Below are positions 1 through 64,000 of a stretch of DNA of 64,000 nucleotides, one piece after another (the stretch's first letter is position 1; each line of letters opens with the position of its first letter). Below the pieces are notes generated by a model. It was not told the origin of the DNA. It saw only the letters and a list, made by a program, of their open reading frames with translations, and did not search any database. The stretch comes from an uncultured Flavobacteriaceae bacterium. GTDB taxonomy: Bacteria > Bacteroidota > Bacteroidia > Flavobacteriales > Flavobacteriaceae. The translations under genes were made by a program, and so were the position numbers. The stretch lies in assembly GCA_947488345.1 (NCBI GenBank), contig CANKZQ010000003.1, positions 451,832 to 515,831 of the forward strand, given 5' to 3'.

Positions 1-580
1 GCGAGCTTAAACCCGTACCTGCTTTTGGCGAATAGGGTTGAATTGTATAGCCCTTATAGAGCAACTCTTTTTGATAGATTTGCTTCAATAACCACCAAAC
101 GGTTTCAATATACTTGGGCTTGTATGTAATATATGGATCTTTCATATCAACCCAATGCCCCATTCTTCTTGTTAATTCTTCCCAAACATCGGTATAACGC
201 ATGACCGCTTTTTTACACGCTTCGTTATACTCCTCTACAGATATCTTCTTTCCAATATCTTCTTTGGTAATCCCTAATTCTTTTTCAACACCAAGCTCAA
301 TAGGCAACCCGTGTGTATCCCAACCGGCTTTGCGCTTTACTTGATATCCCTGTAAGGTTTTGTATCGGCAAAAAATATCTTTAATCGCACGTCCCATCAC
401 ATGATGAATGCCGGGTAATCCGTTCGCCGAAGGAGGTCCTTCAAAAAACACAAACGGCTTACGCTCATCTCTTGATGTAATACTCTTATTGAATATATCA
501 TTTTCTTCCCAAAATTGTAGGGTTTCTTCTGCTACTTTCGGAAGATCTAATCCTTTATATTCTCTATACTTCATGCTCAT
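1..580 (-). CDS. ileS: Isoleucyl-tRNA synthetase, N-terminal part (truncated by window edge)
   Basis: Minus-strand reading from 580: MSMKYREYKGLDLPKVAEETLQFWEENDIF...FFEGPPSANGLPGIHHVMGRAIKDIFCRYKTLQGYQVKRKAGWDTHGLPIELGVEKELGI; class I aaRS HIGH-like motif. Confidence 0.93.
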   Translation of the reverse strand, partial: MSMKYREYKGLDLPKVAEETLQFWEENDIFNKSITSRDERKPFVFFEGPPSANGLPGIHHVMGRAIKDIFCRYKTLQGYQVKRKAGWDTHGLPIELGVEKELGITKEDIGKKISVEEYNEACKKAVMRYTDVWEELTRRMGHWVDMKDPYITYKPKYIETVWWLLKQIYQKELLYKGYTIQPYSPKAGTGLSS

Positions 581-653
581 TTTAAGCCTTAAATTTCTAA
601 TGATTTGCGAAATTACATATTTTATTGAAACTTATAGAGATGGCATAAAAAAA

Positions 654-671
654 AGCACTCAAATGAGTGCT
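654..671 (-). terminator. Rho-independent terminator (bidirectional-looking)
   Basis: AGCACTC-aaat-GAGTGCT flanked by A-run and T-run, downstream of the 698-2266 gene. Confidence 0.75.
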
Positions 672-697
672 TTTTTTTCTATTTATGTATTAAAATA

Positions 698-2266
698 TTA
701 TTCTTTTTTAATCACTATAAATTCTGTACGCTTATTCTCGTTGTGTTCAACTTCTTTACATTTGACATTATTGGCACACTTATTCAATAATTTTGTCTCT
801 CCGTAACCGGCCCCGGTAATTCTACTTGCATCAATTCCTTGTTCAATTAAATAAGACACCGTCGCCGCAGCTCGCTTCTTTGACAGCCATAAATTCAGTG
901 CGTCTGGGCCACGTGAGTCTGTATGTGCTCCAAAATCGATGATCATATTTGGATATTTATTCATCAAACGTACAACTTTGCCCAAGGCCTTTTCGGAAGC
1001 TTCTTTAATATCGGCCTTGTTTAATTCGAACCGAATATTATCCACATTTAACATTTGAATACTGTCTCTCGTGATAAACTCTTTTTCATCAATCAAAATT
1101 TCTACTTCATTTTTTAACCCATTAGCATTTGATGTTGCTAAAAGCGTACTTGACGGAAAAAATCCGTTTTTTGAGACTTCAATCGTATAATCTACGGCAC
1201 AATCCAATCCGAAATAAAACGCACCATCTGCTAAGGTTGATACCGTTCTCAATTTATTCCCTTCATTATCAATTAATGAAACCAAGGCATTTTGTAACGT
1301 ATAGCCCGTAATTTTATCCTTCACAACCCCTGTTACTGACTGATCACATAAGGTAATTGTGGTTTTTTGTACAAACGTATAAATATCATCATCGCCTTCG
1401 CCTCCTTCTCTATTTGACGAAAAATAGCCTTGTAATTTCTCACTGTTAATGATGAAGGAAAAATCATCTCTTTTACTATTAATGGTTGTTCCTAAATTGA
1501 TTGGTTCGGGTATAGAACCATCAAGTTTTGTTACATAGACATCTAACCCTCCTTCACCACCTTTTCTATTGGAAGAGAAGTAGATTAAATCGCCATCAAT
1601 GTATGGTGTATATTCTTTATACGGAGAATTTACGGTAGGACCTAAATTGACAGGTTTTCCGTAATAACCGTTTTTTATCTCTACATAAAAAATGTCTTTA
1701 TCACCCAATGTACCTGGCATATCAGATACAAAGTAAATACGTTCACCATCTCTGCTGATAAACGGATGACCTGCGTCATGTCCGTCACTATTAAAAGGAA
1801 GGTTTTCTAAATTTTTCCACTCGCCATTTTCGGCAACGGTAGCTTTAAATATTTTAACACTTTTCGATTTTATTCTTCTATTTACCTTGTCATTTGAGGT
1901 AAAGTATACTTCTTTTAAATCGGAAGAAAAACTTACGAAAGCATCGTGATATTTGGTATTTACATTTTCTGAAAAGGGTTTTACATTTATGATCTCACCA
2001 CTTTCTGTTAAATCACCTACATATAAATCCAAAAAAGGCTGTTTATTCCCTCGCCAGACTCTGTTGTTAATACCTGGTTTTTTTCTGGTTGATGAGAATA
2101 CAATTTTCTCGCCCATGAATGTTGAACCAAAATCAGAATATCTGGTATTTGCATCGATGCTTTTAATACTGTAGGCCGCTGCCATAATAGAATCGGCTCG
2201 TTCTATTTGAGCTGATACAAACATACTACTTGACAATAGTATCAGGGAGCATAAAAATCGTTTCAT
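698..2266 (-). CDS. OmpA family protein with PD40 repeats and carboxypeptidase-regulatory-like domain
   Basis: Signal peptide, PD40-like repeats (FISRDGERIYFVSD, YFSSNRKGGEGGLDVY), C-terminal OmpA motif (IDFGAHTDSRGPDALNLWLSKKRAAATVSYLIEQGI). Confidence 0.85.
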   Translation of the reverse strand: MKRFLCSLILLSSSMFVSAQIERADSIMAAAYSIKSIDANTRYSDFGSTFMGEKIVFSSTRKKPGINNRVWRGNKQPFLDLYVGDLTESGEIINVKPFSENVNTKYHDAFVSFSSDLKEVYFTSNDKVNRRIKSKSVKIFKATVAENGEWKNLENLPFNSDGHDAGHPFISRDGERIYFVSDMPGTLGDKDIFYVEIKNGYYGKPVNLGPTVNSPYKEYTPYIDGDLIYFSSNRKGGEGGLDVYVTKLDGSIPEPINLGTTINSKRDDFSFIINSEKLQGYFSSNREGGEGDDDIYTFVQKTTITLCDQSVTGVVKDKITGYTLQNALVSLIDNEGNKLRTVSTLADGAFYFGLDCAVDYTIEVSKNGFFPSSTLLATSNANGLKNEVEILIDEKEFITRDSIQMLNVDNIRFELNKADIKEASEKALGKVVRLMNKYPNMIIDFGAHTDSRGPDALNLWLSKKRAAATVSYLIEQGIDASRITGAGYGETKLLNKCANNVKCKEVEHNENKRTEFIVIKKE

Positions 2267-2315
2267 TGGTTGGTTTTCTTTTATATAAGCAAATGGTGTA
2301 CCAAAATAAGCAGTA

Positions 2316-2696
2316 TTATTCTTTATGAAGACCTAAAATTATCATTAGCTTCATCGTTTCACCTTTTTTTCTAGTTGTTTTGAATTCTTTCTCTTGAAGT
2401 TTATATCCCTTTTTTTGCGCCTTTATTGTATAATTTGAATTACATTTTACTTTAAATGAGAAAACTGCATCTTTTTTAATTACAATAGATTTTAAGACAT
2501 TATCTGAATCGTCAAGGAGCATTACTTCAACCCCTTCTAACAATTCTCTCAAATTCTTATCTCTTACTTCTCCAGAAACATTTTGAACGCAATCGGCATC
2601 ATTATTTTTGGCAATATTTACGTCTGAAATAAACATATTTAAAACGAACAGGATAGGCAAGGAGATTTTTAATAACATCGGATATAACTTTAACAT
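2316..2696 (-). CDS. Carboxypeptidase-regulatory-like domain protein without OmpA domain
   Basis: SGEVRDKNLRELLEGVEVMLLDDSDNVLKS resembles the N-terminus of the neighbouring OmpA protein; no OmpA C-terminus. Confidence 0.55.
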   Translation of the reverse strand: MLKLYPMLLKISLPILFVLNMFISDVNIAKNNDADCVQNVSGEVRDKNLRELLEGVEVMLLDDSDNVLKSIVIKKDAVFSFKVKCNSNYTIKAQKKGYKLQEKEFKTTRKKGETMKLMIILGLHKE

Positions 2697-2703
2697 ATTT
2701 AAT

Positions 2704-3630
2704 TTACATTTTCACAATCACAAATTCTACTCTGCGATTAGCAGCTCTCTCTTCATCGGTACATTCAACATCATTGGTACATTTATTAACGATGAATTTT
2801 TCTTCATAACCCTTTCCAGTAATTCTCGATCGCGCAATACCTTTACTCACTACATAATCAATCACCCTTTTGGCTCTTCTATCTGACATCCATTGGTTGT
2901 ATTGCACGTCTCCCTTAGCATCGGTATGCGCTGCACATTCGATGACTATCTTAGGATATTTTTTCATTATACTCACAATTTTCAATAGATCATTCTTCGC
3001 CTTTTGATTCAACCATGAAGATTCATAATCAAAGTATACAGGTTCTATATTCGGAATATATCGCGTACCCTCATCGCTCGTCACCGTTATTTCTCTTGGA
3101 ACTTCCTTAACTGGTTCTTTCTTTTCAACTACTTCTCTAATCACTGGCTCTTCAATTTCCTCAACTGGTATCTCTGGAGTTGCAGTTTGCACTTCAACTT
3201 CAGCTGTCGCAACACTGTCTATAGTTTTGGCATTGGCAGCCCCATCACTTACAAAATCGATATTTCCTTTATCTAATAAAATAATTAGCTGTAGTACTCT
3301 CTTATCTTGGTTAGTTGTTGTAAATGTTTTCGACTCTGCGGTAAACTCCTCTTTCATTCCTTTCAAGGTATATTTCGTCTCACAAGCAATTGAAAAAGAG
3401 AAAAAACCATCTTCTTTAATCGTTTGCGTTTGCAAGACAGCTCCGTTTTCATCGCTCAAGGTCACCTCAGAACCCACCAAAACATCTGTTGAGATCTTAT
3501 CTCTTACTTCACCGCTAATTGTTTGGCTGCAGCCCGTTTCCTGAGCAGAAGCTGTTACTCCCGAAAACGCTAGTATAACCACAAATAAAAATTGCCTCAT
3601 TTCTTCTAAAATTACAATTATTAGTATCAA
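2704..3630 (-). CDS. OmpA family protein
   Basis: C-terminal OmpA motif IVIECAAHTDAKGDVQYNQWMSDRRAKRVIDYVVSKGI; N-terminal SGEVRDK domain. Confidence 0.8.
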   Translation of the reverse strand: MILIIVILEEMRQFLFVVILAFSGVTASAQETGCSQTISGEVRDKISTDVLVGSEVTLSDENGAVLQTQTIKEDGFFSFSIACETKYTLKGMKEEFTAESKTFTTTNQDKRVLQLIILLDKGNIDFVSDGAANAKTIDSVATAEVEVQTATPEIPVEEIEEPVIREVVEKKEPVKEVPREITVTSDEGTRYIPNIEPVYFDYESSWLNQKAKNDLLKIVSIMKKYPKIVIECAAHTDAKGDVQYNQWMSDRRAKRVIDYVVSKGIARSRITGKGYEEKFIVNKCTNDVECTDEERAANRRVEFVIVKM

Positions 3631-3677
3631 AGATACTTTTTTTGGTTTAAACTTAAAACCTATTAGTTCAAACGCAA

Positions 3678-3710
3678 AAAACCGTCCTAAATTACTTAGA
3701 ACGGTTTTTA
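3678..3710 (-). terminator. Terminator downstream of tig
   Basis: aaaACCGTCCTAA-atta-CTTAGAACGGTttt hairpin with T-run. Confidence 0.6.
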
Positions 3711-3758
3711 TTTATTTCTAACTATTCGCGTAACGCCGATAGCTACTTAAATTCTTAA

Positions 3759-5081
3759 TTATTTGTATACTTCTTTTACAAAGTCATCAAAAGAAACTTC
3801 CTTTTCTTTTAGTTTTACATTCTCTTTGTAAAAAGTTAATAGTTTTTGACTCATCAATTGTTCTGACAAACGTTTCGCCTCTTCTTGATTACCTAAAATT
3901 CTACCCGCGATATCATCTAATTCTTTTTCCTCAGGATTTGCATTACCAAATTGTGCCATTTGCCCTTTGATAAAACCTTTTGCGAACTCTTTCAATTCAT
4001 CAAAGGTTACCTGTAGGTTATTGTCCTTACTTATTTTTCCTTCGATTAACTGATAACGCAATCCTTTTTCAGAACGGTTAAATTCTTCTGCCGCTTCTTC
4101 TGCTGACAATTGCTTTTCTCCTGCTACAGCTAACCATTTTTGCAAAAATTCAGCTGGTAAATCAAATTTTGTATTTTCGATTAAACTCTCGGTAATAGCA
4201 TTTAATAATTGCTGATCTGCTTGTTGTTCGAATTGCTTTTCAGCATCCTCCTGCAACTTCGCTCTAAAATCTTTTTCGCTTTTTACCACATCTTTACCAA
4301 ACAATTTATCAAATAACTCTTGATCTAGTTTAGCTGGTTCGGTTGTGCTTGTTTCCTCAAGAGAAAATTGAACTTCAATTGCCAAACCGTGCGCATCATC
4401 GTGAGAAACTCCTAAATGCGTTTCTAACAAATGATCATCATTAAACAACCCTTTCGTTTTTAGCTTAATCACATCACCTGGTTTCGCTCCTAAAAACTTT
4501 TTTGCATTGGGCTTTCCTTTAATGACTTCTAACTTAAAGGTTGTTTTTTTCTCAATTTCTTTTTCTTCATTTACAAATGTACCTGTTACATTCGCCCCTT
4601 CAACAACCTCTGTTTGAGAAATAATCTTACCATATCGCTCTTGAATATTAGCAGCTTGGTCATCAATCATTTTCTTATCTGCAACAATTTTGTATTGCGT
4701 AATTGCTTTTTTTGGTTGTAAGTTCACCTCAAATTCTGGGGAAAGACCTAATTCGAATTCAAAAGAAAACTGCTCGGTATCCCAAGAAAAATCTTCTTGA
4801 ACTTTCGGCAAAGGGTTCCCTAAAATATCTAATTTTTCTTCTACTAAAAATTTACTCAATGAATCTTGCAACAACTTATTTACCTCATCTATCAGCACCG
4901 GTTTTTCATATTGCTTCTTGACCAAACTCATTGGCACATGCCCTTTTCTAAAACCAGGAATATTCGCTTTTTTACGATAATCTTGTAAAATTTCGGTTAC
5001 TTTACTCTGATAATCTTCTTGCGTAATATCAATTTTTACAACTGCATTTAGGGCGTCGATATTTTCTTTAGTAATATTCAT
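3759..5081 (-). CDS. tig: Trigger factor
   Basis: MNITKENIDALNAVVKIDITQEDYQSKVTEILQDYRKKANIPGFRKGHVPMSLVKKQYEKPVLIDEVNKLLQ is a typical trigger factor N-terminus. Confidence 0.92.
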   Translation of the reverse strand: MNITKENIDALNAVVKIDITQEDYQSKVTEILQDYRKKANIPGFRKGHVPMSLVKKQYEKPVLIDEVNKLLQDSLSKFLVEEKLDILGNPLPKVQEDFSWDTEQFSFEFELGLSPEFEVNLQPKKAITQYKIVADKKMIDDQAANIQERYGKIISQTEVVEGANVTGTFVNEEKEIEKKTTFKLEVIKGKPNAKKFLGAKPGDVIKLKTKGLFNDDHLLETHLGVSHDDAHGLAIEVQFSLEETSTTEPAKLDQELFDKLFGKDVVKSEKDFRAKLQEDAEKQFEQQADQQLLNAITESLIENTKFDLPAEFLQKWLAVAGEKQLSAEEAAEEFNRSEKGLRYQLIEGKISKDNNLQVTFDELKEFAKGFIKGQMAQFGNANPEEKELDDIAGRILGNQEEAKRLSEQLMSQKLLTFYKENVKLKEKEVSFDDFVKEVYK

Positions 5082-5168
5082 CTCTTCTTAATTTCTCTTT
5101 GCTTAATAATATGCTTATTTTATGACCTAAGCGGGCGCAAAATTAGTAATTTTCTGTTATAAAACAAC

Positions 5169-5570
5169 TTATGATCGCTTTTGTTTTTTCTCTTTTAACA
5201 AGGAATAGAGTATCGATTGGAAAAATGAAAGCAATAAACTAAAAAGTAACGCATATAAAAATCCGGAAACGGCAAAGCCATCTATTAATTTATCAGCTAA
5301 CATAATTATCATGGCATTGATTACAAATAAAAACAAACCCAAGGTGAGTATGGTTATGGGTAAGGTAAATAAAATAATCAACGGACGTACAAAAATTCGC
5401 AGCAACCCTAGGACAATCGCAACCACAATGGCTGAAGTGTAACCATTTACATGGATACCTGGTAATATTTCGGCAAGTATAACTACAGCTATCGCCGTAA
5501 GTAACATTTTTAATATAATTTTCATAATACTGATATTCATCGATTCAATTTCAACAGAACCGATATTCAA
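5169..5570 (-). CDS. Phage-holin-family / DUF360-like small membrane protein (start may be internal)
   Basis: Small protein with several TM segments: ILPGIHVNGYTSAIVVAIVLGLLRIFVRPLIILFTLPITILTLGLFLFVINAMIIMLADKLIDGF. Confidence 0.75.
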   Translation of the reverse strand: MNIGSVEIESMNISIMKIILKMLLTAIAVVILAEILPGIHVNGYTSAIVVAIVLGLLRIFVRPLIILFTLPITILTLGLFLFVINAMIIMLADKLIDGFAVSGFLYALLFSLLLSFFQSILYSLLKEKKQKRS

Positions 5571-5602
5571 AGATATGAACGTCTACAATTATGCCAAAAA
5601 AG

Positions 5603-6370
5603 TTAAACGGTCAAAAAACTGACAACATAGTCATAAAAGTCATTCGGATTCTCGGCATGCAGCCAATGGCCTGCATTTTTGACAGTAACTACCTGGTAGT
5701 TTGGAAAATGCCCTTCAATCAATGAGAAGTCTTCATTCGTTATATAGCCAGAATTTGCACCTCGTAAAAAAAGGGTGTCTCCAGTGTAACTTGATAACGA
5801 AGGCAATTGAACACCAACCTCATCATAAGAATCGGTCAAAGCCTTTAAATTAAATCGAAATGCCAACTGCTCTTTTGTTTTTCTATACACATTCTTTAAC
5901 AAAAATTGACGCACTCCAAATTCGGGAATATATTTCTCTAATTCGTCGTTCACCGCTCCTCTCGACGTTTGCACAGAGAAATCAATAGCGTTTAGACCAT
6001 CTAAAATATCTTGATGATGCGCAGAGTAATAACGTGGCCCTATATCGGCGACCATCAATTTATGAACAATCTGAGGATATGATACCGCAAAAAACATTGC
6101 TGTTTTGCCTCCCATAGAATGACCTAACAGCACTATATCTTTCAGCTTATGATGTTTTATGTATCGAAACAAATCATCGGCCAACACTTCATAATCAAAT
6201 TCATCATCATGAAAACTGCGTCCATGGTTTCTTTGATCAATAAGATGTACTTCATAATTAGAAGCAAAGCGATTTCCGAGTGTTTTCCAGTTATCACTCA
6301 TTCCTAGAAATCCGTGAAGAATTAATAATGGCTCACCTTGACCGAGTATTTGAGAATGTAATATCTCCAT
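5603..6370 (-). CDS. Alpha/beta hydrolase (YbfF-like)
   Basis: LHGFLGMSDNWKTLGNRF, nucleophile elbow GHSMGG, C-terminal GHWLHAENP. Confidence 0.88.
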   Translation of the reverse strand: MEILHSQILGQGEPLLILHGFLGMSDNWKTLGNRFASNYEVHLIDQRNHGRSFHDDEFDYEVLADDLFRYIKHHKLKDIVLLGHSMGGKTAMFFAVSYPQIVHKLMVADIGPRYYSAHHQDILDGLNAIDFSVQTSRGAVNDELEKYIPEFGVRQFLLKNVYRKTKEQLAFRFNLKALTDSYDEVGVQLPSLSSYTGDTLFLRGANSGYITNEDFSLIEGHFPNYQVVTVKNAGHWLHAENPNDFYDYVVSFLTV

Positions 6371-7083
6371 TATTGTAATTTGTATTTATACATATTAATT
6401 ACATTTTGCAACCCTAAATATAAAGACTCAGCGATTAACGCATGACCTATAGATACTTCCAATAAATTTGGAATACTAGTAGCAAAAAAATGAATGTTCT
6501 CCAGATTTAAATCGTGCCCAGCATTGATCCCCAAACCTAACTCCGAGGCCAGCTCAGCACTCTTCACATAAGGCTCTATCGCCTTTTTATTTTCAAGTGC
6601 ATATTGCGCTGCAAATTCTTCTGTATACAATTCGATTCTATCAGCACCGGTCTTCGCAGCCTCTTCAATTAATGATAAATTTGGATCCATAAAAATTGAA
6701 GTACGAATGTTATTACGCTTAAACTCATCAATGACTTCTGTTAAAAAAACTTGATGGGTCTTAGTATCCCAACCTGCATTCGACGTAATCGCATCAACAG
6801 CATCAGGTACCAACGTGACTTGCGTTGGTTTTACTGCTAACACCAAATCCATAAATGACGGTATTGGATTTCCCTCAATATTATATTCTGTACTTATAAT
6901 TGGTTTTAAATCATAAGCATCTTGATATCTGATATGACGTTCGTCTGGTCTCGGATGAATCGTAATCCCCTCAGCTCCAAATTCCTGAATATCTATTGCC
7001 GATTGCACCAAATTGGGAGTATTCCCTCCTCGTGAATTACGCAGTGTTGCTATTTTATTAATATTTACGCTTAATTTCGTCAT
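6370..7083 (-). CDS. pdxJ: Pyridoxine 5'-phosphate synthase
   Basis: LSVNINKIATLRNSRGGNTPNLVQSAIDIQEFGAEGITIHPRPDERHIRYQD ... GINAGHDLNLENI. Confidence 0.95.
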   Translation of the reverse strand: MTKLSVNINKIATLRNSRGGNTPNLVQSAIDIQEFGAEGITIHPRPDERHIRYQDAYDLKPIISTEYNIEGNPIPSFMDLVLAVKPTQVTLVPDAVDAITSNAGWDTKTHQVFLTEVIDEFKRNNIRTSIFMDPNLSLIEEAAKTGADRIELYTEEFAAQYALENKKAIEPYVKSAELASELGLGINAGHDLNLENIHFFATSIPNLLEVSIGHALIAESLYLGLQNVINMYKYKLQ

Positions 7084-7167
7084 TTAAAAATTTCTTTTAT
7101 TTACTGAATTTACCAACAACAAAAATAGTGCATTTGTAAGTTTATTTTACTTATTTTGCAATTATAT

Positions 7168-7827
7168 ATGCAAACATCAGATTACATATCAAAAGACGTC
7201 AAAGCGCTCTCCCCAAATGATACCATATTCAAGGCTCAAAAGCTTTTTGAGCACTTAACTTTTACACATTTACCAATAGTTGAAGAGAATATATATGTAG
7301 GATCTATTTCAGAAGCCGATGTTCAAATCATAGAGGAAGGCGATAACACAATAGCCAACTATAAATATCTTTACAACACTTTTTTCTCACTTGAGAATAC
7401 CAATTGGCTTGAGTTACTAAAAGAATTCGCGGCGAATGATACTACAATACTACCGGTACTTAATGATAAAAAGAAATATATCGGGTATTATGAATTGACC
7501 GATATTTTACATATTTTCAATAACACGCCGTTTCTCAGTGAAACTGGAGCGATTCTCGTGGTTGAGAAACCGATAAAGGATTACTCTTTTAGTGAAATTG
7601 CTCAAATAATAGAATCGAACAACGGGAAATTATTGGGCGCTTTTGTGTCCAACATCGTGAATGAAGTCGCCGAGATAACCATTAAACTGAACGATCAGGA
7701 TTTAAATAATACAATTCAATCTTTTCGTCGTTACGAATACACCATTATTACTGGAATTCAAGAAGATGAATACCTCAACAGTCTAAAAGAACGTTCTGAC
7801 TACCTTCAAAAATACCTAAACATGTAA
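7168..7827 (+). CDS. CBS domain-containing protein
   Basis: Two CBS-like repeats (ALSPNDTIFKAQKLFEHLTFTHLPIVEENIYVGSISEADV); ORF track starts at 7156. Confidence 0.75.
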   Translation: MQTSDYISKDVKALSPNDTIFKAQKLFEHLTFTHLPIVEENIYVGSISEADVQIIEEGDNTIANYKYLYNTFFSLENTNWLELLKEFAANDTTILPVLNDKKKYIGYYELTDILHIFNNTPFLSETGAILVVEKPIKDYSFSEIAQIIESNNGKLLGAFVSNIVNEVAEITIKLNDQDLNNTIQSFRRYEYTIITGIQEDEYLNSLKERSDYLQKYLNM

Positions 7828-7830
7828 CTT

Positions 7831-8703
7831 ATGAAAGTAGCCATTTACGGACAAAATTATAAGAATGAAGCTTTAGAGTACTTAGACAACTTGTTAGCTT
7901 GTCTAAAGGAGTATAATATAGAAGTTGTTATCGAGAAACAATTTTATAACTTATTAAATACGAATAAAAAGTTGAGCACTTTTTCAAGTCATGATGATTT
8001 GGATAATTCATTCAATTTAATGTTTACCATAGGTGGAGATGGAACCTTCTTGAGAGCCATTACCTATGTTCGAGATTTGAGCATCCCAATTATTGGAATC
8101 AACACTGGCCGATTGGGTTTTTTAGCCACCATACAAAAAGAGGATATCAAAACTGCTGTTAGTGCTTTAGTCGAAAAGCAATATACGATTAAAGAGCGTT
8201 CATTGCTACAAATAAAAACCTCAACGCAAAACGAAGCACTTGATGATCTCAACTTCGCATTAAATGAAGTAACTGTAGCAAGAAGAAATACAACTTCTAT
8301 GATTACGGTAGAAACGTATTTGGATGAAGAATATTTAACATCGTATTGGGCTGATGGATTGATTGTATCTACGCCTACAGGTTCTACTGGATATTCTTTA
8401 AGTTGTGGGGGACCGGTAATTACTCCACAGGCAAAAAGTTTTGTTTTGACACCAATTGCTCCTCATAATTTAAATGCTAGACCATTAGTCATTCCAGATG
8501 AGACACGGATAAAACTAAAAATAATTGGACGAGAAAAGCAGGCTTTAATATCTTTAGACTCCAGAATAACCGTCGTTGATAACGAAACTGAAGTATTTAT
8601 AAAAAAGGCACCTTTTACCTTAAAAATTCTTCAGTTACACAATCAGACTTTCTTAAAAACGTTGCGTGCAAAACTTTTATGGGGTGAAGATAAACGCAAT
8701 TAA
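7831..8703 (+). CDS. nadK: NAD kinase
   Basis: TIGGDGTFLRA, GINTGRLGFLA, GLIVSTPTGSTGYSLSCGGPVITP. Confidence 0.95.
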   Translation: MKVAIYGQNYKNEALEYLDNLLACLKEYNIEVVIEKQFYNLLNTNKKLSTFSSHDDLDNSFNLMFTIGGDGTFLRAITYVRDLSIPIIGINTGRLGFLATIQKEDIKTAVSALVEKQYTIKERSLLQIKTSTQNEALDDLNFALNEVTVARRNTTSMITVETYLDEEYLTSYWADGLIVSTPTGSTGYSLSCGGPVITPQAKSFVLTPIAPHNLNARPLVIPDETRIKLKIIGREKQALISLDSRITVVDNETEVFIKKAPFTLKILQLHNQTFLKTLRAKLLWGEDKRN

Positions 8704-8797
8704 AGGATAACTTAATACTCTTTACAACAATATTATACAATAAAAACTGTTAATCAAAAAAGACCATTTTTAACTACCCAAACAATATAGATTTATT

Positions 8798-8805
8798 TAT
8801 ATTTG
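8798..8805 (+). promoter_or_regulatory. Bacteroidota -7 element (TAnnTTTG)
   Basis: TATATTTG 17 nt upstream of the ATG at 8822. Confidence 0.4.
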
Positions 8806-8821
8806 CAAACCCTTTTTAAAA

Positions 8822-9496
8822 ATGAAGAAACTTTTTTTAATTTTAGTTGTTACACTAACTACCTCTATTGGTCATGCCCAATTGTTTGAAGGTGGTGTTT
8901 TTGTTGGAGGTAGTAATTATATTGGTGATATTGGTCCAACGACCTATATCAACCCCAATAGCCCGGCTGTTGGTTTTATTGGAAAATTTAACTACACACC
9001 AAGAATTACTTTTAGAGGTACCTTAATATACACACCCTTAAAAGCCAATAATCAAAAGGTGAATAGACCCATTAGTGCTCCGGGTACGTCTATTAGTTTC
9101 CAAAATAACCTCGTTGAAGGTGCAGTGGGTATTGAATTTAGTTTTTTCAAGTATAGTTTGTCTCAAACCGGATATACACATACGCCTTATATTATCGCTC
9201 AAGCCGGAATAAATTCTTATGCCTCTATTCAAGACGATGGAACAAGTGCTAGAAAATTTAATATTTCATTACCATTTGGACTTGGTTATAAGGCTAAATT
9301 AGCAGAAAACATCGGTATTGCTCTTGAAACGACTATCCATTATACTTTCAAAGATGATATCGACCTAAACAACCATAATATAGACATACCGCAACGCTCT
9401 TTTGGAAACCCCAATAGTAACGATTGGTATGTGTTTACAGGAATATCAGTAGTTTATGCTTTTGGCCGACCAGGATGCTACAAAGGATTCTTTTAA
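8822..9496 (+). CDS. DUF6089-like outer membrane beta-barrel protein
   Basis: Signal peptide; LFEGGVFVGGSNYIGDIGPTTYINPNSPAVGFIGKFNYTPRITFRGTL; sits upstream of uppS-bamA. Confidence 0.7.
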   Translation: MKKLFLILVVTLTTSIGHAQLFEGGVFVGGSNYIGDIGPTTYINPNSPAVGFIGKFNYTPRITFRGTLIYTPLKANNQKVNRPISAPGTSISFQNNLVEGAVGIEFSFFKYSLSQTGYTHTPYIIAQAGINSYASIQDDGTSARKFNISLPFGLGYKAKLAENIGIALETTIHYTFKDDIDLNNHNIDIPQRSFGNPNSNDWYVFTGISVVYAFGRPGCYKGFF

Positions 9497-9502
9497 GAGA
9501 TC

Positions 9503-10267
9503 ATGGATATCAAATCAAAAATAAATACCGAGAATACCCCGAAACATGTGGCTGTCATTATGGATGGGAATGGGCGTTGGGCAAAAAAGAAAGGTATGGC
9601 TCGTGTTTTTGGTCATAAAAATGGTGTAAAGGCAGTACGAGAAACAATTGAAGCTGCCGCCGAGCTTAAGATTGAAGTATTAACGTTATATGCATTTTCT
9701 ACCGAAAATTGGAACAGACCTAAAAAAGAAATAGATGTATTGATGAGCTTATTGGTGAGCTCTCTCAAAGACGAACTTAAAAGACTTCAGGAAAACAACA
9801 TCAAATTAGAATGTATCGGCAATATTGACAATCTACCTAAAAAGGCACGCAAAGAACTTTTAGAAGTGGTTGAAAAAACAAAAAATAATACGCATCTCAC
9901 ATTAATTCTAGCATTGAGCTATGGATCAAGGGAAGAAATTGTTAATGCAATCAAAAAAATATCTAAAAAAGTTGTTAATAAAGAACTTTTGAATGAAGAA
10001 ATTGATGAAAAAATTATAAATAACCATTTATATACATTTACTTTGCCCGACGTTGATTTTTTGATACGTACAAGTGGTGAACAACGAATTAGCAACTTCC
10101 TTTTATGGCAAATTGCTTATGCCGAATTGTACTTTACAAATACTCTTTGGCCAGATTTTAGAAAAGAACATTTTTTCGAAGCAATATTAGATTATCAAAA
10201 CCGAGAAAGACGTTTCGGAAAAACAAGTGAACAATTACAAGACAGGAATGAACAAACTGAAAAATAA
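9503..10267 (+). CDS. uppS: Isoprenyl transferase (undecaprenyl diphosphate synthase)
   Basis: KHVAVIMDGNGRWAKKKGMARVFGHKNGVKAVRETIEAA...LTLYAFSTENWNRP...DFLIRTSGEQRISNFLLWQIAYAELYFT. Confidence 0.95.
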   Translation: MDIKSKINTENTPKHVAVIMDGNGRWAKKKGMARVFGHKNGVKAVRETIEAAAELKIEVLTLYAFSTENWNRPKKEIDVLMSLLVSSLKDELKRLQENNIKLECIGNIDNLPKKARKELLEVVEKTKNNTHLTLILALSYGSREEIVNAIKKISKKVVNKELLNEEIDEKIINNHLYTFTLPDVDFLIRTSGEQRISNFLLWQIAYAELYFTNTLWPDFRKEHFFEAILDYQNRERRFGKTSEQLQDRNEQTEK

Positions 10268-12869
10268 CCTACTATTTTTATGTTTTACTTTAGTATTATT
10301 TTCTGCTAAAGCCCAAGAAATAAACACACAAAACGACTCAATTACAAAGGCAACATCTACGGTTGCCCCTATAGATTCGATTGCTAAAATAGCTCAGGAT
10401 ACAGTACCGAAAAAGCCTCAACTATCAAAAGAGTTGTTCAACACAACTAAAACATATATACTTGGTGGAATTAATGTAAAAGGGAATCAACAGTTTAGTG
10501 ATCAATCTATTACTGTATTTTCTGAACTTACTGTTGGGCAACCCATTAAAATTCCTGGAGATAAACTAACATCAGCAATTAAAAAGTTATGGAATTCCAA
10601 ATTATTTAGTGATGTAGAAGTATATGCCACTCAAATTGATGGTGAGACTATTTACCTAGAATTTGCCGTAAAGGAGCTTTCTAAATTGAGCAGTGTTACC
10701 GTTAGAGGGGTTAAAAAAAATAAGGCTGATGAGTTGCAAAAAGAGACTGAATTTCAAAAGGGCGCGATGCTTACTGAAAATTTGTTGACAACAACCAAAA
10801 ATTACATTGCGAAAAAATACATCGATAAAGGTTTCTTAAAGGCGAACGTTAAGATCGACACCAAAATAGATACCACAGATAATAATACAGAAAAAGCCTT
10901 AGTAACAATTGACAAAGGTGAAAAGATTAAGATAAAAAACTTACGATTTACAGGTAATAAAGCCTTTAAAACAAAGCGTTTAAAAAAGTATCTAAAAAAG
11001 ACAAAACAGAAAAATCCATTTCATATTTTTAAGCCTTCAAAATATATAGAAGAGAAGTATACTGCGGATTTAGAAAATCTGATTGAAAAATATCGAGAAA
11101 AGGGGTATCGTGATGCTCAAATTATCAAAGATTCAATATCTTGGAATGATGACAACACCATCAATTTAGATATCACGGTAAATGAAGGTAATAGATACTA
11201 TTTCGGAGATATTCGTTTCTTAGGTAATACCGTCTATACCGATGAACAATTAAAAGCATTCTTATTACTTGAGAAAGGTGACATTTACGATAGTAAATTG
11301 TTGAATGAGCAAGTAAAAGGTGATGGCACTCCCGATTCTCAAGACATTACAAATACATATCTTAATAACGGATACCTATTTAGTAGAGTAATTCCTGTAG
11401 AAACAAGTGTCGAGAATGATACAATTGACATAGAGATCAGAATTCAGGAAGATGAGCCTGCAACCATACGTAAAGTTTCTTTATCTGGAAATGTAATCAC
11501 AAATGATCATGTTTTAATTAGAGAAATAAGAACAAGACCTGGACAACTTTTTAGTCGACAAAATATTATACGTACAATTCGTGAAGTAGGTCAACTACCG
11601 TATATTGATCCAGAAAACATCGTTCCAGATGTTCAACCTAATTATGGTGATAAAACAGTAGATATTGAATATGCTGTTGCCGAAAAAGGGGCGAGTCAAA
11701 TCGAATTACAAGGTGGTTTTGGTGGTGGTGCTTTCGTTGGAACGTTAGGATTATCATTTAGTAACTTTTCCGTAAAGAATATATTTAATGGTAAAGAATA
11801 CAGGCCGGTACCACGAGGAGATGGACAAACAGTTTCTCTACGTGCACAAGCGAGTCGCTTTTCTAGTGTATATAGCCTTTCGTTTACAGAACCATGGTTA
11901 GGTGGTAAAAGACCTAGATCTTTATCATTCTCTTTATACAGTTCTAGCCAATTTAATTTTAATCCGCGAACAAGAAGAGTAGACAGAAATCAGCGTTTAA
12001 ATATTCTAGGTGCCACGCTAGGAGTTAGTCAGCGTTTAAAATGGCCTGATGATTATTTTACACTCTCTACAGTGTTGAGTTATCAGAGATATCAATTAAA
12101 TAACTTTTTCTTGGGTCGTATTTTCCCTTCAAGTAATGGCGTTTCGAATAACTTGAATTTTGCCGTAAACTTTGGTAGAAATTCGGCGGGACCAAACCCA
12201 ATATTTCCTACAACGGGATCTACCTTTAATATAGGAGGAAAATTCACTCCACCTTATGCAGCGTTAAGCGGAAAAGATTTTTCTAATGCATCGAATGAAG
12301 AGAGATTAGAATTACTAGAATTCTATAAATTTAATTTTTCAGGAAAATGGTATAGTACGATCGCAGGAAAACCAGGTAATCAATTAGTACTATTGTCAAG
12401 TGCTGAATTCGGATTCCTAGGGGATTATAATTCAGGGAAAGGACTTTCTCCATTTGAACGTTTCTTCTTAGGAGGAGATGGTCTAAATCAAGGACAATTT
12501 GATGGTAGACAAACTATTGGGCTTAGAGGGTATGAAAATTCCAGTTTATCTGTTGACCCGACTACAGGGCAATCGGCTGGTAGTGCTGTCTACAATAAGG
12601 TTTCTTTAGAACTACGATATCCACTAACATTGAAACCATCTGCTTCAATTTATGTTTTAGGTTTCTTAGAGGCCGGTAATACCGCCGATAATTTTAAAAA
12701 CTTTGATCCGTTTAAACTGAAGAGGTCTGCAGGTGTGGGCGTTCGAATCTTTATGCCTGCCTTCGGATTGCTTGGTATTGATTATGGATATGGCTTTGAT
12801 GACACCCCTGGTGTACCTGGAGTTGTTTCTGGTTGGCAGCCTCATTTCATAATCGGTCAACAATTCTAA
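10248..12869 (+). CDS. bamA: Outer membrane protein assembly factor BamA
   Basis: POTRA repeats and C-terminal Omp85 barrel ending in aromatic residue (FIIGQQF); overlaps the uppS end. Confidence 0.92.
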   Translation: MNKLKNNLLFLCFTLVLFSAKAQEINTQNDSITKATSTVAPIDSIAKIAQDTVPKKPQLSKELFNTTKTYILGGINVKGNQQFSDQSITVFSELTVGQPIKIPGDKLTSAIKKLWNSKLFSDVEVYATQIDGETIYLEFAVKELSKLSSVTVRGVKKNKADELQKETEFQKGAMLTENLLTTTKNYIAKKYIDKGFLKANVKIDTKIDTTDNNTEKALVTIDKGEKIKIKNLRFTGNKAFKTKRLKKYLKKTKQKNPFHIFKPSKYIEEKYTADLENLIEKYREKGYRDAQIIKDSISWNDDNTINLDITVNEGNRYYFGDIRFLGNTVYTDEQLKAFLLLEKGDIYDSKLLNEQVKGDGTPDSQDITNTYLNNGYLFSRVIPVETSVENDTIDIEIRIQEDEPATIRKVSLSGNVITNDHVLIREIRTRPGQLFSRQNIIRTIREVGQLPYIDPENIVPDVQPNYGDKTVDIEYAVAEKGASQIELQGGFGGGAFVGTLGLSFSNFSVKNIFNGKEYRPVPRGDGQTVSLRAQASRFSSVYSLSFTEPWLGGKRPRSLSFSLYSSSQFNFNPRTRRVDRNQRLNILGATLGVSQRLKWPDDYFTLSTVLSYQRYQLNNFFLGRIFPSSNGVSNNLNFAVNFGRNSAGPNPIFPTTGSTFNIGGKFTPPYAALSGKDFSNASNEERLELLEFYKFNFSGKWYSTIAGKPGNQLVLLSSAEFGFLGDYNSGKGLSPFERFFLGGDGLNQGQFDGRQTIGLRGYENSSLSVDPTTGQSAGSAVYNKVSLELRYPLTLKPSASIYVLGFLEAGNTADNFKNFDPFKLKRSAGVGVRIFMPAFGLLGIDYGYGFDDTPGVPGVVSGWQPHFIIGQQF

Positions 12870-12930
12870 AAAATCAGTACATTTGCAAACACTCAGAACT
12901 TTGGCACGGTTTTTTCTAAATACACAATGT

Positions 12931-13797
12931 ATGTTGACACGTAAGGTACTCTTTATAATCACTATACTGATAAGCACGGTAACATTGGCACAAAAGCCAC
13001 AAAAAGTTGCTTACATAGATATGGAATATATTTTAGAGAATGTACCTGAATATACCGAAGCCCAAGAAAGATTAAAGGCACGAGTTATTACATGGCAACA
13101 ACGGCTAGATGCTTTGAAACGAGAGATTGAGATCATGAAAGTAGATTTGAGCAATGAGAAAGCCTTACTGACGGATGAGCTCAATGATGAAAGAGAAGAG
13201 GATATTCAAATAAAAGAACTCGACCTAAAGAATTTACAAGCGGGTTATTTTGGACCAACTGGTGATTTATACATGTTGCGAAAACAATTGGTAAAACCAG
13301 TTCAAGATCAAATATATAACGCGATTCAAGAAATAGCGGTACAGAAAAAATACGATATGGTATTCGATAAATCAAGTGATTTAATCATGCTATATTCGAA
13401 CAAAAAATATGATCTCAGTGAGCAAGTGTTGAATAAGATCGTAAAGGGAAGAAAGTTAAAGGCTATTGAAGATAAGAAAGTAGAAAAAAGTGAAGCCGCC
13501 ATTGAAAAAGAAGCAAAGGCGAAAGCACGAGCCGAGGAAAAGACAACAAAAAATCAGGCCCTAAAAGAAAGAGCTAAAGCAAAAGAGGAAGCAGCGGCTA
13601 AGAAAAGAGCAGAGTTCAAAAAAGCCCAAGAAGAGGCCAGAGCGAAGAAAAAAGCCGAAGTGAAAAAGGCAAATGAAGAAAAAAGAAAAAAACGTCTTGC
13701 GGAAATAGAACGTCGCAAAAAAGAAAGAGAGGCCAGAATCAAAGCGATTGAAAAGGCCAAAAAAGTAAAAGATTCAATTAAAAACAACAAAAATTAA
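12931..13797 (+). CDS. OmpH/Skp family periplasmic chaperone with K/E/A-rich tail
   Basis: KVAYIDMEYILENVPEYTEAQERLKARV...YDMVFDKSSDLIMLYSNKKYDLSEQVL; ORF track starts at 12883. Confidence 0.82.
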   Translation: MLTRKVLFIITILISTVTLAQKPQKVAYIDMEYILENVPEYTEAQERLKARVITWQQRLDALKREIEIMKVDLSNEKALLTDELNDEREEDIQIKELDLKNLQAGYFGPTGDLYMLRKQLVKPVQDQIYNAIQEIAVQKKYDMVFDKSSDLIMLYSNKKYDLSEQVLNKIVKGRKLKAIEDKKVEKSEAAIEKEAKAKARAEEKTTKNQALKERAKAKEEAAAKKRAEFKKAQEEARAKKKAEVKKANEEKRKKRLAEIERRKKEREARIKAIEKAKKVKDSIKNNKN

Positions 13798-13820
13798 ATT
13801 AATATTAATACTTAAAACAA

Positions 13821-14333
13821 ATGAAATTATTTAAAAAACTACTAGTAGCAGGTGTACTATTTTTGGGAGTTATGACGACGGCAAATGCACAGTCAAAAGT
13901 AGCACATATAAATTCGCAGGAATTGGTTGCGGCAATGCCTGAAACCAAGCAAATGCAAGAAGAGTTAAAGAAGGTTGCGCAAGCATACGATACCGAATAT
14001 AAATCGCAAACAAGCTCTTTACAAGCAAAATTACAAAAGTATGATGCTGAAGCTCCAACACAAACAGATGCTGAAAATCAAAAACGTCAGGTTGAAGTTG
14101 GTGAATTGCAAAAAAAATTACAAGTGTATGCTCAAGAAGCTCAACAGCAACTAGAAAAAAGAAGAATTGATCTTTATAAGCCTATTAGCGAAAAAGCGCA
14201 AAAAGCGATTAAAGATATTGCTGCAGCAAAAGGGATTCAATATGTAATGGACTCATCTCCTGGATCAGGGTTGATTGTTTTTACTGGTGAAGATTTGATG
14301 CCAGCTGTCAAAGCAAAATTGGGAATAAAATAA
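13821..14333 (+). CDS. OmpH/Skp family periplasmic chaperone
   Basis: SKVAHINSQELVAAMPETKQMQEELKKVAQAY...GIQYVMDSSPGSGLIVFTGEDLMPAVKAKLGI. Confidence 0.85.
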   Translation: MKLFKKLLVAGVLFLGVMTTANAQSKVAHINSQELVAAMPETKQMQEELKKVAQAYDTEYKSQTSSLQAKLQKYDAEAPTQTDAENQKRQVEVGELQKKLQVYAQEAQQQLEKRRIDLYKPISEKAQKAIKDIAAAKGIQYVMDSSPGSGLIVFTGEDLMPAVKAKLGIK

Positions 14334-14354
14334 AAGCCCATAATTAAATTATAA

Positions 14355-14394
14355 AAATCCCATCTTGCTATCTATAGATATCAAGGTGGGATTT
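14355..14394 (+). terminator. Terminator after ompH
   Basis: AAAATCCCAtCTTG...CAAGGTGGGATTTT hairpin followed by T-rich DNA. Confidence 0.6.
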
Positions 14395-14411
14395 TCTATT
14401 TTTGTATTCTT

Positions 14412-15200
14412 ATGAATAAGCAAGCGATTGGTGTTTTTGATTCTGGCGTAGGTGGTCTTTCCATTTGGAAAGAGATAACTGCCAGTTTACCTTATGAAGA
14501 TACGATCTACCTTGCCGATAGTAAAAATGCACCTTACGGGCAAAAATCAACCGAAAAGATTCTTGAATTTAGTGTTAAAAATACGGAATTCCTTATCGGA
14601 AGAGGATGTAAGATTGTAGTTGTCGCCTGTAATACAGCAACAACCAATGCTATTTCCTTTCTACGTTCAACTTATGACATTCCGTTTATTGGCATAGAGC
14701 CAGCGATTAAGCCAGCAGCTTTACAAACAAAAACCAATGCCATCGGTATTTTAGCAACAAAAGGAACCTTATCAAGTGAACTTTTTCATACCACTTCTCA
14801 AAAATTTACAGAGGGTGTTACAGTAGTCGAGCAAGTTGGAGAAGGTATTGTTCCATTAATTGAGGCCGGTAAAATTGACACACAAGAGATGGCTGACCTA
14901 TTAAAAAAGTACCTCAACCCTATGCTAGATGCGAATATTGATCATCTAGTTTTAGGATGTAGCCACTACCCTTTTCTAATTCCGACTATCAAAAAAATTA
15001 TCGGCACCACTATTACGATTATAGATTCTGGCGAAGCCGTTGCGAAACAAACAAAAGCTATTTTAGAGCGGTCGAATCTATTAAATACCCAACGCGCAGC
15101 ACCTCATCATCAATTATACAGTAATACTGATACATCTACGCTAAAGTTGATGCTCAAAAATTCTAAAGAACAATATTCAATTGAGGAATTAGATTTTTAA
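14412..15200 (+). CDS. murI: Glutamate racemase
   Basis: IGVFDSGVGGLSIWKEI, VVACNTATTNAI, LVLGCSHYPFLIP. Confidence 0.95.
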   Translation: MNKQAIGVFDSGVGGLSIWKEITASLPYEDTIYLADSKNAPYGQKSTEKILEFSVKNTEFLIGRGCKIVVVACNTATTNAISFLRSTYDIPFIGIEPAIKPAALQTKTNAIGILATKGTLSSELFHTTSQKFTEGVTVVEQVGEGIVPLIEAGKIDTQEMADLLKKYLNPMLDANIDHLVLGCSHYPFLIPTIKKIIGTTITIIDSGEAVAKQTKAILERSNLLNTQRAAPHHQLYSNTDTSTLKLMLKNSKEQYSIEELDF

Positions 15201-18200
15201 ACATTTACTTTCTGTTGTTCTGAAGATAAGGAAACAAAACGTTTATACTTTCTATCGACTTTAGACTGAATTTGCTGCATTAACAACTTCAAACTTTTAG
15301 GATCATTTTCAAACAACTTATGAAAGCGACTTTCTAACCTTAAATATTGTTCTATCGGAATGGTAGGTGATTTTGAATCTAGTTGTAATGCATTTAAACC
15401 CTGTTTTATTCGTCTAGGATCATTTCTAAATAACAGCCATTGACCAGAGGCAACGGCTGCCTTATGATATCTACCTGGTTTGGTCATATCAATACCGTGT
15501 GAGCTACTATGACAATAGGCTATAATGATGGAAGGTCCATTAAAACTTTCTGCTTCGTTAAAGGCCTTCAAGGTTTGCTCTTGATCGGCTCCAATCGCCA
15601 CCGAAGCAACATATACATGATCGTAGTTCATCGCCGTTAAACCTAAATCTTTTTTCTGCTTCACTTTCCCATTAAAGGCGAATTTTGCCTCTGCTCCGTA
15701 CGGTGTTGCCTTCGACAATTGACCACCAGTATTGTCATATACTTCATTATCCAAAACCAATATATTTATATTCTTATTGGAAGCCAAGACATGATCTAAA
15801 CCGCCATATCCAATATCATAAGCCCAACCATCTCCTCCTACAATCCAAACGGATTTATTCGATTCGTTATTACTATTTCCATCATGACTTTCTTGTTGAT
15901 CTAAACCCAGTCTAAAACCTAATCCGAACTCTGCATTATCTTCAAATAAAGAGTTGGCCCAAGCGGGCCCTTGCCCTTTCGCATTTGTCGACCATGGAGT
16001 CGTAGGCAGTGAACCTCCGAAAATCGAACTTGTACCTGTTGCATTTGCCACTAAAAGTCGCTCTCCAAAAAGTTGCGAAAGCAATTTTAGATATGGTGCT
16101 TCTCCGCTCCCTTTCATACTTGTAGCATATTTAAACAAAGGTTCTTGTAGTTGTTGCTGACTCACTTTAGTTACATCTATTTTCATTCTATCATATTCTG
16201 GAATTAAATCAAAATGTTTCCAGTTCTCTCGTTCATAAGCTAAGTAGTATTTGCGGTCTTTTATTTGTAACGCATCTTTAATCTGGCATGCATCTAGGCA
16301 ATTCTTACAGTTATTACACTGATCAGAATTTATTTGAACGGTGAAATTTAACAAGTCAACATCTTCTTCTATTACTTGTATAGACTTAAAGCCTTTCGGT
16401 GCTTGATTTAAATACATATCATCGTACATTTTAATTCTCAATGCTCCTTGCGGGCAAGCCATACTACAAGCTCCACATTGAGTACATGCCTCAGGGTTCC
16501 AAATGGGCAATCCTACTGCCTCGATACTCTTATTAAAAATCGAGGTGTTACTAGGGTAAGTTCCATCAACTGGGAGTTCACTAACCTTAACATCATCACC
16601 TCTGCCATGCATCAACTTGACTAATAAACTGTTTGAAGCTTCACCGTTCACTTTTGTAGTATCTGTTAGAACCGATGTATCTACTTCGTGTATGAACTCA
16701 CCCAAATTCGATAGGTACCCGGGAAGTGGAAAATCATTCTTTAAATACAAAAAACAGGCATGCAGAGGAGCCACTTTTCGATCATTGATTATATATAATT
16801 TGCTCAACGCTCGAAAATCCGCTATAAACAATAAAACGTTCTTTGAGCGAATTAACTTTTGTTTTTCTAATGAAATCGATTGCCAAAACTCTAGTGGATT
16901 TTTGTCAGAATTTATCAATAAGATCGCTTTAGGTTTAAGCTGTTGAATCGCCATATCATACTGTATAAAATCGACATTTTCATACCCGACAAAATCGGCA
17001 TGATCAATCAAGTATGGTGCCTTAATTGAGGCTGTATCGAGTCTTAGATAGGAGACACTCTTTGTATTTGATTTTTTATAATAGCATTGTGTATAACCTT
17101 GGACGAATTTCGTGTTTCCTATATTTTCCAATAAGTTGCTAAAACTTTCAATATTGAATTTAGTACTCTCGTTATAAAATATAGCTTGAAATGATTCATT
17201 TTTAATTCTAAAATCTTTATCAAAAGGTAAACTAAGATGTGTTACATCATCGGTAACGCCAACCGTAAAGTTATTTTTTGGTTGTTCTCGTTTCAGATTG
17301 TTAAAAATTGAATTTACCATAGCTGGAGTAAACTCCTTTGACGAGAGGCCATACCTTCCTCCAATAATATTTGGCAAGTATTTGATTTTTCCATTTTGAA
17401 ATGCAGATAGTAACCCCTGCACAACTTCTAAATACAAAGGTTCTCCGGCAGAACCGGGTTCTTTTGTTCTATCCATAACAGCAATAGAACGCACCGTTTT
17501 CGGTAATGCTGATACTAAGTGCTCAAGGCTAAATGGTCTAAACAATCTTACTTTGATAAGCCCATATTTATTTCCTCTTTGGTTAAGATACTTAATTGTA
17601 CTTTCTATGGTTTCTGTCGAGGAAGCCATAGAAATAATAACTTCTTCGGCCTGTGCATGACCTATATATTCAAACAAATGATAGTGTCTTCCCGTAATAT
17701 TTGCAAAGTCATTCATTTTCTCTTGAACGATAGTCGGACATATGTCATAGTATGAATTTTGTGCCTCCCTACTTTGAAAAAAAACATCAGGTCCTTGTGT
17801 GGTTCCGCGTAGAACTGGGCGGTTAGGATCTAATGCCCTACTTCTATGTTGTCTAATTACCTTTGGTTCTAACAATTTTGTAATCTGAGCATCATCAATG
17901 GGAATTATTGAATTCATCTCATGAGAAGTTCTAAATCCGTCGAAAAAATGAACAAAAGGAATTCTTGCTTTTAAAGTTGCCAACTGAGCAATTAAAGCAA
18001 AATCTTGTGCTTCTTGTACCGATGCACTTCCTAAAAATGCATAACCTGTTTGGCGCGCAGCCATAATATCACTATGATCACCAAAAATAGATAAGGCATG
18101 TGTAGCTATGCTTCTCGTTGCAACATGAATTACATTTGGCGTTAATTCTCCTGCAATCTTAAACATATTTGGAATCATGAGTAACAATCCTTGAGAAGCT

Positions 18201-18457
18201 GTAAATGTAGATGATAAAGATCCAACTTGTAGTGCTCCATGCATGGCGCCAGCTACGCCAGCCTCGCTTTGCATTTCGAATGTTCTTGGCACATTGCCAA
18301 AAATATTTTCTCTTTTTTTGGCCGACCATTCTTCGACCAATGCAGACATTTCTGAAGTTGGTGTACAAGGATATATCGGAAAAACTTCGTTGGTTTTATA
18401 GGCAATATTGGCAACAGCCTCATACCCCGTTGTAATATGTAAATTGCTTTTTTTCAT
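15197..18457 (-). CDS. nifJ: Pyruvate:ferredoxin (flavodoxin) oxidoreductase
   Basis: Full PFOR architecture: YPCTPTSEMSALVEEW, two 4Fe-4S motifs (CTQCGACSMACPQGA; CNNCKNCLDACQ), TPP region GGDGWAYDIGYGGLDHVLASNKNINILVLDNEVYDNTGGQ. ORF track start is 18478. Confidence 0.93.
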   Translation of the reverse strand: MKKSNLHITTGYEAVANIAYKTNEVFPIYPCTPTSEMSALVEEWSAKKRENIFGNVPRTFEMQSEAGVAGAMHGALQVGSLSSTFTASQGLLLMIPNMFKIAGELTPNVIHVATRSIATHALSIFGDHSDIMAARQTGYAFLGSASVQEAQDFALIAQLATLKARIPFVHFFDGFRTSHEMNSIIPIDDAQITKLLEPKVIRQHRSRALDPNRPVLRGTTQGPDVFFQSREAQNSYYDICPTIVQEKMNDFANITGRHYHLFEYIGHAQAEEVIISMASSTETIESTIKYLNQRGNKYGLIKVRLFRPFSLEHLVSALPKTVRSIAVMDRTKEPGSAGEPLYLEVVQGLLSAFQNGKIKYLPNIIGGRYGLSSKEFTPAMVNSIFNNLKREQPKNNFTVGVTDDVTHLSLPFDKDFRIKNESFQAIFYNESTKFNIESFSNLLENIGNTKFVQGYTQCYYKKSNTKSVSYLRLDTASIKAPYLIDHADFVGYENVDFIQYDMAIQQLKPKAILLINSDKNPLEFWQSISLEKQKLIRSKNVLLFIADFRALSKLYIINDRKVAPLHACFLYLKNDFPLPGYLSNLGEFIHEVDTSVLTDTTKVNGEASNSLLVKLMHGRGDDVKVSELPVDGTYPSNTSIFNKSIEAVGLPIWNPEACTQCGACSMACPQGALRIKMYDDMYLNQAPKGFKSIQVIEEDVDLLNFTVQINSDQCNNCKNCLDACQIKDALQIKDRKYYLAYERENWKHFDLIPEYDRMKIDVTKVSQQQLQEPLFKYATSMKGSGEAPYLKLLSQLFGERLLVANATGTSSIFGGSLPTTPWSTNAKGQGPAWANSLFEDNAEFGLGFRLGLDQQESHDGNSNNESNKSVWIVGGDGWAYDIGYGGLDHVLASNKNINILVLDNEVYDNTGGQLSKATPYGAEAKFAFNGKVKQKKDLGLTAMNYDHVYVASVAIGADQEQTLKAFNEAESFNGPSIIIAYCHSSSHGIDMTKPGRYHKAAVASGQWLLFRNDPRRIKQGLNALQLDSKSPTIPIEQYLRLESRFHKLFENDPKSLKLLMQQIQSKVDRKYKRFVSLSSEQQKVNV

Positions 18458-18524
18458 TATTGTTTTAGCCTTTGTCAAGAGTAGAAAGTGAAGCGATATC
18501 TTATCATTTTAATGAATAGCGAAA

Positions 18525-18561
18525 TAAAAAAAGACCGCTCGAAAAGGGAGAACGAGCGGTC
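18525..18561 (-). terminator. Rho-independent terminator downstream of the osmC-family gene
   Basis: GACCGCTCG-loop-CGAGCGGTC followed on the minus strand by a T-run. Confidence 0.8.
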
Positions 18562-18578
18562 AATTTCTCTCAATTTAC

Positions 18579-19130
18579 TTACTTTACAATTTCAATTGAA
18601 ACTGGTGTTGGGTTTGTAAGCATATCGAATACAGGAGAGAACTTTGCTAAGTTTTCTAACTGCTCAGCAGATGCATCAGATTTTACCTTTAATTTAAACT
18701 TAATACCTTCAAAACCTTTGCGAACTTCGGCATCTAAACCTAAGAAACCGTGCAAGTCACATGCTCCTTCTAACGTAGATTCAGCACCTTCGATGTTGAT
18801 TCCATTGGCAGCAGCATGATACACCATAGCACCAGTTAAGCAAGAACCTAAAGCGTGTAGTACAACTTCAGCTGGTGTGGCAGCTTTATCTTCTCCTAAT
18901 AGTACATTGGGATGATCGCACTCCATAGTAAAAATCTCTTTACGTGTTGAATCTTCTTGACCCGCACCGTAAAAGCTCTTTGCACTTGATACACAGTGAC
19001 CTCCAGTAATCCAATTGTTTTTAGTTCTAAATTCGAACTTTGCTAGTGAAGGGTCAGCTTGAATGTGCTGAATAGTTTCTACTAATTGATCTACGTTTAC
19101 TCCGTTTTTAATGTTTTCTGTTGTTGTCAT
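18579..19130 (-). CDS. OsmC family protein
   Basis: HPNVLLGEDKAATPAEVVLHALGSCLTGAMVYHAAANGINIE. Confidence 0.88.
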   Translation of the reverse strand: MTTTENIKNGVNVDQLVETIQHIQADPSLAKFEFRTKNNWITGGHCVSSAKSFYGAGQEDSTRKEIFTMECDHPNVLLGEDKAATPAEVVLHALGSCLTGAMVYHAAANGINIEGAESTLEGACDLHGFLGLDAEVRKGFEGIKFKLKVKSDASAEQLENLAKFSPVFDMLTNPTPVSIEIVK

Positions 19131-19175
19131 TTTTTAAATTTTTATTGTTTAACATTTATATTTGCCAGTAGTAAT

Positions 19176-19192
19176 GCTAGCGCCGTGCCAAA
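19176..19192 (-). promoter_or_regulatory. Sigma54 (-24/-12) promoter of the osmC-family gene
   Basis: Minus strand TTTGGCACGGCGCTAGC: TGGCACG-N4-TAGC, GG and GC separated by exactly 10 nt; one mismatch to TGGCACG-N4-TTGC. Confidence 0.75.
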
Positions 19193-19250
19193 CTATTTAA
19201 ATTATTGATTAACAGTTAATTAAAATTATTATTAGTATTTGCAGGGATAC

Positions 19251-19300
19251 CGAAATATCATTTATTTACGATATTTCGTTAAAAAAATACGATATTTCGT
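19251..19300. promoter_or_regulatory. Clustered operator/enhancer-like sites
   Basis: CGAAATATCA (19251-19260) plus two identical TACGATATTTCGT copies (19267-19279, 19288-19300), start-to-start 21 bp, upstream of the sigma54 promoter. Confidence 0.6.
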
Positions 19301-19303
19301 AAA

Positions 19304-21136
19304 TTAAATAGGTCTCTCAATACCGAAACTTTTGATTTTTGATGCCAGCGTGGTAGGCGGCAGTTGAAGTAGTTCTGCAGCCCCATCTTTTCCAGAGATT
19401 TTCCAGCGCGTGGCCTTTAGCGCTTTTACAATATTATCACGTTCGAATTCACTGAGCTCTTGCGCATTTAATATCTTCTGGGTAGAAAAGTCAGAAGCTA
19501 TTTTATTGGGTCCACTATGCATTGGAATAATGGATAACCAATCAATATTCCCTTTCTTTGAGACGATTATGGCCCGTTCAATTAAATTTTGCAGTTCTCG
19601 CACATTACCAGGCCAGCTATATTCTAAGAATAGCTTCTTGTCAGCAGTCGATAGGGCTATCTGTTGTTTAGTTAGTTTTTTAGAACCTTGTTCTATCATT
19701 TGTTCTGCGAGCAGAATAATATCATTTCCTCTAACTCGTAAAGGTGGCACTTGAATTGGAAACACGTTTAACCGGTAATACAAATCCTCCCTAAACTTAT
19801 CTTGCTGAGCATGTTTTAGTAAATCTCTATGTGTAGCGGCAATTATCCTTACGTCAACTTTTACGGTTTCCGAACTTCCGACAGGATCAAATTCTCCTTC
19901 TTGAATAACCCTTAAAAGTTTTGGTTGCAGTTCTAACGGCAGCTCCCCAATCTCATCTAAAAAAATAGTTCCCTTATCTGCTAAAAGAAAACGCCCCTTG
20001 CGATCAACGGTTGCACCCGTAAATGCCCCCTTCTTATGACCAAACAATTCGCTTTCAATTAAATTTGTAGGAATTGCCCCACAATTTATTCTAATAAGCG
20101 GTTTTTCGTTTCTAGTGCTCGCCTTATGAATTGCTCTAGCCACTAATTCTTTTCCCGTACCTGTTTCTCCAGTGATTAATACCGTAGCGTCAGTTCCAGC
20201 CACTTGATCTACTAAATTTAACACATTCTTCATTGCCAAGTGCTCGGTAGTAATACCATAATCATTCGTCAATTCTTTAATTTCCTCTTCTAAGTATTCC
20301 GTTTGTTTAGTCAATAAATTAATGGTGTTTTCAGCTAGTATTCGATCTTCAACATTCCTCAATATTAACGTGTAAAAAACCTCACCATTTTTACCATAAT
20401 TACTGATGGTTCCTTCATTTAGCGTGTGTGTTTCATTCGACCCTACAACTTTCACAGTCTTTGGTAAATATCTCCGTACGTTTAAATTTGAATCTTTAAC
20501 TAAAGACTCTATCAAATTCGCACTAGGCTCATCAAAGAAGAACAACACATTTCTTTTAAGAACATCATTATTTTCAAATAACTGATTTGCAGACGGATTC
20601 GTAAGTACTATCCTAAATGAAGCATCAAACATAATAATAGCATCCATTGCACCTTCGATCAATCCCTTCATTTGTGAACTCGCAACTTCTAATAACTTTT
20701 TCGAGGAAGCTAAATGCTCTTGGGCAGTATCCAATTCACGATGGCGCTTAATCATTACGGCCAAAATCCCTTGAGAAAACCCACTATCACTTATCATTAA
20801 TGCTAAAAACTCCTTTCGACCGAAAGTAAAAACAACAGTCCTCTCCATTGTCGTGACAGAAGCAGAACGCAAATTGTTATCAATTAATGCATATTCGCCA
20901 AAACAATCTCGCTCATTTAAAATATCATATATATGATCATTGTCATGTACCTTCACACTCCCTTCTAGAATGATGTACAACCGATCACCCTTGTCGTTTT
21001 TTTTAAAAATCTGCTGACCTTTAACAAAAACTTCCTTCGATAATTTGTCGCTTAAGTTTTGTAACGACGTTTTACTCACTTCCGAAAAAAAAGAAACGGT
21101 TGCTAAAAATTCGGCAATATTTGTGGTTTCAGACAA
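19304..21136 (-). CDS. Sigma54-dependent transcriptional regulator with N-terminal cNMP-binding domain and PAS-like domain
   Basis: cNMP-binding fold (KGDRLYIILEGSVKVHD...FGEYALIDNNLRSASV), AAA+ with GETGTGKE and GAFTGA, C-terminal LPPTTLASKIKSFGI HTH. Confidence 0.92.
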   Translation of the reverse strand: MSETTNIAEFLATVSFFSEVSKTSLQNLSDKLSKEVFVKGQQIFKKNDKGDRLYIILEGSVKVHDNDHIYDILNERDCFGEYALIDNNLRSASVTTMERTVVFTFGRKEFLALMISDSGFSQGILAVMIKRHRELDTAQEHLASSKKLLEVASSQMKGLIEGAMDAIIMFDASFRIVLTNPSANQLFENNDVLKRNVLFFFDEPSANLIESLVKDSNLNVRRYLPKTVKVVGSNETHTLNEGTISNYGKNGEVFYTLILRNVEDRILAENTINLLTKQTEYLEEEIKELTNDYGITTEHLAMKNVLNLVDQVAGTDATVLITGETGTGKELVARAIHKASTRNEKPLIRINCGAIPTNLIESELFGHKKGAFTGATVDRKGRFLLADKGTIFLDEIGELPLELQPKLLRVIQEGEFDPVGSSETVKVDVRIIAATHRDLLKHAQQDKFREDLYYRLNVFPIQVPPLRVRGNDIILLAEQMIEQGSKKLTKQQIALSTADKKLFLEYSWPGNVRELQNLIERAIIVSKKGNIDWLSIIPMHSGPNKIASDFSTQKILNAQELSEFERDNIVKALKATRWKISGKDGAAELLQLPPTTLASKIKSFGIERPI

Positions 21137-21265
21137 GAGATTCTATACTGTTATAATTCTATGTTAAAGATAGCATTTATTATAAAAGTTTTAAGGCGTA
21201 AGTTTTCAAAAGTCTTCATTTAACAAGAAATAACTATTTTAGTAAAACCTAATTCTAAACCCCTT

Positions 21266-23311
21266 ATGTCTCAACAACGGCGATTAGCTGCAATAATGTT
21301 TACGGATATAGAAGGATATACTTCTTTAATGCATCTTGATGAGAAAAAGGCAGTAGAGATGCGTGAGAAACATCGTAATATTTTTAAACGTATTACAGCT
21401 AAGCACAATGGTACTATTATACAATATTTTGGCGACGGCACTTTAAGTACCTTTAAAAGCTCCGTTGGAGCAGTTGAATGTGCTATTGAACTTCAACATT
21501 TATTTACTCAAGATCCTAGAATCCCCGTACGTATAGGTATTCATGTTGGTGATATTATGTACAAAAATGATGATATTATTGGCGATGCTGTAAATGTTGC
21601 ATCAAGAATAGAATCATGTGCAGTAATAGGGAGTGTATTAATTTCGGATAAAGTTCATGACCAAATACGAAGTCATCAGCATATTAAAACAGAATTTCTC
21701 GATGCTTATGAATTAAAGAATGTAGAAGACGCTATGCCTATTTTTGCTGTTGCGAATGAAGGTTTAGTCGTTCCTAAACCCGAAGATATTAAAGGAAAAC
21801 TTAAAGAAAGAAGTCAAGAGAAAAAAAACGAAAAGAACCACAAATTTACCGCTGCCCTTTTGGCAATAGCACTACTATCACTACTATTAGCGGTTGTCTA
21901 TTTTCAATATTTTAAAACAGATAAAGCTAGTTTAGATTATTCTATTGCTGTTTTGCCTTTTGAAAATATGAGTACCGATAAAAATTTTGAATTTTTTACC
22001 GATGGTATGACTGAAGACATTTTGACGCAATTATCTAAAGTCAAAGCGCTTCATGTTATTTCTCGAACCTCTGTAATGCAATATAAAAACACGAAGAAAA
22101 CAATTCCTGAAATTGCGCAAGAATTGGGTGTTTCATACATATTAGAGGGAAGTATTCGAAAAAGTGGAGATAAAATTAGAGTAACTGCTCAACTAATTAA
22201 TGCCAATGGAGATGAACATGTTTGGGCAGAGAACTATGATAAAACACTGACCGACATTTTTGCGGTACAGACTGAAGTATCGCGGGAAATAGTTGATGCC
22301 TTAGAATTGAATTTATCTTTTGAAGAGAAGCAACAAATGACCATCGTTCCTACAAAAAATATGGAGGCCTATAAGTTGTTTTTAACAGGCAGAAAAGAAG
22401 CGGATAAAAGAACAAAAGAGAGTCTTGCAAAAAGTATTTTACTTTACAAAGAAGCGATTGCGATTGATTCAAACTATACGGATGCTTACGCGGAAATCGC
22501 AAATTCTATTTATTTAGAGACCTATTATTCTAGAAAAGATCTTCAAAGAGGGACCCTTTTGGCAATGGAATATTTAGACAAAGCCGAAAAAATCAATCCA
22601 AATGTTTCTAGGATTTATACAGCCAGAGGCATGATGTCGATTGTTCAAGGAAAACAGGAATTTGCCGAAGAGGCTTTTGAAAAAGCCATACGTTTATCTC
22701 CAAATGATCTTACGGCCCGGCATCAATTTGCAACGTTTTATTATTACACCAAACAATATCAAAAACAACTAGAACAAGCTAAAATTGCCTATAAATTAGA
22801 CCCATTATCTTTTGCTACAGCCAAGAGCTATTTCAATGCCTTATTAGGTAATCACAAAACTGAAGAAGCCAAGCAATTACTCGAAAGAATTCAATCAACT
22901 ATTCCGGATGTAAGCGAGCATGTGATGGACATTTCTTATTTCAGATTATATATGGATCTGAAAAAATATAAAGAGGTAATACCGCGACTCAATAATATTG
23001 TTCTTGAAGAGAAAGCATTTTACCGTTTTCTCGGATTTTGTTATGCAAAAGAAGGTGACACCATCAATGCTCACAGAATAATCGATTCAATTAAAATGAA
23101 AGCAAGGCCCCGAGAACGTAGCTATCAGTTGGCGGTTGTATATTCAGGACTCAAAGCAACGGATAGTGTTTTCTATTATTTAGACACTGTCAGAAATAAA
23201 CAAACACGTACTTTCAAGAGAGAAAAAGATGACTTTTTCGATTACCTTAATGAAGATGCTCGATTTTTAAAAATATTGAATGATCATGGTATTTCCCCTC
23301 GATCAAAATAA
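21266..23311 (+). CDS. Class III adenylate/guanylate cyclase with TolB-like and TPR regions
   Basis: RRLAAIMFTDIEGYTSLM...YFGDGTLSTFKSS...IGIHVGDI...GDAVNVASRIE; then YSIAVLPFENMSTDKNFEFFTDGMTEDILTQLSK. Confidence 0.9.
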   Translation: MSQQRRLAAIMFTDIEGYTSLMHLDEKKAVEMREKHRNIFKRITAKHNGTIIQYFGDGTLSTFKSSVGAVECAIELQHLFTQDPRIPVRIGIHVGDIMYKNDDIIGDAVNVASRIESCAVIGSVLISDKVHDQIRSHQHIKTEFLDAYELKNVEDAMPIFAVANEGLVVPKPEDIKGKLKERSQEKKNEKNHKFTAALLAIALLSLLLAVVYFQYFKTDKASLDYSIAVLPFENMSTDKNFEFFTDGMTEDILTQLSKVKALHVISRTSVMQYKNTKKTIPEIAQELGVSYILEGSIRKSGDKIRVTAQLINANGDEHVWAENYDKTLTDIFAVQTEVSREIVDALELNLSFEEKQQMTIVPTKNMEAYKLFLTGRKEADKRTKESLAKSILLYKEAIAIDSNYTDAYAEIANSIYLETYYSRKDLQRGTLLAMEYLDKAEKINPNVSRIYTARGMMSIVQGKQEFAEEAFEKAIRLSPNDLTARHQFATFYYYTKQYQKQLEQAKIAYKLDPLSFATAKSYFNALLGNHKTEEAKQLLERIQSTIPDVSEHVMDISYFRLYMDLKKYKEVIPRLNNIVLEEKAFYRFLGFCYAKEGDTINAHRIIDSIKMKARPRERSYQLAVVYSGLKATDSVFYYLDTVRNKQTRTFKREKDDFFDYLNEDARFLKILNDHGISPRSK

Positions 23312-23314
23312 TAT

Positions 23315-24430
23315 CTATTGCACGATCATTTCCATCAAGATAAACTGATTTTGTCGATTTCCTTGTTTGTTGAAATCATTATCTGCTATAAATAATAGCG
23401 TTTTGTTTCCATTTGGAAGGATAGGGCCGAAACAAACACCTTCAATATTATCGATACTTTTATTCTTTAGCATATCTTTTATCGCCTCAAAATTAAAGAC
23501 CAATTCTTTTTGTACAGGGTAATAGTTTGTGTTGTTTAATTTTTTATGCTGTAGCGTATTTGCAGCATCAGTATACTCTAAGTTATATATCTTAATTACA
23601 TTTCCTTGGTTTTCGTAACCACTAGAATAACTTCGTTCAATTGTCAATAATTTGTTAGGAGCATAAGATAGCACATCTGTTATGCCGTTGACTGCAAAAT
23701 CACCTAAAGGTTTCTTTGCAATATTATCAAGTAAATAGGCAAACTGTTTTGTTGCGCGACCTTCGTCATTAAAATATGTAAACCTAACTGGAGATGTTGT
23801 TGCTGTATATTTTGGTTTTGGCCCATCAAGTTTCAATGGCAACTCGGTAGGTATCCAATAGCCTCCTTGCTCATCGAGGCTTTTCGTCAATCCTTCAAAA
23901 ACACCATTGTGCCTTGGTAATTGCTTCCCTTTTGCTTCAAAATATTGAGGGATTTTAAAATTCTCAATAAATTCTCCTTTAAAATTGACGCTAAAGAAAG
24001 AAGGATCGTCTCCATTTTTTATGCTCCCTTCACTTACCAATAATACTTGATTTTGCACAGAATCAACAACAATAGATTCAAGATCTAACGTTCCTTTCAC
24101 CCCTTTCAATACTATCGCTTTAGAAAATACAATCGTGTCAAATTTAGCATTTGAAAATGTTATTTTCGTCTCATAAAAACGTGGGGTTTTATCATCATCA
24201 CAGGTAATATAATAGATATCATTGTAAGAGTCTATACCTGATAACCCACCCACCAAAGTAGAATCTATGAACAACTCATTTGGCAACAAATATTCATCTA
24301 AAAACTTCAACTGAATATCTTCCGATTGTTTTGTTACAGTATTGCATCCGTAAAGGGAAAGAATAAATAAAAGGACAATACTATTTATACCAAGTCGCAT
24401 AGTGCACATAATTATTTGCGATTCTATCAA
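23315..24430 (-). CDS. Esterase-like activity of phytase family lipoprotein
   Basis: Lipobox (SLYGCNT); LVGGLSGIDSYNDIYYITCDD, LDLESIVVD, NIEGVCFGPILPNGNKTLLFIADNDF. Confidence 0.7.
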   Translation of the reverse strand: MIESQIIMCTMRLGINSIVLLFILSLYGCNTVTKQSEDIQLKFLDEYLLPNELFIDSTLVGGLSGIDSYNDIYYITCDDDKTPRFYETKITFSNAKFDTIVFSKAIVLKGVKGTLDLESIVVDSVQNQVLLVSEGSIKNGDDPSFFSVNFKGEFIENFKIPQYFEAKGKQLPRHNGVFEGLTKSLDEQGGYWIPTELPLKLDGPKPKYTATTSPVRFTYFNDEGRATKQFAYLLDNIAKKPLGDFAVNGITDVLSYAPNKLLTIERSYSSGYENQGNVIKIYNLEYTDAANTLQHKKLNNTNYYPVQKELVFNFEAIKDMLKNKSIDNIEGVCFGPILPNGNKTLLFIADNDFNKQGNRQNQFILMEMIVQ

Positions 24431-24890
24431 TCTGGTTCGAAATTAATTCTTGAGAAATATCTTTCACTTTTTTCGCCGGAACGCCAGCGTAAATAGTACC
24501 AGCCTCAACCACGGTGCCTTGGGTTACTACGGCCCCGGCAGCAACAATGGCATTACTCTCTACAATACAATCATCCATTACAATGCTTCCCATACCAATA
24601 AGTACGTTGTCTTGAATGGTGCAACCATGTACAATCGCATTATGACCCACCGAAACATTGTGACCAATAGTAGTAGGACTCTTTTTATACGTACAATGCA
24701 CTACTGCCCCGTCTTGTATATTTACTTTATTGCCCATTTTAATAAAATGCACATCTCCTCGTAAGACGGCATTGTACCAAATACTGCAATCATCTCCCAT
24801 AGTAACATCGCCCACAATCACTGCATTTTCTGCGATATGACAATTTGTGCCGAACTGTGGCTTTTTTCCGTTTAACTCTTTAATAATCAT
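24381..24890 (-). CDS. Gamma carbonic anhydrase family protein (left-handed beta-helix)
   Basis: Hexapeptide repeats: AENAVIVGDVTMGDDCSIWYNAVLRGDVHFIKMGNKVNIQDGAVVHCTYKKSPTTIGHNVSVGHNAIVHGCTI. Confidence 0.88.
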   Translation of the reverse strand: MIIKELNGKKPQFGTNCHIAENAVIVGDVTMGDDCSIWYNAVLRGDVHFIKMGNKVNIQDGAVVHCTYKKSPTTIGHNVSVGHNAIVHGCTIQDNVLIGMGSIVMDDCIVESNAIVAAGAVVTQGTVVEAGTIYAGVPAKKVKDISQELISNQIDRIANNYVHYATWYK

Positions 24891-24918
24891 GTGAACTATT
24901 ATTAATTTAAATTCTCGT

Positions 24919-25653
24919 TTATTTGAAATAGGATAAAAATTCAGCTTTTTTAGAAGCTGAAACGCTCAGTTCTTTTCCGTTCGATAAAGATACCGTACCT
25001 CCTTTCCCTTTTTTATAAGACGCAATATAAGACACGTTTACTAAAAAGGACTTATGAATTCTTGCAAAACCACTTTCCTTTAAAAGGTCTTCAAAGTACT
25101 TCAGCGTTTTACTAACTAATTTCTTTTGGTTGTTTGTCAAAAACAATTCTGTATAATTATCGTCGGCCTTGCAATAGATGATCTCTTTCATTTCCAACAC
25201 CTCGAAACCATCTTGTGTCGGAATTGTTATTTTATGATCTGTCGAATTCACTTTTGGTACTAGAACGGCATTTTGTAACTGTTTTTCTTTACTCTTTATT
25301 TGGGATACATAGTCGACAGCTTTGATCAATTCATCAATAGAAATTGGTTTCAGCAAATAATAGGAAGCATGATTATTCAATGCCTCTATCGCATATTGAT
25401 TATAGGCAGTAACAAAGACAACCTCAAAGTCTGTTTCGTCGAATTTATCTAATAAATCGAACCCACTACCATATGGCATTTCTACATCTAAAAAAATAAG
25501 GTCAAGATCATTATTTCTAATTAAGATCATAGCATCGTCAATATTTGAAGCTTCCCCTAGCACCTTCACATTTGGACAATACTTAGACAGGTAATTCTTT
25601 AATATATCGCGGCTTGTTTGCTCATCTTCTACTATAATTGTCTTTAACTCCAT
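24919..25653 (-). CDS. LytTR-family response regulator
   Basis: Receiver (LIFLDVEMPYGSGFDLL) plus LytTR (IYCKADDNYTELFLTNNQKKLVSKTLKYFEDLL...FARIHKSFLVN). Confidence 0.93.
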   Translation of the reverse strand: MELKTIIVEDEQTSRDILKNYLSKYCPNVKVLGEASNIDDAMILIRNNDLDLIFLDVEMPYGSGFDLLDKFDETDFEVVFVTAYNQYAIEALNNHASYYLLKPISIDELIKAVDYVSQIKSKEKQLQNAVLVPKVNSTDHKITIPTQDGFEVLEMKEIIYCKADDNYTELFLTNNQKKLVSKTLKYFEDLLKESGFARIHKSFLVNVSYIASYKKGKGGTVSLSNGKELSVSASKKAEFLSYFK

Positions 25654-27869
25654 TAATCTTTTTTAAGTATTAGTGTGACTTTCGTTCCTGTTGTATCTTC
25701 ATGCAAATCTTCAATATAAACATCTACTTTATCTTTATACATTTCATTTAAAATCGCGATTCGTTGCTTGATATTCTGCATGCCTTTAGACTGCTGTTTC
25801 TTTTGATAATCTGTTTTCAAAGCTTTCGATTTTTTTCTTCCAATACCGTCATCAGATATCTCAATTAAAATCGTTTCTTCATCTTTAGAAGTTAAGGATA
25901 CTTTTAAAAATCCTTTCTCTTTTTTATAGCGCAATCCATGCCATACAGCATTTTCAATATAAGGTTGCAACAACATTGGAGGGATTTCGAATTGCCCTTG
26001 ATCTATCTGTTTATCAACTTGTAATTCATAGTCGAATTTATCTTGAAATCTAGAATGTTCTAATTTCAAATACAGTGTTAATAGCTCTAATTCTTTCTCT
26101 AGGGATATAAAATCTTCTTCTGAATTTACTAAAACGCTGCGCATCAATGTTGAGAAATCGGTTAAATAGCGATTGGCCGTTCGCTCGTCATTTTGCGCAA
26201 TAAAGCTATTCACCGAATTCAAAGCATTGAAAATAAAATGTGGATTCATTTGTGTTCGCAAAGACTTTAGTGCCAATAAATTATTGGCTAACTTTCGTTG
26301 TCTGTTGCTTCTAAACATCCAAAAAAGAGAAAATAATAGCAAGGTCAATCCGATAAGTAAACTATAAATGATAAGTTTTTGTCGTCTATCGTTTTCAACT
26401 GTCAATTTGTTTTCAGTTTGGTATAATTGTATTTTACTTTCTGACAGTTCTCTATCTTTCTCGAGGCTAGAGATTCGATTTTGTTTTTCCGACAAATCTT
26501 TGTTAAGTCCGACAAGTCTGGCAATTTCATTTTCTTTTTGCTTATACACCTTATCAACTAGTGATACATATTTTTGATAATTCGTCAATGCCTTGCCATC
26601 ATCTCCTAATGAAACGTATACCTCCGAAAGACGTTGCAAGGCATCTTTTTGTGTTTCAAAATCGTCAGAACTTTCAGCTTCTGCAGCACTCTCTTCCAGC
26701 AAAGAAATAGCGTCATTAGTATTATTTTGTTTCAACAAAGCATTTCCTAGATCGAGCTTTGCCTTGGGTTTTGTTAACTTAAGCGCTGCACCTTCTAGAA
26801 CAACCTCATCAATATCAGCTTCCTCTAACTTTTTAAGTGTCGCTTGACGTTGCTCGACCTCTTTATCGACATTTTTATTCCGGCTATAAAACTCGGCTGC
26901 ATTGTTGTTATCGAGCACAGATTTTTCTGGAAGTTGCTGAACTGCAAAGTTAGACTGCAAATACACTTCAGCTTTCTTTGTCTCGCCTTGCGCCTCTAAA
27001 GATGCCGAAATCTTAGTATTTAAACGGGTAATTCGGGAAGTTGCATTTATCCGCTTGGCTAATGTCAAAGCCGTTTGATATTGTTCCAACGCTTTCTTCT
27101 GATCTTCTTTCTTGGCATGAATGTCTCCTAACCCCTCATATATCTCAATTTTCTGAAGAGTGGTCACCCCTCGTTTTTTTAATAGTGTGTTGTAGTTTTC
27201 CTCACCAGATGAAAAATCTCTGTTTAGAACTAAAGCCTTTGCTAATTTAAGCTGATTGATTGTGCTATTCGCATTTTCTGTAGCGATGGTATAATTACTT
27301 ACTGCCAAATCATATTGCCCTAAATTCATATATACATCACCCAACACACTATAAGATGCAGCTACTTGCGTTTTATTCTTAGAGCGATTGGCAATTTTTA
27401 AAGAATTCTCAATGAACTCGATACTTTTTGTAGGTAAGCTTTTTTTATAACTATTAGCAGAGTCTATTAAATTTTGAAATTGAATAGAGGAATCAGTTCT
27501 TAATTTTTTGGATTTGCGTTCAATATATCGCTTCTTTTGTTTTTCTTGAATTGCATTTGACTTGTCCTCAACTTCATAATAAATACTCCCATCGAGTCGA
27601 TATGAATTAATGGTGATCCCATTCTTACTTAAAACTATTACATCGCCATTTTTTGCATTGATAGAAAACTCTCCGTTGGCATCTGTATAGGTACGGGCAC
27701 TTTTACCTTTTACTCTAATTTGAATTCCGCTTAACGGCTTTCCAAACTCGTCAGTCACTCTATCAGAATACATTCTATTTGGCGTTGCAATCCTATTTTT
27801 TTCTTGTCCAATTACTGTAATCGACAATAGCAACAAAATGAATAATATGGTATATTTTTTTCGTGTCAT
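25653..27869 (-). CDS. TPR-containing LytS-type sensor histidine kinase
   Basis: TPR repeats, TM, LRTQMNPHFIFNALNSVNSFI and C-terminal HATPase region; N-terminal carboxypeptidase-regulatory-like domain. Confidence 0.9.
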   Translation of the reverse strand: MTRKKYTILFILLLLSITVIGQEKNRIATPNRMYSDRVTDEFGKPLSGIQIRVKGKSARTYTDANGEFSINAKNGDVIVLSKNGITINSYRLDGSIYYEVEDKSNAIQEKQKKRYIERKSKKLRTDSSIQFQNLIDSANSYKKSLPTKSIEFIENSLKIANRSKNKTQVAASYSVLGDVYMNLGQYDLAVSNYTIATENANSTINQLKLAKALVLNRDFSSGEENYNTLLKKRGVTTLQKIEIYEGLGDIHAKKEDQKKALEQYQTALTLAKRINATSRITRLNTKISASLEAQGETKKAEVYLQSNFAVQQLPEKSVLDNNNAAEFYSRNKNVDKEVEQRQATLKKLEEADIDEVVLEGAALKLTKPKAKLDLGNALLKQNNTNDAISLLEESAAEAESSDDFETQKDALQRLSEVYVSLGDDGKALTNYQKYVSLVDKVYKQKENEIARLVGLNKDLSEKQNRISSLEKDRELSESKIQLYQTENKLTVENDRRQKLIIYSLLIGLTLLLFSLFWMFRSNRQRKLANNLLALKSLRTQMNPHFIFNALNSVNSFIAQNDERTANRYLTDFSTLMRSVLVNSEEDFISLEKELELLTLYLKLEHSRFQDKFDYELQVDKQIDQGQFEIPPMLLQPYIENAVWHGLRYKKEKGFLKVSLTSKDEETILIEISDDGIGRKKSKALKTDYQKKQQSKGMQNIKQRIAILNEMYKDKVDVYIEDLHEDTTGTKVTLILKKD

Positions 27870-27929
27870 TTTCTTATTAGAATAGGGTAAATCTACATAC
27901 TTAAATTCGTTTTATAAAATGCAGGAGTG

Positions 27930-27961
27930 TCAAAAACACGCTTTTAGGCACTCAAAAACAC
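27930..27961. promoter_or_regulatory. 10-bp direct repeats (candidate LytTR operator)
   Basis: TCAAAAACAC at 27930-27939 and 27952-27961, period 22 bp, upstream of the histidine kinase. Confidence 0.4.
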
Positions 27962-28083
27962 CTCTTTTGACTCCCTTACTATTTCGTGTGGTGATTTTAC
28001 TCATCGAAACAGGTCATTGGCGCATTCTTGATTTTTTTAGCCTCTCGGCGTAGCTACTTTTACCAAAACTTAAAACGAGTACC

Positions 28084-28857
28084 ATGACATTTCCGAAAAA
28101 GACAAACACACAACTAATAAAGCATAGAAACCTACTAATGATGGCACTTTTGATGTCAGTACTATTATCTCATACATCTTTAAGGGCTCAATCTTCACAA
28201 AAAAACTTTCTAGACACGAATTATATCCAAGTTTCGGGAACTGTAGAATCGAACGTAACTCCAGATAAAATCTATATCAGCATTACCATCAACGAAAAAG
28301 ACAAAAAAGGTAAAGTATCTGTAGAAATGCAAGAGGGAAAAATGATTCAACGATTAAAATCAATTGGAATTGATCTTGAGAAAAATCTTTCTATTCAGAG
28401 TTATAATAGTTCTTATAATTCATACTTGCTAAAGAAGAATGACGTACTCAAGGTAAAGAAATATACTCTTTTAGTAAACACTACCGATCACTTAACCAAA
28501 GCATTCGAAATATTCGATAGGCTAGAGATATCGAATGTTTATATCAGTAAAGTCGATCATTCTAATATGGAGGAACTGAAGCTAGAAGCTAAAATAAAGG
28601 CCATAAAAACGGCTAAGAAAAAAGCCTCGACCTATGCAAAAGCGATCGATCAAACTATTGGGAAAGCCCTTCTAATTACCGAAAAAAATAGCTCAAATTA
28701 CAATGCGTCGAATGCCATTTACGGCGCCCTCGAAAACAATGTAATCATTCGAGGCTATAGCAGTATCAACACTAAAAACAAGGCTATTGGAGAAAAAATA
28801 AACTTCAACGACATTACAATTACCGCTTCAGTAGAAGCAACATTCGAATTAAAATAA
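28084..28857 (+). CDS. SIMPL (DUF541) domain-containing protein
   Basis: YIQVSGTVESNVTPDKIYISITINEKDKKGK...LEAKIKAIKTAKKKASTYAKAI. Confidence 0.75.
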   Translation: MTFPKKTNTQLIKHRNLLMMALLMSVLLSHTSLRAQSSQKNFLDTNYIQVSGTVESNVTPDKIYISITINEKDKKGKVSVEMQEGKMIQRLKSIGIDLEKNLSIQSYNSSYNSYLLKKNDVLKVKKYTLLVNTTDHLTKAFEIFDRLEISNVYISKVDHSNMEELKLEAKIKAIKTAKKKASTYAKAIDQTIGKALLITEKNSSNYNASNAIYGALENNVIIRGYSSINTKNKAIGEKINFNDITITASVEATFELK

Positions 28858-28872
28858 ATAAAAATAAGTATT

Positions 28873-29979
28873 ATGAAAAATCTATGTATTCTATTATTGA
28901 CACTAGCTACCTTATCGGTATCAGCTACTGAAATTGACCCAAGTAAGAAGCATACAATTAAAGTTGCGTTATTACTAGACACCAGTAATTCTATGGATGG
29001 TTTGATCAATCAAGCTAAAACACAATTATGGGAAATTGTGAATGAACTTTCTTATGCAAAATGTGAAAATGAGGATCCCAATCTACAGATTTCTCTTTAT
29101 GAATATGGTAACAGTAACATCCCTTCTGCCGAAGGATATATTCGTCAGGTGATCGGATTTAGTAGTGATCTAGATGAGATCTCTGAGAAATTATTTGCTT
29201 TGAAAACAAATGGCGGCAACGAATTTTGCGGTGAAGTCATTCAGACTTCCTTAAAAGAATTGAATTGGGGTTCTAATAATAAAGATTTAAAACTCATCTT
29301 TATAGCGGGCAATGAACCTTTCACTCAAGGAAAAATTAATTATAAAGATGCCGCTACGCAAGCTAATGAGCAAGATGTCGTTGTAAATACTATTTTTTGT
29401 GGGAATTATCAAAATGGAGTTTCTGGCAAATGGCAGGATGGGGCAAGACTAACGAAAGGTGACTATATGGCAATTGATCATAACGAAACAGTTGTTCATA
29501 TTTCTTCTCCTTATGATGATGTAATTATTCAATTGAATAAAAAATTAAATGACACCTATATTTACTACGGAACCCAAGGTAGAAGCAAAATGGCATTACA
29601 ATCGAAGCAAGATAGTAACGCGGCTGAATTAGACGAAGTAGTTGTGGTAAAAAGAGCTGTAAGTAAAAGTTCTCGTGTATATCAAAACTCTTCTTGGGAC
29701 CTTGTTGATGCTGAGAAAAGAAAAGACTTTAGTTATAGTAAATTAAACAAGAAGAACTTACCAAAAGCACTACAAAATAAATCTTCAGCAGAACTTAAAG
29801 CATATGTTTCAAAGCAGCGCAAAAAGCGAGAAGATATAAAACAAGAAATAAAAAAGCTAAACGCTCAGAGAAACGCGTATGTAGCTAAAAAAAGAAAAGA
29901 AACAAACACCAAAAGTTTAGATAAAGCGTTAATCACTTCAATTAAACGACAGGCAAAATCGAAAAACTATGTTTGGTAA
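28873..29979 (+). CDS. Exported vWA domain-containing protein
   Basis: IKVALLLDTSNSMDGLINQAKTQLW (MIDAS DxSxS). Confidence 0.8.
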   Translation: MKNLCILLLTLATLSVSATEIDPSKKHTIKVALLLDTSNSMDGLINQAKTQLWEIVNELSYAKCENEDPNLQISLYEYGNSNIPSAEGYIRQVIGFSSDLDEISEKLFALKTNGGNEFCGEVIQTSLKELNWGSNNKDLKLIFIAGNEPFTQGKINYKDAATQANEQDVVVNTIFCGNYQNGVSGKWQDGARLTKGDYMAIDHNETVVHISSPYDDVIIQLNKKLNDTYIYYGTQGRSKMALQSKQDSNAAELDEVVVVKRAVSKSSRVYQNSSWDLVDAEKRKDFSYSKLNKKNLPKALQNKSSAELKAYVSKQRKKREDIKQEIKKLNAQRNAYVAKKRKETNTKSLDKALITSIKRQAKSKNYVW

Positions 29980-30002
29980 TACTTTTAAATAAAATCGAGA
30001 AG

Positions 30003-30040
30003 AAGTTGGCAGTATTCAATCGCGTACTGCTAACTTTTGA
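30003..30040. terminator. Hairpin between convergent genes
   Basis: AGTTGGCAGTA-...-TACTGCTAACTTTT. Confidence 0.55.
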
Positions 30041-30054
30041 TCTTATATATACTA

Positions 30055-30675
30055 TCAATTTTCTCCTTTCCAGGCGTTATAGAATTGAACAATCTCAATA
30101 GGATTATGAATTGTTTTATTTCTAATTTTCATTGCTAACTCAGGGCAATCATCAAAAAATTTCGCCAAACTCTTTCTCCTCAACCCGAAAATTCCTTGTG
30201 AGACTCTCACTAATGAAGAATCTCCTTGTTTTTTAAAATATCCGACCCGATCGATATAACCAGAATCATCATCTTCAAATTCCCAATAATAATATGATAA
30301 AAATCCTTTATGAACCACCTTCAAAAAATGTTGTTTTCCAACTCCCGGGAATACCCTATAGTTTTGATTCAAAAACCCTTTTGATGCTGATAGCCACATC
30401 CTTTCAAAAAGACTCTCCCCTCTCTTATAACCTAAAATCTGATTTGGCCTGTAGGTTCTCTTTCCTCTTTTGTTTTTAAATTTTATTCTTTTATAAAGAC
30501 CTCCGAAAGGATGGTCTTTTCTATCTTTAACAGTACCGTGTAGTGTATCATTTATGCTCAAGACAACATAGCCCGCTTCATATCCTTTTTGTGCGAAACA
30601 AGTAAGCGGTGTCGATAGTATAAATGTCAAGAATACATACATCAGTTTCATATCTGCTTGTCTTTTCTTCTTCAT
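30055..30675 (-). CDS. Hypothetical exported protein
   Basis: Intact ORF with signal peptide; GYVVLSINDTLHGTVKDRKDHPFGGLYKRIKFKNKRGKRTYRPNQILGYKRG. Confidence 0.6.
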   Translation of the reverse strand: MKKKRQADMKLMYVFLTFILSTPLTCFAQKGYEAGYVVLSINDTLHGTVKDRKDHPFGGLYKRIKFKNKRGKRTYRPNQILGYKRGESLFERMWLSASKGFLNQNYRVFPGVGKQHFLKVVHKGFLSYYYWEFEDDDSGYIDRVGYFKKQGDSSLVRVSQGIFGLRRKSLAKFFDDCPELAMKIRNKTIHNPIEIVQFYNAWKGEN

Positions 30676-30843
30676 ATCATTTTAGTTTTTAATCTCACAT
30701 TACTTATGCCCGTTGTGTAAAAAGCTAATTGTGCTAGTTCATAGCATAAATCGAGCCAAAAACCATAAAAACCCAAAGCATATATCAAAATTCACATATA
30801 TTTATGTTCCTCAAAATTGCATCTCAAATAAAGAAGTTTTGAC

Positions 30844-30851
30844 TAACTTTG
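30844..30851 (+). promoter_or_regulatory. Bacteroidota -7 element (TAnnTTTG)
   Basis: TAACTTTG upstream of the NifU-like gene. Confidence 0.4.
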
Positions 30852-31766
30852 CATCAAATTATATCGATGATGCACGAATTTAAGATCACTATAGAAAACA
30901 CACCAAATGACACCATTTTAAAATTTGTAGCGAATACAATTTTAACCGATGGAAGCTTTGAATATCATAATGTTGAAGAAGTAAAAAACTCTACAATGAT
31001 TCAGCAATTGTTTCATTTACCCTTTATCAAAAAGGTATTTGTCACTGCTAATTTTATTGCCGTTGAGCGTTTTAATATTGTAGAGTGGTCTGATGTTCAA
31101 GATGAATTAAAGAAAGTGATTGAAAATTACTTGAATACCAATCAAAGTTTATTCTCTGAGCAACAAAACAAACAAGTCGTTGTAGAAGTATATGGAGAGA
31201 GCACACCGAACCCTGCAGTGATGAAATTTGTAACAAACAAATTACTTACTTCCGAAAATATTGAAGTAAAAACTCTTGAAAGCGCTACTGAAGTTCCGAT
31301 TGCGAAGGCCTTGTTAGATTTTTCATATGTAGATGAAGTATTTATTTCTGATAATTATATTTCTGTTACCAAAAACGCATCGGTTGAATGGTTTGAAATC
31401 ACAAGTGCTCTTCGAGATTATTTAAAGAACTATATCAAGGATAACAAACCAGTAATTACCGAAAATTATGTACCCATTGTTAATGAAAAAATAGAAATTG
31501 AACCGATTAAAACAGAGGATTTAGACGATATTTCTCAAGAAATTGTAGCTATTTTAGATGAGTATATAAAACCTGCTGTTACCTCTGATGGGGGAAACAT
31601 TCTATTTCAATCGTATGACACAACAAGCAAAACAGTGAATGTTGTGCTTCAAGGTGCCTGTAGTGGATGCCCTTCATCAACCATTACTTTAAAAAATGGT
31701 ATTGAGGCGACACTTAAACAATTGCTCCCGAATAAGATAGAAGAGGTTGTTGCCATCAATGGATAG
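30849..31766 (+). CDS. NifU-like Fe-S scaffold with two Nfu N-terminal domains (true start probably 30867 or 30870)
   Basis: Two Nfu_N-like domains (TPNDTILKFVANTIL; TPNPAVMKFVTNKLL) and C-terminal YIKPAVTSDGGNILFQSY...LQGACSGCPSSTITLKNGIE. Confidence 0.88.
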   Translation: MHQIISMMHEFKITIENTPNDTILKFVANTILTDGSFEYHNVEEVKNSTMIQQLFHLPFIKKVFVTANFIAVERFNIVEWSDVQDELKKVIENYLNTNQSLFSEQQNKQVVVEVYGESTPNPAVMKFVTNKLLTSENIEVKTLESATEVPIAKALLDFSYVDEVFISDNYISVTKNASVEWFEITSALRDYLKNYIKDNKPVITENYVPIVNEKIEIEPIKTEDLDDISQEIVAILDEYIKPAVTSDGGNILFQSYDTTSKTVNVVLQGACSGCPSSTITLKNGIEATLKQLLPNKIEEVVAING

Positions 31767-31837
31767 TTTATAAAAAATTGCCAGCTATTTTGTATCTTTA
31801 CATATAAACAATTTTTTAACCAAAAAACTAAATAGTT

Positions 31838-32038
31838 ATGGCAGTAATGAAAGTTATTGAAGTATTAGCAAATTCTGAAAAAAGCTGGGAAGATGCTACG
31901 CGCAAAGCGGTAAAACATGCTTCAAAAAGTGTAAAGCATATCAAATCAGTATTTGTACAATCTCAAAGTGCGGTAGTCAACGGTGATGACGTTGCAGAAT
32001 TCCGTGTAAACGTAAAAATTACTTTTGAAGTAAAATAG
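31838..32038 (+). CDS. Dodecin family protein
   Basis: 66 aa MAVMKVIEVLANSEKSWEDATRKAVKHASKSVKHIKSVFVQSQSAVVNGDDVAEFRVNVKITFEVK. Confidence 0.92.
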   Translation: MAVMKVIEVLANSEKSWEDATRKAVKHASKSVKHIKSVFVQSQSAVVNGDDVAEFRVNVKITFEVK

Positions 32039-32055
32039 ACGTACATTTAAAGAAA

Positions 32056-32092
32056 TTGAAAAGCGTTTTGATTTAGATCAAAGCGCTTTTTT
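32056..32092 (+). terminator. Terminator after dodecin gene
   Basis: AAAGCGTTTTGATttagATCAAAGCGCTTTTTTTT. Confidence 0.75.
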
Positions 32093-32122
32093 TTATTGTG
32101 TATATTTGATAAAAAAAAGATA

Positions 32123-34246
32123 ATGATCCATCGGTTTTCTTTGCTACTTTTCATCCTACTTCTCTCTATTGGTTGCACCAATCAAAATAAAAAAAATATG
32201 TCTGATCACTCGTATACGAATGCCCTTATAAATGAGACAAGTCCTTATTTATTGCAACATGCCCACAACCCTGTAGATTGGTATCCTTGGAGTAAAGAAA
32301 CCTTAGAATTGGCGAAAAAAGAGAATAAGTTAATTTTGATTTCTGTAGGATATGCTGCTTGTCATTGGTGTCATGTTATGGAGCGTGAAAGCTTTGAAGA
32401 TACTGCCGTGGCGAATATCATGAATCAACATTTCATCAATATAAAAGTAGATCGAGAAGAGCGCCCAGATGTAGATCAAATTTACATGAAGGCTGTACAG
32501 CTCATGAACAACGGTAGAGGCGGTTGGCCGTTAAACGCCATTGCGCTTCCTGATGGACGACCTGTTTGGGGAGGCACATATTTTCCCAAAGAAAACTGGG
32601 TCGACATCTTAAATAAGGTATCGAGTGTTTACAAAGAAGATCCTGACAAAATGAAGGAATTCGCTGCGAAACTCACAGAAGGCATTAAAAATGCGGATCT
32701 TATTACTCTCAACACAAAGGCTACCGATTTCTCAAAAATAGAAATTGACACCATTGTTTCGAACTGGACCGAATATATGGATTTTGATCTTGGCGGAAGT
32801 GCTGGAGCTCCAAAGTTTCCATTACCGAATAACTTTGACTTTTTATTACGTTATAGCACTCAGACTTCAAACCAAAAACTACTCGACTATGTCAATACCT
32901 CTCTAACCAAAATGGCATTAGGAGGCATTCATGATCAAGTTGGTGGCGGGTTTGCGCGGTATTCTGTAGACGCAAAATGGCATATCCCTCATTTTGAGAA
33001 AATGCTCTATGATAACGGACAATTAGTAAGTGTATATGCGAATGCTTATGTAGCAACTAAAAATCCACTGTTTAAAAAAATAGTGTATCAGACTACTACA
33101 TTTGTTGAGAGAGAATTAAGCAATAAACAAGGTGGTTTTTACTCTTCGCTTGACGCGGATAGCAATAACGAAAAAGGCGAATTAGAAGAAGGTGCTTTTT
33201 ATGTTTGGAGTAAGGAAGATCTGGAAAGGCTTATTACAACTGATTTTGAATTGTTTAGTGACTATTACAATATTAGTGACGCCTGGAAATGGGAGCATGA
33301 AAATTACAACTTGCATCGTACAAAAACGGATGAAGAAATAACAAAACAATATAATCTCAGTCAAGAAGACCTCTCAAAAAAAGTTGACAATTGGAGATCG
33401 ATTCTTCTCACTGAAAGAGAAAAGAAGGAAAGACCGAGGCTTGATGATAAAATTTTAACCTCTTGGAATGCATTGATGTTAAAAGGGTATACACATGCAT
33501 TTCGCGCTTTTAATGACACTCACTTTTTAGATATGGCTCTAAAGAATGCAAATTTCATTGTTAAAAATCAATTACGAGAAGACGGTGGATTGAATAGAAA
33601 CTTTAAAAATGGGAAAAGTAATATCAACGCCTATCTCGAAGATTATGCAACAACCATAGATGCCTTTTTAAATTTATATCAAGTTACTCTCGATGAACAG
33701 TGGCTACAAAATGCCAAGCAACTTGCCGATTATTGCTATGATCACTTTTATGATACGAAAAGTCAATTATTTCATTTTACTTCAGATATGGACGATCAAC
33801 TCATTGCTCGTAAAATTGATATCAATGATGACGTGATTCCATCTTCAAATTCGATCATGGCTAATAACTTATTCTTGTTAGGCCATTATTATGGAAATAA
33901 AAAATATGCCGATAATGCTTCACAAATGTTGCATAATGTGAAGGAACAAGCCTTGCAATATGGTGGCAATTCGGCCAATTGGTTATGGTTATATCTCAAT
34001 TATATTGGTGATTTTTATGAAGTAGCAATTTCTGGAAAAAATGCGAAAATTAAATTAGAAGAATTCAATCAGAAATACATTCCTAATAAATTGATAGTGG
34101 GAAGTACCAAAGATAGCGATTTACCACTTCTTGAGTACAAGTATAATGATGACCAAACGACTATTTATGTTTGTATTGACGGAACCTGTCAACTGCCAGT
34201 AAACGAAACAACTAAAGCATTTAAACAAATTAAAACCACCTTATAA
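32123..34246 (+). CDS. Thioredoxin domain-containing protein (DUF255/YyaL family)
   Basis: [57 protein letters not shown]. Confidence 0.92.
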
Positions 34247-34614
34247 TGGAAATTCTTTCTCTTGTATTTATAGCACTTGTAGCTCTGTTACATTTTTATT
34301 TTATGATTTTGGAAATGTTCTACTGGACCAAACCTAGAGGTCAAAAAGCGTTCGGAGTAACACCAGAGTTTGCAGAAGAGTCTAAAGTTTTGGCAGCAAA
34401 TCAAGGATTATATAACGGATTTCTAACTGCTGGCTTGATCTGGGCAATGGTTGATCAGACTTATGGTGATAAAATTGCCATTTTTTTTCTTATTTGTGTG
34501 ACTTTAGCAGGTCTTTATGGGTCATACTCAACAAAGAATAAAAAAATATTTTTTGTGCAGGCTGTCCCAGCAATGATAGCTTTAGCTTTAACCTTATTAA
34601 AAATTTATAATTAA
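34246..34614 (+). CDS. DUF1304 membrane protein
   Basis: ALLHFYFMILEMFYWTKPRGQKAFGVTPEFAEESKVLAANQGLYNGFLTAGLIW. Confidence 0.88.
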   Translation: MEILSLVFIALVALLHFYFMILEMFYWTKPRGQKAFGVTPEFAEESKVLAANQGLYNGFLTAGLIWAMVDQTYGDKIAIFFLICVTLAGLYGSYSTKNKKIFFVQAVPAMIALALTLLKIYN

Positions 34615-34615
34615 A

Positions 34616-35428
34616 ATGGACTTCGAAAAAATTATTGACTCTTTAACTACTTACGGAACAGAGTACGGATTAAAAATACTGGCAGCTATTGTTATATGGA
34701 TCGTCGGATCTTGGGTAATTAAAAAAATAATGGGCGTCACTGGCAAAATCATGATGAAAAAGAATTATGATGAAAGCCTACAAAAATTCTTATTAAATCT
34801 AGTTAGTTGGACCTTAAAGATTCTTCTAATTATCGTTATCTTGTCTAAGCTAGGTATTGAAACTACTTCATTTGCAGCGATATTGGCAGCAGCTGGTCTT
34901 GCAATTGGGATGGCACTTCAAGGGTCACTAGCGAATTTCGCAGGAGGTGTATTAATGATGATATTTAAACCCATTAAAATTGGAGATTTAATTGAAGCGC
35001 AAGGTGAAATAGGTGTTGTGAAAGAAATAGAAATCTTCACTACAAAGATTGTAACTCCGGATAATAAATTAGTAATTATTCCGAACGGTACCTTATCTAA
35101 TGGTAACATTACTAATTATACTGCAGAAGGGAAAATTCGTTTAGATTTAACTTTTGGCGTTTCATACGATGCTGATATCAAACAAACGAAAGAGGTCTTA
35201 TTAAATGTTATTACCTCTAACGACAAGGTTCTAAAAGATCCAGCTCCTATGGTAGCTGTATCTGAATTAGCAGATAGTTCAGTTAATTTTGCAGTTCGAC
35301 CTTGGGCGACACCTGAAAACTATTGGGATGTTTATTTTGACACGACCGAATCTGTAAAAGTAGCCTTGGATAAAGCTGGTATTGAAATTCCATATCCACA
35401 TGCTGTTGAAATTCAAAAGGAAGGATAA
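34616..35428 (+). CDS. Small-conductance mechanosensitive channel (MscS family)
   Basis: LAAAGLAIGMALQGSLANFAGGVLMMIFKPIKIGDLIEAQGEIGVVKEI. Confidence 0.93.
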   Translation: MDFEKIIDSLTTYGTEYGLKILAAIVIWIVGSWVIKKIMGVTGKIMMKKNYDESLQKFLLNLVSWTLKILLIIVILSKLGIETTSFAAILAAAGLAIGMALQGSLANFAGGVLMMIFKPIKIGDLIEAQGEIGVVKEIEIFTTKIVTPDNKLVIIPNGTLSNGNITNYTAEGKIRLDLTFGVSYDADIKQTKEVLLNVITSNDKVLKDPAPMVAVSELADSSVNFAVRPWATPENYWDVYFDTTESVKVALDKAGIEIPYPHAVEIQKEG

Positions 35429-35451
35429 CAGAATAACAATTTCAATGTAGA

Positions 35452-35490
35452 ACGCACAAAAATCATATCTCTGGTATGATTTTTGTGCGT
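35452..35490 (+). terminator. Strong Rho-independent terminator
   Basis: ACGCACAAAAATCATA-tctctgg-TATGATTTTTGTGCGT, 16-bp perfect arms, followed by T-run. Confidence 0.85.
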
Positions 35491-35516
35491 TTTTATATAA
35501 ATAAACCACACTTATT

Positions 35517-36266
35517 ATGAAAAAATTACTCTTATTATTCGCATGTATTTTATTTAGTTTCGCAGGAGAATCTCAAAATTCAAGTAGTATTCACAGCCTT
35601 TATCTTGGTAACAATGCCGGTTATGATGGACGGTCGATTTTGCTTGACTACCGAAGCTTTGACTACAATAGTATTGACTATAGAGATTTTGGAACAAACA
35701 ATACAACGAAAATAATCGATGATAACGATACAAATGGGAGTAGATTTATTAACAATTTCCAATATGGGAAAGTGGCTGGTTTTGCGAAAAAGTATGTGTT
35801 AAGATATGACGCATTTAACGATCAAATGGAGATAAAAAATGCTGAAAATAAAATTTACCTTATCGATAAAAGAACAATTAATAAGGTAGATTTTGAAAAT
35901 GGTGCTACTTATAAATTATATAATTATTATATTGGAAAGAAGAATTTTACCGGATATTTGAAGGTGATTTTTAAAGGTTCGGAAGTGTCATTGTTAAAAA
36001 AAGAAGTGATTAAATACGTCTTTGAGAAACAAGCAGAATCTAGTTATCACACTGCCGTTCCGGCAAAGTTCAAAAGAGGGAAAGATCTCTATTTTGTAGC
36101 TGATCATAATGGCACAACTCGATCTTTTCGAAGTAAGAAAGATTTGTTAAAGTTATTTCCTGATAAGAAAACAGCGTTGGAGAAATTTCTTAAAACAAAT
36201 GATGTGAAATTTACTAATGAAGATTCTTTGATTGCGTTAATGCAACACCTAGAATCACTTGATTAA
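35517..36266 (+). CDS. Exported protein, tandem paralog 1
   Basis: Shares ...RYDAFNDQMEIKNAENKIYLIDKRTINKVDF and ..FKGSEVSLLKKEVIKYVFEK with the next two ORFs. Confidence 0.75.
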   Translation: MKKLLLLFACILFSFAGESQNSSSIHSLYLGNNAGYDGRSILLDYRSFDYNSIDYRDFGTNNTTKIIDDNDTNGSRFINNFQYGKVAGFAKKYVLRYDAFNDQMEIKNAENKIYLIDKRTINKVDFENGATYKLYNYYIGKKNFTGYLKVIFKGSEVSLLKKEVIKYVFEKQAESSYHTAVPAKFKRGKDLYFVADHNGTTRSFRSKKDLLKLFPDKKTALEKFLKTNDVKFTNEDSLIALMQHLESLD

Positions 36267-36417
36267 AGAATTTCATTCTTTAGCTTGTTGTTTCAACAGA
36301 AGCTATTGATGATGGATCCCCAGACACGAAACTGGCCCAAAAGAGCCTTATGGCTTTATCGGATAACTTTGAAAAAGAAAAACCCCTATATCTATGTCAC
36401 TTAAAACAACGACTATT

Positions 36418-37173
36418 ATGAAAAAATTACTCTTCCTATTCTGTATCGCGGCTTTTAGCCTTACTATTCAATCTCAAACAAGAAGTACTTTCGCGAATAA
36501 GTACCTAGGCATTAATAACATTCCTCCTCCTCTTCACGTTCTACCTTCTCCAAACTACCGAGAAGCGAACAAGCTTAGTATTGACTTTCGAGATTTTGAT
36601 TCAAATAACACCACAAAAGTTATTGATGATGCGATTACAACTGGTAGCAGATTCATTACTGACTTTCAATTTGGAAACATTGATGGTTTCAATAAAGACT
36701 ATCGTTTAAGATACGATGCATTCAATGATCAGATGGAGATCAAAACGGCGGAAGATAAAATTGTGATTCTTAATAAAGAAACAATTAACGAAGTACGTTT
36801 TGATGATGGCTCAAATTATACAATTTATAATTACGCTTTAGGAGACAAAAACATTACTGGATATTTAAAAGTAATTTTTCGGGGTTCTAAATCATCATTG
36901 TTAAAAAAGGAAATGATTAAATATGTATTTCGAAAACGAGTTGAATCTGGTTATGTAGGTGAAGTTCCTCCAGCTTATAAAAAATCAAAGGACATCTATT
37001 TTATCGCTAATCATAACGGTACCGTTCATTCATTTCGCACTAAAAAAGACTTTCTAAACCTATTTCCAACAAAGACAAAAACATTGGAAAAGTTTATAAA
37101 ATCGAATACTATAAAGTTTTCTAAGGAAGACTCTTTAACTAAATTGGTGAAGTATTTAGATTCTTTGGACTAA
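36418..37173 (+). CDS. Exported protein, tandem paralog 2
   Basis: RYDAFNDQMEIKTAEDKIVILNKETINEVRF; shared with neighbours. ORF track starts at 36394. Confidence 0.75.
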   Translation: MKKLLFLFCIAAFSLTIQSQTRSTFANKYLGINNIPPPLHVLPSPNYREANKLSIDFRDFDSNNTTKVIDDAITTGSRFITDFQFGNIDGFNKDYRLRYDAFNDQMEIKTAEDKIVILNKETINEVRFDDGSNYTIYNYALGDKNITGYLKVIFRGSKSSLLKKEMIKYVFRKRVESGYVGEVPPAYKKSKDIYFIANHNGTVHSFRTKKDFLNLFPTKTKTLEKFIKSNTIKFSKEDSLTKLVKYLDSLD

Positions 37174-37254
37174 ATATCGCCTTTTGATTTTTAATTATTA
37201 ACTCAAAAAAGAAAATACCTTATATTTGGTATGAATTTCGAAAAAAAACTTATC

Positions 37255-37944
37255 ATGAAAAAAACAATCTTACTCGTAGCAGTTGTGCTCATCTCATTTA
37301 GCTTTAGCGGTCAATCTCAAAAAGTAAACCGATATGCAGAAGCATTTATTAATGATTCTCAGAATTTTGTTACGAATAACACTGCAAGAGGAATAAAAGA
37401 TAAAAATGCAACAGGAAGTAAATACGTTTCTGATTTTAGCTTTGGAAAAGTAATAGGATATAATCAGAATTACCTGATGAGATATGACGCCTATAACGAT
37501 CAAATGGAGGTGAAAAATACAGAAGATAAAGTTGTTATTATCAATAAGAAAACAATTAATGAAGTTACTTTTAACAACGGTTCGAAGTATAAAATTTACA
37601 ATTACACTTTAGACGGTAATAGTATAACTGGTTATTTAAAAGTAATTTATGACGGATCAAAATCATCGTTGTTAAAAAAAGAAGTAATTAGATTTATCCC
37701 TGAAAAGAAAGCTGAATCGAGTTATGATAGCGATGTTCCGGCGGCTTACAAAAAAGGAAGTGACGTCTATTTTATTGCTGATCACAATGGTGCTATTCGT
37801 TCTTTTGGTAAAAAGAAAGAATTATTAAAGTTGTTTCCTGCACAGAAAAAAGCAATAGACAAGTTTATAAAAGCTAACAATGTGAGGTTTTCTAATGAGG
37901 TTTCTTTGGCTAAATTAGGCAGACACTTAGATGAAATGAACTAA
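37255..37944 (+). CDS. Exported protein, tandem paralog 3
   Basis: RYDAYNDQMEVKNTEDKVVIINKKTINEVTF; shared with neighbours. ORF track starts at 37231. Confidence 0.75.
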   Translation: MKKTILLVAVVLISFSFSGQSQKVNRYAEAFINDSQNFVTNNTARGIKDKNATGSKYVSDFSFGKVIGYNQNYLMRYDAYNDQMEVKNTEDKVVIINKKTINEVTFNNGSKYKIYNYTLDGNSITGYLKVIYDGSKSSLLKKEVIRFIPEKKAESSYDSDVPAAYKKGSDVYFIADHNGAIRSFGKKKELLKLFPAQKKAIDKFIKANNVRFSNEVSLAKLGRHLDEMN

Positions 37945-37952
37945 GTCTACTG

Positions 37953-38627
37953 TTACTTTTTAGGCTTTGTAATTAAAAAATCTTTTAAATAAAAAGGTTC
38001 AAAATAAGCGACATCTTCGATGTCGCTTATTTTGTATTTATCATACGACAACTGAGCCATCTGTTTCGCCGAAGGAAAATACCCATCCAAAAAAATAGCA
38101 TTCTCATGCAGTAAAATTTCTTTGCATTTATGGGCGCCGTCACCTAAAAAATAGACTTTGCTCTTGGTCAAATATTCACTGAAAGAATGTTCATCTATCA
38201 CCTCAGCTTTTATTTCTCGTATTTGCATATTATTTGAGTCATAAACCGCACTATAGACCTCCATACGTCTGGCATCTAATAATGGAATAGTCACCTCCTT
38301 TTCATCAATTTGAATAGATGAGGCCAAAGAACCTAAGGTGTCAACTGCAATAAACGGTATATCTAAACTAAAACACAACCCTTTCGCCGCTGAAACTCCA
38401 ATACGTAAACCGGTATATGAGCCGGGACCCTTGCTAACCGCAATGGCTTGGATATCGGCGAATGACTTAGCGGCATCCTTAAGCACATCTTCAATAAAAA
38501 CGTGTAAATTTTCACCGTGAGAATATCCTCCGTCGTTAAGTTCTCTTATTGCCACTAAGCGCCCGCTTTCTGCCAAACTAACAGAACAGTTTTTAGTAGT
38601 TGTTTCAATGTTTAAGATAATGGCCAA
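37953..38627 (-). CDS. tsaB: tRNA threonylcarbamoyladenosine biosynthesis protein TsaB (TTG start at 38627 proposed)
   Basis: ILNIETTTKNCSVSLAESGRLVAIRE...AVSKGPGSYTGLRIGVSAAKGLCFSLDIPFIAVDTL. Confidence 0.9.
   Translation of the reverse strand: MAIILNIETTTKNCSVSLAESGRLVAIRELNDGGYSHGENLHVFIEDVLKDAAKSFADIQAIAVSKGPGSYTGLRIGVSAAKGLCFSLDIPFIAVDTLGSLASSIQIDEKEVTIPLLDARRMEVYSAVYDSNNMQIREIKAEVIDEHSFSEYLTKSKVYFLGDGAHKCKEILLHENAIFLDGYFPSAKQMAQLSYDKYKISDIEDVAYFEPFYLKDFLITKPKK
38001..38033 (+). terminator. Perfect 15-bp inverted repeat inside tsaB, candidate terminator for the convergent upstream gene
   Basis: AAAATAAGCGACATC-ttc-GATGTCGCTTATTTT. Confidence 0.6.
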
Positions 38628-38670
38628 ATATTCAAATTTTAGACCGCAAAGATACACTAGATTTAACAAA

Positions 38671-38704
38671 AAAACATCTAGCAATATTCATGACTAGATG
38701 TTTT
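38671..38704 (-). terminator. Terminator after tolC-like gene
   Basis: AAAACATCTAG...CTAGATGTTTT. Confidence 0.7.
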
Positions 38705-38729
38705 CTAAAAAAAAGGGGTAATTCTTTAT

Positions 38730-40103
38730 CTATTTTATGATCGGAATACCGTAATAGAATTCTAATACTTTCGTTCTAAATACATAATTATATTTCGCTC
38801 TTGCTAAGGTCGCTTGTGCATTTACCAATCTATTTCTAACTTGCTCAAAGTCAAAAGAATTTGTCACACCTAAATCATAACGCTGTTTTGCATAATCGAA
38901 AGAAATCTTTTGTGCTTCAACCGATTTAGTGGCTGCCTCATATTCTTTTAGGGTAGCCTTCGCATTAATATATGCTCTCTCTATCGCTTCTCTTAGAGCT
39001 AATTTTTGATCAGACAAATTAACTTCCGAGATTTTTTGATTGATCTTGGCTCTGTTTACATTTGCTTTTACCTGACCTCTATTAAAAATTGGAATGTTTA
39101 AACTCAATCCAACGAACTGACCTAAATTATTATCTAATTGATCAAAGAATCCGTTTTTCACCAAAAGCTGTTGCCCTGGATTATTTGGGTCAGGAATCAA
39201 GAAGTCATCGCTTCTTCCTTGCGTATGATTATACACCGTATTTAATCCTGCACTAGCAGTTAAACTTGGTAAATAATCAGCTTTTGCAACTTCAATTTGA
39301 GTTTCAGCATTTTTTAAGCTTAATTCTGCACTCTTAATCTCAGGTTGATTCGTAACTGCTTTTTCGAATATTTCATTCGTATTGTTGTATAATAATGCTA
39401 CTGAACTAATATTAATTGGCACGTCTTGTATATCAAAACCCGCATTCGGTATCTGCAAAATTTGAGATAGCGTTAATAAGGCTAAATCAACATTATTTTG
39501 AGCTGTTACAATAGCGTTCTCATCATTGATCATCGTTGCTTCAACTTCTAGTAAGTTTCCTTTAGGTTGCACTCCTTCTTCTACTAAACCTTTAGTTCTT
39601 TCGAACTGTTGCTTACTTATTTCTAACTGAGATTCGGCGATCTTCAAATTCTCCTTATTAAATAACACGTTTAAATATGAATTCACAATATTTAATGAAA
39701 TATCGTTTTTCATTTTTTCTAAATCTAACAAGCTGGCTTCATAGGCCACTTTAGATTGCTCATGTATATTTTTTAATCGAAAGCCATTAAATATGGCTAC
39801 AGAACCGCTTAATCCAAAACTATTAGAACGTCTATCTACAGATACCCTAGAATTACTAGCCGCATCAAAACCAGAACCAAAACTAAAATTTTGAGATGCA
39901 GAAGCAGAAAAACCAGGTAATTTACTACCCTTGGCTGTATTTATATCTTCATTTCTTAAATCGGTAGTGAATTTTGCTCTTTGTACTGAAAGATTATTTT
40001 CTAAGGCATGATCAACACATTCTTTGAGTGTCCATTGTTTTTCTTGAGCAAATGAGATTGTAATTGTTAAAAAAGCAAGGAGTATACTTAATTTCGTTTT
40101 CAT
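38730..40103 (-). CDS. TolC family outer membrane protein
   Basis: WTLKECVDHALENNLSVQRAKF...GLSLNIPIFNRGQVKANVNRAKI...NYVFRTKVLEFYYG. Confidence 0.9.
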   Translation of the reverse strand: MKTKLSILLAFLTITISFAQEKQWTLKECVDHALENNLSVQRAKFTTDLRNEDINTAKGSKLPGFSASASQNFSFGSGFDAASNSRVSVDRRSNSFGLSGSVAIFNGFRLKNIHEQSKVAYEASLLDLEKMKNDISLNIVNSYLNVLFNKENLKIAESQLEISKQQFERTKGLVEEGVQPKGNLLEVEATMINDENAIVTAQNNVDLALLTLSQILQIPNAGFDIQDVPINISSVALLYNNTNEIFEKAVTNQPEIKSAELSLKNAETQIEVAKADYLPSLTASAGLNTVYNHTQGRSDDFLIPDPNNPGQQLLVKNGFFDQLDNNLGQFVGLSLNIPIFNRGQVKANVNRAKINQKISEVNLSDQKLALREAIERAYINAKATLKEYEAATKSVEAQKISFDYAKQRYDLGVTNSFDFEQVRNRLVNAQATLARAKYNYVFRTKVLEFYYGIPIIK

Positions 40104-40235
40104 AGTTAGTTCATGTTAAACAAAGCCATACCCTCTATAGTAAAATATGACAAAGGTTTGGCTTTACAGATTTTTGATTTTCTATATGACGACTAAAAGT
40201 AAAACTTGTTACACTTTATCGTTCTTATTGAAATG

Positions 40236-40445
40236 TTAAAGTTTTAATTTCTTCCAATTTCTATATAAAAAGTAGACTCCTACACCTACCAAAAGATAAG
40301 GAAATGCCATTAAATAGATGATGCCTGAATTGACAGATTCTGCAATTTCAGCATCGCCTGATTCTACCACTGCCTTACACATAGCGCATTGAGCCATCAT
40401 TACCTGAGACATCGATAGGAACAGAATGATGAGTATTTTTTTCAT
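40236..40445 (-). CDS. Small exported membrane protein
   Basis: 69 aa, signal/TM, CAMCKAVVESGDAEIAESVNSGIIYLMAFPYLLVGVGVYFLYRNWKK. Confidence 0.7.
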   Translation of the reverse strand: MKKILIILFLSMSQVMMAQCAMCKAVVESGDAEIAESVNSGIIYLMAFPYLLVGVGVYFLYRNWKKLKL

Positions 40446-40449
40446 GCTT

Positions 40450-40977
40450 TTAGTAATAAGGTGAAATCATTAGATACACAATCACCCCCGAAACGGCTAC
40501 GTATAGCCACAACGGAAACGTAATTTTCGCAATTTTTTTATGTCGATCAATGTCATTAGTAATGGCTCTTACATACGTAATCAACACAAAAGGAATAATC
40601 ACGATAGATAAAATAATATGTGTTATTAAAATAAAATAATACACATATTTTATGGTGCCTTCACCACCAAATGGCGTAGAATTAGAGGTCATATGATAGG
40701 CCACATACATAGCAAGAAATGCAATAGAGCAACCGATAGCAGTTTTCATGAGTAGTTCATGTCTTTTACGGTTACCATTTTTAATGGCAATAACAGCAAT
40801 AATTAGTAACAACGCAGTCAAGGCGTTTACACTGGCATAAATGGGTGGTAAAAAAGTTAATGGCTCTACATTAGGTATCTTAATACCAAACAACGCAGCA
40901 ACTACTAACGGTATTGCAATAGACAAAAAGACAATCCATTTATTATATTTTTTTGCGACTGTTTTATCGGTACTCAT
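40450..40977 (-). CDS. DUF420 family membrane protein
   Basis: LPPIYASVNALTALLLIIAVIAIKNGNRKRHELLMKTAIGCSIAFLAMYVAYHMTS. Confidence 0.85.
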   Translation of the reverse strand: MSTDKTVAKKYNKWIVFLSIAIPLVVAALFGIKIPNVEPLTFLPPIYASVNALTALLLIIAVIAIKNGNRKRHELLMKTAIGCSIAFLAMYVAYHMTSNSTPFGGEGTIKYVYYFILITHIILSIVIIPFVLITYVRAITNDIDRHKKIAKITFPLWLYVAVSGVIVYLMISPYY

Positions 40978-40979
40978 AG

Positions 40980-41666
40980 CTATTCTTTCAATAATTTTGC
41001 AATGTCTTCTTTTAGAAGTTTTATCTGATCTTCTTCAGTTCCTAGATAATATACAATAGGATTCCCGTTCTTGTCTTTTCTAGATCTTAAAAACCCTTTC
41101 TTATCTATCAATGCAAAATAGCCTTGATGTTCGAAACCTCCAGCAACCTCAGGATTAATTTCGGTGAAGATATTTAAGCCTTTGTTTGACAGTTCATATA
41201 TATCGTCAATATCACCGGTAAGCATATGCCAATTTAAGGATGTTACTCCGTACTCTTCAGCATATTTCTTAAGCACCATCGGTGTATCATTTGTTGGATC
41301 TATGGTAAATGAGGCAATTCCAAAATTTTCATTACCACCAAATTCTTTTTCGACCTTTAACATATTGCGATTCATAATTGGGCAAATACTCGGGCAGGAT
41401 GTAAAAAAGAATTCAGCTACATATACTTTACCGTTATAATCGGCTTCAGTAATGGTAAGACTATCTTGATTCATAAAGGTGAAGCCTGGCATTTTTTTAG
41501 GTTCATCATTGATGACTAGATAGGCCATTGCATCATTTGCTACTTTATTCATTCTAGACTCATCGGCAACTCCTTGCTTTTTTACTTTCTCAACAATTCT
41601 AGGCACCGCATAAATACCAAATAACAAGATAATAAAGGATATCCCTATGTATGATTTATTCTTCAT
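40980..41666 (-). CDS. SCO1/SenC family copper chaperone
   Basis: VYVAEFFFTSCPSICPIMNRNMLKVEKEFGGNENFGIASFTIDPTNDTPMVLKKYAEEYG. Confidence 0.9.
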   Translation of the reverse strand: MKNKSYIGISFIILLFGIYAVPRIVEKVKKQGVADESRMNKVANDAMAYLVINDEPKKMPGFTFMNQDSLTITEADYNGKVYVAEFFFTSCPSICPIMNRNMLKVEKEFGGNENFGIASFTIDPTNDTPMVLKKYAEEYGVTSLNWHMLTGDIDDIYELSNKGLNIFTEINPEVAGGFEHQGYFALIDKKGFLRSRKDKNGNPIVYYLGTEEDQIKLLKEDIAKLLKE

Positions 41667-41673
41667 TGTACTA

Positions 41674-42321
41674 TTAAATCTGTCTTTTATTCTTTTTTAA
41701 AGCTAAACGATATTCAGCTACTAGTACTTTCACATCATCTACCATTTTATTGTGAATTGGCGCTACTGTTTCAGCATTATAACCGTACAAAATAGCATCG
41801 ATATCATCATCTTTCTCTCTTCCACGTAAGTGCATCTCTCTATCAATAATAAATGCATAAGGAGAATAGCCATTCTCTGCTAGCGTATAGGTTGTTTTTA
41901 AACTGTTGAACAATGAACGAATCTCATCAAGACTACCAAATACAAATTCGAACTTACTCATATCGGTAGCAAAAGCAATTTTTTCTTTTAACTTTTCGGA
42001 TTGTGCTTCGGTTCCTTTAGGCAATACAACCACAAACTGAAAGTCTCTAAATTTGTGAAACCGCTTGTATATTTTTTCATTTAAATTTAATGCATTGTTC
42101 TTGGTCAGCTCAAGATCATCACCGAGAAATGCTAATATGGTAATTTTATCTTCTAATGATATCTGGGCATTTTCGTTAGACGAAAAGTGTTTGATATTAC
42201 TAATATTCTCGGTAAGCACCGGTAACTTGGCAAAATTATTTGTACCTGTAAGAAGCAGTATATAAAATACTAATGGTAATATAAAAAGGCTAAACAGTAC
42301 CCAAAATTTCTTATTCTTCAT
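41674..42321 (-). CDS. Hypothetical membrane-anchored protein of the cytochrome oxidase cluster
   Basis: Intact ORF in the SCO/cox cluster. Confidence 0.6.
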   Translation of the reverse strand: MKNKKFWVLFSLFILPLVFYILLLTGTNNFAKLPVLTENISNIKHFSSNENAQISLEDKITILAFLGDDLELTKNNALNLNEKIYKRFHKFRDFQFVVVLPKGTEAQSEKLKEKIAFATDMSKFEFVFGSLDEIRSLFNSLKTTYTLAENGYSPYAFIIDREMHLRGREKDDDIDAILYGYNAETVAPIHNKMVDDVKVLVAEYRLALKKNKRQI

Positions 42322-42351
42322 CTGCTTATTTTAGTTTATATAGCTAAAAAA

Positions 42352-42370
42352 AGCGGTTTTAAAAACCGCT
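42352..42370 (-). terminator. Terminator
   Basis: AGCGGTTTT/AAAAACCGCT with T-run on the minus strand. Confidence 0.65.
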
Positions 42371-42376
42371 CATCAT

Positions 42377-42733
42377 TTATTTATTGTATGTCCAACTTAT
42401 ATAGGGCGCCAATGTATCTTGTATGTAACCACCTTCTATTAACATCAATGTTGTTAGGTAGCATATTAAGAAAACGCAAGTCCAAACAATTGCTCTTCTT
42501 AAGCTCGTCTTCTCATGCTTTAAGTGCATAAAGTACCAAGCGATATAATAGGCTTTTACCAATGTCAAGATTAAGAATAACCAGTTGAGTAAACTTGTTC
42601 CTAAAAACTGTGTTAGATGTAATGAATCAGGTTTTATGATACCAAATATTACTTCTATTATTGTAATTACAGAAAGTAATCCAAATACTTTCCAAATTAA
42701 ACCTGTATGTGATTCGTGTGCGTCGTGTGCCAT
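42377..42733 (-). CDS. Cytochrome c oxidase subunit IV-like protein
   Basis: LVKAYYIAWYFMHLKHEKTSLRRAIVWTCVFLICYLTTLMLIEGGYI. Confidence 0.8.
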   Translation of the reverse strand: MAHDAHESHTGLIWKVFGLLSVITIIEVIFGIIKPDSLHLTQFLGTSLLNWLFLILTLVKAYYIAWYFMHLKHEKTSLRRAIVWTCVFLICYLTTLMLIEGGYIQDTLAPYISWTYNK

Positions 42734-42745
42734 TTCTAAAATTTA

Positions 42746-43729
42746 TTAAACAAGGTAAAAGAATGTGAATACAAATACCCAAACTAAGTCTACAAAGTGC
42801 CAGTATAAACCAACCTTTTCGACCATCTCATAACTTCCTCTTTTTTCATAGGTTCCTAAGATTACATTGAAAAAGATGATGACGTTAATTAAGATTCCTG
42901 AGAATACGTGAAAACCGTGGAAACCTGTAATGAAGAAGAAAAAATCTGCAAATAGTGTTTTTCCATATTCATTTACTCTTAAATTTGCTCCCATTACTAC
43001 GTCGGTCGCTTTTGACAAGTAAGTACTTGCCTCAGATTTAGACAATACTGTTTTTTGTTTGACTTCAAAATCTATCTTTTCTGTTCTTAGGTGAACATCA
43101 GGATTGGCATTAAAACTAGTCACTACTTCGCTCAAGGTATAAGGAGGTAGTTCACCAGCATCTTGTACATACCATAAACCATTACTTCGAGTATGTTGAA
43201 CTCTCTCGCTATTTGCTTTTGATACAAAGTCACTCAACGCTATTTGATGCCCTTCATTATCTACGAATTGTGCGATTTTACCATCTTGTAATACAACAGC
43301 ACCGTACGTACCGTTGATAAAGTTTTTCCATTCCCAAGCTTGAGAGCCTAAGAAAATTAATCCTCCGACAATAGTCAAGAGCATATAGATGGTCACCTTC
43401 GCTTTTTTCATTTGATGTCCTGCATCTACGGCTAATACCATGGTTACAGAAGAAAAAATCAAGATAAAGGTCATAAATGCTACATAGTACATTGGAAAAT
43501 GACCGTGTATAAACGGAACGTGCGTAAATACCTCATCGGCAATTGGCCAACTTTCAAGAAATTTAAAACGCATTAAACCGTAGGCGACTAGAAATCCTGA
43601 AAAAGTTAATGCATCAGACATGATGAAGAACCACATCATCATTTTACCATAACTCGCAGCAAAAGGTTTTTTACCTCCACCACTCCAAACCTCTTGGTTT
43701 GAATTCTCAGTAGCTACTGTTGACTCCAT
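42746..43729 (-). CDS. Cytochrome c oxidase subunit III
   Basis: FITGFHGFHVFSGILINVIIFF...VGLYWHFVDLVWVFVFTFFYLV. Confidence 0.92.
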   Translation of the reverse strand: MESTVATENSNQEVWSGGGKKPFAASYGKMMMWFFIMSDALTFSGFLVAYGLMRFKFLESWPIADEVFTHVPFIHGHFPMYYVAFMTFILIFSSVTMVLAVDAGHQMKKAKVTIYMLLTIVGGLIFLGSQAWEWKNFINGTYGAVVLQDGKIAQFVDNEGHQIALSDFVSKANSERVQHTRSNGLWYVQDAGELPPYTLSEVVTSFNANPDVHLRTEKIDFEVKQKTVLSKSEASTYLSKATDVVMGANLRVNEYGKTLFADFFFFITGFHGFHVFSGILINVIIFFNVILGTYEKRGSYEMVEKVGLYWHFVDLVWVFVFTFFYLV

Positions 43730-43869
43730 ATAGTTTGTAAAATTATTTTTGGTTTATTGATTTAACAGTCTTTTCGACTCTTTATTTTACTAAGAGCAAA
43801 AGTAAAAAACTTATATGACATACACCAATGGTTTCAATTCCTTTTTTACCCTTAAATTCTCTCTAATTT

Positions 43870-44430
43870 TTATCTGATAAAAAAGAAGAAAACAAATAAT
43901 AAAATCCAGAGTATATCTACGAAATGCCAAAAAATACCTCCGAGTTCTAACCCTAACTTTGAAGTACTTGTATAGCGTTGTTTAAAATGATTATAAATTA
44001 CTACTAAAAGTACGATCAGCCCGGCAAAAACATGCAGCACGTGCATAAAAGAGATGACAACTAGTAGTGCTCCTGACACCACACTCCCCTCACCTGCCAC
44101 ATAAAATCCTGCTGCCCTTAACTGATAGAATCCTTCTCCTTGAAAATAAACAAAACCTAATCCGAGTACTAATGTAAGCACTAAAAATAGCGAAGTTTGT
44201 TGACGATTTTCTTTCACCAACGCCTTCTTTGCAAGCATAAATGTAATACTGCTCAAGATGATTAAAAGCGTACTAATGTATAAAGCTTGCGGTAATTCGA
44301 AAGAAACCCAATCTTCACGTTTTCTGCTTATGATATAGGCACTTGTTAAACCTGCAAACATCATCACCATGCTTATCATTGAAATATAAAGCATTTGTTT
44401 TGATGACCTTTCTTTTGTTACTGCATCCAT
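43870..44430 (-). CDS. Cytochrome c oxidase subunit III
   Basis: SFMHVLHVFAGLIVLLVVIYNHF...GGIFWHFVDILWILLFVFFFFIR. Confidence 0.9.
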   Translation of the reverse strand: MDAVTKERSSKQMLYISMISMVMMFAGLTSAYIISRKREDWVSFELPQALYISTLLIILSSITFMLAKKALVKENRQQTSLFLVLTLVLGLGFVYFQGEGFYQLRAAGFYVAGEGSVVSGALLVVISFMHVLHVFAGLIVLLVVIYNHFKQRYTSTSKLGLELGGIFWHFVDILWILLFVFFFFIR

Positions 44431-44436
44431 AAACTA

Positions 44437-45363
44437 TTATAAAAATTTATCTATTACATATACAATTTGAATTACCGTAATGTATAATACACTCGATAAC
44501 ATGAGTTGTCTGGCTACTTTGTTGGTTTGCTTTTTGTGTAGTTGTATCCCAAAATACAACATAAAGATACCTAAAAATAATATAATAATCGCGGCAATTG
44601 GCGATAGCTCCAACGTCCCCGTTACTTTAAACACAGGAATGATTGAAACGATAATCATACAAACGGTATATAAAAGAATTTGGTTGGTTGCTTTTTTATT
44701 TTTCTCTCCGGTAGGCAACATATTAAACCCTGCTTTTTTATATTCATCATATCCTAACCAACCAATGGCCCAAAAATGAGGAAACTGCCAGAAGAATTGT
44801 ATCATAAATAACATTCCCGGTTCTATCCCAAAACTTCCTGTTGCTGCTACCCAGCCCAACATGAATGGAATGGCTCCAGGAATAGCACCTACAAATACCG
44901 ACAATGGTGTGACTGCTTTTAAGGGTGTATACAAACTCGCATATAAAAAGATCGAGATGGCGCCAAACATAGCAGTTTTTGAATTGATATTATAGAGAAT
45001 TGCGATCCCAGAAATGGTACAAAAAACACCTATAATCATCGCTGTATTCACAGACATTCGACCAGTTGGCAAGGGTCTATTTTTTGTACGCGACATTAAC
45101 TTATCAGTATCCTTTTCGATAATTTGATTAAAAGTATTCGAAGCTCCCACCATTAAATATCCACCAATGGCGAGCATAATCAATGTAGGAACGTGAATGG
45201 TCTCTACTGCTAATAGGTAACCCGCTATTGCAGAAAACACAACGCTTAAAGACAAGCCAACTTTTGTAAGTTGCTTTAAATCATCTATAACAGATGCAAT
45301 TGTTGTTTTGTTTGTCGTTGAATCGATAGTTGTTTGCATATCATTGCTAAAAATCGGATGCAA
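44437..45363 (-). CDS. ctaB: Protoheme IX farnesyltransferase (heme O synthase)
   Basis: NTFNQIIEKDTDKLMSRTKNRPLPTGRMSV...PHFWAIGWLGYDEYKKAGFNMLP. Confidence 0.94.
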   Translation of the reverse strand: MHPIFSNDMQTTIDSTTNKTTIASVIDDLKQLTKVGLSLSVVFSAIAGYLLAVETIHVPTLIMLAIGGYLMVGASNTFNQIIEKDTDKLMSRTKNRPLPTGRMSVNTAMIIGVFCTISGIAILYNINSKTAMFGAISIFLYASLYTPLKAVTPLSVFVGAIPGAIPFMLGWVAATGSFGIEPGMLFMIQFFWQFPHFWAIGWLGYDEYKKAGFNMLPTGEKNKKATNQILLYTVCMIIVSIIPVFKVTGTLELSPIAAIIILFLGIFMLYFGIQLHKKQTNKVARQLMLSSVLYITVIQIVYVIDKFL

Positions 45364-45522
45364 ATATACCCAATAATTCAGTATTTACCATGCGATTTAA
45401 GTCAAAGATCGACCTGATAATCATAAATTAACTATTTTGAGAAGTTCTTACTTTTTAAATAGTCAAAAAGTTTGAAATCTAGCACTTTAAAAAATTAGCT
45501 TTATAAAAATTTAAAAAAAGGC

Positions 45523-45552
45523 TTTGCCATTCATTTAATTGTATTAAATTTG
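45523..45552 (+). promoter_or_regulatory. Bacteroidota-type promoter for the tRNA pair
   Basis: TTTG (45523-45526), 18-nt spacer, TAAATTTG (45545-45552). Confidence 0.6.
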
Positions 45553-45594
45553 CCCTCGCATTTGAAAAGAAATGCATGTTCTTTAGAATTGAAT

Positions 45595-45666
45595 GCGAAA
45601 GTAGCTCAGGGGTAGAGCATCACCTTGCCAAGGTGAGGGTCGCGGGTTCAAATCCCGTCTTTCGCT
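45595..45666 (+). tRNA. tRNA-Gly (GCC)
   Basis: GCGAAAGTAGCTCAGGGGTAGAGC...CTTGCCAAG...GGGTTCAAATCCCGTCTTTCGCT; cloverleaf by eye. Confidence 0.95.
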
Positions 45667-45704
45667 CTGAGAATATACCAATTTGTAAGCCTTATGGCAT
45701 ACAG

Positions 45705-45790
45705 GCTCGAGTGGTGGAATTGGTAGACACGCTGGACTTAAAATCCAGTGGACAGTAATGTCCGTATGGGTTCAAGTCCCATCTCGAGTA
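45705..45790 (+). tRNA. tRNA-Leu (TAA)
   Basis: GCTCGAGTGGTGGAATTGGTAGACACGCTGGACTTAAAATCCAG...GGGTTCAAGTCCCATCTCGAGTA; long variable arm. Confidence 0.95.
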
Positions 45791-45813
45791 CTTAAATCCT
45801 CATGATCATAAGA

Positions 45814-46209
45814 TTATGAGGATTTTTTACTTTTATCCATATACTCTTGCCACAAAATAAGAACAAATTTCCCCTTTCCATTTTCAATTCTCTTTAAAAA
45901 TCCATATTCGAATGCGAACAAATAGGTATCTCCTTTGGTATTTTTCCAATAATGGGTAAAGAAATTAGAGTTAAATCCTTCGGCAAGCAAAACCTCTGCC
46001 CTAACTGTTGCTTTACCAGCCTTGTTGTATGCTTTTAATATTTTACGATTTAGTTTTAACTGCTGTTGGATTCTTTTGTAAAGTTTTGGTGTTTCTTCTT
46101 GTGACTTTTTATAATGATAGGCACTCTTGCAATATGGGTCACAAAATTTCTTATCACTTCTGCCTTCTATTTCTTTTTCACAGGACAAGCATAACTTTAT
46201 CGCAGTCAT
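45814..46209 (-). CDS. Small zinc-ribbon/finger protein
   Basis: CLSCEKEIEGRSDKKFCDPYCKSAYHYKK (CxxC...CxxxC). Confidence 0.65.
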   Translation of the reverse strand: MTAIKLCLSCEKEIEGRSDKKFCDPYCKSAYHYKKSQEETPKLYKRIQQQLKLNRKILKAYNKAGKATVRAEVLLAEGFNSNFFTHYWKNTKGDTYLFAFEYGFLKRIENGKGKFVLILWQEYMDKSKKSS

Positions 46210-46235
46210 ATTTCTATATTTAGTAGTAGAATATA

Positions 46236-46248
46236 CGAATATTATTCG
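46236..46248. promoter_or_regulatory. Palindrome in divergent intergenic region upstream of recombinase
   Basis: CGAATA-T-TATTCG between the start at 46209 (-) and 46302 (+). Confidence 0.4.
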
Positions 46249-46301
46249 AATAACCTACGATTAAATTCTTGATTACCACTATTTTTAGTAAAAACATCTT
46301 T

Positions 46302-47426
46302 ATGGAAAAATCAATCACCTTAAAAAACCTATTAATTAAGCAGCAAAAATGCATCGGCTTATTATTCAATGCTGATAAAGTCATAGATGCATTAGTCAAA
46401 GAACTACCAAATCCTATGTGGAGTAATGAATTTAAAATGCCTTATATATTAAATACTCAAGCAAATCAACAATTGATTTTTGATAAATTTAGAGGTGTAG
46501 CTTGGATAAATTGCAATTACTTTTTTCAGGATAGAGTATTGAACCATAACAATGAAGAAATTGATCTTAAATGGTTTGATAAAAGGCAAAAAAAGGAAAA
46601 TTTTAAGTCTTGTCCAGAGGAATATTTGCAAAAGCTAAAACTAAAAAAATACGCAAACAATACCGTTAGAAGTTATGTGTCTCGATTCGAAGATTTTATC
46701 AACTATTATAAAGACATCGAGCTGATTAAGCTTAATGAAAATGATATCAGGAAATATCTTCAAAAGTTAATTGACGAAGAACGTTCAAATTCCTATATAA
46801 ATGTAAGTATCAACGCTATTAAATTTTACTATGAAATGGTATTGGGTATGCCAAATAGATTCTATTCTATCGAGAGGCCAAGAAAAGAATTTAAACTTCC
46901 TAAAGTACTTTCTAAAGAAGAGGTGCTAGGCATTATTGAAAATACAAATAACATGAAACATCGCTGTATTGCCAGCCTTCTCTATTCTGCCGGACTTCGG
47001 AGAAACGAATTGTTAAATTTAAAACTAGAAGATATTGATAGTAAACGCATGTTAATTAACATTAAACAAGGTAAAGGCAATAAAGATCGTAATACGGTAC
47101 TTAACCAAAGTGTTCTTGAAGATTTGAGGAAATACTTTAGAGCTTACAGCCCAAAAGTATATCTTTTCGAAGGTAAAATTTCTGGCCAAAAGTATAGCCC
47201 CTCAAGTGTTTTACAAATTATCGTAAGAGCGGCCGAAAGAGCTGGGATTAAAGAAAGAGTTACGCCACACATGTTGAGACATAGTTTTGCTACACACTTA
47301 TTAGAAAATGGAACTGACTTGCGATATATTCAACTATTACTAGGACATAATTCAACTAAGACAACAGAAATCTACACACATGTTGCTTCGAATACATTTG
47401 CTGAGATAAAAGATTTATTATCTTAG
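46302..47426 (+). CDS. Tyrosine recombinase, Xer-like, candidate integrase of the cassette array
   Basis: R...HxxR...H...Y present: SAGLRRNELLNL, TPHMLRHSFATHLLENGTDLRYIQLLLGHNSTKTTEIYTHV. ORF track starts with TTG at 46269. About 57 aa between GKGNKDR and TPHMLRH, so no IntI-type insertion. Confidence 0.92.
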   Translation: MEKSITLKNLLIKQQKCIGLLFNADKVIDALVKELPNPMWSNEFKMPYILNTQANQQLIFDKFRGVAWINCNYFFQDRVLNHNNEEIDLKWFDKRQKKENFKSCPEEYLQKLKLKKYANNTVRSYVSRFEDFINYYKDIELIKLNENDIRKYLQKLIDEERSNSYINVSINAIKFYYEMVLGMPNRFYSIERPRKEFKLPKVLSKEEVLGIIENTNNMKHRCIASLLYSAGLRRNELLNLKLEDIDSKRMLINIKQGKGNKDRNTVLNQSVLEDLRKYFRAYSPKVYLFEGKISGQKYSPSSVLQIIVRAAERAGIKERVTPHMLRHSFATHLLENGTDLRYIQLLLGHNSTKTTEIYTHVASNTFAEIKDLLS

Positions 47427-47440
47427 TGCCATAATGGATA

Positions 47441-47476
47441 TATAGTTAATATTAACCATATTCCTACGTTGTATGC
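47441..47476 (+). other. attI-like primary recombination site
   Basis: 20-bp near-palindrome TATAGTTAATATTAACCATA (47441-47460), containing AACCATA as in the attC-like right arms, then TTCCTAC and crossover core GTTGTATGC (47468-47476), which starts cassette 1. Confidence 0.7.
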
Positions 47477-47500
47477 AATATGACCAAATTGTTATGATAA

Positions 47501-47974
47501 ATGAAAAAAACAAAACAATTAGCTAATCAATTTAGAGAAATAATCCTAAACGGAACTTGGATAGCAAACACCAATTATAAAGACCAATTAGAAAACTTAA
47601 GTTGGGAAGCTGCAACATCAAAGTTTGAGTCGCTTAATACCATTTCGGTACTAGCTCAACACGTCCATTACTATATTAACGGAATTAAAAATGTATTTAA
47701 TGGCGGAAATCTAGAAATAAGAGACAAATACAGTTTTGACTTTCCTGGAATAAAATCGCAAAACGAGTGGAAAGAATTCCTAATTAAATTTTGGGAAGAT
47801 GCGGAAAATCTAGCGGAATTGATTGAGCAATTACCCGACAAGAAATTAAACCAAAGCTTTGTGGATGATAAATATGGAACCTATCAAAGAAATATTGACG
47901 GAATAATTGAACATAGTTATTATCATCTCGGACAAATTGTATTGATAAAGAAGATTATTTTAAAGAATCATTAA
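47501..47974 (+). CDS. Cassette 1: DinB-like superfamily protein
   Basis: Four-helix DinB pattern: VLAQHVHYYINGIKNVFNGG ... GIIEHSYYHLGQIVLIKK. Confidence 0.7.
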   Translation: MKKTKQLANQFREIILNGTWIANTNYKDQLENLSWEAATSKFESLNTISVLAQHVHYYINGIKNVFNGGNLEIRDKYSFDFPGIKSQNEWKEFLIKFWEDAENLAELIEQLPDKKLNQSFVDDKYGTYQRNIDGIIEHSYYHLGQIVLIKKIILKNH

Positions 47975-47979
47975 ATACA

Positions 47980-48116
47980 GCATACAACAACGGCTATAAT
48001 TCATTGTGGCGGAATTTTCCACCGAAAATTCCTATCTTTCAATCATCGCTTGGTTCTCGCGGAATAGTCCTCGCGGACGATTCCACAACGAAACCATAGC
48101 CAAACCGTTGTAGGTA
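47980..48116 (+). repeat. attC-like site S1 (family A)
   Basis: R'' GCATACAAC (pairs with own cassette start GTTGTATGC), AAC, GGCTATAATT...AACCATAGCC, AAACC, R' GTTGTAGGTA. Confidence 0.9.
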
Positions 48117-48134
48117 ATTTGAAAACCAAGTTAA

Positions 48135-48911
48135 TTGAAAGAACATCGATATAAAATTCCTGGTCAAAATGGAGAATATGTGGTATTTGAAGCTGGAGAT
48201 TGCGAGAAAGTAAATCCCATAGAATATTATCAAAATATTTTCATTCCTCGCAACGTATCAATGTACCGCAGATTATATCTGGCAAAAGAACATAAGTTCA
48301 AACAGTTTGGTGCTAATTTGAGCATCATAAAACAAGAAGTTTTATTTCGGAAAAATGCGATTGCTGATTGGAAAAAATGGTTTCTTGAAAAATCAGCAAC
48401 TGAAATAAATCCTAATTATCTTGCTCTTTTAGAAAGTAAAACAAAAAACGAACAAAAAAAGCTACTTAAAGGAATTGAACTAACTACTTATGAACTATTT
48501 GCACTTATCGCAAAAGCTTATACCGATTATGGAATGTTGTTTTCCCAATATAGATATGAGCATACTCAAAAGGGAGTTGATGAAAAGGACTTAACAGAAT
48601 TTGCTCATCTTGAGGATAGCGGAAAAGTTATCACAATTAGAAAAACTAAACTATCTCAAGGACAACTTAAACAAGCGATTGAACACAGAGTTGTTTTGAT
48701 TGCAAAATTCATTGAAACGGAAGATGAATGGCATTGTTTTTTCACTAATTATAAAAGCTTAAATGGAAAAGAAATAACGTATAAAAGTGGAAAACCTCAT
48801 TATCATTACATTTCAGATAAATGGGGATTAACCAAAGAACAAGTGATAAAACAATTAAGTAGTAGAAGATATAAGCTACCATCAATGCCTCATTTGGACT
48901 TTAAAAGATAA
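48135..48911 (+). CDS. Cassette 2: hypothetical protein (TTG start)
   Basis: Intact 258-aa ORF filling the cassette. Confidence 0.7.
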   Translation: MKEHRYKIPGQNGEYVVFEAGDCEKVNPIEYYQNIFIPRNVSMYRRLYLAKEHKFKQFGANLSIIKQEVLFRKNAIADWKKWFLEKSATEINPNYLALLESKTKNEQKKLLKGIELTTYELFALIAKAYTDYGMLFSQYRYEHTQKGVDEKDLTEFAHLEDSGKVITIRKTKLSQGQLKQAIEHRVVLIAKFIETEDEWHCFFTNYKSLNGKEITYKSGKPHYHYISDKWGLTKEQVIKQLSSRRYKLPSMPHLDFKR

Positions 48912-48917
48912 AAAAAC

Positions 48918-49052
48918 TACCTACAACAACGTGTATAATTAATTACTACGGAATTCCTTCGCAGGAATTCGCTTGAATTAATTAACTTCGTCGTACGTCG
49001 GAAAATCCTAACGGATTTCCCGTAACTAACCATACACAAACCGTTGGCTGTA
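48918..49052 (+). repeat. attC-like site S2 (family B)
   Basis: R'' TACCTACAAC = revcomp of cassette 2 start GTTGTAGGTA; GTGTATAATTAATT...AACCATACAC; R' GTTGGCTGTA. Confidence 0.92.
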
Positions 49053-49154
49053 ATTTATAAGTCCGTTAACTAAGTCAAACTAATGTTTCACTCATTTCAC
49101 CTTTTTTAAAAGATTAATCGGAACTAGATTTGTGATGTTTTTAATGCACTGATT

Positions 49155-49652
49155 TTGAAAAAATATAGTATTCCGATTTTAGTTCTCTACATTTTTATTA
49201 CTTCTTGCTCGACCAATAAAGTAGTTGGAAAATATCAAACGAATTTTCCGACATACGGTAGATTTGGAAAAGTTCTGACCGTAAACTGTGACAGTACTTT
49301 TGTGCTGAATTTTAGCGGAGACTTTATGAATGACAATTCTTTCGGTAAATGGAAAGTGAGAAATGACTCTCTAATATTAAATTTTGACTCGATCAATTAT
49401 CCCAAAAGTAGATATAACGGAACAAGTTACTACTCAATAAAACGGAATAAACTGACCTCCTACTTTCCAATAACAAAAGAGAAATACAATGAATTAGTTG
49501 AACTAATTGAAAAAGAAGGAATGACGGATAGCCTTAAAATTGGAAATTATAGAAAATTTAGACGAACATCAGGAAAAACGTTAAAAAACTTCCAAGGAAA
49601 ATTGGGCAGACAATATTTCCAGAGAATAGAAAAATTTGAATGTAAACAATAA
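49155..49652 (+). CDS. Cassette 3: putative lipoprotein (TTG start)
   Basis: Lipobox FITSCST; intact ORF. Confidence 0.7.
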   Translation: MKKYSIPILVLYIFITSCSTNKVVGKYQTNFPTYGRFGKVLTVNCDSTFVLNFSGDFMNDNSFGKWKVRNDSLILNFDSINYPKSRYNGTSYYSIKRNKLTSYFPITKEKYNELVELIEKEGMTDSLKIGNYRKFRRTSGKTLKNFQGKLGRQYFQRIEKFECKQ

Positions 49653-49656
49653 AAAC

Positions 49657-49792
49657 TACAGCCAACAACGTGTATAATTAATTGCTGCGGAATTTCCTCG
49701 CAGGAAATTCACTTGAATTAATTAACTTGCCAATACGTTGGGAAAATCCTAACGGATTTCCCGCAACTAACCATACACAAACCGTTAGCAGC
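49657..49792 (+). repeat. attC-like site S3 (family B)
   Basis: R'' TACAGCCAAC pairs with GTTGGCTGTA at 49043; R' GTTAGCAGC. Confidence 0.92.
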
Positions 49793-49812
49793 AATATGAC
49801 GAAAAATTAAAA

Positions 49813-50505
49813 ATGGACTGGAGATTTAATACAATATGGTTCGAACAAATAAATCCTGAAGCAATTACTAACTGGGATTTTAAAGTGAAAAGGGAAGACA
49901 ACCTTAATTTTGAAAATATTCAATACGCAATACTTTGGTATTTTAAATATAAAGGAATTTCATTTGACCTTCTTCCTGAATCAAAGAGATTATTGTATTT
50001 GGAAATGAATTGGGCGAATTTTAAAGATTTAAATGGGATTGAGAAGTTCAAAAACCTTAAAAGACTAGAATTGCACTACTGTACTAAACTAGAAAATGAC
50101 TTTGGAATTTCTTCCTTAAAGAACACTCTTGAATTTTTACATATAAATCAGTCTAAAAAATTTCAACCCATGTTTGAATTTAATGAATTAAAAAACTTGA
50201 AAGTATTGCGGCTTAACTCTTGTGGAACTTTGGAAAATTTAGATTTTCTAAATCATTTCCCAAACTTAATCGACTTTCGATTTATCGATACAACAATATT
50301 AAACGGCGATCTAAACCCTATTTTAGAACACCCATCTATTCGTTCCGTCGGATTTAGCAATAAACGTCATTACAACTATAAAGATACTTATATTACAAAA
50401 GAATTGAATTTAAAAAGACCTGAGGAATTTAAAGAATATGTTCATAAAGGAGAATACTCTACGTTTAAATATAAAAATACAGCTGCTAACAACGTGTATA
50501 ATTAA
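49813..50505 (+). CDS. Cassette 4: leucine-rich-repeat-like protein ending inside the attC
   Basis: LKNLKRLELHYC, LKNLKVLRLNSCGTLENLDFLNHFPNLIDFRF; C-terminus AANNVYN* encoded by S4. Confidence 0.65.
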   Translation: MDWRFNTIWFEQINPEAITNWDFKVKREDNLNFENIQYAILWYFKYKGISFDLLPESKRLLYLEMNWANFKDLNGIEKFKNLKRLELHYCTKLENDFGISSLKNTLEFLHINQSKKFQPMFEFNELKNLKVLRLNSCGTLENLDFLNHFPNLIDFRFIDTTILNGDLNPILEHPSIRSVGFSNKRHYNYKDTYITKELNLKRPEEFKEYVHKGEYSTFKYKNTAANNVYN

Positions 50506-50614
50506 TTACTACGGAATTCCTTCTCAGGAATTCACTTGAATTAATTAACTTGTCAATACGTCGGAAAATCCTAACGGATTTCCCGTAACTAACCATACAC
50601 AAACCGTTACCTGC
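50482..50614 (+). repeat. attC-like site S4 (family B)
   Basis: R'' GCTGCTAAC pairs with GTTAGCAGC at 49784; R' GTTACCTGC. Confidence 0.92.
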
Positions 50615-50621
50615 AATAAGT

Positions 50622-51323
50622 ATGACCAATATTTCGGATTCAATTGGAAATTATGTTAATGATCAGAATCGCGAATTGTGGAATAACCTCAAGTCTAAAT
50701 ATCGATTCGAACTCTTTCATGATTCAAACGAATATTCTTGGAAAACACAAAGAGAAAATGGAGTTGTAATTATTGTCTGTCCGAATTTAGAAATTAGTTA
50801 TGCCTCTTTTACCCATGAATTACTTCATACCTATATTGAAGATAAAGGAATGACGGAATTTGAAACTTTTGAAGCTTCTTATAAGTATGATACTATTTTG
50901 GGAAATTTTGTGTTCTCTATGCTTTTCTCACGTTGTTATAATTTTTTTGCGCATAAAAAAATGTACCCTTATTTTAAACAAATGGGGTTTTCTGAATATG
51001 ATTTCGTATCAGATAGAATCAAATATTCGACTTTTCAGCACTTTAAGACGAAAATGTTATTCAGAATAAAAAAACTTCGAATTTTTGGTATAGAAACTTT
51101 TCTTGGAAATTTTTTCGAGCTTAAAAACAATGTTGTAAAAGAAGATATGGGAAAGTGTCAAAAAGGACTTGGAAAACTTAAAAAACTCCAACCAGAGCTA
51201 TATTCCATAGCGGACAGATTTGACAATATTTGGAAAGATCAAAAGGATTTGGACCTTCTTGTTCCATTTAATGATTTTAAGCATAACCTAATATTATGGC
51301 TTGGAAAAAATTACAGCAGGTAA
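50622..51323 (+). CDS. Cassette 5: protein with HExxH-type motif
   Basis: SYASFTHELLHTYIEDKGMTEFE; stop codon lies in R'' of S5. Confidence 0.65.
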   Translation: MTNISDSIGNYVNDQNRELWNNLKSKYRFELFHDSNEYSWKTQRENGVVIIVCPNLEISYASFTHELLHTYIEDKGMTEFETFEASYKYDTILGNFVFSMLFSRCYNFFAHKKMYPYFKQMGFSEYDFVSDRIKYSTFQHFKTKMLFRIKKLRIFGIETFLGNFFELKNNVVKEDMGKCQKGLGKLKKLQPELYSIADRFDNIWKDQKDLDLLVPFNDFKHNLILWLGKNYSR

Positions 51324-51450
51324 CAACGTGTATAATTAATTACTACGGAATTTCCTCGCAGGAAATTCACTTGAATTAATTAACTTGCCAATACGTTGGG
51401 AAAATCCTAACGGATTTCCCGCAACTAACCATACACGAACCGTTGGCAAC
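51316..51450 (+). repeat. attC-like site S5 (family B)
   Basis: R'' GCAGGTAAC pairs with GTTACCTGC at 50606; R' GTTGGCAAC. Confidence 0.92.
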
Positions 51451-51470
51451 AAGCTAAATACAATAATTAA

Positions 51471-51887
51471 ATGAAAAACATTCTTCTGATTTTATCATTG
51501 TTATTAATACTTGAATGTGACACGAAGAATGATGGAATCAAATATGGAACATTTGAATTGTATGAGAATGATAATATAGTTGGAACTATATATCGAATTA
51601 ATAATTATCAAATCGAAAAATATTTAGATGACTCTGAATTAATTGCTAGAATAGACTACAAAACTGACTCAACCTATTTGATGAGTGGTATAGAAGAAAC
51701 TCAAATTGGAATCGACTCAATTGTTTGGTTAACCACATATAGAGAAATTGATATAAATAAATATAAGCTTAAAGCAGTTCCGAATAACGTAAACATTAAT
51801 TATAAATATGATGCGACTCTTGTGAAAGTTGATAAAACTGTTCCCCTAAAGTATAGTGGAATATTGGACTCCCTGAATCGGAAATAA
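51471..51887 (+). CDS. Cassette 6: putative exported/lipoprotein
   Basis: N-terminal MKNILLILSLLLILECDTKN; intact ORF. Confidence 0.65.
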   Translation: MKNILLILSLLLILECDTKNDGIKYGTFELYENDNIVGTIYRINNYQIEKYLDDSELIARIDYKTDSTYLMSGIEETQIGIDSIVWLTTYREIDINKYKLKAVPNNVNINYKYDATLVKVDKTVPLKYSGILDSLNRK

Positions 51888-51894
51888 AAAGCCA

Positions 51895-52027
51895 GTTGCC
51901 AACAATGTGTATAATTAATTACTACGGAATTCCTTCGCAGGAATTCGCTTGAATTAATTAACTTGCCAGTACGTAGGAAAATCCTAACGGATTTCCCGCA
52001 ACTAACCATACACAAACCGTTGTACAC
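51895..52027 (+). repeat. attC-like site S6 (family B)
   Basis: R'' GTTGCCAAC pairs with GTTGGCAAC at 51442; R' GTTGTACAC. Confidence 0.92.
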
Positions 52028-52033
52028 AATTAG

Positions 52034-52540
52034 ATGAAAATTATAGATTTATACAGAATTGAAACCAAATCCTTTAAATCTAATTTGAAGAAAACGGAAA
52101 TAGAAAATAAACTCATAAATGAGTTTAACCTCAATCAGAACAGGGATTTTCGATCTATTTTTAAAAAAGAGTTAAATGAATATAGAGGCACATTAAATCG
52201 CAAAAGTTTTATAATCAAACAAAACAATGCGCTCACCTCAATTAATGACGGAAATTACTTTTTCTTTACTCGAATTAATGGAGAAATATTGGACAATGGA
52301 ACCGAACGGATTATAAAAATAAATGCAGAATTGAGTGAGGGTACTATTGGAATGGTTATTGCGTCTGCTCCAATTTATATACTAATTTTAATATTTAGCA
52401 ACTTATGGGTTGGAATTACCTCTCTCTTATTCCTGATTTTTCTTTATTTATATGGTGTAAGAAATGTAAAATCCGATTTTAAGGTCTTTGAAACACATTT
52501 AAAACAAAAAATAACTGTGTACAACAACGTGTATAATTAA
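52034..52540 (+). CDS. Cassette 7: membrane protein ending inside the attC
   Basis: Two TM segments; C-terminus ITVYNNVYN* encoded by S7. Confidence 0.65.
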   Translation: MKIIDLYRIETKSFKSNLKKTEIENKLINEFNLNQNRDFRSIFKKELNEYRGTLNRKSFIIKQNNALTSINDGNYFFFTRINGEILDNGTERIIKINAELSEGTIGMVIASAPIYILILIFSNLWVGITSLLFLIFLYLYGVRNVKSDFKVFETHLKQKITVYNNVYN

Positions 52541-52650
52541 TTACTACGGAATTCCTTCGCAGGAATTCACTTGAATTAATTAACTTCGTCTTACGTCGGA
52601 AAATCCTAACTGATTTTCCGCAACTAACCATACACAAACCGTTACCACAC
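52517..52650 (+). repeat. attC-like site S7 (family B)
   Basis: R'' GTGTACAAC pairs with GTTGTACAC at 52019; R' GTTACCACAC. Confidence 0.92.
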
Positions 52651-52659
52651 ATTTGTTCT

Positions 52660-53310
52660 ATGAAGCCTATGATTTACAAACCTGATATTCGAATAAATAA
52701 TCCGATCTATCTTTTGAAACAGGTAGAAGAATTATTGAAAATAGCAAATTCTCATAAAAATTCATCTTCTTTAATTTATGCAGCGTTGGAATGTAGAATA
52801 GCTCTTGAATTAATGGATTTGAATTTTCTATTACATTCAGTAACTGCAACAGAAAGAGAACAAATAATTATCGATTCCAAACCGTATAAAGGAATTGACA
52901 GAGTTAACAAGAAAGTTGGAGCTTTAAAACAAAAGTATCAATATTTTCTTCAAGCCGTTTGCGAATTGTTGGATGTCGGAATTGAACATTATGATTATAA
53001 AAAATCAAAAGATTTACAGTACGACGTTAGTACTTATATTCATTCGTATCATATGACAAATGAGGAATTGGAATATGAATCTGAAGATATGAAAAAATGT
53101 TATGATCTAATTTTGGAAGTGGACGGATTTATCAAATCCTCGATGCCAGAAAAAGACGGAACATATACAATGCTTGGAATGGAAATAGCATCAATGCCGG
53201 AAGAAGATAAACAAGTTTTGAATGAATGGAAAGTGTCGAACACGATGACTTATGAAGAAATGAAAGAAACTCTCTCTGAAAATATAAGATTACGAAGAGA
53301 AAAAAAATAA
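52660..53310 (+). CDS. Cassette 8: hypothetical protein
   Basis: Intact 216-aa helical ORF. Confidence 0.65.
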   Translation: MKPMIYKPDIRINNPIYLLKQVEELLKIANSHKNSSSLIYAALECRIALELMDLNFLLHSVTATEREQIIIDSKPYKGIDRVNKKVGALKQKYQYFLQAVCELLDVGIEHYDYKKSKDLQYDVSTYIHSYHMTNEELEYESEDMKKCYDLILEVDGFIKSSMPEKDGTYTMLGMEIASMPEEDKQVLNEWKVSNTMTYEEMKETLSENIRLRREKK

Positions 53311-53317
53311 TAAAAAC

Positions 53318-53451
53318 GTGTGGTAACAACGTGTATAATTAATTACTACGGAATTCCTTCGCAGGAATTCGCTTGAATTAATTAACTTCGTCCTACGTCG
53401 GAAAATCCTAACTGATTTTCCGTAACTAACCATACACAAACCGTTACCTGC
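53318..53451 (+). repeat. attC-like site S8 (family B)
   Basis: R'' GTGTGGTAAC pairs with GTTACCACAC at 52641; R' GTTACCTGC. Confidence 0.92.
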
Positions 53452-53461
53452 AAGCTGAAAA

Positions 53462-53782
53462 ATGATAATTGGATATTTTGACTACATAATTATTGGAATT
53501 TTATTACTCTTAAATATCAAATTCTGGAAAACAAAGTTTGAAGGAAAAACTGGTTGTTGGGTTGGTGGTATTTTATTCGGATTTATATTACCACTAATTT
53601 CATTGACAATAGAAGTTCAACGTGTAAAAATAACCATTGGAATTACGGACAGTTTCGAAGTTCTATATACGTATTTGAAGTTTCCTACTTACTGGATAAT
53701 CGGAATTGTTCAATCAATTATTACAGGAATCAAATTGAGCTATATGGAACCCCATTCTGATGAATCTGACGGAATTGAATAA
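53462..53782 (+). CDS. Cassette 9: small membrane protein
   Basis: 106 aa, hydrophobic segments. Confidence 0.6.
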   Translation: MIIGYFDYIIIGILLLLNIKFWKTKFEGKTGCWVGGILFGFILPLISLTIEVQRVKITIGITDSFEVLYTYLKFPTYWIIGIVQSIITGIKLSYMEPHSDESDGIE

Positions 53783-53794
53783 AAATAAAAGCCA

Positions 53795-53929
53795 GCAGGT
53801 AACAACGTGTATAATTAATTGCTTCGGAATTTCCTCGCAGGAAATTCACTTGAATTAATTAACTTCGTCGTACGTCGGAAAATCCTAACGGATTTCCCGC
53901 AACTAACCATACACAAACCGTTGTACTTC
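53795..53929 (+). repeat. attC-like site S9 (family B)
   Basis: R'' GCAGGTAAC pairs with GTTACCTGC at 53443; R' GTTGTACTTC. Confidence 0.92.
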
Positions 53930-53950
53930 ATTATAACCAACCGCTAACCA

Positions 53951-54751
53951 ATGATAAAATTCTTTCGGAAAATTCGTCAAAACTTACTTATGGAAAACAA
54001 AACTGGAAAGTATTTTAAATATGCTATTGGAGAAATTGTGCTAGTTGTTATTGGAATACTCATTGCTCTTCAAATTAATACTTGGAATCAAAATAGACAA
54101 GACCGTGAACAGGAACAGCAAATATTAATGCAGTTACTTAATGAATACGAGAACAATTTAATTCAAATAAATCAAAAAATATTCATCAGAAACGAAACTA
54201 TTTTATCTGCATACAAATTACTAAAATATAAAAATGATGAGACGCATAACATTGTTGCGGATAGTTTTAATTTACATTTAGGCAGATTAATTACACGACC
54301 TACATTCGATCCAGAACTTGGTGTGACCAAAGAACTTACTAGTTCAGGAAAATTATACCTCATTACTAATAATTCTTTAAGAAACAACATTACTTCTTTT
54401 CCTAGTTTTTTGGGTGAATTACGCGAAGAGGAAATGGTGACTTTTAATATGGCAGAAGAACGATTTACTCCATTTATTATGGAACATTATCAATTTGGGA
54501 AAATTATCGGAGAAATGTTCAATGACGAGCAAATTAAAAATCAAAATACCTTTGTAGTTGAAGAAGGTTACAATTCTGTTATCGATTTATTTCCCCAAGT
54601 TGATTTCAAACCCTTACTCCATCATACAGATTTTGAAGATTATTTAGCATTAATGATAAGTAATACTGGTTACACCAACGAACAATCTGAAGGTGTTAGA
54701 AACAAAATTGAAGAAATTATTTCACTAATAAACGGAGAATTAAAAAAATAA
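53951..54751 (+). CDS. Cassette 10: DUF6090-like membrane protein
   Basis: MIKFFRKIRQNLLMENKTGKYFKYAIGEIVLVVIGILIALQINTWNQNR. Confidence 0.8.
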   Translation: MIKFFRKIRQNLLMENKTGKYFKYAIGEIVLVVIGILIALQINTWNQNRQDREQEQQILMQLLNEYENNLIQINQKIFIRNETILSAYKLLKYKNDETHNIVADSFNLHLGRLITRPTFDPELGVTKELTSSGKLYLITNNSLRNNITSFPSFLGELREEEMVTFNMAEERFTPFIMEHYQFGKIIGEMFNDEQIKNQNTFVVEEGYNSVIDLFPQVDFKPLLHHTDFEDYLALMISNTGYTNEQSEGVRNKIEEIISLINGELKK

Positions 54752-54756
54752 CGAAA

Positions 54757-54891
54757 GCACAACAACGGCTATAATTCATTGTGGCGGAATTTTCTACTGA
54801 AAATTCCTACCTTTAAATCGTCGCTTGGTTCTCGCGGAATGGTCCTAGCGGACAATTCCACAACGAAACCATAGCCCAACCGTTACCACAC
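54757..54891 (+). repeat. attC-like site S10 (family A)
   Basis: R'' GCACAAC pairs imperfectly with GTTGTACTTC at 53920; R' GTTACCACAC. Confidence 0.85.
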
Positions 54892-54893
54892 AT

Positions 54894-55460
54894 TTGAAAC
54901 TTAGAAAAATTAGATATATAATAATAGTTGTTTTAGGGTATTTTTTACTCAAACCTGTTGTACCCATTGATGATTATTGCAGCGGCCTTGGTGCAGCGAT
55001 GAATTTTTTTTTCTTTGGTGCTTTAATCCTTTTTGTACTGCTCATCTTGACAATATTCGATGTTGTTGGAATGATAAAAAGTAAAGTTAAATTCGATTTT
55101 ATTCCTCTTTTAATAACCATGACTATCGGAATTATATATTTCTCAATTTTAGAACTGGACGATCGAAAATTTTGGACGAAAAGGACTTTGACTGGCCGGA
55201 TTGAGGTAGAAGCTACTCCAAAAAGTGGAGTACTTAAATTGTATAAAAACGGAACTTTTGCCGCGACTTTACATAATGCCGATAATAGTTGTACTTTTCA
55301 AGGTAAATATGCTATTCATGACAATAAGCTTGAACTAAAAAGGCTTGATTTATCTGATATGACTCAAAGAGTCTTTACAACTCAGTATTTTCTTGACAAG
55401 AACAACAAAACTCTTAATCCAATAGACAAAAGTTACGGAATAGTTGAAATAAGAAAATAA
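54894..55460 (+). CDS. Cassette 11: membrane protein (TTG start)
   Basis: Intact 188-aa ORF, several TM segments. Confidence 0.65.
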   Translation: MKLRKIRYIIIVVLGYFLLKPVVPIDDYCSGLGAAMNFFFFGALILFVLLILTIFDVVGMIKSKVKFDFIPLLITMTIGIIYFSILELDDRKFWTKRTLTGRIEVEATPKSGVLKLYKNGTFAATLHNADNSCTFQGKYAIHDNKLELKRLDLSDMTQRVFTTQYFLDKNNKTLNPIDKSYGIVEIRK

Positions 55461-55464
55461 AACA

Positions 55465-55601
55465 TGTGGTAACAACGGCTATAATTCATTGTGGCGGAAT
55501 TTTCCATGGAAAATCCCTACCTTTAAATTATCGCTTGGTTCTCGCGGAATGGTCCTAGCGGACAATTCCACAACGAAACCATAGCCCAACCGTTGGCATT
55601 A
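55465..55601 (+). repeat. attC-like site S11 (family A)
   Basis: R'' TGTGGTAAC pairs with GTTACCACA at 54882; R' GTTGGCATTA. Confidence 0.92.
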
Positions 55602-55714
55602 ATTCTAGAGCAGTCATAATTAAAACCGTTTCACTTAATGAAAAGGTTATTTCACTCAATTTGAGTTTTTTAAAATCAAATCTCCAACTATATTTAAAGG
55701 CAAATCACTTAGCA

Positions 55715-56383
55715 ATGAAAAAAAACATTCTCATATTCACTTTTTTTTTTACATCATTAGCTATTGCTCAAGACAAAAGTTTTGAATATCCAATTGAAAA
55801 AAATGGAGAGGAAAGTTACACTTTCCAATATTTCAAAAAACTCCTGACCGATATGGAATTGGATTCATTGAAAACCTCTGAAAATGAATTTCATTTTAGA
55901 TATCTTACTCCTCGGCATATTGCAGAAATTTGGAAAACTAAAAATGGAAAACTTAAAGGAAAACTTATAAGTTTCGTTGAAAGACAACCAGATTCGATGG
56001 ACTCAAAATACTTGAATAATAAAACTAAGAAGGAATATTTTATTCAAGTAAGACAAATGAATAATAAAAATGTAAATCAGATATATAAAAAATTATCCTT
56101 ATGGAAAATTGATGAAATTGAATCATCGACAATGCCTGAAGGTGGAAATTCTAATATCAGCGGAGTATTAGCGGAATTTTCTGGCAAAAGATCTTATAAA
56201 TTTAAGGAGTTTTGGATTCCCAATGATCAAGAAAAACAAAGTAACTCTGATAAAAAGATCGCTGAATTTACTAAATTAATGAATTCGCTTATAGATTATG
56301 ATAAACTATATAAAAATTTGATTGACAATTTGCCTAAGGGATGTTTCAATATGGTAAATGGATTTGTGGAATGTAATAACTAA
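55715..56383 (+). CDS. Cassette 12: exported protein
   Basis: MKKNILIFTFFFTSLAIAQDKSFEYP signal peptide; ORF track starts earlier at 55661. Confidence 0.7.
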   Translation: MKKNILIFTFFFTSLAIAQDKSFEYPIEKNGEESYTFQYFKKLLTDMELDSLKTSENEFHFRYLTPRHIAEIWKTKNGKLKGKLISFVERQPDSMDSKYLNNKTKKEYFIQVRQMNNKNVNQIYKKLSLWKIDEIESSTMPEGGNSNISGVLAEFSGKRSYKFKEFWIPNDQEKQSNSDKKIAEFTKLMNSLIDYDKLYKNLIDNLPKGCFNMVNGFVECNN

Positions 56384-56520
56384 TGCCAACAACGGCTATA
56401 ATTCATTGCGGCGGAATTTCCTAAACGGAAATTCTTATCTTGCAATGATGGCTTGGTTCTCTCGGAATAGTCCATGCGGACAATTCCCCAACGAAACCAT
56501 AGCCCAACCGTTGGCGTTAA
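56381..56520 (+). repeat. attC-like site S12 (family A)
   Basis: R'' TAATGCCAAC pairs with GTTGGCATTA at 55592; R' GTTGGCGTTAA. Confidence 0.92.
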
Positions 56521-56527
56521 TTTAAGA

Positions 56528-56941
56528 ATGAAGAACTTAATAATATATTTCTTACTCATTTTTACACTTTTGAGTTGTAAGCAAAAAGTTGTTGATGGAA
56601 TTGAAATTGGACATACGCTTTACACAAATCAAACATTAAAACAGAATACTAAGCTGATTAAACTTATCTCTCAAACGCTGAATAAAGAATCAAACGCATT
56701 ATCTGATCTAACTGAATTTTGGTGCGGTGGTGGGGCTGGATGTTATGATCTTGGAATAATTACGTCTGAAATAGTTTACAATATGGGCGAATCGGAATTT
56801 ATCAAAATTGCAAGGGAATTAGAATCTGATCGAAAAAATTCTCTATTTGGATTATTAAACGTCGGACTAGAATATGGCTATGAACATGAAAGAAAAATTG
56901 AAACGGAATTTCCTAATCTGAACGAATTGCTAACTGAATAA
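56528..56941 (+). CDS. Cassette 13: putative lipoprotein
   Basis: MKNLIIYFLLIFTLLSCKQKV lipobox; the ORF track extension MRTIPQRNHSPTVG is attC-encoded. Confidence 0.7.
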   Translation: MKNLIIYFLLIFTLLSCKQKVVDGIEIGHTLYTNQTLKQNTKLIKLISQTLNKESNALSDLTEFWCGGGAGCYDLGIITSEIVYNMGESEFIKIARELESDRKNSLFGLLNVGLEYGYEHERKIETEFPNLNELLTE

Positions 56942-56947
56942 AAAAAC

Positions 56948-57084
56948 TAACGCCAACAACGGCTATAATTCATTGCGGCGGAATTTCCAAAACGGAAATT
57001 CTTATCTTGCAATGATGGCTAGTGTTTCTCGGAATGTCCTAGCGGACAATTCCACAACGAAACCATAGCCCAACCGTTATGTGC
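56948..57084 (+). repeat. attC-like site S13 (family A)
   Basis: R'' TAACGCCAAC pairs with GTTGGCGTTA at 56510; R' GTTATGTGC. Confidence 0.92.
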
Positions 57085-57110
57085 AATTTGAAAACAATCC
57101 TCAATAAATA

Positions 57111-58877
57111 ATGACCGAAAAAGAGATAATCACTATATCCACAACTTTAATAAAGCCAGTACTTGATGTTTTTGTTAAACCAAAATTGATTAAGCTCAAA
57201 ACTATATTGCTTGAGAAAAATCAAGAGAATAAGGTTATTCATTTTGATATAACTGATAGTGAATTCGAAAAATACTTAAATCGCAATTTTAACAAAATTG
57301 TTTATTTAAATACTCTAGTTTTTCCTAACCAACAAATAAACCTATTAGAATTATATCATCCTTTAACTTTAAATAAAGACTTTTTAATAAAAAAGGTACA
57401 AAGAAAGAATCTAAAAGTTCAGGATGAGTCATTATTAGATAAAGAAATTGAGGACAAAACGGAGAAGTTCCTTATAGATGATAAAATAAATTTAAATTTT
57501 ATTGAGTCACATAGAAGATTATTGATTAGAGACAGGGCTGGAATGGGTAAGTCTACTATGATGAAATACCTAAATTTTCAAGTATTAGCAAAAGAAATTG
57601 GAATCCCAATATTCATTGAATTAAGGAGATTAAGCGATAAAAATGATATACTGAATGAAATACTTTCGCTAATAAATGGTGATAGCTGTTCTTTTAATAA
57701 AATATTTATATCTAAACTTTTAGAATTAGGAGAGTTTGTTTTCTTTCTAGATGGATTTGATGAAATTAAATCTGAATCTAAAGAAACAATAACCAATAAC
57801 ATACAAAGATTCATCGCTGAAAATGAAAACAATATCTTTATAATATCTTCTCGCCCAGAGGATTCATTATACTCATTTGGTAATTTTCAACTCTTTAGTA
57901 TAGAACCATTAACAAAGCCAGATTATGAAAATCTATTAAGAAAGTATGATTTTATTGGCGGTTCTTCAATCGCAGATAAAATTATCAATGATTTAAAAAC
58001 CAGTAATAAGGAAATTCAAAATTTCCTTGGTAATCCATTCCTAGTATCATTATTATATCGTTCCTATAATTTTAATAACCATATACCAAGTAAAAGGTCT
58101 ACTTTTTACGATGAATTATATATGGCTTTATTTAAATCGCACGACCTATCGAAAAATGCTTTTAAGAGGCCGAAATTATCAGACCTAGATGTTTTAGATT
58201 TTAGGCTTATACTAAGAGATTTTGCTTTTCACTCTTCATTAAATGGAGAGATTGAATATACTTATAGCGACTTATCATCATACATTACACAAGCGAAAGA
58301 GCGAATAGATAATCTTACATTTAAAACATCTCACTACATTGAGGATTTAGAAACTAATGTTCCTCTTCTTGTGAAAGAAGGAGTCAATTATAGATGGTCT
58401 CACAAATCAATCCAAGATTTTTTTACAGCAGAATTTATAGATAGTGACACTAATAAAGTTGAAATTTTAGAGACTATTTTTGAATCTTTTGATTCTAATT
58501 TTTTAAATATTTTATACTTCTATTTTGAGCTAGATTATAAAACATTTAAGAATGTAATCATCAAAAATGTAGTACAATTATTGGTTGATGGTTTTCAAAA
58601 TACTAATCATATGGTCAATGAATACGACGAAACTAATTTAAGAATATGGCAATTTGCTCAAAACTCACGAACACTGACTCAAATTACTGGTATTATAGAG
58701 CTTCTTATTGAAAAAGAAGTTTTTTATAACTTAGTTAAGGTGAATCCTATTTATAATTTGAGTTTAAAAGAATTTCCAAGAATAGAAAATTGCAGACAAA
58801 TCTTAGAAGAAATTGATAATCAAAAAAGTAAACGATTTAAAATTAAAGAATTAATTAAAAAAAGAAAAAGCACATAA
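57111..58877 (+). CDS. Cassette 14: NACHT-type NTPase
   Basis: Walker A LLIRDRAGMGKSTMMKYL; Walker B FVFFLDGFDEIKSE; IFIISSRPEDSLYSF; RWSHKSIQDFFTAEF. Confidence 0.85.
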   Translation: MTEKEIITISTTLIKPVLDVFVKPKLIKLKTILLEKNQENKVIHFDITDSEFEKYLNRNFNKIVYLNTLVFPNQQINLLELYHPLTLNKDFLIKKVQRKNLKVQDESLLDKEIEDKTEKFLIDDKINLNFIESHRRLLIRDRAGMGKSTMMKYLNFQVLAKEIGIPIFIELRRLSDKNDILNEILSLINGDSCSFNKIFISKLLELGEFVFFLDGFDEIKSESKETITNNIQRFIAENENNIFIISSRPEDSLYSFGNFQLFSIEPLTKPDYENLLRKYDFIGGSSIADKIINDLKTSNKEIQNFLGNPFLVSLLYRSYNFNNHIPSKRSTFYDELYMALFKSHDLSKNAFKRPKLSDLDVLDFRLILRDFAFHSSLNGEIEYTYSDLSSYITQAKERIDNLTFKTSHYIEDLETNVPLLVKEGVNYRWSHKSIQDFFTAEFIDSDTNKVEILETIFESFDSNFLNILYFYFELDYKTFKNVIIKNVVQLLVDGFQNTNHMVNEYDETNLRIWQFAQNSRTLTQITGIIELLIEKEVFYNLVKVNPIYNLSLKEFPRIENCRQILEEIDNQKSKRFKIKELIKKRKST

Positions 58878-59007
58878 CACCGTGTATAATTAATTGCTTG
58901 ATGGTGTTTAAAGAGTGTCACGGAAATCCTGGCGGATTTCCTTACTCCTACGCTTTTTTGTTATCTTAGTCGCTTACGCAACTAACCATACACAAACCGT
59001 TAGGCAC
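58870..59007 (+). repeat. attC-like site S14 (family B arms, divergent centre)
   Basis: R'' GCACATAAC pairs with GTTATGTGC at 57076; arms GTGTATAATTAATTGCTT...CGCAACTAACCATACAC; R' GTTAGGCAC. Confidence 0.88.
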
Positions 59008-59022
59008 AATATTAGAACCTTA

Positions 59023-59781
59023 ATGAAAAAGCATAAATTCAAAACAAATGAAAGATACGCTGTATGGTTGCATCATGAAAAACGATGCTGGTTATGTAAA
59101 GATCCTTTGAGATTGGCAGAATCCACTGTCGATCATGTAATTTCCGAATCCGTATTATCTGATGGTGAACTTTTTAAAAGTATTCGCGAAAATTATGGGC
59201 TGGATAAAGAGTTTGAAATTAATGGTTTTGAAAACTGGCTTCCTAGTCATCAACGTTGTAATCAGTTAAAGTCGAATAAAGCTTTGAAATACACACCCGG
59301 ATTTCAATTAATTCTCGAACGACTAATTAAACTTGCTCCTAAGGTTAAACGGACTTCAGAACTAATTCTTGAAGGAATTCAAAAAGACAAATTAATGGTC
59401 AAAATTGTGGCGGCTATTGAAGAAGGCCAAATAACTGCAGAAGAACTAAATATGTTTATCAAAAGAATTTTAGGCACCACAGAGTCGGAAAACATGAATA
59501 TGATCCGTCTTGATAACGGCTATTGGTTACATATTGATGACATTGCAGCGGAAGGCTTATGTCAATGTGAAAGAGAGCTTTGTGTTGACAGTGATAAAAG
59601 GAATTACTGTTATTGGAGTAGTTCTAAATCAGGGTGGATAATTCGAAAACAGCTTTTCTGGAAATGTTATGAGGAAATTATAAAGTGTTCGAGATGTGGC
59701 GAAAACCATAAGCGTGGTGAAATCGGATATCTCAATACTTGCAAAAGACCATTCTCGGATCAAATGTCTCAATCAGATTAA
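59023..59781 (+). CDS. Cassette 15: HNH endonuclease-like protein
   Basis: CWLCKDPLRLAESTVDHVISES...ENWLPSHQRCNQLKSNK; ORF track start 58915 lies in the attC. Confidence 0.8.
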   Translation: MKKHKFKTNERYAVWLHHEKRCWLCKDPLRLAESTVDHVISESVLSDGELFKSIRENYGLDKEFEINGFENWLPSHQRCNQLKSNKALKYTPGFQLILERLIKLAPKVKRTSELILEGIQKDKLMVKIVAAIEEGQITAEELNMFIKRILGTTESENMNMIRLDNGYWLHIDDIAAEGLCQCERELCVDSDKRNYCYWSSSKSGWIIRKQLFWKCYEEIIKCSRCGENHKRGEIGYLNTCKRPFSDQMSQSD

Positions 59782-59808
59782 AGGTTTGATCTTCTTTTAT
59801 AAAATACA

Positions 59809-59947
59809 GTGCCTAACAACGGCTATAATTCATTGCGGCGGAATTTCCTAAACGGAAATTCTTATCTTGCAATGATGGCTTGGTTCTCTCGGAATGGTCC
59901 TAGCGGACAATTCCACAACGAAACCATAGCCCAACCGTTGTAAGTAA
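59809..59947 (+). repeat. attC-like site S15 (family A)
   Basis: R'' GTGCCTAAC pairs with GTTAGGCAC at 58999; R' GTTGTAAGTAA. Confidence 0.92.
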
Positions 59948-59956
59948 TTTAAAAAA

Positions 59957-60460
59957 ATGAAGTTAAAATTTATATTAGGAGTTGTTTTCTGTATAATTCT
60001 ATCAAATCTGTCAGCCCAAGTTTCGGACTCAATAAATCAGAAAATTATAGGAAAGTGGAATTATATAAAAACAATTGATAAAGAAAATAATTCTGTTGAG
60101 TACATTATTCGTAAATATCCAGGCGGAACTGAAATGAAAATTAAAACTAACGGTCCAAAAATTATAATAAATAAGAATGGGACATATAGTAAACAATTCA
60201 CTGAAGAAAATATTGATACTGGAAATTGGAAAATGAAATCGGAAAATGAAATTGAGTATGAAATGGTTATTCCTAAAAATTCTCGACAAGGAAAATTAAT
60301 TGCAGCGACACAAAAAAGCATCAATAAGAAGTGGAGGACAGACAAAAATGGAAATTTTCTTGATGCTTCAACAAATACGATTCTTTCTTTATCCAAATCT
60401 GAAATGACTATTGAATATGAAAAAGATTACGTCATGATTTTTAAAAGAGAAGCTCAATAA
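59957..60460 (+). CDS. Cassette 16: exported protein, lipocalin-like
   Basis: Signal peptide; IIGKWNYIKTIDKENNSVEYI. Confidence 0.65.
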   Translation: MKLKFILGVVFCIILSNLSAQVSDSINQKIIGKWNYIKTIDKENNSVEYIIRKYPGGTEMKIKTNGPKIIINKNGTYSKQFTEENIDTGNWKMKSENEIEYEMVIPKNSRQGKLIAATQKSINKKWRTDKNGNFLDASTNTILSLSKSEMTIEYEKDYVMIFKREAQ

Positions 60461-60464
60461 AAAC

Positions 60465-60601
60465 TACTTACAACAACGGCTATAATTCATTGTGGCGGAA
60501 TTTTCCTTCGGAAATTCCTACCTTTAAATAATCGCTTGGTTCTCGCGGAATGGTCCTAGCGGACAATTCCACAACGAAACCATAGCCCAACCGTTGTAGC
60601 C
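60465..60601 (+). repeat. attC-like site S16 (family A)
   Basis: R'' TACTTACAAC pairs with GTTGTAAGTA at 59937; R' GTTGTAGCC. Confidence 0.92.
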
Positions 60602-60615
60602 AATTTGAAAATGTT

Positions 60616-61080
60616 ATGAAAAAAATATTAATTCTAATTTGTTTGCTCTCTATAACTTCAAAAAGTGAAGGACAAAAGTCGAACCCAAAGATGGTCGAAA
60701 TCAAGAATCAATTAGTGCCTGAAGCCGTTGAAATAGGAAAAAACTATGGATTAACATTAAATTTTACTGATAAGTCTATTAAAAGTGTTGAAATAATATT
60801 GGATGACATTCATAAGGAATATAAAAAATCGAAAAATGACGAAGGACTTACTGGACTCGCTTATATTTTCGGATTTTATATTATTGAGACTATTGAAAGA
60901 AATCACGGAAAGGGAAGAATGGAACAAGATGACCCAGAAATTGGAAAGAACTCGTTCCCTTTTTACTGGAATAATTCAACCTTGTTTCCCATTGCTTGGT
61001 GTCAGAAACGGATTTTTGATGGAGAGGCTGATGACGTCTCATTTAAATACCAAGTTGCAGTACTACAAAAGAAAAAATAA
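60616..61080 (+). CDS. Cassette 17: exported protein
   Basis: Signal-peptide-like MKKILILICLLSITSKSEGQ; intact ORF. Confidence 0.65.
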   Translation: MKKILILICLLSITSKSEGQKSNPKMVEIKNQLVPEAVEIGKNYGLTLNFTDKSIKSVEIILDDIHKEYKKSKNDEGLTGLAYIFGFYIIETIERNHGKGRMEQDDPEIGKNSFPFYWNNSTLFPIAWCQKRIFDGEADDVSFKYQVAVLQKKK

Positions 61081-61084
61081 AAAC

Positions 61085-61222
61085 TGGCTACAACAAAGGC
61101 TATAATTCATTGTGGCGGAATTTTCCATGGAAAATCCCTACCTTTCAATCATCGCTTGGTTCTCGCGGAATGGTCCTAGCGGACAATTCCACAACGAAAC
61201 CATAGCCAAACCGTTACAAACC
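61085..61222 (+). repeat. attC-like site S17 (family A)
   Basis: R'' TGGCTACAAC pairs with GTTGTAGCCA at 60593; R' GTTACAAACC. Confidence 0.92.
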
Positions 61223-61651
61223 ATTTCGCTCAAAAAATTCCATGAAGTTTAAAATTGTAAAATCTGATATTTCAAGAAGTTAATTCCTTTTCGGATATAT
61301 TTGAATCTATCAATCTGTATACTAAATAGAAAGGACTCACCATTATAAATAAAATTATCAAAACTGGGCTTGTAAGGGCTAGGAATACATGAATTTTTTT
61401 CATAGGTCTTACGTTAAGTTAATATGTAGCAAAGTTGGTGTATTTTTTGGCCTATAAAAACATGTAGATTATCCTATTTGTGGTTTATATTGCCATAAAT
61501 AAAGATCAAAATGCTTTTCAAAAAAATAGAATAAAAGAAATTGGTATGGAAATATCGGAATTGAATAACGGAACGCAATTGTCACGCAAGCAACGACCCA
61601 ACGGAATTGACAATCGGAACATGAAAAATGGGATAAAATAAGATAAAAAAC
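61214..61651. other. Cassette 18: no convincing ORF (non-coding or decayed cassette)
   Basis: Only very short + frames (MKFKIVKSDISRS*; MEISELNNG...GIK*); bounded by intact S17 and S18. Confidence 0.7.
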
Positions 61652-61789
61652 GGTTTGTAACAACGGCTATAATTCATTGCGGCGGAATTTCCTACTCGGA
61701 AATTCTTATCTTGCAATGATGGCTAGTGTTTCTCGGAATGTCCTAGCGGACAATTCCACAACGAAACCATAGCCCAACCGTTGTAACAC
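61652..61789 (+). repeat. attC-like site S18 (family A)
   Basis: R'' GGTTTGTAAC pairs with GTTACAAACC at 61213; R' GTTGTAACAC. Confidence 0.92.
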
Positions 61790-61794
61790 ATTAA

Positions 61795-62037
61795 ATGAAC
61801 GTAATAAAAGACTTCAAAAACGGATTTATATATGTTATAGAAAAATACCCTATAATTTCTGGAATCGGATTTTTAATTATTGGGGGAATTCTATTAGCTT
61901 ATAAGTTGAATAAAAAGGAATCGCTCAAAGAGGCGTGGAATGGAATTCTTTCTTGGAATGCGTTTATTAGCATTTGGGCGGTAATCTTAATGTCTTTTAT
62001 TTTCGGTCTAATTCTTTTGACGAAAAATATGTTTTGA
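61795..62037 (+). CDS. Cassette 19: small membrane protein
   Basis: 80 aa with two hydrophobic segments. Confidence 0.6.
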   Translation: MNVIKDFKNGFIYVIEKYPIISGIGFLIIGGILLAYKLNKKESLKEAWNGILSWNAFISIWAVILMSFIFGLILLTKNMF

Positions 62038-62066
62038 ATCGTTAAAGATTATTAATATGCTAAAAC

Positions 62067-62204
62067 GTGTTACAACAACGGCTATAATTCATTGCGGCGG
62101 AATTTTCTACGGAAAATCCCTACCTTTAAATCATCGCTTGGTTCTCGCGGAATAGTCCTTGCGGACAATTCCACAACGAAACCATAGCCCAACCGTTGGC
62201 AATA
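62067..62204 (+). repeat. attC-like site S19 (family A)
   Basis: R'' GTGTTACAAC pairs with GTTGTAACAC at 61780; R' GTTGGCAATA. Confidence 0.92.
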
Positions 62205-62209
62205 ATTTA

Positions 62210-62989
62210 ATGAAAAAAATATTTTTACTTTCTGTTATCCTATTTTCTATATTTTCTTGTCAAAATAATTCTTTAAAAAAAGATTTTATAGGCAATTGGA
62301 GCACTTCCTCAGATGATCCAAATTATGATTTAAATATAGATGTTCAATTCTTTAATGATTCCATGGTGGTGGATAACTCATTATTTCTTGAAAATTATTC
62401 AACCAAATGGCAAGTCAAAGATTCAAAGATTGAAGGAACTATATTAAGAAGTACTAAATATTTTGAACAACCTAATTTTATAAGTGATTATAAATTCAGT
62501 TTTGAAAAAGATACTCTTTACATGAAACGTGCAAATGACTCAATGCCCTATATTAGATATTTAAAAATTAAAAATGGGTACAAATATTTCGAAAATAAAA
62601 TTGGTTTAAATATTAAACTTCCTAAAACAGATAAGGAATTAAAACAAAATCGGAATAGACAAAGAAGATTTAATATTTATGTAAGCTATAATGATGGCAA
62701 GCTAGTAGCAAAAAGCAGTAGTGATTTTCATAGAGCAAATAATCTAGATAAAATAACGTCGCAGGCTTTTGCTTTTTGGGCCCACCAAGGTCGAGATCCA
62801 GATTATAATAATTTTCAATTCAATTTATTCACCGATAAAAGTATTGATGAATTTAAGATTGATTCCGTAAAAAATTTACTGAAATCGGGTCCTTTTAAAA
62901 GAATTTTTCGCGTTTATACAAATGAAAAACATAATTATGAAAAAACAGCCTGGAAAGATAAAATAAAATGGTTTGGTTTATATGAATAA
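62210..62989 (+). CDS. Cassette 20: putative lipoprotein
   Basis: MKKIFLLSVILFSIFSCQNN lipobox; ORF track start 62159 is attC-derived. Confidence 0.7.
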   Translation: MKKIFLLSVILFSIFSCQNNSLKKDFIGNWSTSSDDPNYDLNIDVQFFNDSMVVDNSLFLENYSTKWQVKDSKIEGTILRSTKYFEQPNFISDYKFSFEKDTLYMKRANDSMPYIRYLKIKNGYKYFENKIGLNIKLPKTDKELKQNRNRQRRFNIYVSYNDGKLVAKSSSDFHRANNLDKITSQAFAFWAHQGRDPDYNNFQFNLFTDKSIDEFKIDSVKNLLKSGPFKRIFRVYTNEKHNYEKTAWKDKIKWFGLYE

Positions 62990-62992
62990 AAC

Positions 62993-63130
62993 TATTGCCA
63001 ACAACGGCTATAATTCATTGCGGCGGAATTTCCTAAACGGAAATTCTTATCTTGCAATGAAGGCGTGGTCTCTCGGAATAGTCCTCGCGGACGATTCCGC
63101 AACGAAACCATAGCCCAACCGTTAGGTGCA
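62993..63130 (+). repeat. attC-like site S20 (family A)
   Basis: R'' TATTGCCAAC pairs with GTTGGCAATA at 62195; R' GTTAGGTGCA. Confidence 0.92.
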
Positions 63131-63142
63131 ATAATACTCAAC

Positions 63143-63838
63143 ATGTCAAGAACAAGCAGCAAAGAAGACAATTTTATGAATGGGCTCTGGATGGATTACC
63201 AAGGTTTCACCCTATTCAAAACGGATATAATAATTGACTATCTAAAGGAATTTGAGAATTATTTAGAAAATAAAACTCAGGAAATTGAAAGTAAAATCTT
63301 AGAATGGCAAAAATCTGAAAAGGAACATGAATACTCTGGTGCCGATTACTATGAAGAAGACTATTTGAATTACCAAATTTATTATCGACAATTAAAACTT
63401 GAAAGTGTTTTCCTTAGCTCGTATGCTTCATTCGAACATTTCTTGAAAAATATGACCAAATCTTATCAACAATATTTCGATTTACAAATTGGTGCAGAGG
63501 ATTTAAGTGGCAGGAATTATATAGCAAAATCGAAAAAATACTTGGAAAAGGTTATAGGGTTAAATTTAGTTGGTACAGATTCTATTTGGAATCTAATAAT
63601 AAAATATCAAGCAATAAGAAATAAAATAGTTCATAACGATTCAAGAATTGGATTACAAGATAAGAATATAGCTAGCCAAATAGCCGGAATTAGTGGAGTC
63701 TCTATTAATAATAATAAAATTATCTTAATGAATAAGGATTTTATAATTTCATTCTGGAAGTTATTCGATGAATATATTGAGAAAATTTTTACTGCAACAA
63801 GAGAAAAAATAACTGCACCTAACACCGTGTATAATTAA
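63143..63838 (+). CDS. Cassette 21: HEPN-like protein ending inside the attC
   Basis: SSYASFEHFLKNMTKSYQQYFDL...LIIKYQAIRNKIVHNDSRIG (RNxxxH); C-terminus APNTVYN* from S21. Confidence 0.65.
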   Translation: MSRTSSKEDNFMNGLWMDYQGFTLFKTDIIIDYLKEFENYLENKTQEIESKILEWQKSEKEHEYSGADYYEEDYLNYQIYYRQLKLESVFLSSYASFEHFLKNMTKSYQQYFDLQIGAEDLSGRNYIAKSKKYLEKVIGLNLVGTDSIWNLIIKYQAIRNKIVHNDSRIGLQDKNIASQIAGISGVSINNNKIILMNKDFIISFWKLFDEYIEKIFTATREKITAPNTVYN

Positions 63839-63949
63839 TTGCTGGGGAATTTCCTCACCGGAAATTCGCTTGAATTAATTAACTTGCTCGTACAGCGGAA
63901 AATCGTAACGGATTTTCCGCAACTAACCATACACAAACCGTTGTGTTTA
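63814..63949 (+). repeat. attC-like site S21 (family B)
   Basis: R'' TGCACCTAAC pairs with GTTAGGTGCA at 63121; R' GTTGTGTTTA begins cassette 22, which is cut by the window edge. Confidence 0.9.
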
Positions 63950-64000
63950 ATATCCAAAAATAACCACGAAATGTCGATTAAGCTAGTAGGAAGTGTTTTA

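Follow-up and report, generated by a model that had tools for sequence, protein, structure and literature searches.

An integron-like cassette system with a candidate attI beside a tyrosine recombinase that lacks the IntI additional domain

The recombinase gene, the adjoining palindrome and the cassette array

The stretch of 64,000 nucleotides analysed here, referred to as the window, encodes a tyrosine recombinase of 374 residues on the forward strand (46302-47426). Its start was placed at an ATG that is conserved in the orthologues, an upstream TTG at position 46269 also being possible. The stop codon of the recombinase gene ends at 47426 and is followed by an intergenic gap of exactly 41 bp (47427-47467) and by a GTT triplet (47468-47470, forward strand). 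Within this gap lies the 20-bp near-palindrome TATAGTTAATATTAACCATA (47441-47460), which contains the heptamer AACCATA and is symmetric except for a single mismatched pair; one further pair extends it to a dyad with the arms ATATAGTTAAT and ATTAACCATAT (47440-47461, no strand assigned). The palindrome leads into the 7-nt spacer TTCCTAC (47461-47467, forward strand), in place of which relatives mostly carry ACAATT or CCAATT before the G, and then into GTTGTATGC, which starts at 47468. A sequence-only reading of the window had described the 20-bp near-palindrome with its heptamer, the spacer, the sequence after it and a gap of about 41 bp, and all of these were confirmed. According to a first-order Markov model, 0.006 near-palindromes of 20 bp with at most one mismatch are expected in the 74 nt between the stop codon and the first cassette ORF, so the palindrome in this position is not a chance feature; in the 64-kb window as a whole, 10 are present compared with about 5 expected. 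Even with up to three mismatches allowed, a 35-mer that includes the site has a single occurrence in the genome.

The GTT triplet is common to this site and to every attC, and coincides with the cassette boundaries. Cutting the array at each GTT delimits 21 complete cassettes of 415-1923 bp (47468-63939, forward strand), and the array continues beyond the window, whose end coincides with that of the contig. The first cassette (47468-48106, forward strand) starts with the above-mentioned GTTGTATGC and comprises an ORF (47501-47974) with a weak match to DUF1572 as well as an attC (47980-48106, forward strand) that is built from R'' (GCATACAAC, 47980-47988), L'' (CTATAATT) and L' (AACCATAG); the GTT of the next cassette is located at 48107. 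As noted previously and verified by a pattern check, AACCATA is separated from GTTR by 8 nt at 21/21 array sites, compared with 7 nt at the site beside the recombinase gene.

In 20 of the 21 cassettes, the two terminal stretches of 9-10 nt are reverse complements of each other, only cassette 10 being imperfect. Of the 147 mirrored positions in all cassettes together, 137 agree (maximum of 88 in 20,000 permutations), and the ends of neighbouring cassettes do not match one another. Owing to these mirrored ends, a circularized cassette can form a hairpin attC, in which R'' and R' are brought together. The circular-form attC has a consensus fold consisting of an R stem, an internal loop of 3/5 nt and an L stem of 6 bp (GGCTAT/ATAGCC or GTGTAT/ATACAC). 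Between R'' and the crossover the sites measure 118-123 nt. The bottom strand folds more stably than the top strand at all 21 sites, which, being homologous, do not provide 21 independent tests.

A pattern search of the genome detected at least 84 exact attC 3' ends (46 forward and 38 reverse; 0 in the control). They are found on both sides of contig C3 (720-18985 and 499923-515774) as well as on C6, C7, C10, C11 and C12, and since many of them are situated at contig ends, they point to a very large cassette collection that was broken by the assembly. As the assembly contains only a single integrase of this clade, there may be a second copy that was collapsed. A 588-residue protein with a NACHT domain (PF05729, 30.1 bits; cut-off 26.7) is encoded by cassette 14 (1923 bp) at window positions 57111-58877; PADLOC returned no match for it. 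The imperfect mirrored end of cassette 10 (53920-54881) reads GTTGTACTTC versus GAAAGCACAAC, and this cassette may possibly have been fused with a different attC.

A tyrosine recombinase without the I2 domain

The recombinase is composed of an N-terminal beta/alpha domain (about 75 residues), a SAM-like core-binding domain and a catalytic domain that matches PF00589 (E 6.5e-41). Its best NCBIfam model is the XerA-like NF040815 (224.7 bits; cut-off 220), whereas the integron-integrase model TIGR02249 scores 193.8 bits, below its cut-off of 265, and aligns in two separate pieces. For the predicted structure (mean pLDDT 82.6), Foldseek nevertheless returns the integron integrase of Vibrio cholerae (2a3v) as the best match. 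The alignment to this enzyme, VchIntIA (2A3V), breaks over chain residues 181-240, and the spacing between the KDR and HxLRH motifs is 58-59 residues, compared with 100 in canonical IntI of other Bacteroidota. Near patch III, IntI enzymes possess a specific additional domain (I2) of about 42 residues. It is absent from the recombinase, from all aligned members of its clade and from a wider I2-less group of Bacteroidota, but is present in nine canonical IntI from other Bacteroidota. Because the recombinase lacks this domain, we do not class the locus as a canonical integron but as an integron that is operated by a recombinase other than IntI. In the phylogenetic tree the clade is nested in the larger I2-less Bacteroidota group (support 96/89) and the canonical IntI stand apart (100/100); the two Xer sequences included form long branches, which leaves the root of this tree unsure.

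A search of the genome for a canonical IntI elsewhere returned only the recombinase itself and three distant Xer/integrase-like matches. No canonical IntI was identified in the source genome (G000) or in any listed genome of its family; in the phylum, 57 of 198 Bacteroidota genomes contain one above the curated cut-off.

Conservation of the dyad and exchange of first cassettes

Orthologues of the recombinase occur across the Flavobacteriaceae and in a few other Bacteroidota (55-97% identity, alignment A1), and in almost every case the palindrome, the spacer and GTT are located directly 3' of the stop codon, amounting to about 80 loci in the Flavobacteriaceae. A palindrome score of at least 7 is reached by 78% of 86 loci but by 3.7% of shuffles, and the distance from the dyad centre to the G of GTT is 15.5-18 nt in nearly all loci, with a mode of 17. 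In the 40 distinct orthologous sites whose centre is 17 nt away, which together provide 440 paired cells, pairing is kept in 87.7% of the cells and both sides of a pair have changed in 89 cells, compared with 32.5 in shuffles. The score for covariation reaches 0.496 as opposed to 0.129+/-0.018 for shuffled sites, none of 500 shuffles being as high, and it falls to 0.14 or less once the partner is slid. In each arm the outer TA is invariant and the middle triplet varies with compensation; the arm sequence thus differs between species, while its symmetry is retained. On the other side of the site, GTT is invariant in all 40 aligned sequences, and the bases beyond change with the cassette, whereas the dyad beside the crossover covaries strongly. 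Comparison of these loci shows, at the level of sequence, that the dyad is under selection, and the covariation gives good reason to propose that the recombinase may bind it in pairs.

AACCATA is found in just 2 of the 86 sites, and a congener whose recombinase is 97% identical has AATCATA instead. The dyad and not the heptamer is therefore the conserved element; AACCATA was rejected as a conserved arm of attI, and the relatives lend no general support to the earlier proposal of an attC-type arm in the site.

Tandem double dyads are present in loci of Winogradskyella, Mariniflexile, Maribacter and Gelidibacter (L076, L082, L085 and L090; also L068, L070, L071, L080, L101 and L111), with their centres 38-39 bp apart where measured and the crossover adjoining the second dyad. 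In a second, more distant clade of I2-less recombinases (L018, L019, L020, L025 and L028), TATATAACNA or a similar sequence directly precedes GTT 3' of the gene, and there is no clear dyad, indicating that not every relative needs one. First cassettes with mirrored ends are visible in L020 and L028, the one in L028 being similar to cassette 10 of the window.

Sufficient downstream sequence for the analysis of first cassettes was available for 66 loci. In 57 of them the exact 9-mer after GTT is mirrored downstream as its reverse complement (2.4% in controls), and at 53 of these 57 an attC-like motif comes next; an exact mirror is absent in the other 9. In nine groups of loci, the 26-nt site is identical but the first cassettes differ. 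Likewise, two copies of recombinase and site in a single genome (L036 and L037) have the site in common and different cassettes attached to it. The sequence-only reading had taken the site for the primary insertion site and had suggested looking in relatives for different first cassettes abutting it. As such cassettes were found, unrelated in sequence and starting at the same GTT, this assignment is well supported, and comparison of the loci shows that cassettes start at the GTT of the putative attI. For the reading of the site as attI in an integron-like cassette system, we estimate a probability of about 0.88.

Covarying dyads are also left behind by dimeric repressors, and the dyad might thus be an operator or promoter element, for example for a repressor of cassette or recombinase expression, with only the short GTT-proximal part acting in recombination. 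The second dyad 38-39 bp upstream in some loci would suit such a function, as would the distant I2-less clade, which seems to manage without a clear dyad. Promoters of Bacteroidota differ from the sigma-70 consensus. Yet the distance to GTT is nearly fixed (15.5-18 nt) despite differing cassettes and promoters, and the arm sequence shifts between species while the symmetry stays, so we regard a purely regulatory role as unlikely. Located directly after the stop codon, the palindrome could in principle also fold as RNA and act as a transcription terminator or hairpin at the 3' end of this gene. This candidate was rejected and retains very little credence: the sequence lacks a T-run and receives no terminator call, its RNA folding is on a par with shuffles (z -0.10), G-U pairs are few among the covarying cells, and a terminator would have no reason to hold a distance of 17 nt to GTT.

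Two further readings concern the enzyme instead of the dyad. The XerA-like family score of the recombinase would agree with a scenario in which XerC/XerD of the host act on a remnant array and its boundary, with the neighbouring recombinase as an unrelated passenger, but this protein shares at most 35% identity with the Xer proteins of the host, a site of this kind with cassettes lies 3' of the recombinase in about 80 genomes, and the cassette sites are asymmetric hairpins of about 120 nt and not 28-bp dif sites, rendering this scenario hardly plausible. In the same vein, the pairs of 28-bp dif-like sites that flank XerCD/dif modules are not seen here, the sites measuring 118-123 nt. A canonical integron whose IntI has merely diverged would account for the two-piece match to TIGR02249, for the Foldseek result and for the array logic, which is identical. 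Considering that the additional domain is missing throughout the clade and the wider I2-less group while all nine canonical IntI possess it, and that the latter form a separate group in the tree, we judge this explanation rather improbable.

Proposed mechanism, related systems and resistance genes

With the site acting as attI, two recombinase protomers would bind the dyad as double-stranded DNA, and the right half-site together with the GTT side would form the core of strand exchange, the partner being a hairpin-folded attC. A circular cassette would in this way be inserted at the GTT beside the recombinase gene. Specificity for the individual recombinase may be set by the triplet that covaries in each arm, whereas attC might be recognized mainly via its structure and GTT, presumably reacting as the folded bottom strand with exchange within the GTT. 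Since GTT is present in all sites, the comparison gives no cut position within the triplet; by analogy with integrons, cleavage would fall between the G and the TT. Assays of binding and insertion could use the covarying dyad directly as a substrate.

Like chromosomal integrons (VchIntIA/attI/attC of Vibrio cholerae; class 1 IntI1/attI1), the locus has a recombinase gene that adjoins the primary site, here a putative attI, and a long array of mostly unknown single-ORF cassettes. It also shares with them GTT at every boundary and mirrored ends that supply the R and L stems of attC in the circular cassette, the bottom-strand hairpin being the more stable one, so that the tandem cassettes display the R''/R' and L''/L' complementarity typical of canonical integrons. 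In contrast to these systems, the recombinase has no I2 domain and its gene is co-directional with the cassettes, with its 3' end adjoining attI. The attI1 site consists of a core site and direct repeats, whereas attI here is a covarying dyad. XerA and the archaeal and bacterial Xer proteins acting at dif are related to the recombinase through its best NCBIfam match, NF040815, and the two-half-site dyad of some relatives presumably resembles dif in size. Exchange is, however, proposed to occur beside the dyad at GTT and not in its centre, the partner sites are hairpins of about 120 nt, and the proposed role is cassette capture instead of dimer resolution. In archaeal integrons (PMC9668308), attI is likewise located immediately 3' of the integrase gene and cassette arrays are present, but the archaeal IntIs are reported to contain the additional domain that is missing here.

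This additional domain has been regarded as defining IntI (PMC9668308), and the gain of the I2 helix has been treated as the innovation that allowed integron integrases to recombine single strands, intermediates being lacking (PMC7790495). A large I2-less group with full cassette arrays makes the origin of single-strand recombination testable. In Bacteroidetes proper, IntegronFinder 2.0 reported only a complete integron of Salinibacter (PMC9024848); tools tuned to IntI would probably miss arrays of the kind described here. The literature searched, which did not reach most subscription journals and preprints, yielded no description of I2-less integrons in Flavobacteriaceae or of tet(X) as a cassette of such an integron. 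The integron-like system is widespread in marine flavobacteria, and resistance genes of clinical importance, tet(X) among them, were apparently moved by its relatives. By a narrow preference, we view these loci as a distinct and widespread integron lineage of the Bacteroidota that never had or has lost I2 and that uses a dyad as attI. Its members would either recombine hairpin attC sites without I2 or block second-strand exchange in another way, and tet(X), aadS and ere(D) would have been captured by it as cassettes before reaching Bacteroides and Acinetobacter.

On Acinetobacter plasmids, a recombinase of the I2-less group that is 53% identical over residues 143-373 is encoded upstream of tet(X3)/tet(X5) (L176:4046-4910, NZ_CP044520; L177:3046-3960, FJ012881). 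As in the window, an I2-less recombinase gene is followed by a dyad (TATACGCCATTTGGCGTATA; 9/11 pairs, centre 17 nt from GTT), 7 nt, GTT and a gene, tet(X) starting right after the triplet. The Acinetobacter module differs in that its recombinase ORF spans only 222 residues and begins inside the core domain, and in that tet(X3)/tet(X5) have lost the mirrored cassette end. Judged by its sequence, the xerD-tet(X) module resembles an attI that has been captured, tet(X) being its first cassette. The adjacency of xerD and tet(X) has been published without any integron being reported, and a study that saw no integron near tet(X14) asked whether XerD mobilizes tet(X) (PMC7473080); for this unexplained arrangement the tet(X) link puts a concrete mechanism on offer. 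The similarity of the Acinetobacter loci to tet(X2) of Bacteroides, Myroides and Empedobacter starts exactly at that GTT. The tet(X2) unit begins with GTTATGTGCC and ends with GGCACATAAC, followed by a hairpin site, and the sequence beyond differs in Empedobacter. On Bacteroidota plasmids, tet(X2), aadS and ere(D) have 10-bp mirrored ends of the cassette type and a hairpin attC-like site (L179:2338-3248 and 4999-6210; L180:4001-5210; L181:157-1365); such ends appear in 1.9% of random control windows, a figure inflated by real cassettes. The ere(D) gene lies on the minus strand of L179, and aadS and ere(D) are carried together by a Bacteroides plasmid.

Follow-up and report, generated by a model that had tools for sequence, protein, structure and literature searches.

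Integrons are gene-capture devices that spread antibiotic resistance and are defined by their integrase, IntI, the additional domain of which has long been held necessary. Xer recombinases, by contrast, act on double-stranded dif sites. Chromosomal integrons with IntI (the superintegron with Vibrio VCR sites, and those of other Bacteroidota classes) have attC-type sites with AAC/GTT boxes, L boxes and unequal spacers, arms of 9–15 bp that are complementary within a cassette, one gene per cassette in a single orientation, an attI adjoining the recombinase gene, and shared cassettes with exact limits. In published attC sites, only AAC/GTT is conserved and 9–11 consecutive bases are complementary (PMC2727003). 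The integrase of Treponema integrons, a true IntI, is transcribed toward attI (PMC3607928), and with IntegronFinder 2.0 one complete integron was reported for Bacteroidetes, in Salinibacter (PMC9024848). Clusters of attC sites without an integrase (CALIN) are defined by canonical attC models and IntI.

Here, we analyzed a window of 64,000 nucleotides from an uncultured Flavobacteriaceae bacterium. We are confident that it holds a large chromosomal integron-like cassette array with a non-IntI recombinase, operating by the recombination route proposed below. The array shares with chromosomal IntI integrons the features of sites, cassettes and attI listed above; judged by sequence, what is unusual is the recombinase and not the sites.

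Organization of the array

The array occupies 47468–63942 on the + strand and consists of 21 complete units of 415–1923 bp, as the initial annotation had described, each with a structured site of 121–126 nt as its end. All 21 sites, located at 47986–63942 on the + strand, are complete, with a 5′ core AACAM..TATAATT and a 3′ core CATA..CCGTTR. The description of nearly one ORF per unit applies to 20 of the 21 units, in which a single + strand ORF covers 80–98% of the unit before the site, while a search for a credible ORF in unit 18 found none. The first unit starts at G47468, 41 nt past the stop codon of a tyrosine recombinase gene at 46302–47426, confirming that the array begins right after this gene. 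The window ends where the contig ends (contig position 515831) and, thus, the array is cut there rather than finished. The units are as follows, with own arms denoting the complementary ends of one unit and sites given from AAC to GTT:

47469–48107, +: unit 1; ORF 47501–47974 (weak DUF1572-like); own arms 9 bp; site 1 47986–48109, +
48108–49043, +: unit 2; ORF 48135–48911; own arms 10 bp; site 2 48925–49045, +
49044–49784, +: unit 3; ORF 49155–49652 (lipoprotein-like); own arms 10 bp; site 3 49664–49786, +
49785–50606, +: unit 4; ORF 49813–50505 (leucine-rich repeats, below cut-off); own arms 9 bp; site 4 50488–50608, +
50607–51442, +: unit 5; ORF 50622–51323; own arms 9 bp; site 5 51322–51444, +
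51443–52019, +: unit 6; ORF 51471–51887; own arms 9 bp; site 6 51901–52021, +
52020–52641, +: unit 7; ORF 52034–52540; own arms 10 bp; site 7 52523–52643, +
52642–53443, +: unit 8; ORF 52660–53310; own arms 10 bp; site 8 53325–53445, +
53444–53920, +: unit 9; ORF 53462–53782; own arms 9 bp; site 9 53801–53922, +
53921–54882, +: unit 10; ORF 53951–54751 (DUF6090); own arms 5 bp only; site 10 54761–54884, +
54883–55592, +: unit 11; ORF 54894–55460; own arms 9 bp; site 11 55471–55594, +
55593–56510, +: unit 12; ORF 55661–56383; own arms 10 bp; site 12 56388–56512, +
56511–57076, +: unit 13; ORF 56528–56941; own arms 10 bp; site 13 56955–57078, +
57077–58999, +: unit 14; ORF 57111–58877 (NACHT NTPase); own arms 9 bp; site 14 58876–59001, +
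59000–59937, +: unit 15; ORF 59023–59781 (HNH-like by eye, no Pfam match); own arms 9 bp; site 15 59815–59939, +
59938–60593, +: unit 16; ORF 59957–60460; own arms 10 bp; site 16 60472–60595, +
60594–61213, +: unit 17; ORF 60616–61080; own arms 10 bp; site 17 61092–61215, +
61214–61780, +: unit 18; no credible ORF; own arms 10 bp; site 18 61659–61782, +
61781–62195, +: unit 19; ORF 61795–62037; own arms 10 bp; site 19 62074–62197, +
62196–63121, +: unit 20; ORF 62210–62989; own arms 10 bp; site 20 63000–63123, +
63122–63940, +: unit 21; ORF 63143–63838; own arms 10 bp; site 21 63821–63942, +
63941–64000, +: unit 22, start only; contig ends inside

A PADLOC analysis of the cassette proteins gave nothing solid, and an Rfam search with the sites gave no match.

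Site structure and pairing of cassette ends

In 20 of the 21 units, the first 9–10 bases are complementary to the end of the same unit and not to that of its neighbor. This own-arm memory sums to 197 bp over the window units compared to a permutation mean of 98.8 bp (sd 7.5), and none of 100,000 permutations reached it. The sole exception, unit 10, differs from its paralogues by one changed base in the first ten, with GTTGTACTTC instead of GTTGTGCTTC. Among 354 units from ~35 loci, 305 have own arms of at least 8 bp, versus 24 for pairing with the neighbor; long own arms are absent in 14% of units, a part of which is explained by sites that the finder missed. Shuffled DNA served as the control for the unit finder because the structure is palindromic, which makes the antisense strand useless for this purpose; 990 kb of shuffled DNA yielded no generic chains of such units. 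A separate, loose chain finder produced chains of up to 7–8 by chance, and the analysis made with it was then restricted to units with arms of at least 9 bp.

Two site subtypes alternate in the array, and their inner stems covary, GTGTAT/ATACAC being replaced by GGCTAT/ATAGCC. The spacers are unequal (3 and 5–6 nt). Site 14 is divergent in its middle and scores 58.8 bits compared to 119–136 bits for the other sites. On folding, the bottom strand was more stable than the top strand for 301 of 306 sites, by a mean of 3.4 kcal/mol (control, 0.1). R″/R′ boxes with AAC/GTT, L″/L′ boxes and folded arms from one cassette are all present and, by anatomy, the window sites are attC.

The initial annotation had regarded the core as non-canonical and the terminal stem as unusually long. 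GTTRRRY is indeed not followed, occurring at R′ in only 17 of 306 units; however, AAC/GTT alone is conserved in published attC sites. Moreover, GTTRRRY is also rare in IntI-linked arrays of the same phylum and, therefore, its absence is not decisive against integron membership. The stem length of 9–10 bp is not unusual, as it falls within the published range and within that of Bacteroidota IntI arrays. A strict GTTRRRY/RYYYAAC finder, which is no substitute for IntegronFinder, detected almost nothing even beside true IntI genes. When attC sites linked to IntI in the same phylum were modeled, the model found none of the window sites and also missed the class 1 attC in R388; thus, the result indicates that two site families differ and is not a guide to the behavior of IntegronFinder. 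Models of the window-type and the IntI-linked sites each failed to find the other family.

Cassettes shared between arrays

Near-identical cassettes (97–100%) are present in different arrays and genera together with their own site (98–100% identical). Similarity ends at a GTT on either side, with at least the sequence outside the upstream site and past the GTT being mostly at background level. Within these limits, cassettes were gained, lost and moved between species and arrays. For instance, unit 11 has a second copy in contig C7 that is 99.8% identical, with a 99.2% identical site and other neighbors. Together with the own-arm pairing, the attI-like junction described below and differences in presence or absence among species of a single genus, these observations strongly support the earlier proposal of an integron-like cassette array and point to dozens of interchangeable one-gene cassettes that would behave as those of integrons.

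Two subtypes of a hairpin-forming repeat of 121–126 nt might also be expected from palindromic elements scattered between genes without cassettes, i.e. REPIN/RAYT-like elements or mini-transposons. We consider this extremely improbable: the sites are on one strand and clustered in arrays with one gene per interval, own-arm pairing spans each gene, and the segments that moved, with limits at GTT, consist of gene plus site rather than of the repeat alone, as REPIN/RAYT or MITE would have it.

The recombinase and the attI-like junction

The elements that precede the first cassette are:

46302–47426, +: tyrosine recombinase, 374 aa from ATG 46302 (TTG 46269 is also possible); upstream of the array and co-directional
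46302–46526, +: recombinase N-terminal domain, residues 1–75, predicted β-β-α-β-β-α-β; found in relatives
47440–47461, +: attI-like palindrome ATATAGTTAATATTAACCATAT with a single mismatched pair; the insertion point follows after 6 nt
47462–47470, +: attI insertion core TCCTACGTT

The recombinase retains the catalytic residues R233, K258, H323, R326, H349 and Y358. A HARP/DUF5710 identity of its N-terminal domain was based on few and weak matches in a few members and was demoted to a lead. The closest NCBIfam family is NF040815 (224.8 bits), and in a PDB search XerA and XerC-like proteins were nearest; unlike XerA, XerD and XerH, to which it is nearest, this system has an array of variable structured sites.

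The attC anatomy of the sites, the presence of VchIntIA (2a3v) among the best matches in both PDB sequence and fold searches, and the co-directional integrase of Treponema would fit a divergent IntI in an otherwise ordinary integron. We judge this unlikely. The IntI additional domain is absent from every array recombinase aligned (residues 278–298 align opposite VchIntIA 180–241), and the NCBIfam integron integrase model TIGR02249 gave 194 bits, below its cut-off of 265 (an IntI1 control scored 507). Moreover, IntI forms a single, fully supported clade outside of which the array recombinases lie, and IntI was found in none of 251 Flavobacteriaceae genomes but in 84 of 297 genomes of the phylum Bacteroidota, in which other classes have it. 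Together with the extra N-terminal domain, the co-directional gene and a palindromic attI past its stop codon, these sequence features indicate that the recombinase is not an IntI, an oddity that the initial annotation overlooked.

In ~20 loci, the first cassette lies 25–104 nt after a co-directional recombinase gene; in the first recombinase group it is preceded by the same palindrome arrangement, with mostly perfect palindromes. By sequence, an attI thus adjoins the recombinase gene at the start of the first cassette. The crossover is presumably at G47468^T47469, the exact bond being placed by analogy to IntI. Arrays of this type are also headed by a second recombinase group, 35–45% identical, and a few recombinases (loci L085 and L086) stand without an array in their vicinity; in a Persicobacter plasmid (L099) with a recombinase, no sites were found. 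Therefore, the pairing of enzyme and sites is positional only. Phage and viral contigs contained only distant recombinases, which lack the N-terminal part.

Some arrays lack a nearby recombinase and the genome encodes other tyrosine recombinases, as would be expected if a real array were moved by housekeeping XerC/XerD or an enzyme encoded elsewhere, with the adjacent recombinase as a passenger. Conservation of adjacency, direction and attI-like junction in ~20 loci and two recombinase groups, as well as retention of the active-site residues, makes a passenger distinctly unlikely.

Proposed recombination route

From these sequence features, we infer that recombination occurs in this system, with the adjacent recombinase as the actor, a folded single strand and the exact bond G^TT. 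A cassette would comprise one gene and its own attC-type site, the bottom strand of which would form a hairpin with the first and last ten bases of the cassette (GTTNNNNNNN / NNNNNNNAAC) as the outer stem and the L boxes as the inner stem. For integration, the recombinase would take a free circular cassette and link the GTT in its folded site to the one adjoining the palindromic attI, 25–104 nt past the recombinase gene; for excision, it would recombine two sites. Because the partners have only GTT in common, two-strand tyrosine-recombinase exchange, with its 6–8 bp of homology, is unlikely; as in integrons, a single strand is likely exchanged and then replicated. Should a recombinase that lacks the IntI domain indeed carry out the reaction of integrons, this domain would be dispensable, opening up a structural comparison.

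Distribution in the Flavobacteriaceae

The source genome contains 101 site matches, about 95 of which are in arrays; several arrays lack a recombinase at the end of their contig and, in being away from a recombinase, resemble CALIN. Sites are present in 174 of the 251 Flavobacteriaceae genomes; among the 44 genomes encoding a close recombinase, 41 have them. By contrast, a genome of the same genus (G120) has neither recombinase nor array at the matching place. We conclude that systems of this kind are widespread among the Flavobacteriaceae. It is plausible that this lineage is liable to escape canonical attC searches; the system is without a name in the literature searched and, being common, implies that an extensive pool of mobile genes has gone unnoticed.

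tet(X) genes as cassettes

tet(X) confers resistance to last-resort drugs, with tet(X2) inactivating tigecycline, and we know of no accepted route for its mobilization. That the gene originated in Flavobacteriaceae is accepted (PMC7494873). tet(X), the sequence of which has the form of a cassette of this kind, appears to have become mobile through such a system and provides a concrete case. More tentatively, and as a reading slightly less likely than not, we suggest that the integron lifestyle may have arisen or been taken over a second time, by a Xer-like recombinase that lacks the IntI domain and would read folded attC via its own N-terminal domain, run arrays across Bacteroidota and mobilize tet(X), estT and aadS as cassettes. 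In five plasmids, tet(X2) is a 1327-bp cassette of the window type. In the Acinetobacter arrangement xerD-tet(X3)-res-ISCR2, tet(X3) starts at a GTT past a palindrome that follows xerD; unlike in the window, ISCR2 moved the segment on, and xerD, a relative of the array recombinase with 53% identity, is truncated at its 5′ end.

A tyrosine recombinase heads an array of 21 complete cassettes

The window is the terminal 64 kb of contig C3 in a 3.8-Mb draft genome and contains the following features:

45595-45790, two tRNA genes, upstream of the recombinase
46302-47426 (+), tyrosine recombinase gene with an intact catalytic set
47468 to the window end (+), cassette array of 21 complete units

As the initial annotation had described, we found 21 complete units of 415-1923 bp, all on the + strand, 20 of which contain a single + strand ORF that takes up 80-98% of the interval ahead of the site; an ORF is lacking in unit 18. 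Every site contains both cores, and AAC to GTT spans 121-126 nt.

A cassette is tested most strongly by asking if the bases at its start are complementary to those at its own end. Pairing of 9-10 bp was detected in 20 of the 21 window units; the only exception, unit 10, has one of its first ten bases unlike its paralogues. In total, 197 bp were paired in the window, compared to a mean of 98.8 (sd 7.5) and a maximum of 136 in 100,000 trials in which unit starts were shuffled against unit ends. Moreover, across some 35 loci, 305 of 354 units paired over at least 8 bp with their own end compared to 24 of 354 with their neighbour's end. Because position 11 is always A and mostly faces C, the stems end at 10 bp.

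At some 20 loci, the first cassette begins 25-104 nt past the recombinase stop, at an attI-like junction. At loci with a recombinase of the window type (first group), a ~20-bp palindrome, mostly perfect, is followed by 5-8 nt (often CCAATT or CCATAT) and then GTT; at loci of a second group of recombinases, which share 35-45% identity with the first and likewise head arrays (e.g. L076 and L079), ATATAACCA or a similar sequence precedes GTT. Unlike the arrangement here, IntI-linked arrays of the same phylum diverge from intI, as is usual; however, the co-directional arrangement is known from Treponema integrons (PMC3607928) and, therefore, direction alone is not new.

Among the cassettes, 57111-58877 encodes a NACHT NTPase with a distant likeness to NLR proteins of antiphage defence; its match to EruA falls far short of the cut-off. 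DUF6090 cassettes (window 53921-54900 and loci L089, L106 and L109) have the first ~170 bp in common at 83-85% and not the remainder, which suggests exchange of gene halves.

The sites share properties with attC

With DNA parameters, the bottom strand of a cassette's own site folds more stably than the top strand at all 21 sites of the window. Across all loci the same holds for 301 of 306 sites, with a mean difference of 3.4 kcal/mol compared to 0.1 in random segments. The spacers are unequal (3 nt versus 5-6), and the inner stem of two site subtypes differs by a paired change (GTGTAT/ATACAC versus GGCTAT/ATAGCC). attC sites recombine as the bottom strand, have extrahelical bases and 9-11 complementary bases, and are conserved only in AAC/GTT (PMC2727003). 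Thus, the folding bias and unequal spacers are attC properties, and the earlier reading of the long stem as unusual is unsupported because stems of this length, too, are found in published attC (PMC2727003). The reported departure from GTTRRRY was borne out, the motif being kept in only 17 of 306 units; A does not occur at position 5 of any unit, nor T at position 6.

The only sequence common to sites and attI is GTT. Exchange between two strand pairs by tyrosine recombinases normally requires homology across the whole overlap, and integrons avoid this need through one folded strand. Three features agree with such a route here, namely the bias in folding, the conservation of the spacers and the own-arm pairing, and we infer that recombination would occur via one folded strand, as in integrons.

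As tested, the recombinase lies outside the IntI family

The top NCBIfam match of the recombinase is NF040815 (XerA type, 224.8 bits), and the integron-integrase model scores it 194 against a cut-off of 265 (IntI1 control, 507). In an alignment with IntI1 and VchIntIA, the additional domain is absent from the recombinase and all array-adjacent relatives; a predicted N-terminal alpha/beta domain is common to both recombinase groups. IntI proteins formed a single fully supported clade with the array recombinases outside; because this was a quick tree of 70 rows with many open forks, the two may share one origin deeper down. In the open-access journal literature searched, we found no paper describing such a system. 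We conclude that the array probably works like an integron and, as tested, is not part of the IntI-defined family; if a separate origin is true, the system would be more than a variant of integrons.

No true IntI gene was detected in the 251 family genomes searched, while 84 of 297 genomes sampled from the phylum had an IntI scoring above cut-off, which doubles as a positive control; nearly all of these 84 belong to other classes. This count exceeds the single Bacteroidetes integron reported with IntegronFinder 2.0 (PMC9024848), though taxonomic scope may differ. Close relatives of the recombinase (at least 56% identity along most of the protein) were present in 44 of 251 family genomes, 41 of which also had sites matching R1, the covariance model of the array sites.

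Sites are widespread in Flavobacteriaceae and cassettes have moved

The initial annotation had proposed scanning Bacteroidota with such a model. R1 matched at least 174 of 251 Flavobacteriaceae genomes, a minimum because few candidates were scored per genome, and 19 of 396 genomes of a phylum sample, 16 of them Flavobacteriaceae. The window's genome had 101 matches, about 95 in arrays (both C3 ends, the C7 end, and C10, C11 and C12, which are nothing but array) and six isolated (C1, C6). In fetched loci, matches were confined to one strand. Three genomes of other families (G294, G394, G417) had single R1-type sites; G394 also has a true IntI, and cassette exchange between the two systems is possible.

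An all-against-all comparison of 396 units gave 54 similar pairs, and the neighbours differ in almost all, where comparable. Window unit 11 has a copy in C7 (unit 99.8%, site 99.2%, flanks 53%), and loci L057 and L060, from two genera, share a cassette (97%, site 100%, flanks 54-65%). Shared cassettes are limited by GTT on both sides. Moreover, a same-genus species lacks recombinase and array at the matching chromosomal place; both tRNA genes are kept there and are followed by other genes instead. In three locus pairs (L058/L081, L059/L092 and L081/L106), cassette bodies are 80-88% identical and arms are kept, while the central site sequence is unrelated; the site looks exchanged, which could bear on within-genome site likeness.

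tet(X) and other resistance genes in cassettes

A plasmid search with the recombinase matched truncated copies in Acinetobacter plasmids, which are the 'xerD' adjoining tet(X3) (PMC8635130). There, the palindrome ATACGCCATTTGGCGTAT is followed by about 8 nt and GTTATGTGCC, the tet(X3) unit start, and it is precisely from its GTT onward that the contexts of tet(X3) and tet(X5) are homologous. Judged from sequence, tet(X3) begins at the attI-like palindrome of the truncated recombinase. No mention of cassettes or integrons for tet(X) was found in the tet(X) literature searched.

Resistance cassettes (tet(X2), aadS, catB, probably estT) with own arms of 9-10 bp and attC-like sites, and the tet(X3) start, in plasmid records and loci
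L326, 12930-8940
L331, 6834-8161
L328, 6834-8161
L329, 6286-8633
L327, 157-1484
L096/L097
L323

The tet(X2) unit (1327 bp, arms GTTATGTGCC/GGCACATAAC, 125-nt site) is present on plasmids from Bacteroides, two Empedobacter species, Riemerella and Sphingobacterium, and its flanks come in three upstream and five downstream variants; in further records homology ends at GTT. The aadS and catB units have own arms of 10 bp, and estT, its fit judged by eye, is probably in such a cassette. R1 matches none of the plasmid resistance-cassette sites, and their proposed membership in the window-type system rests on site anatomy and the xerD relative. In tet(X4) of E. coli, the end GGCACATAA is truncated.

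Finally, a Chryseobacterium plasmid array (L098) contains an ORF-less 172-bp cassette with 12-bp arms in three insertions (7104-7276, 9199-9371 and 11580-11752), and a similar insert without ORF lies between estT and tet(X5) in L323.
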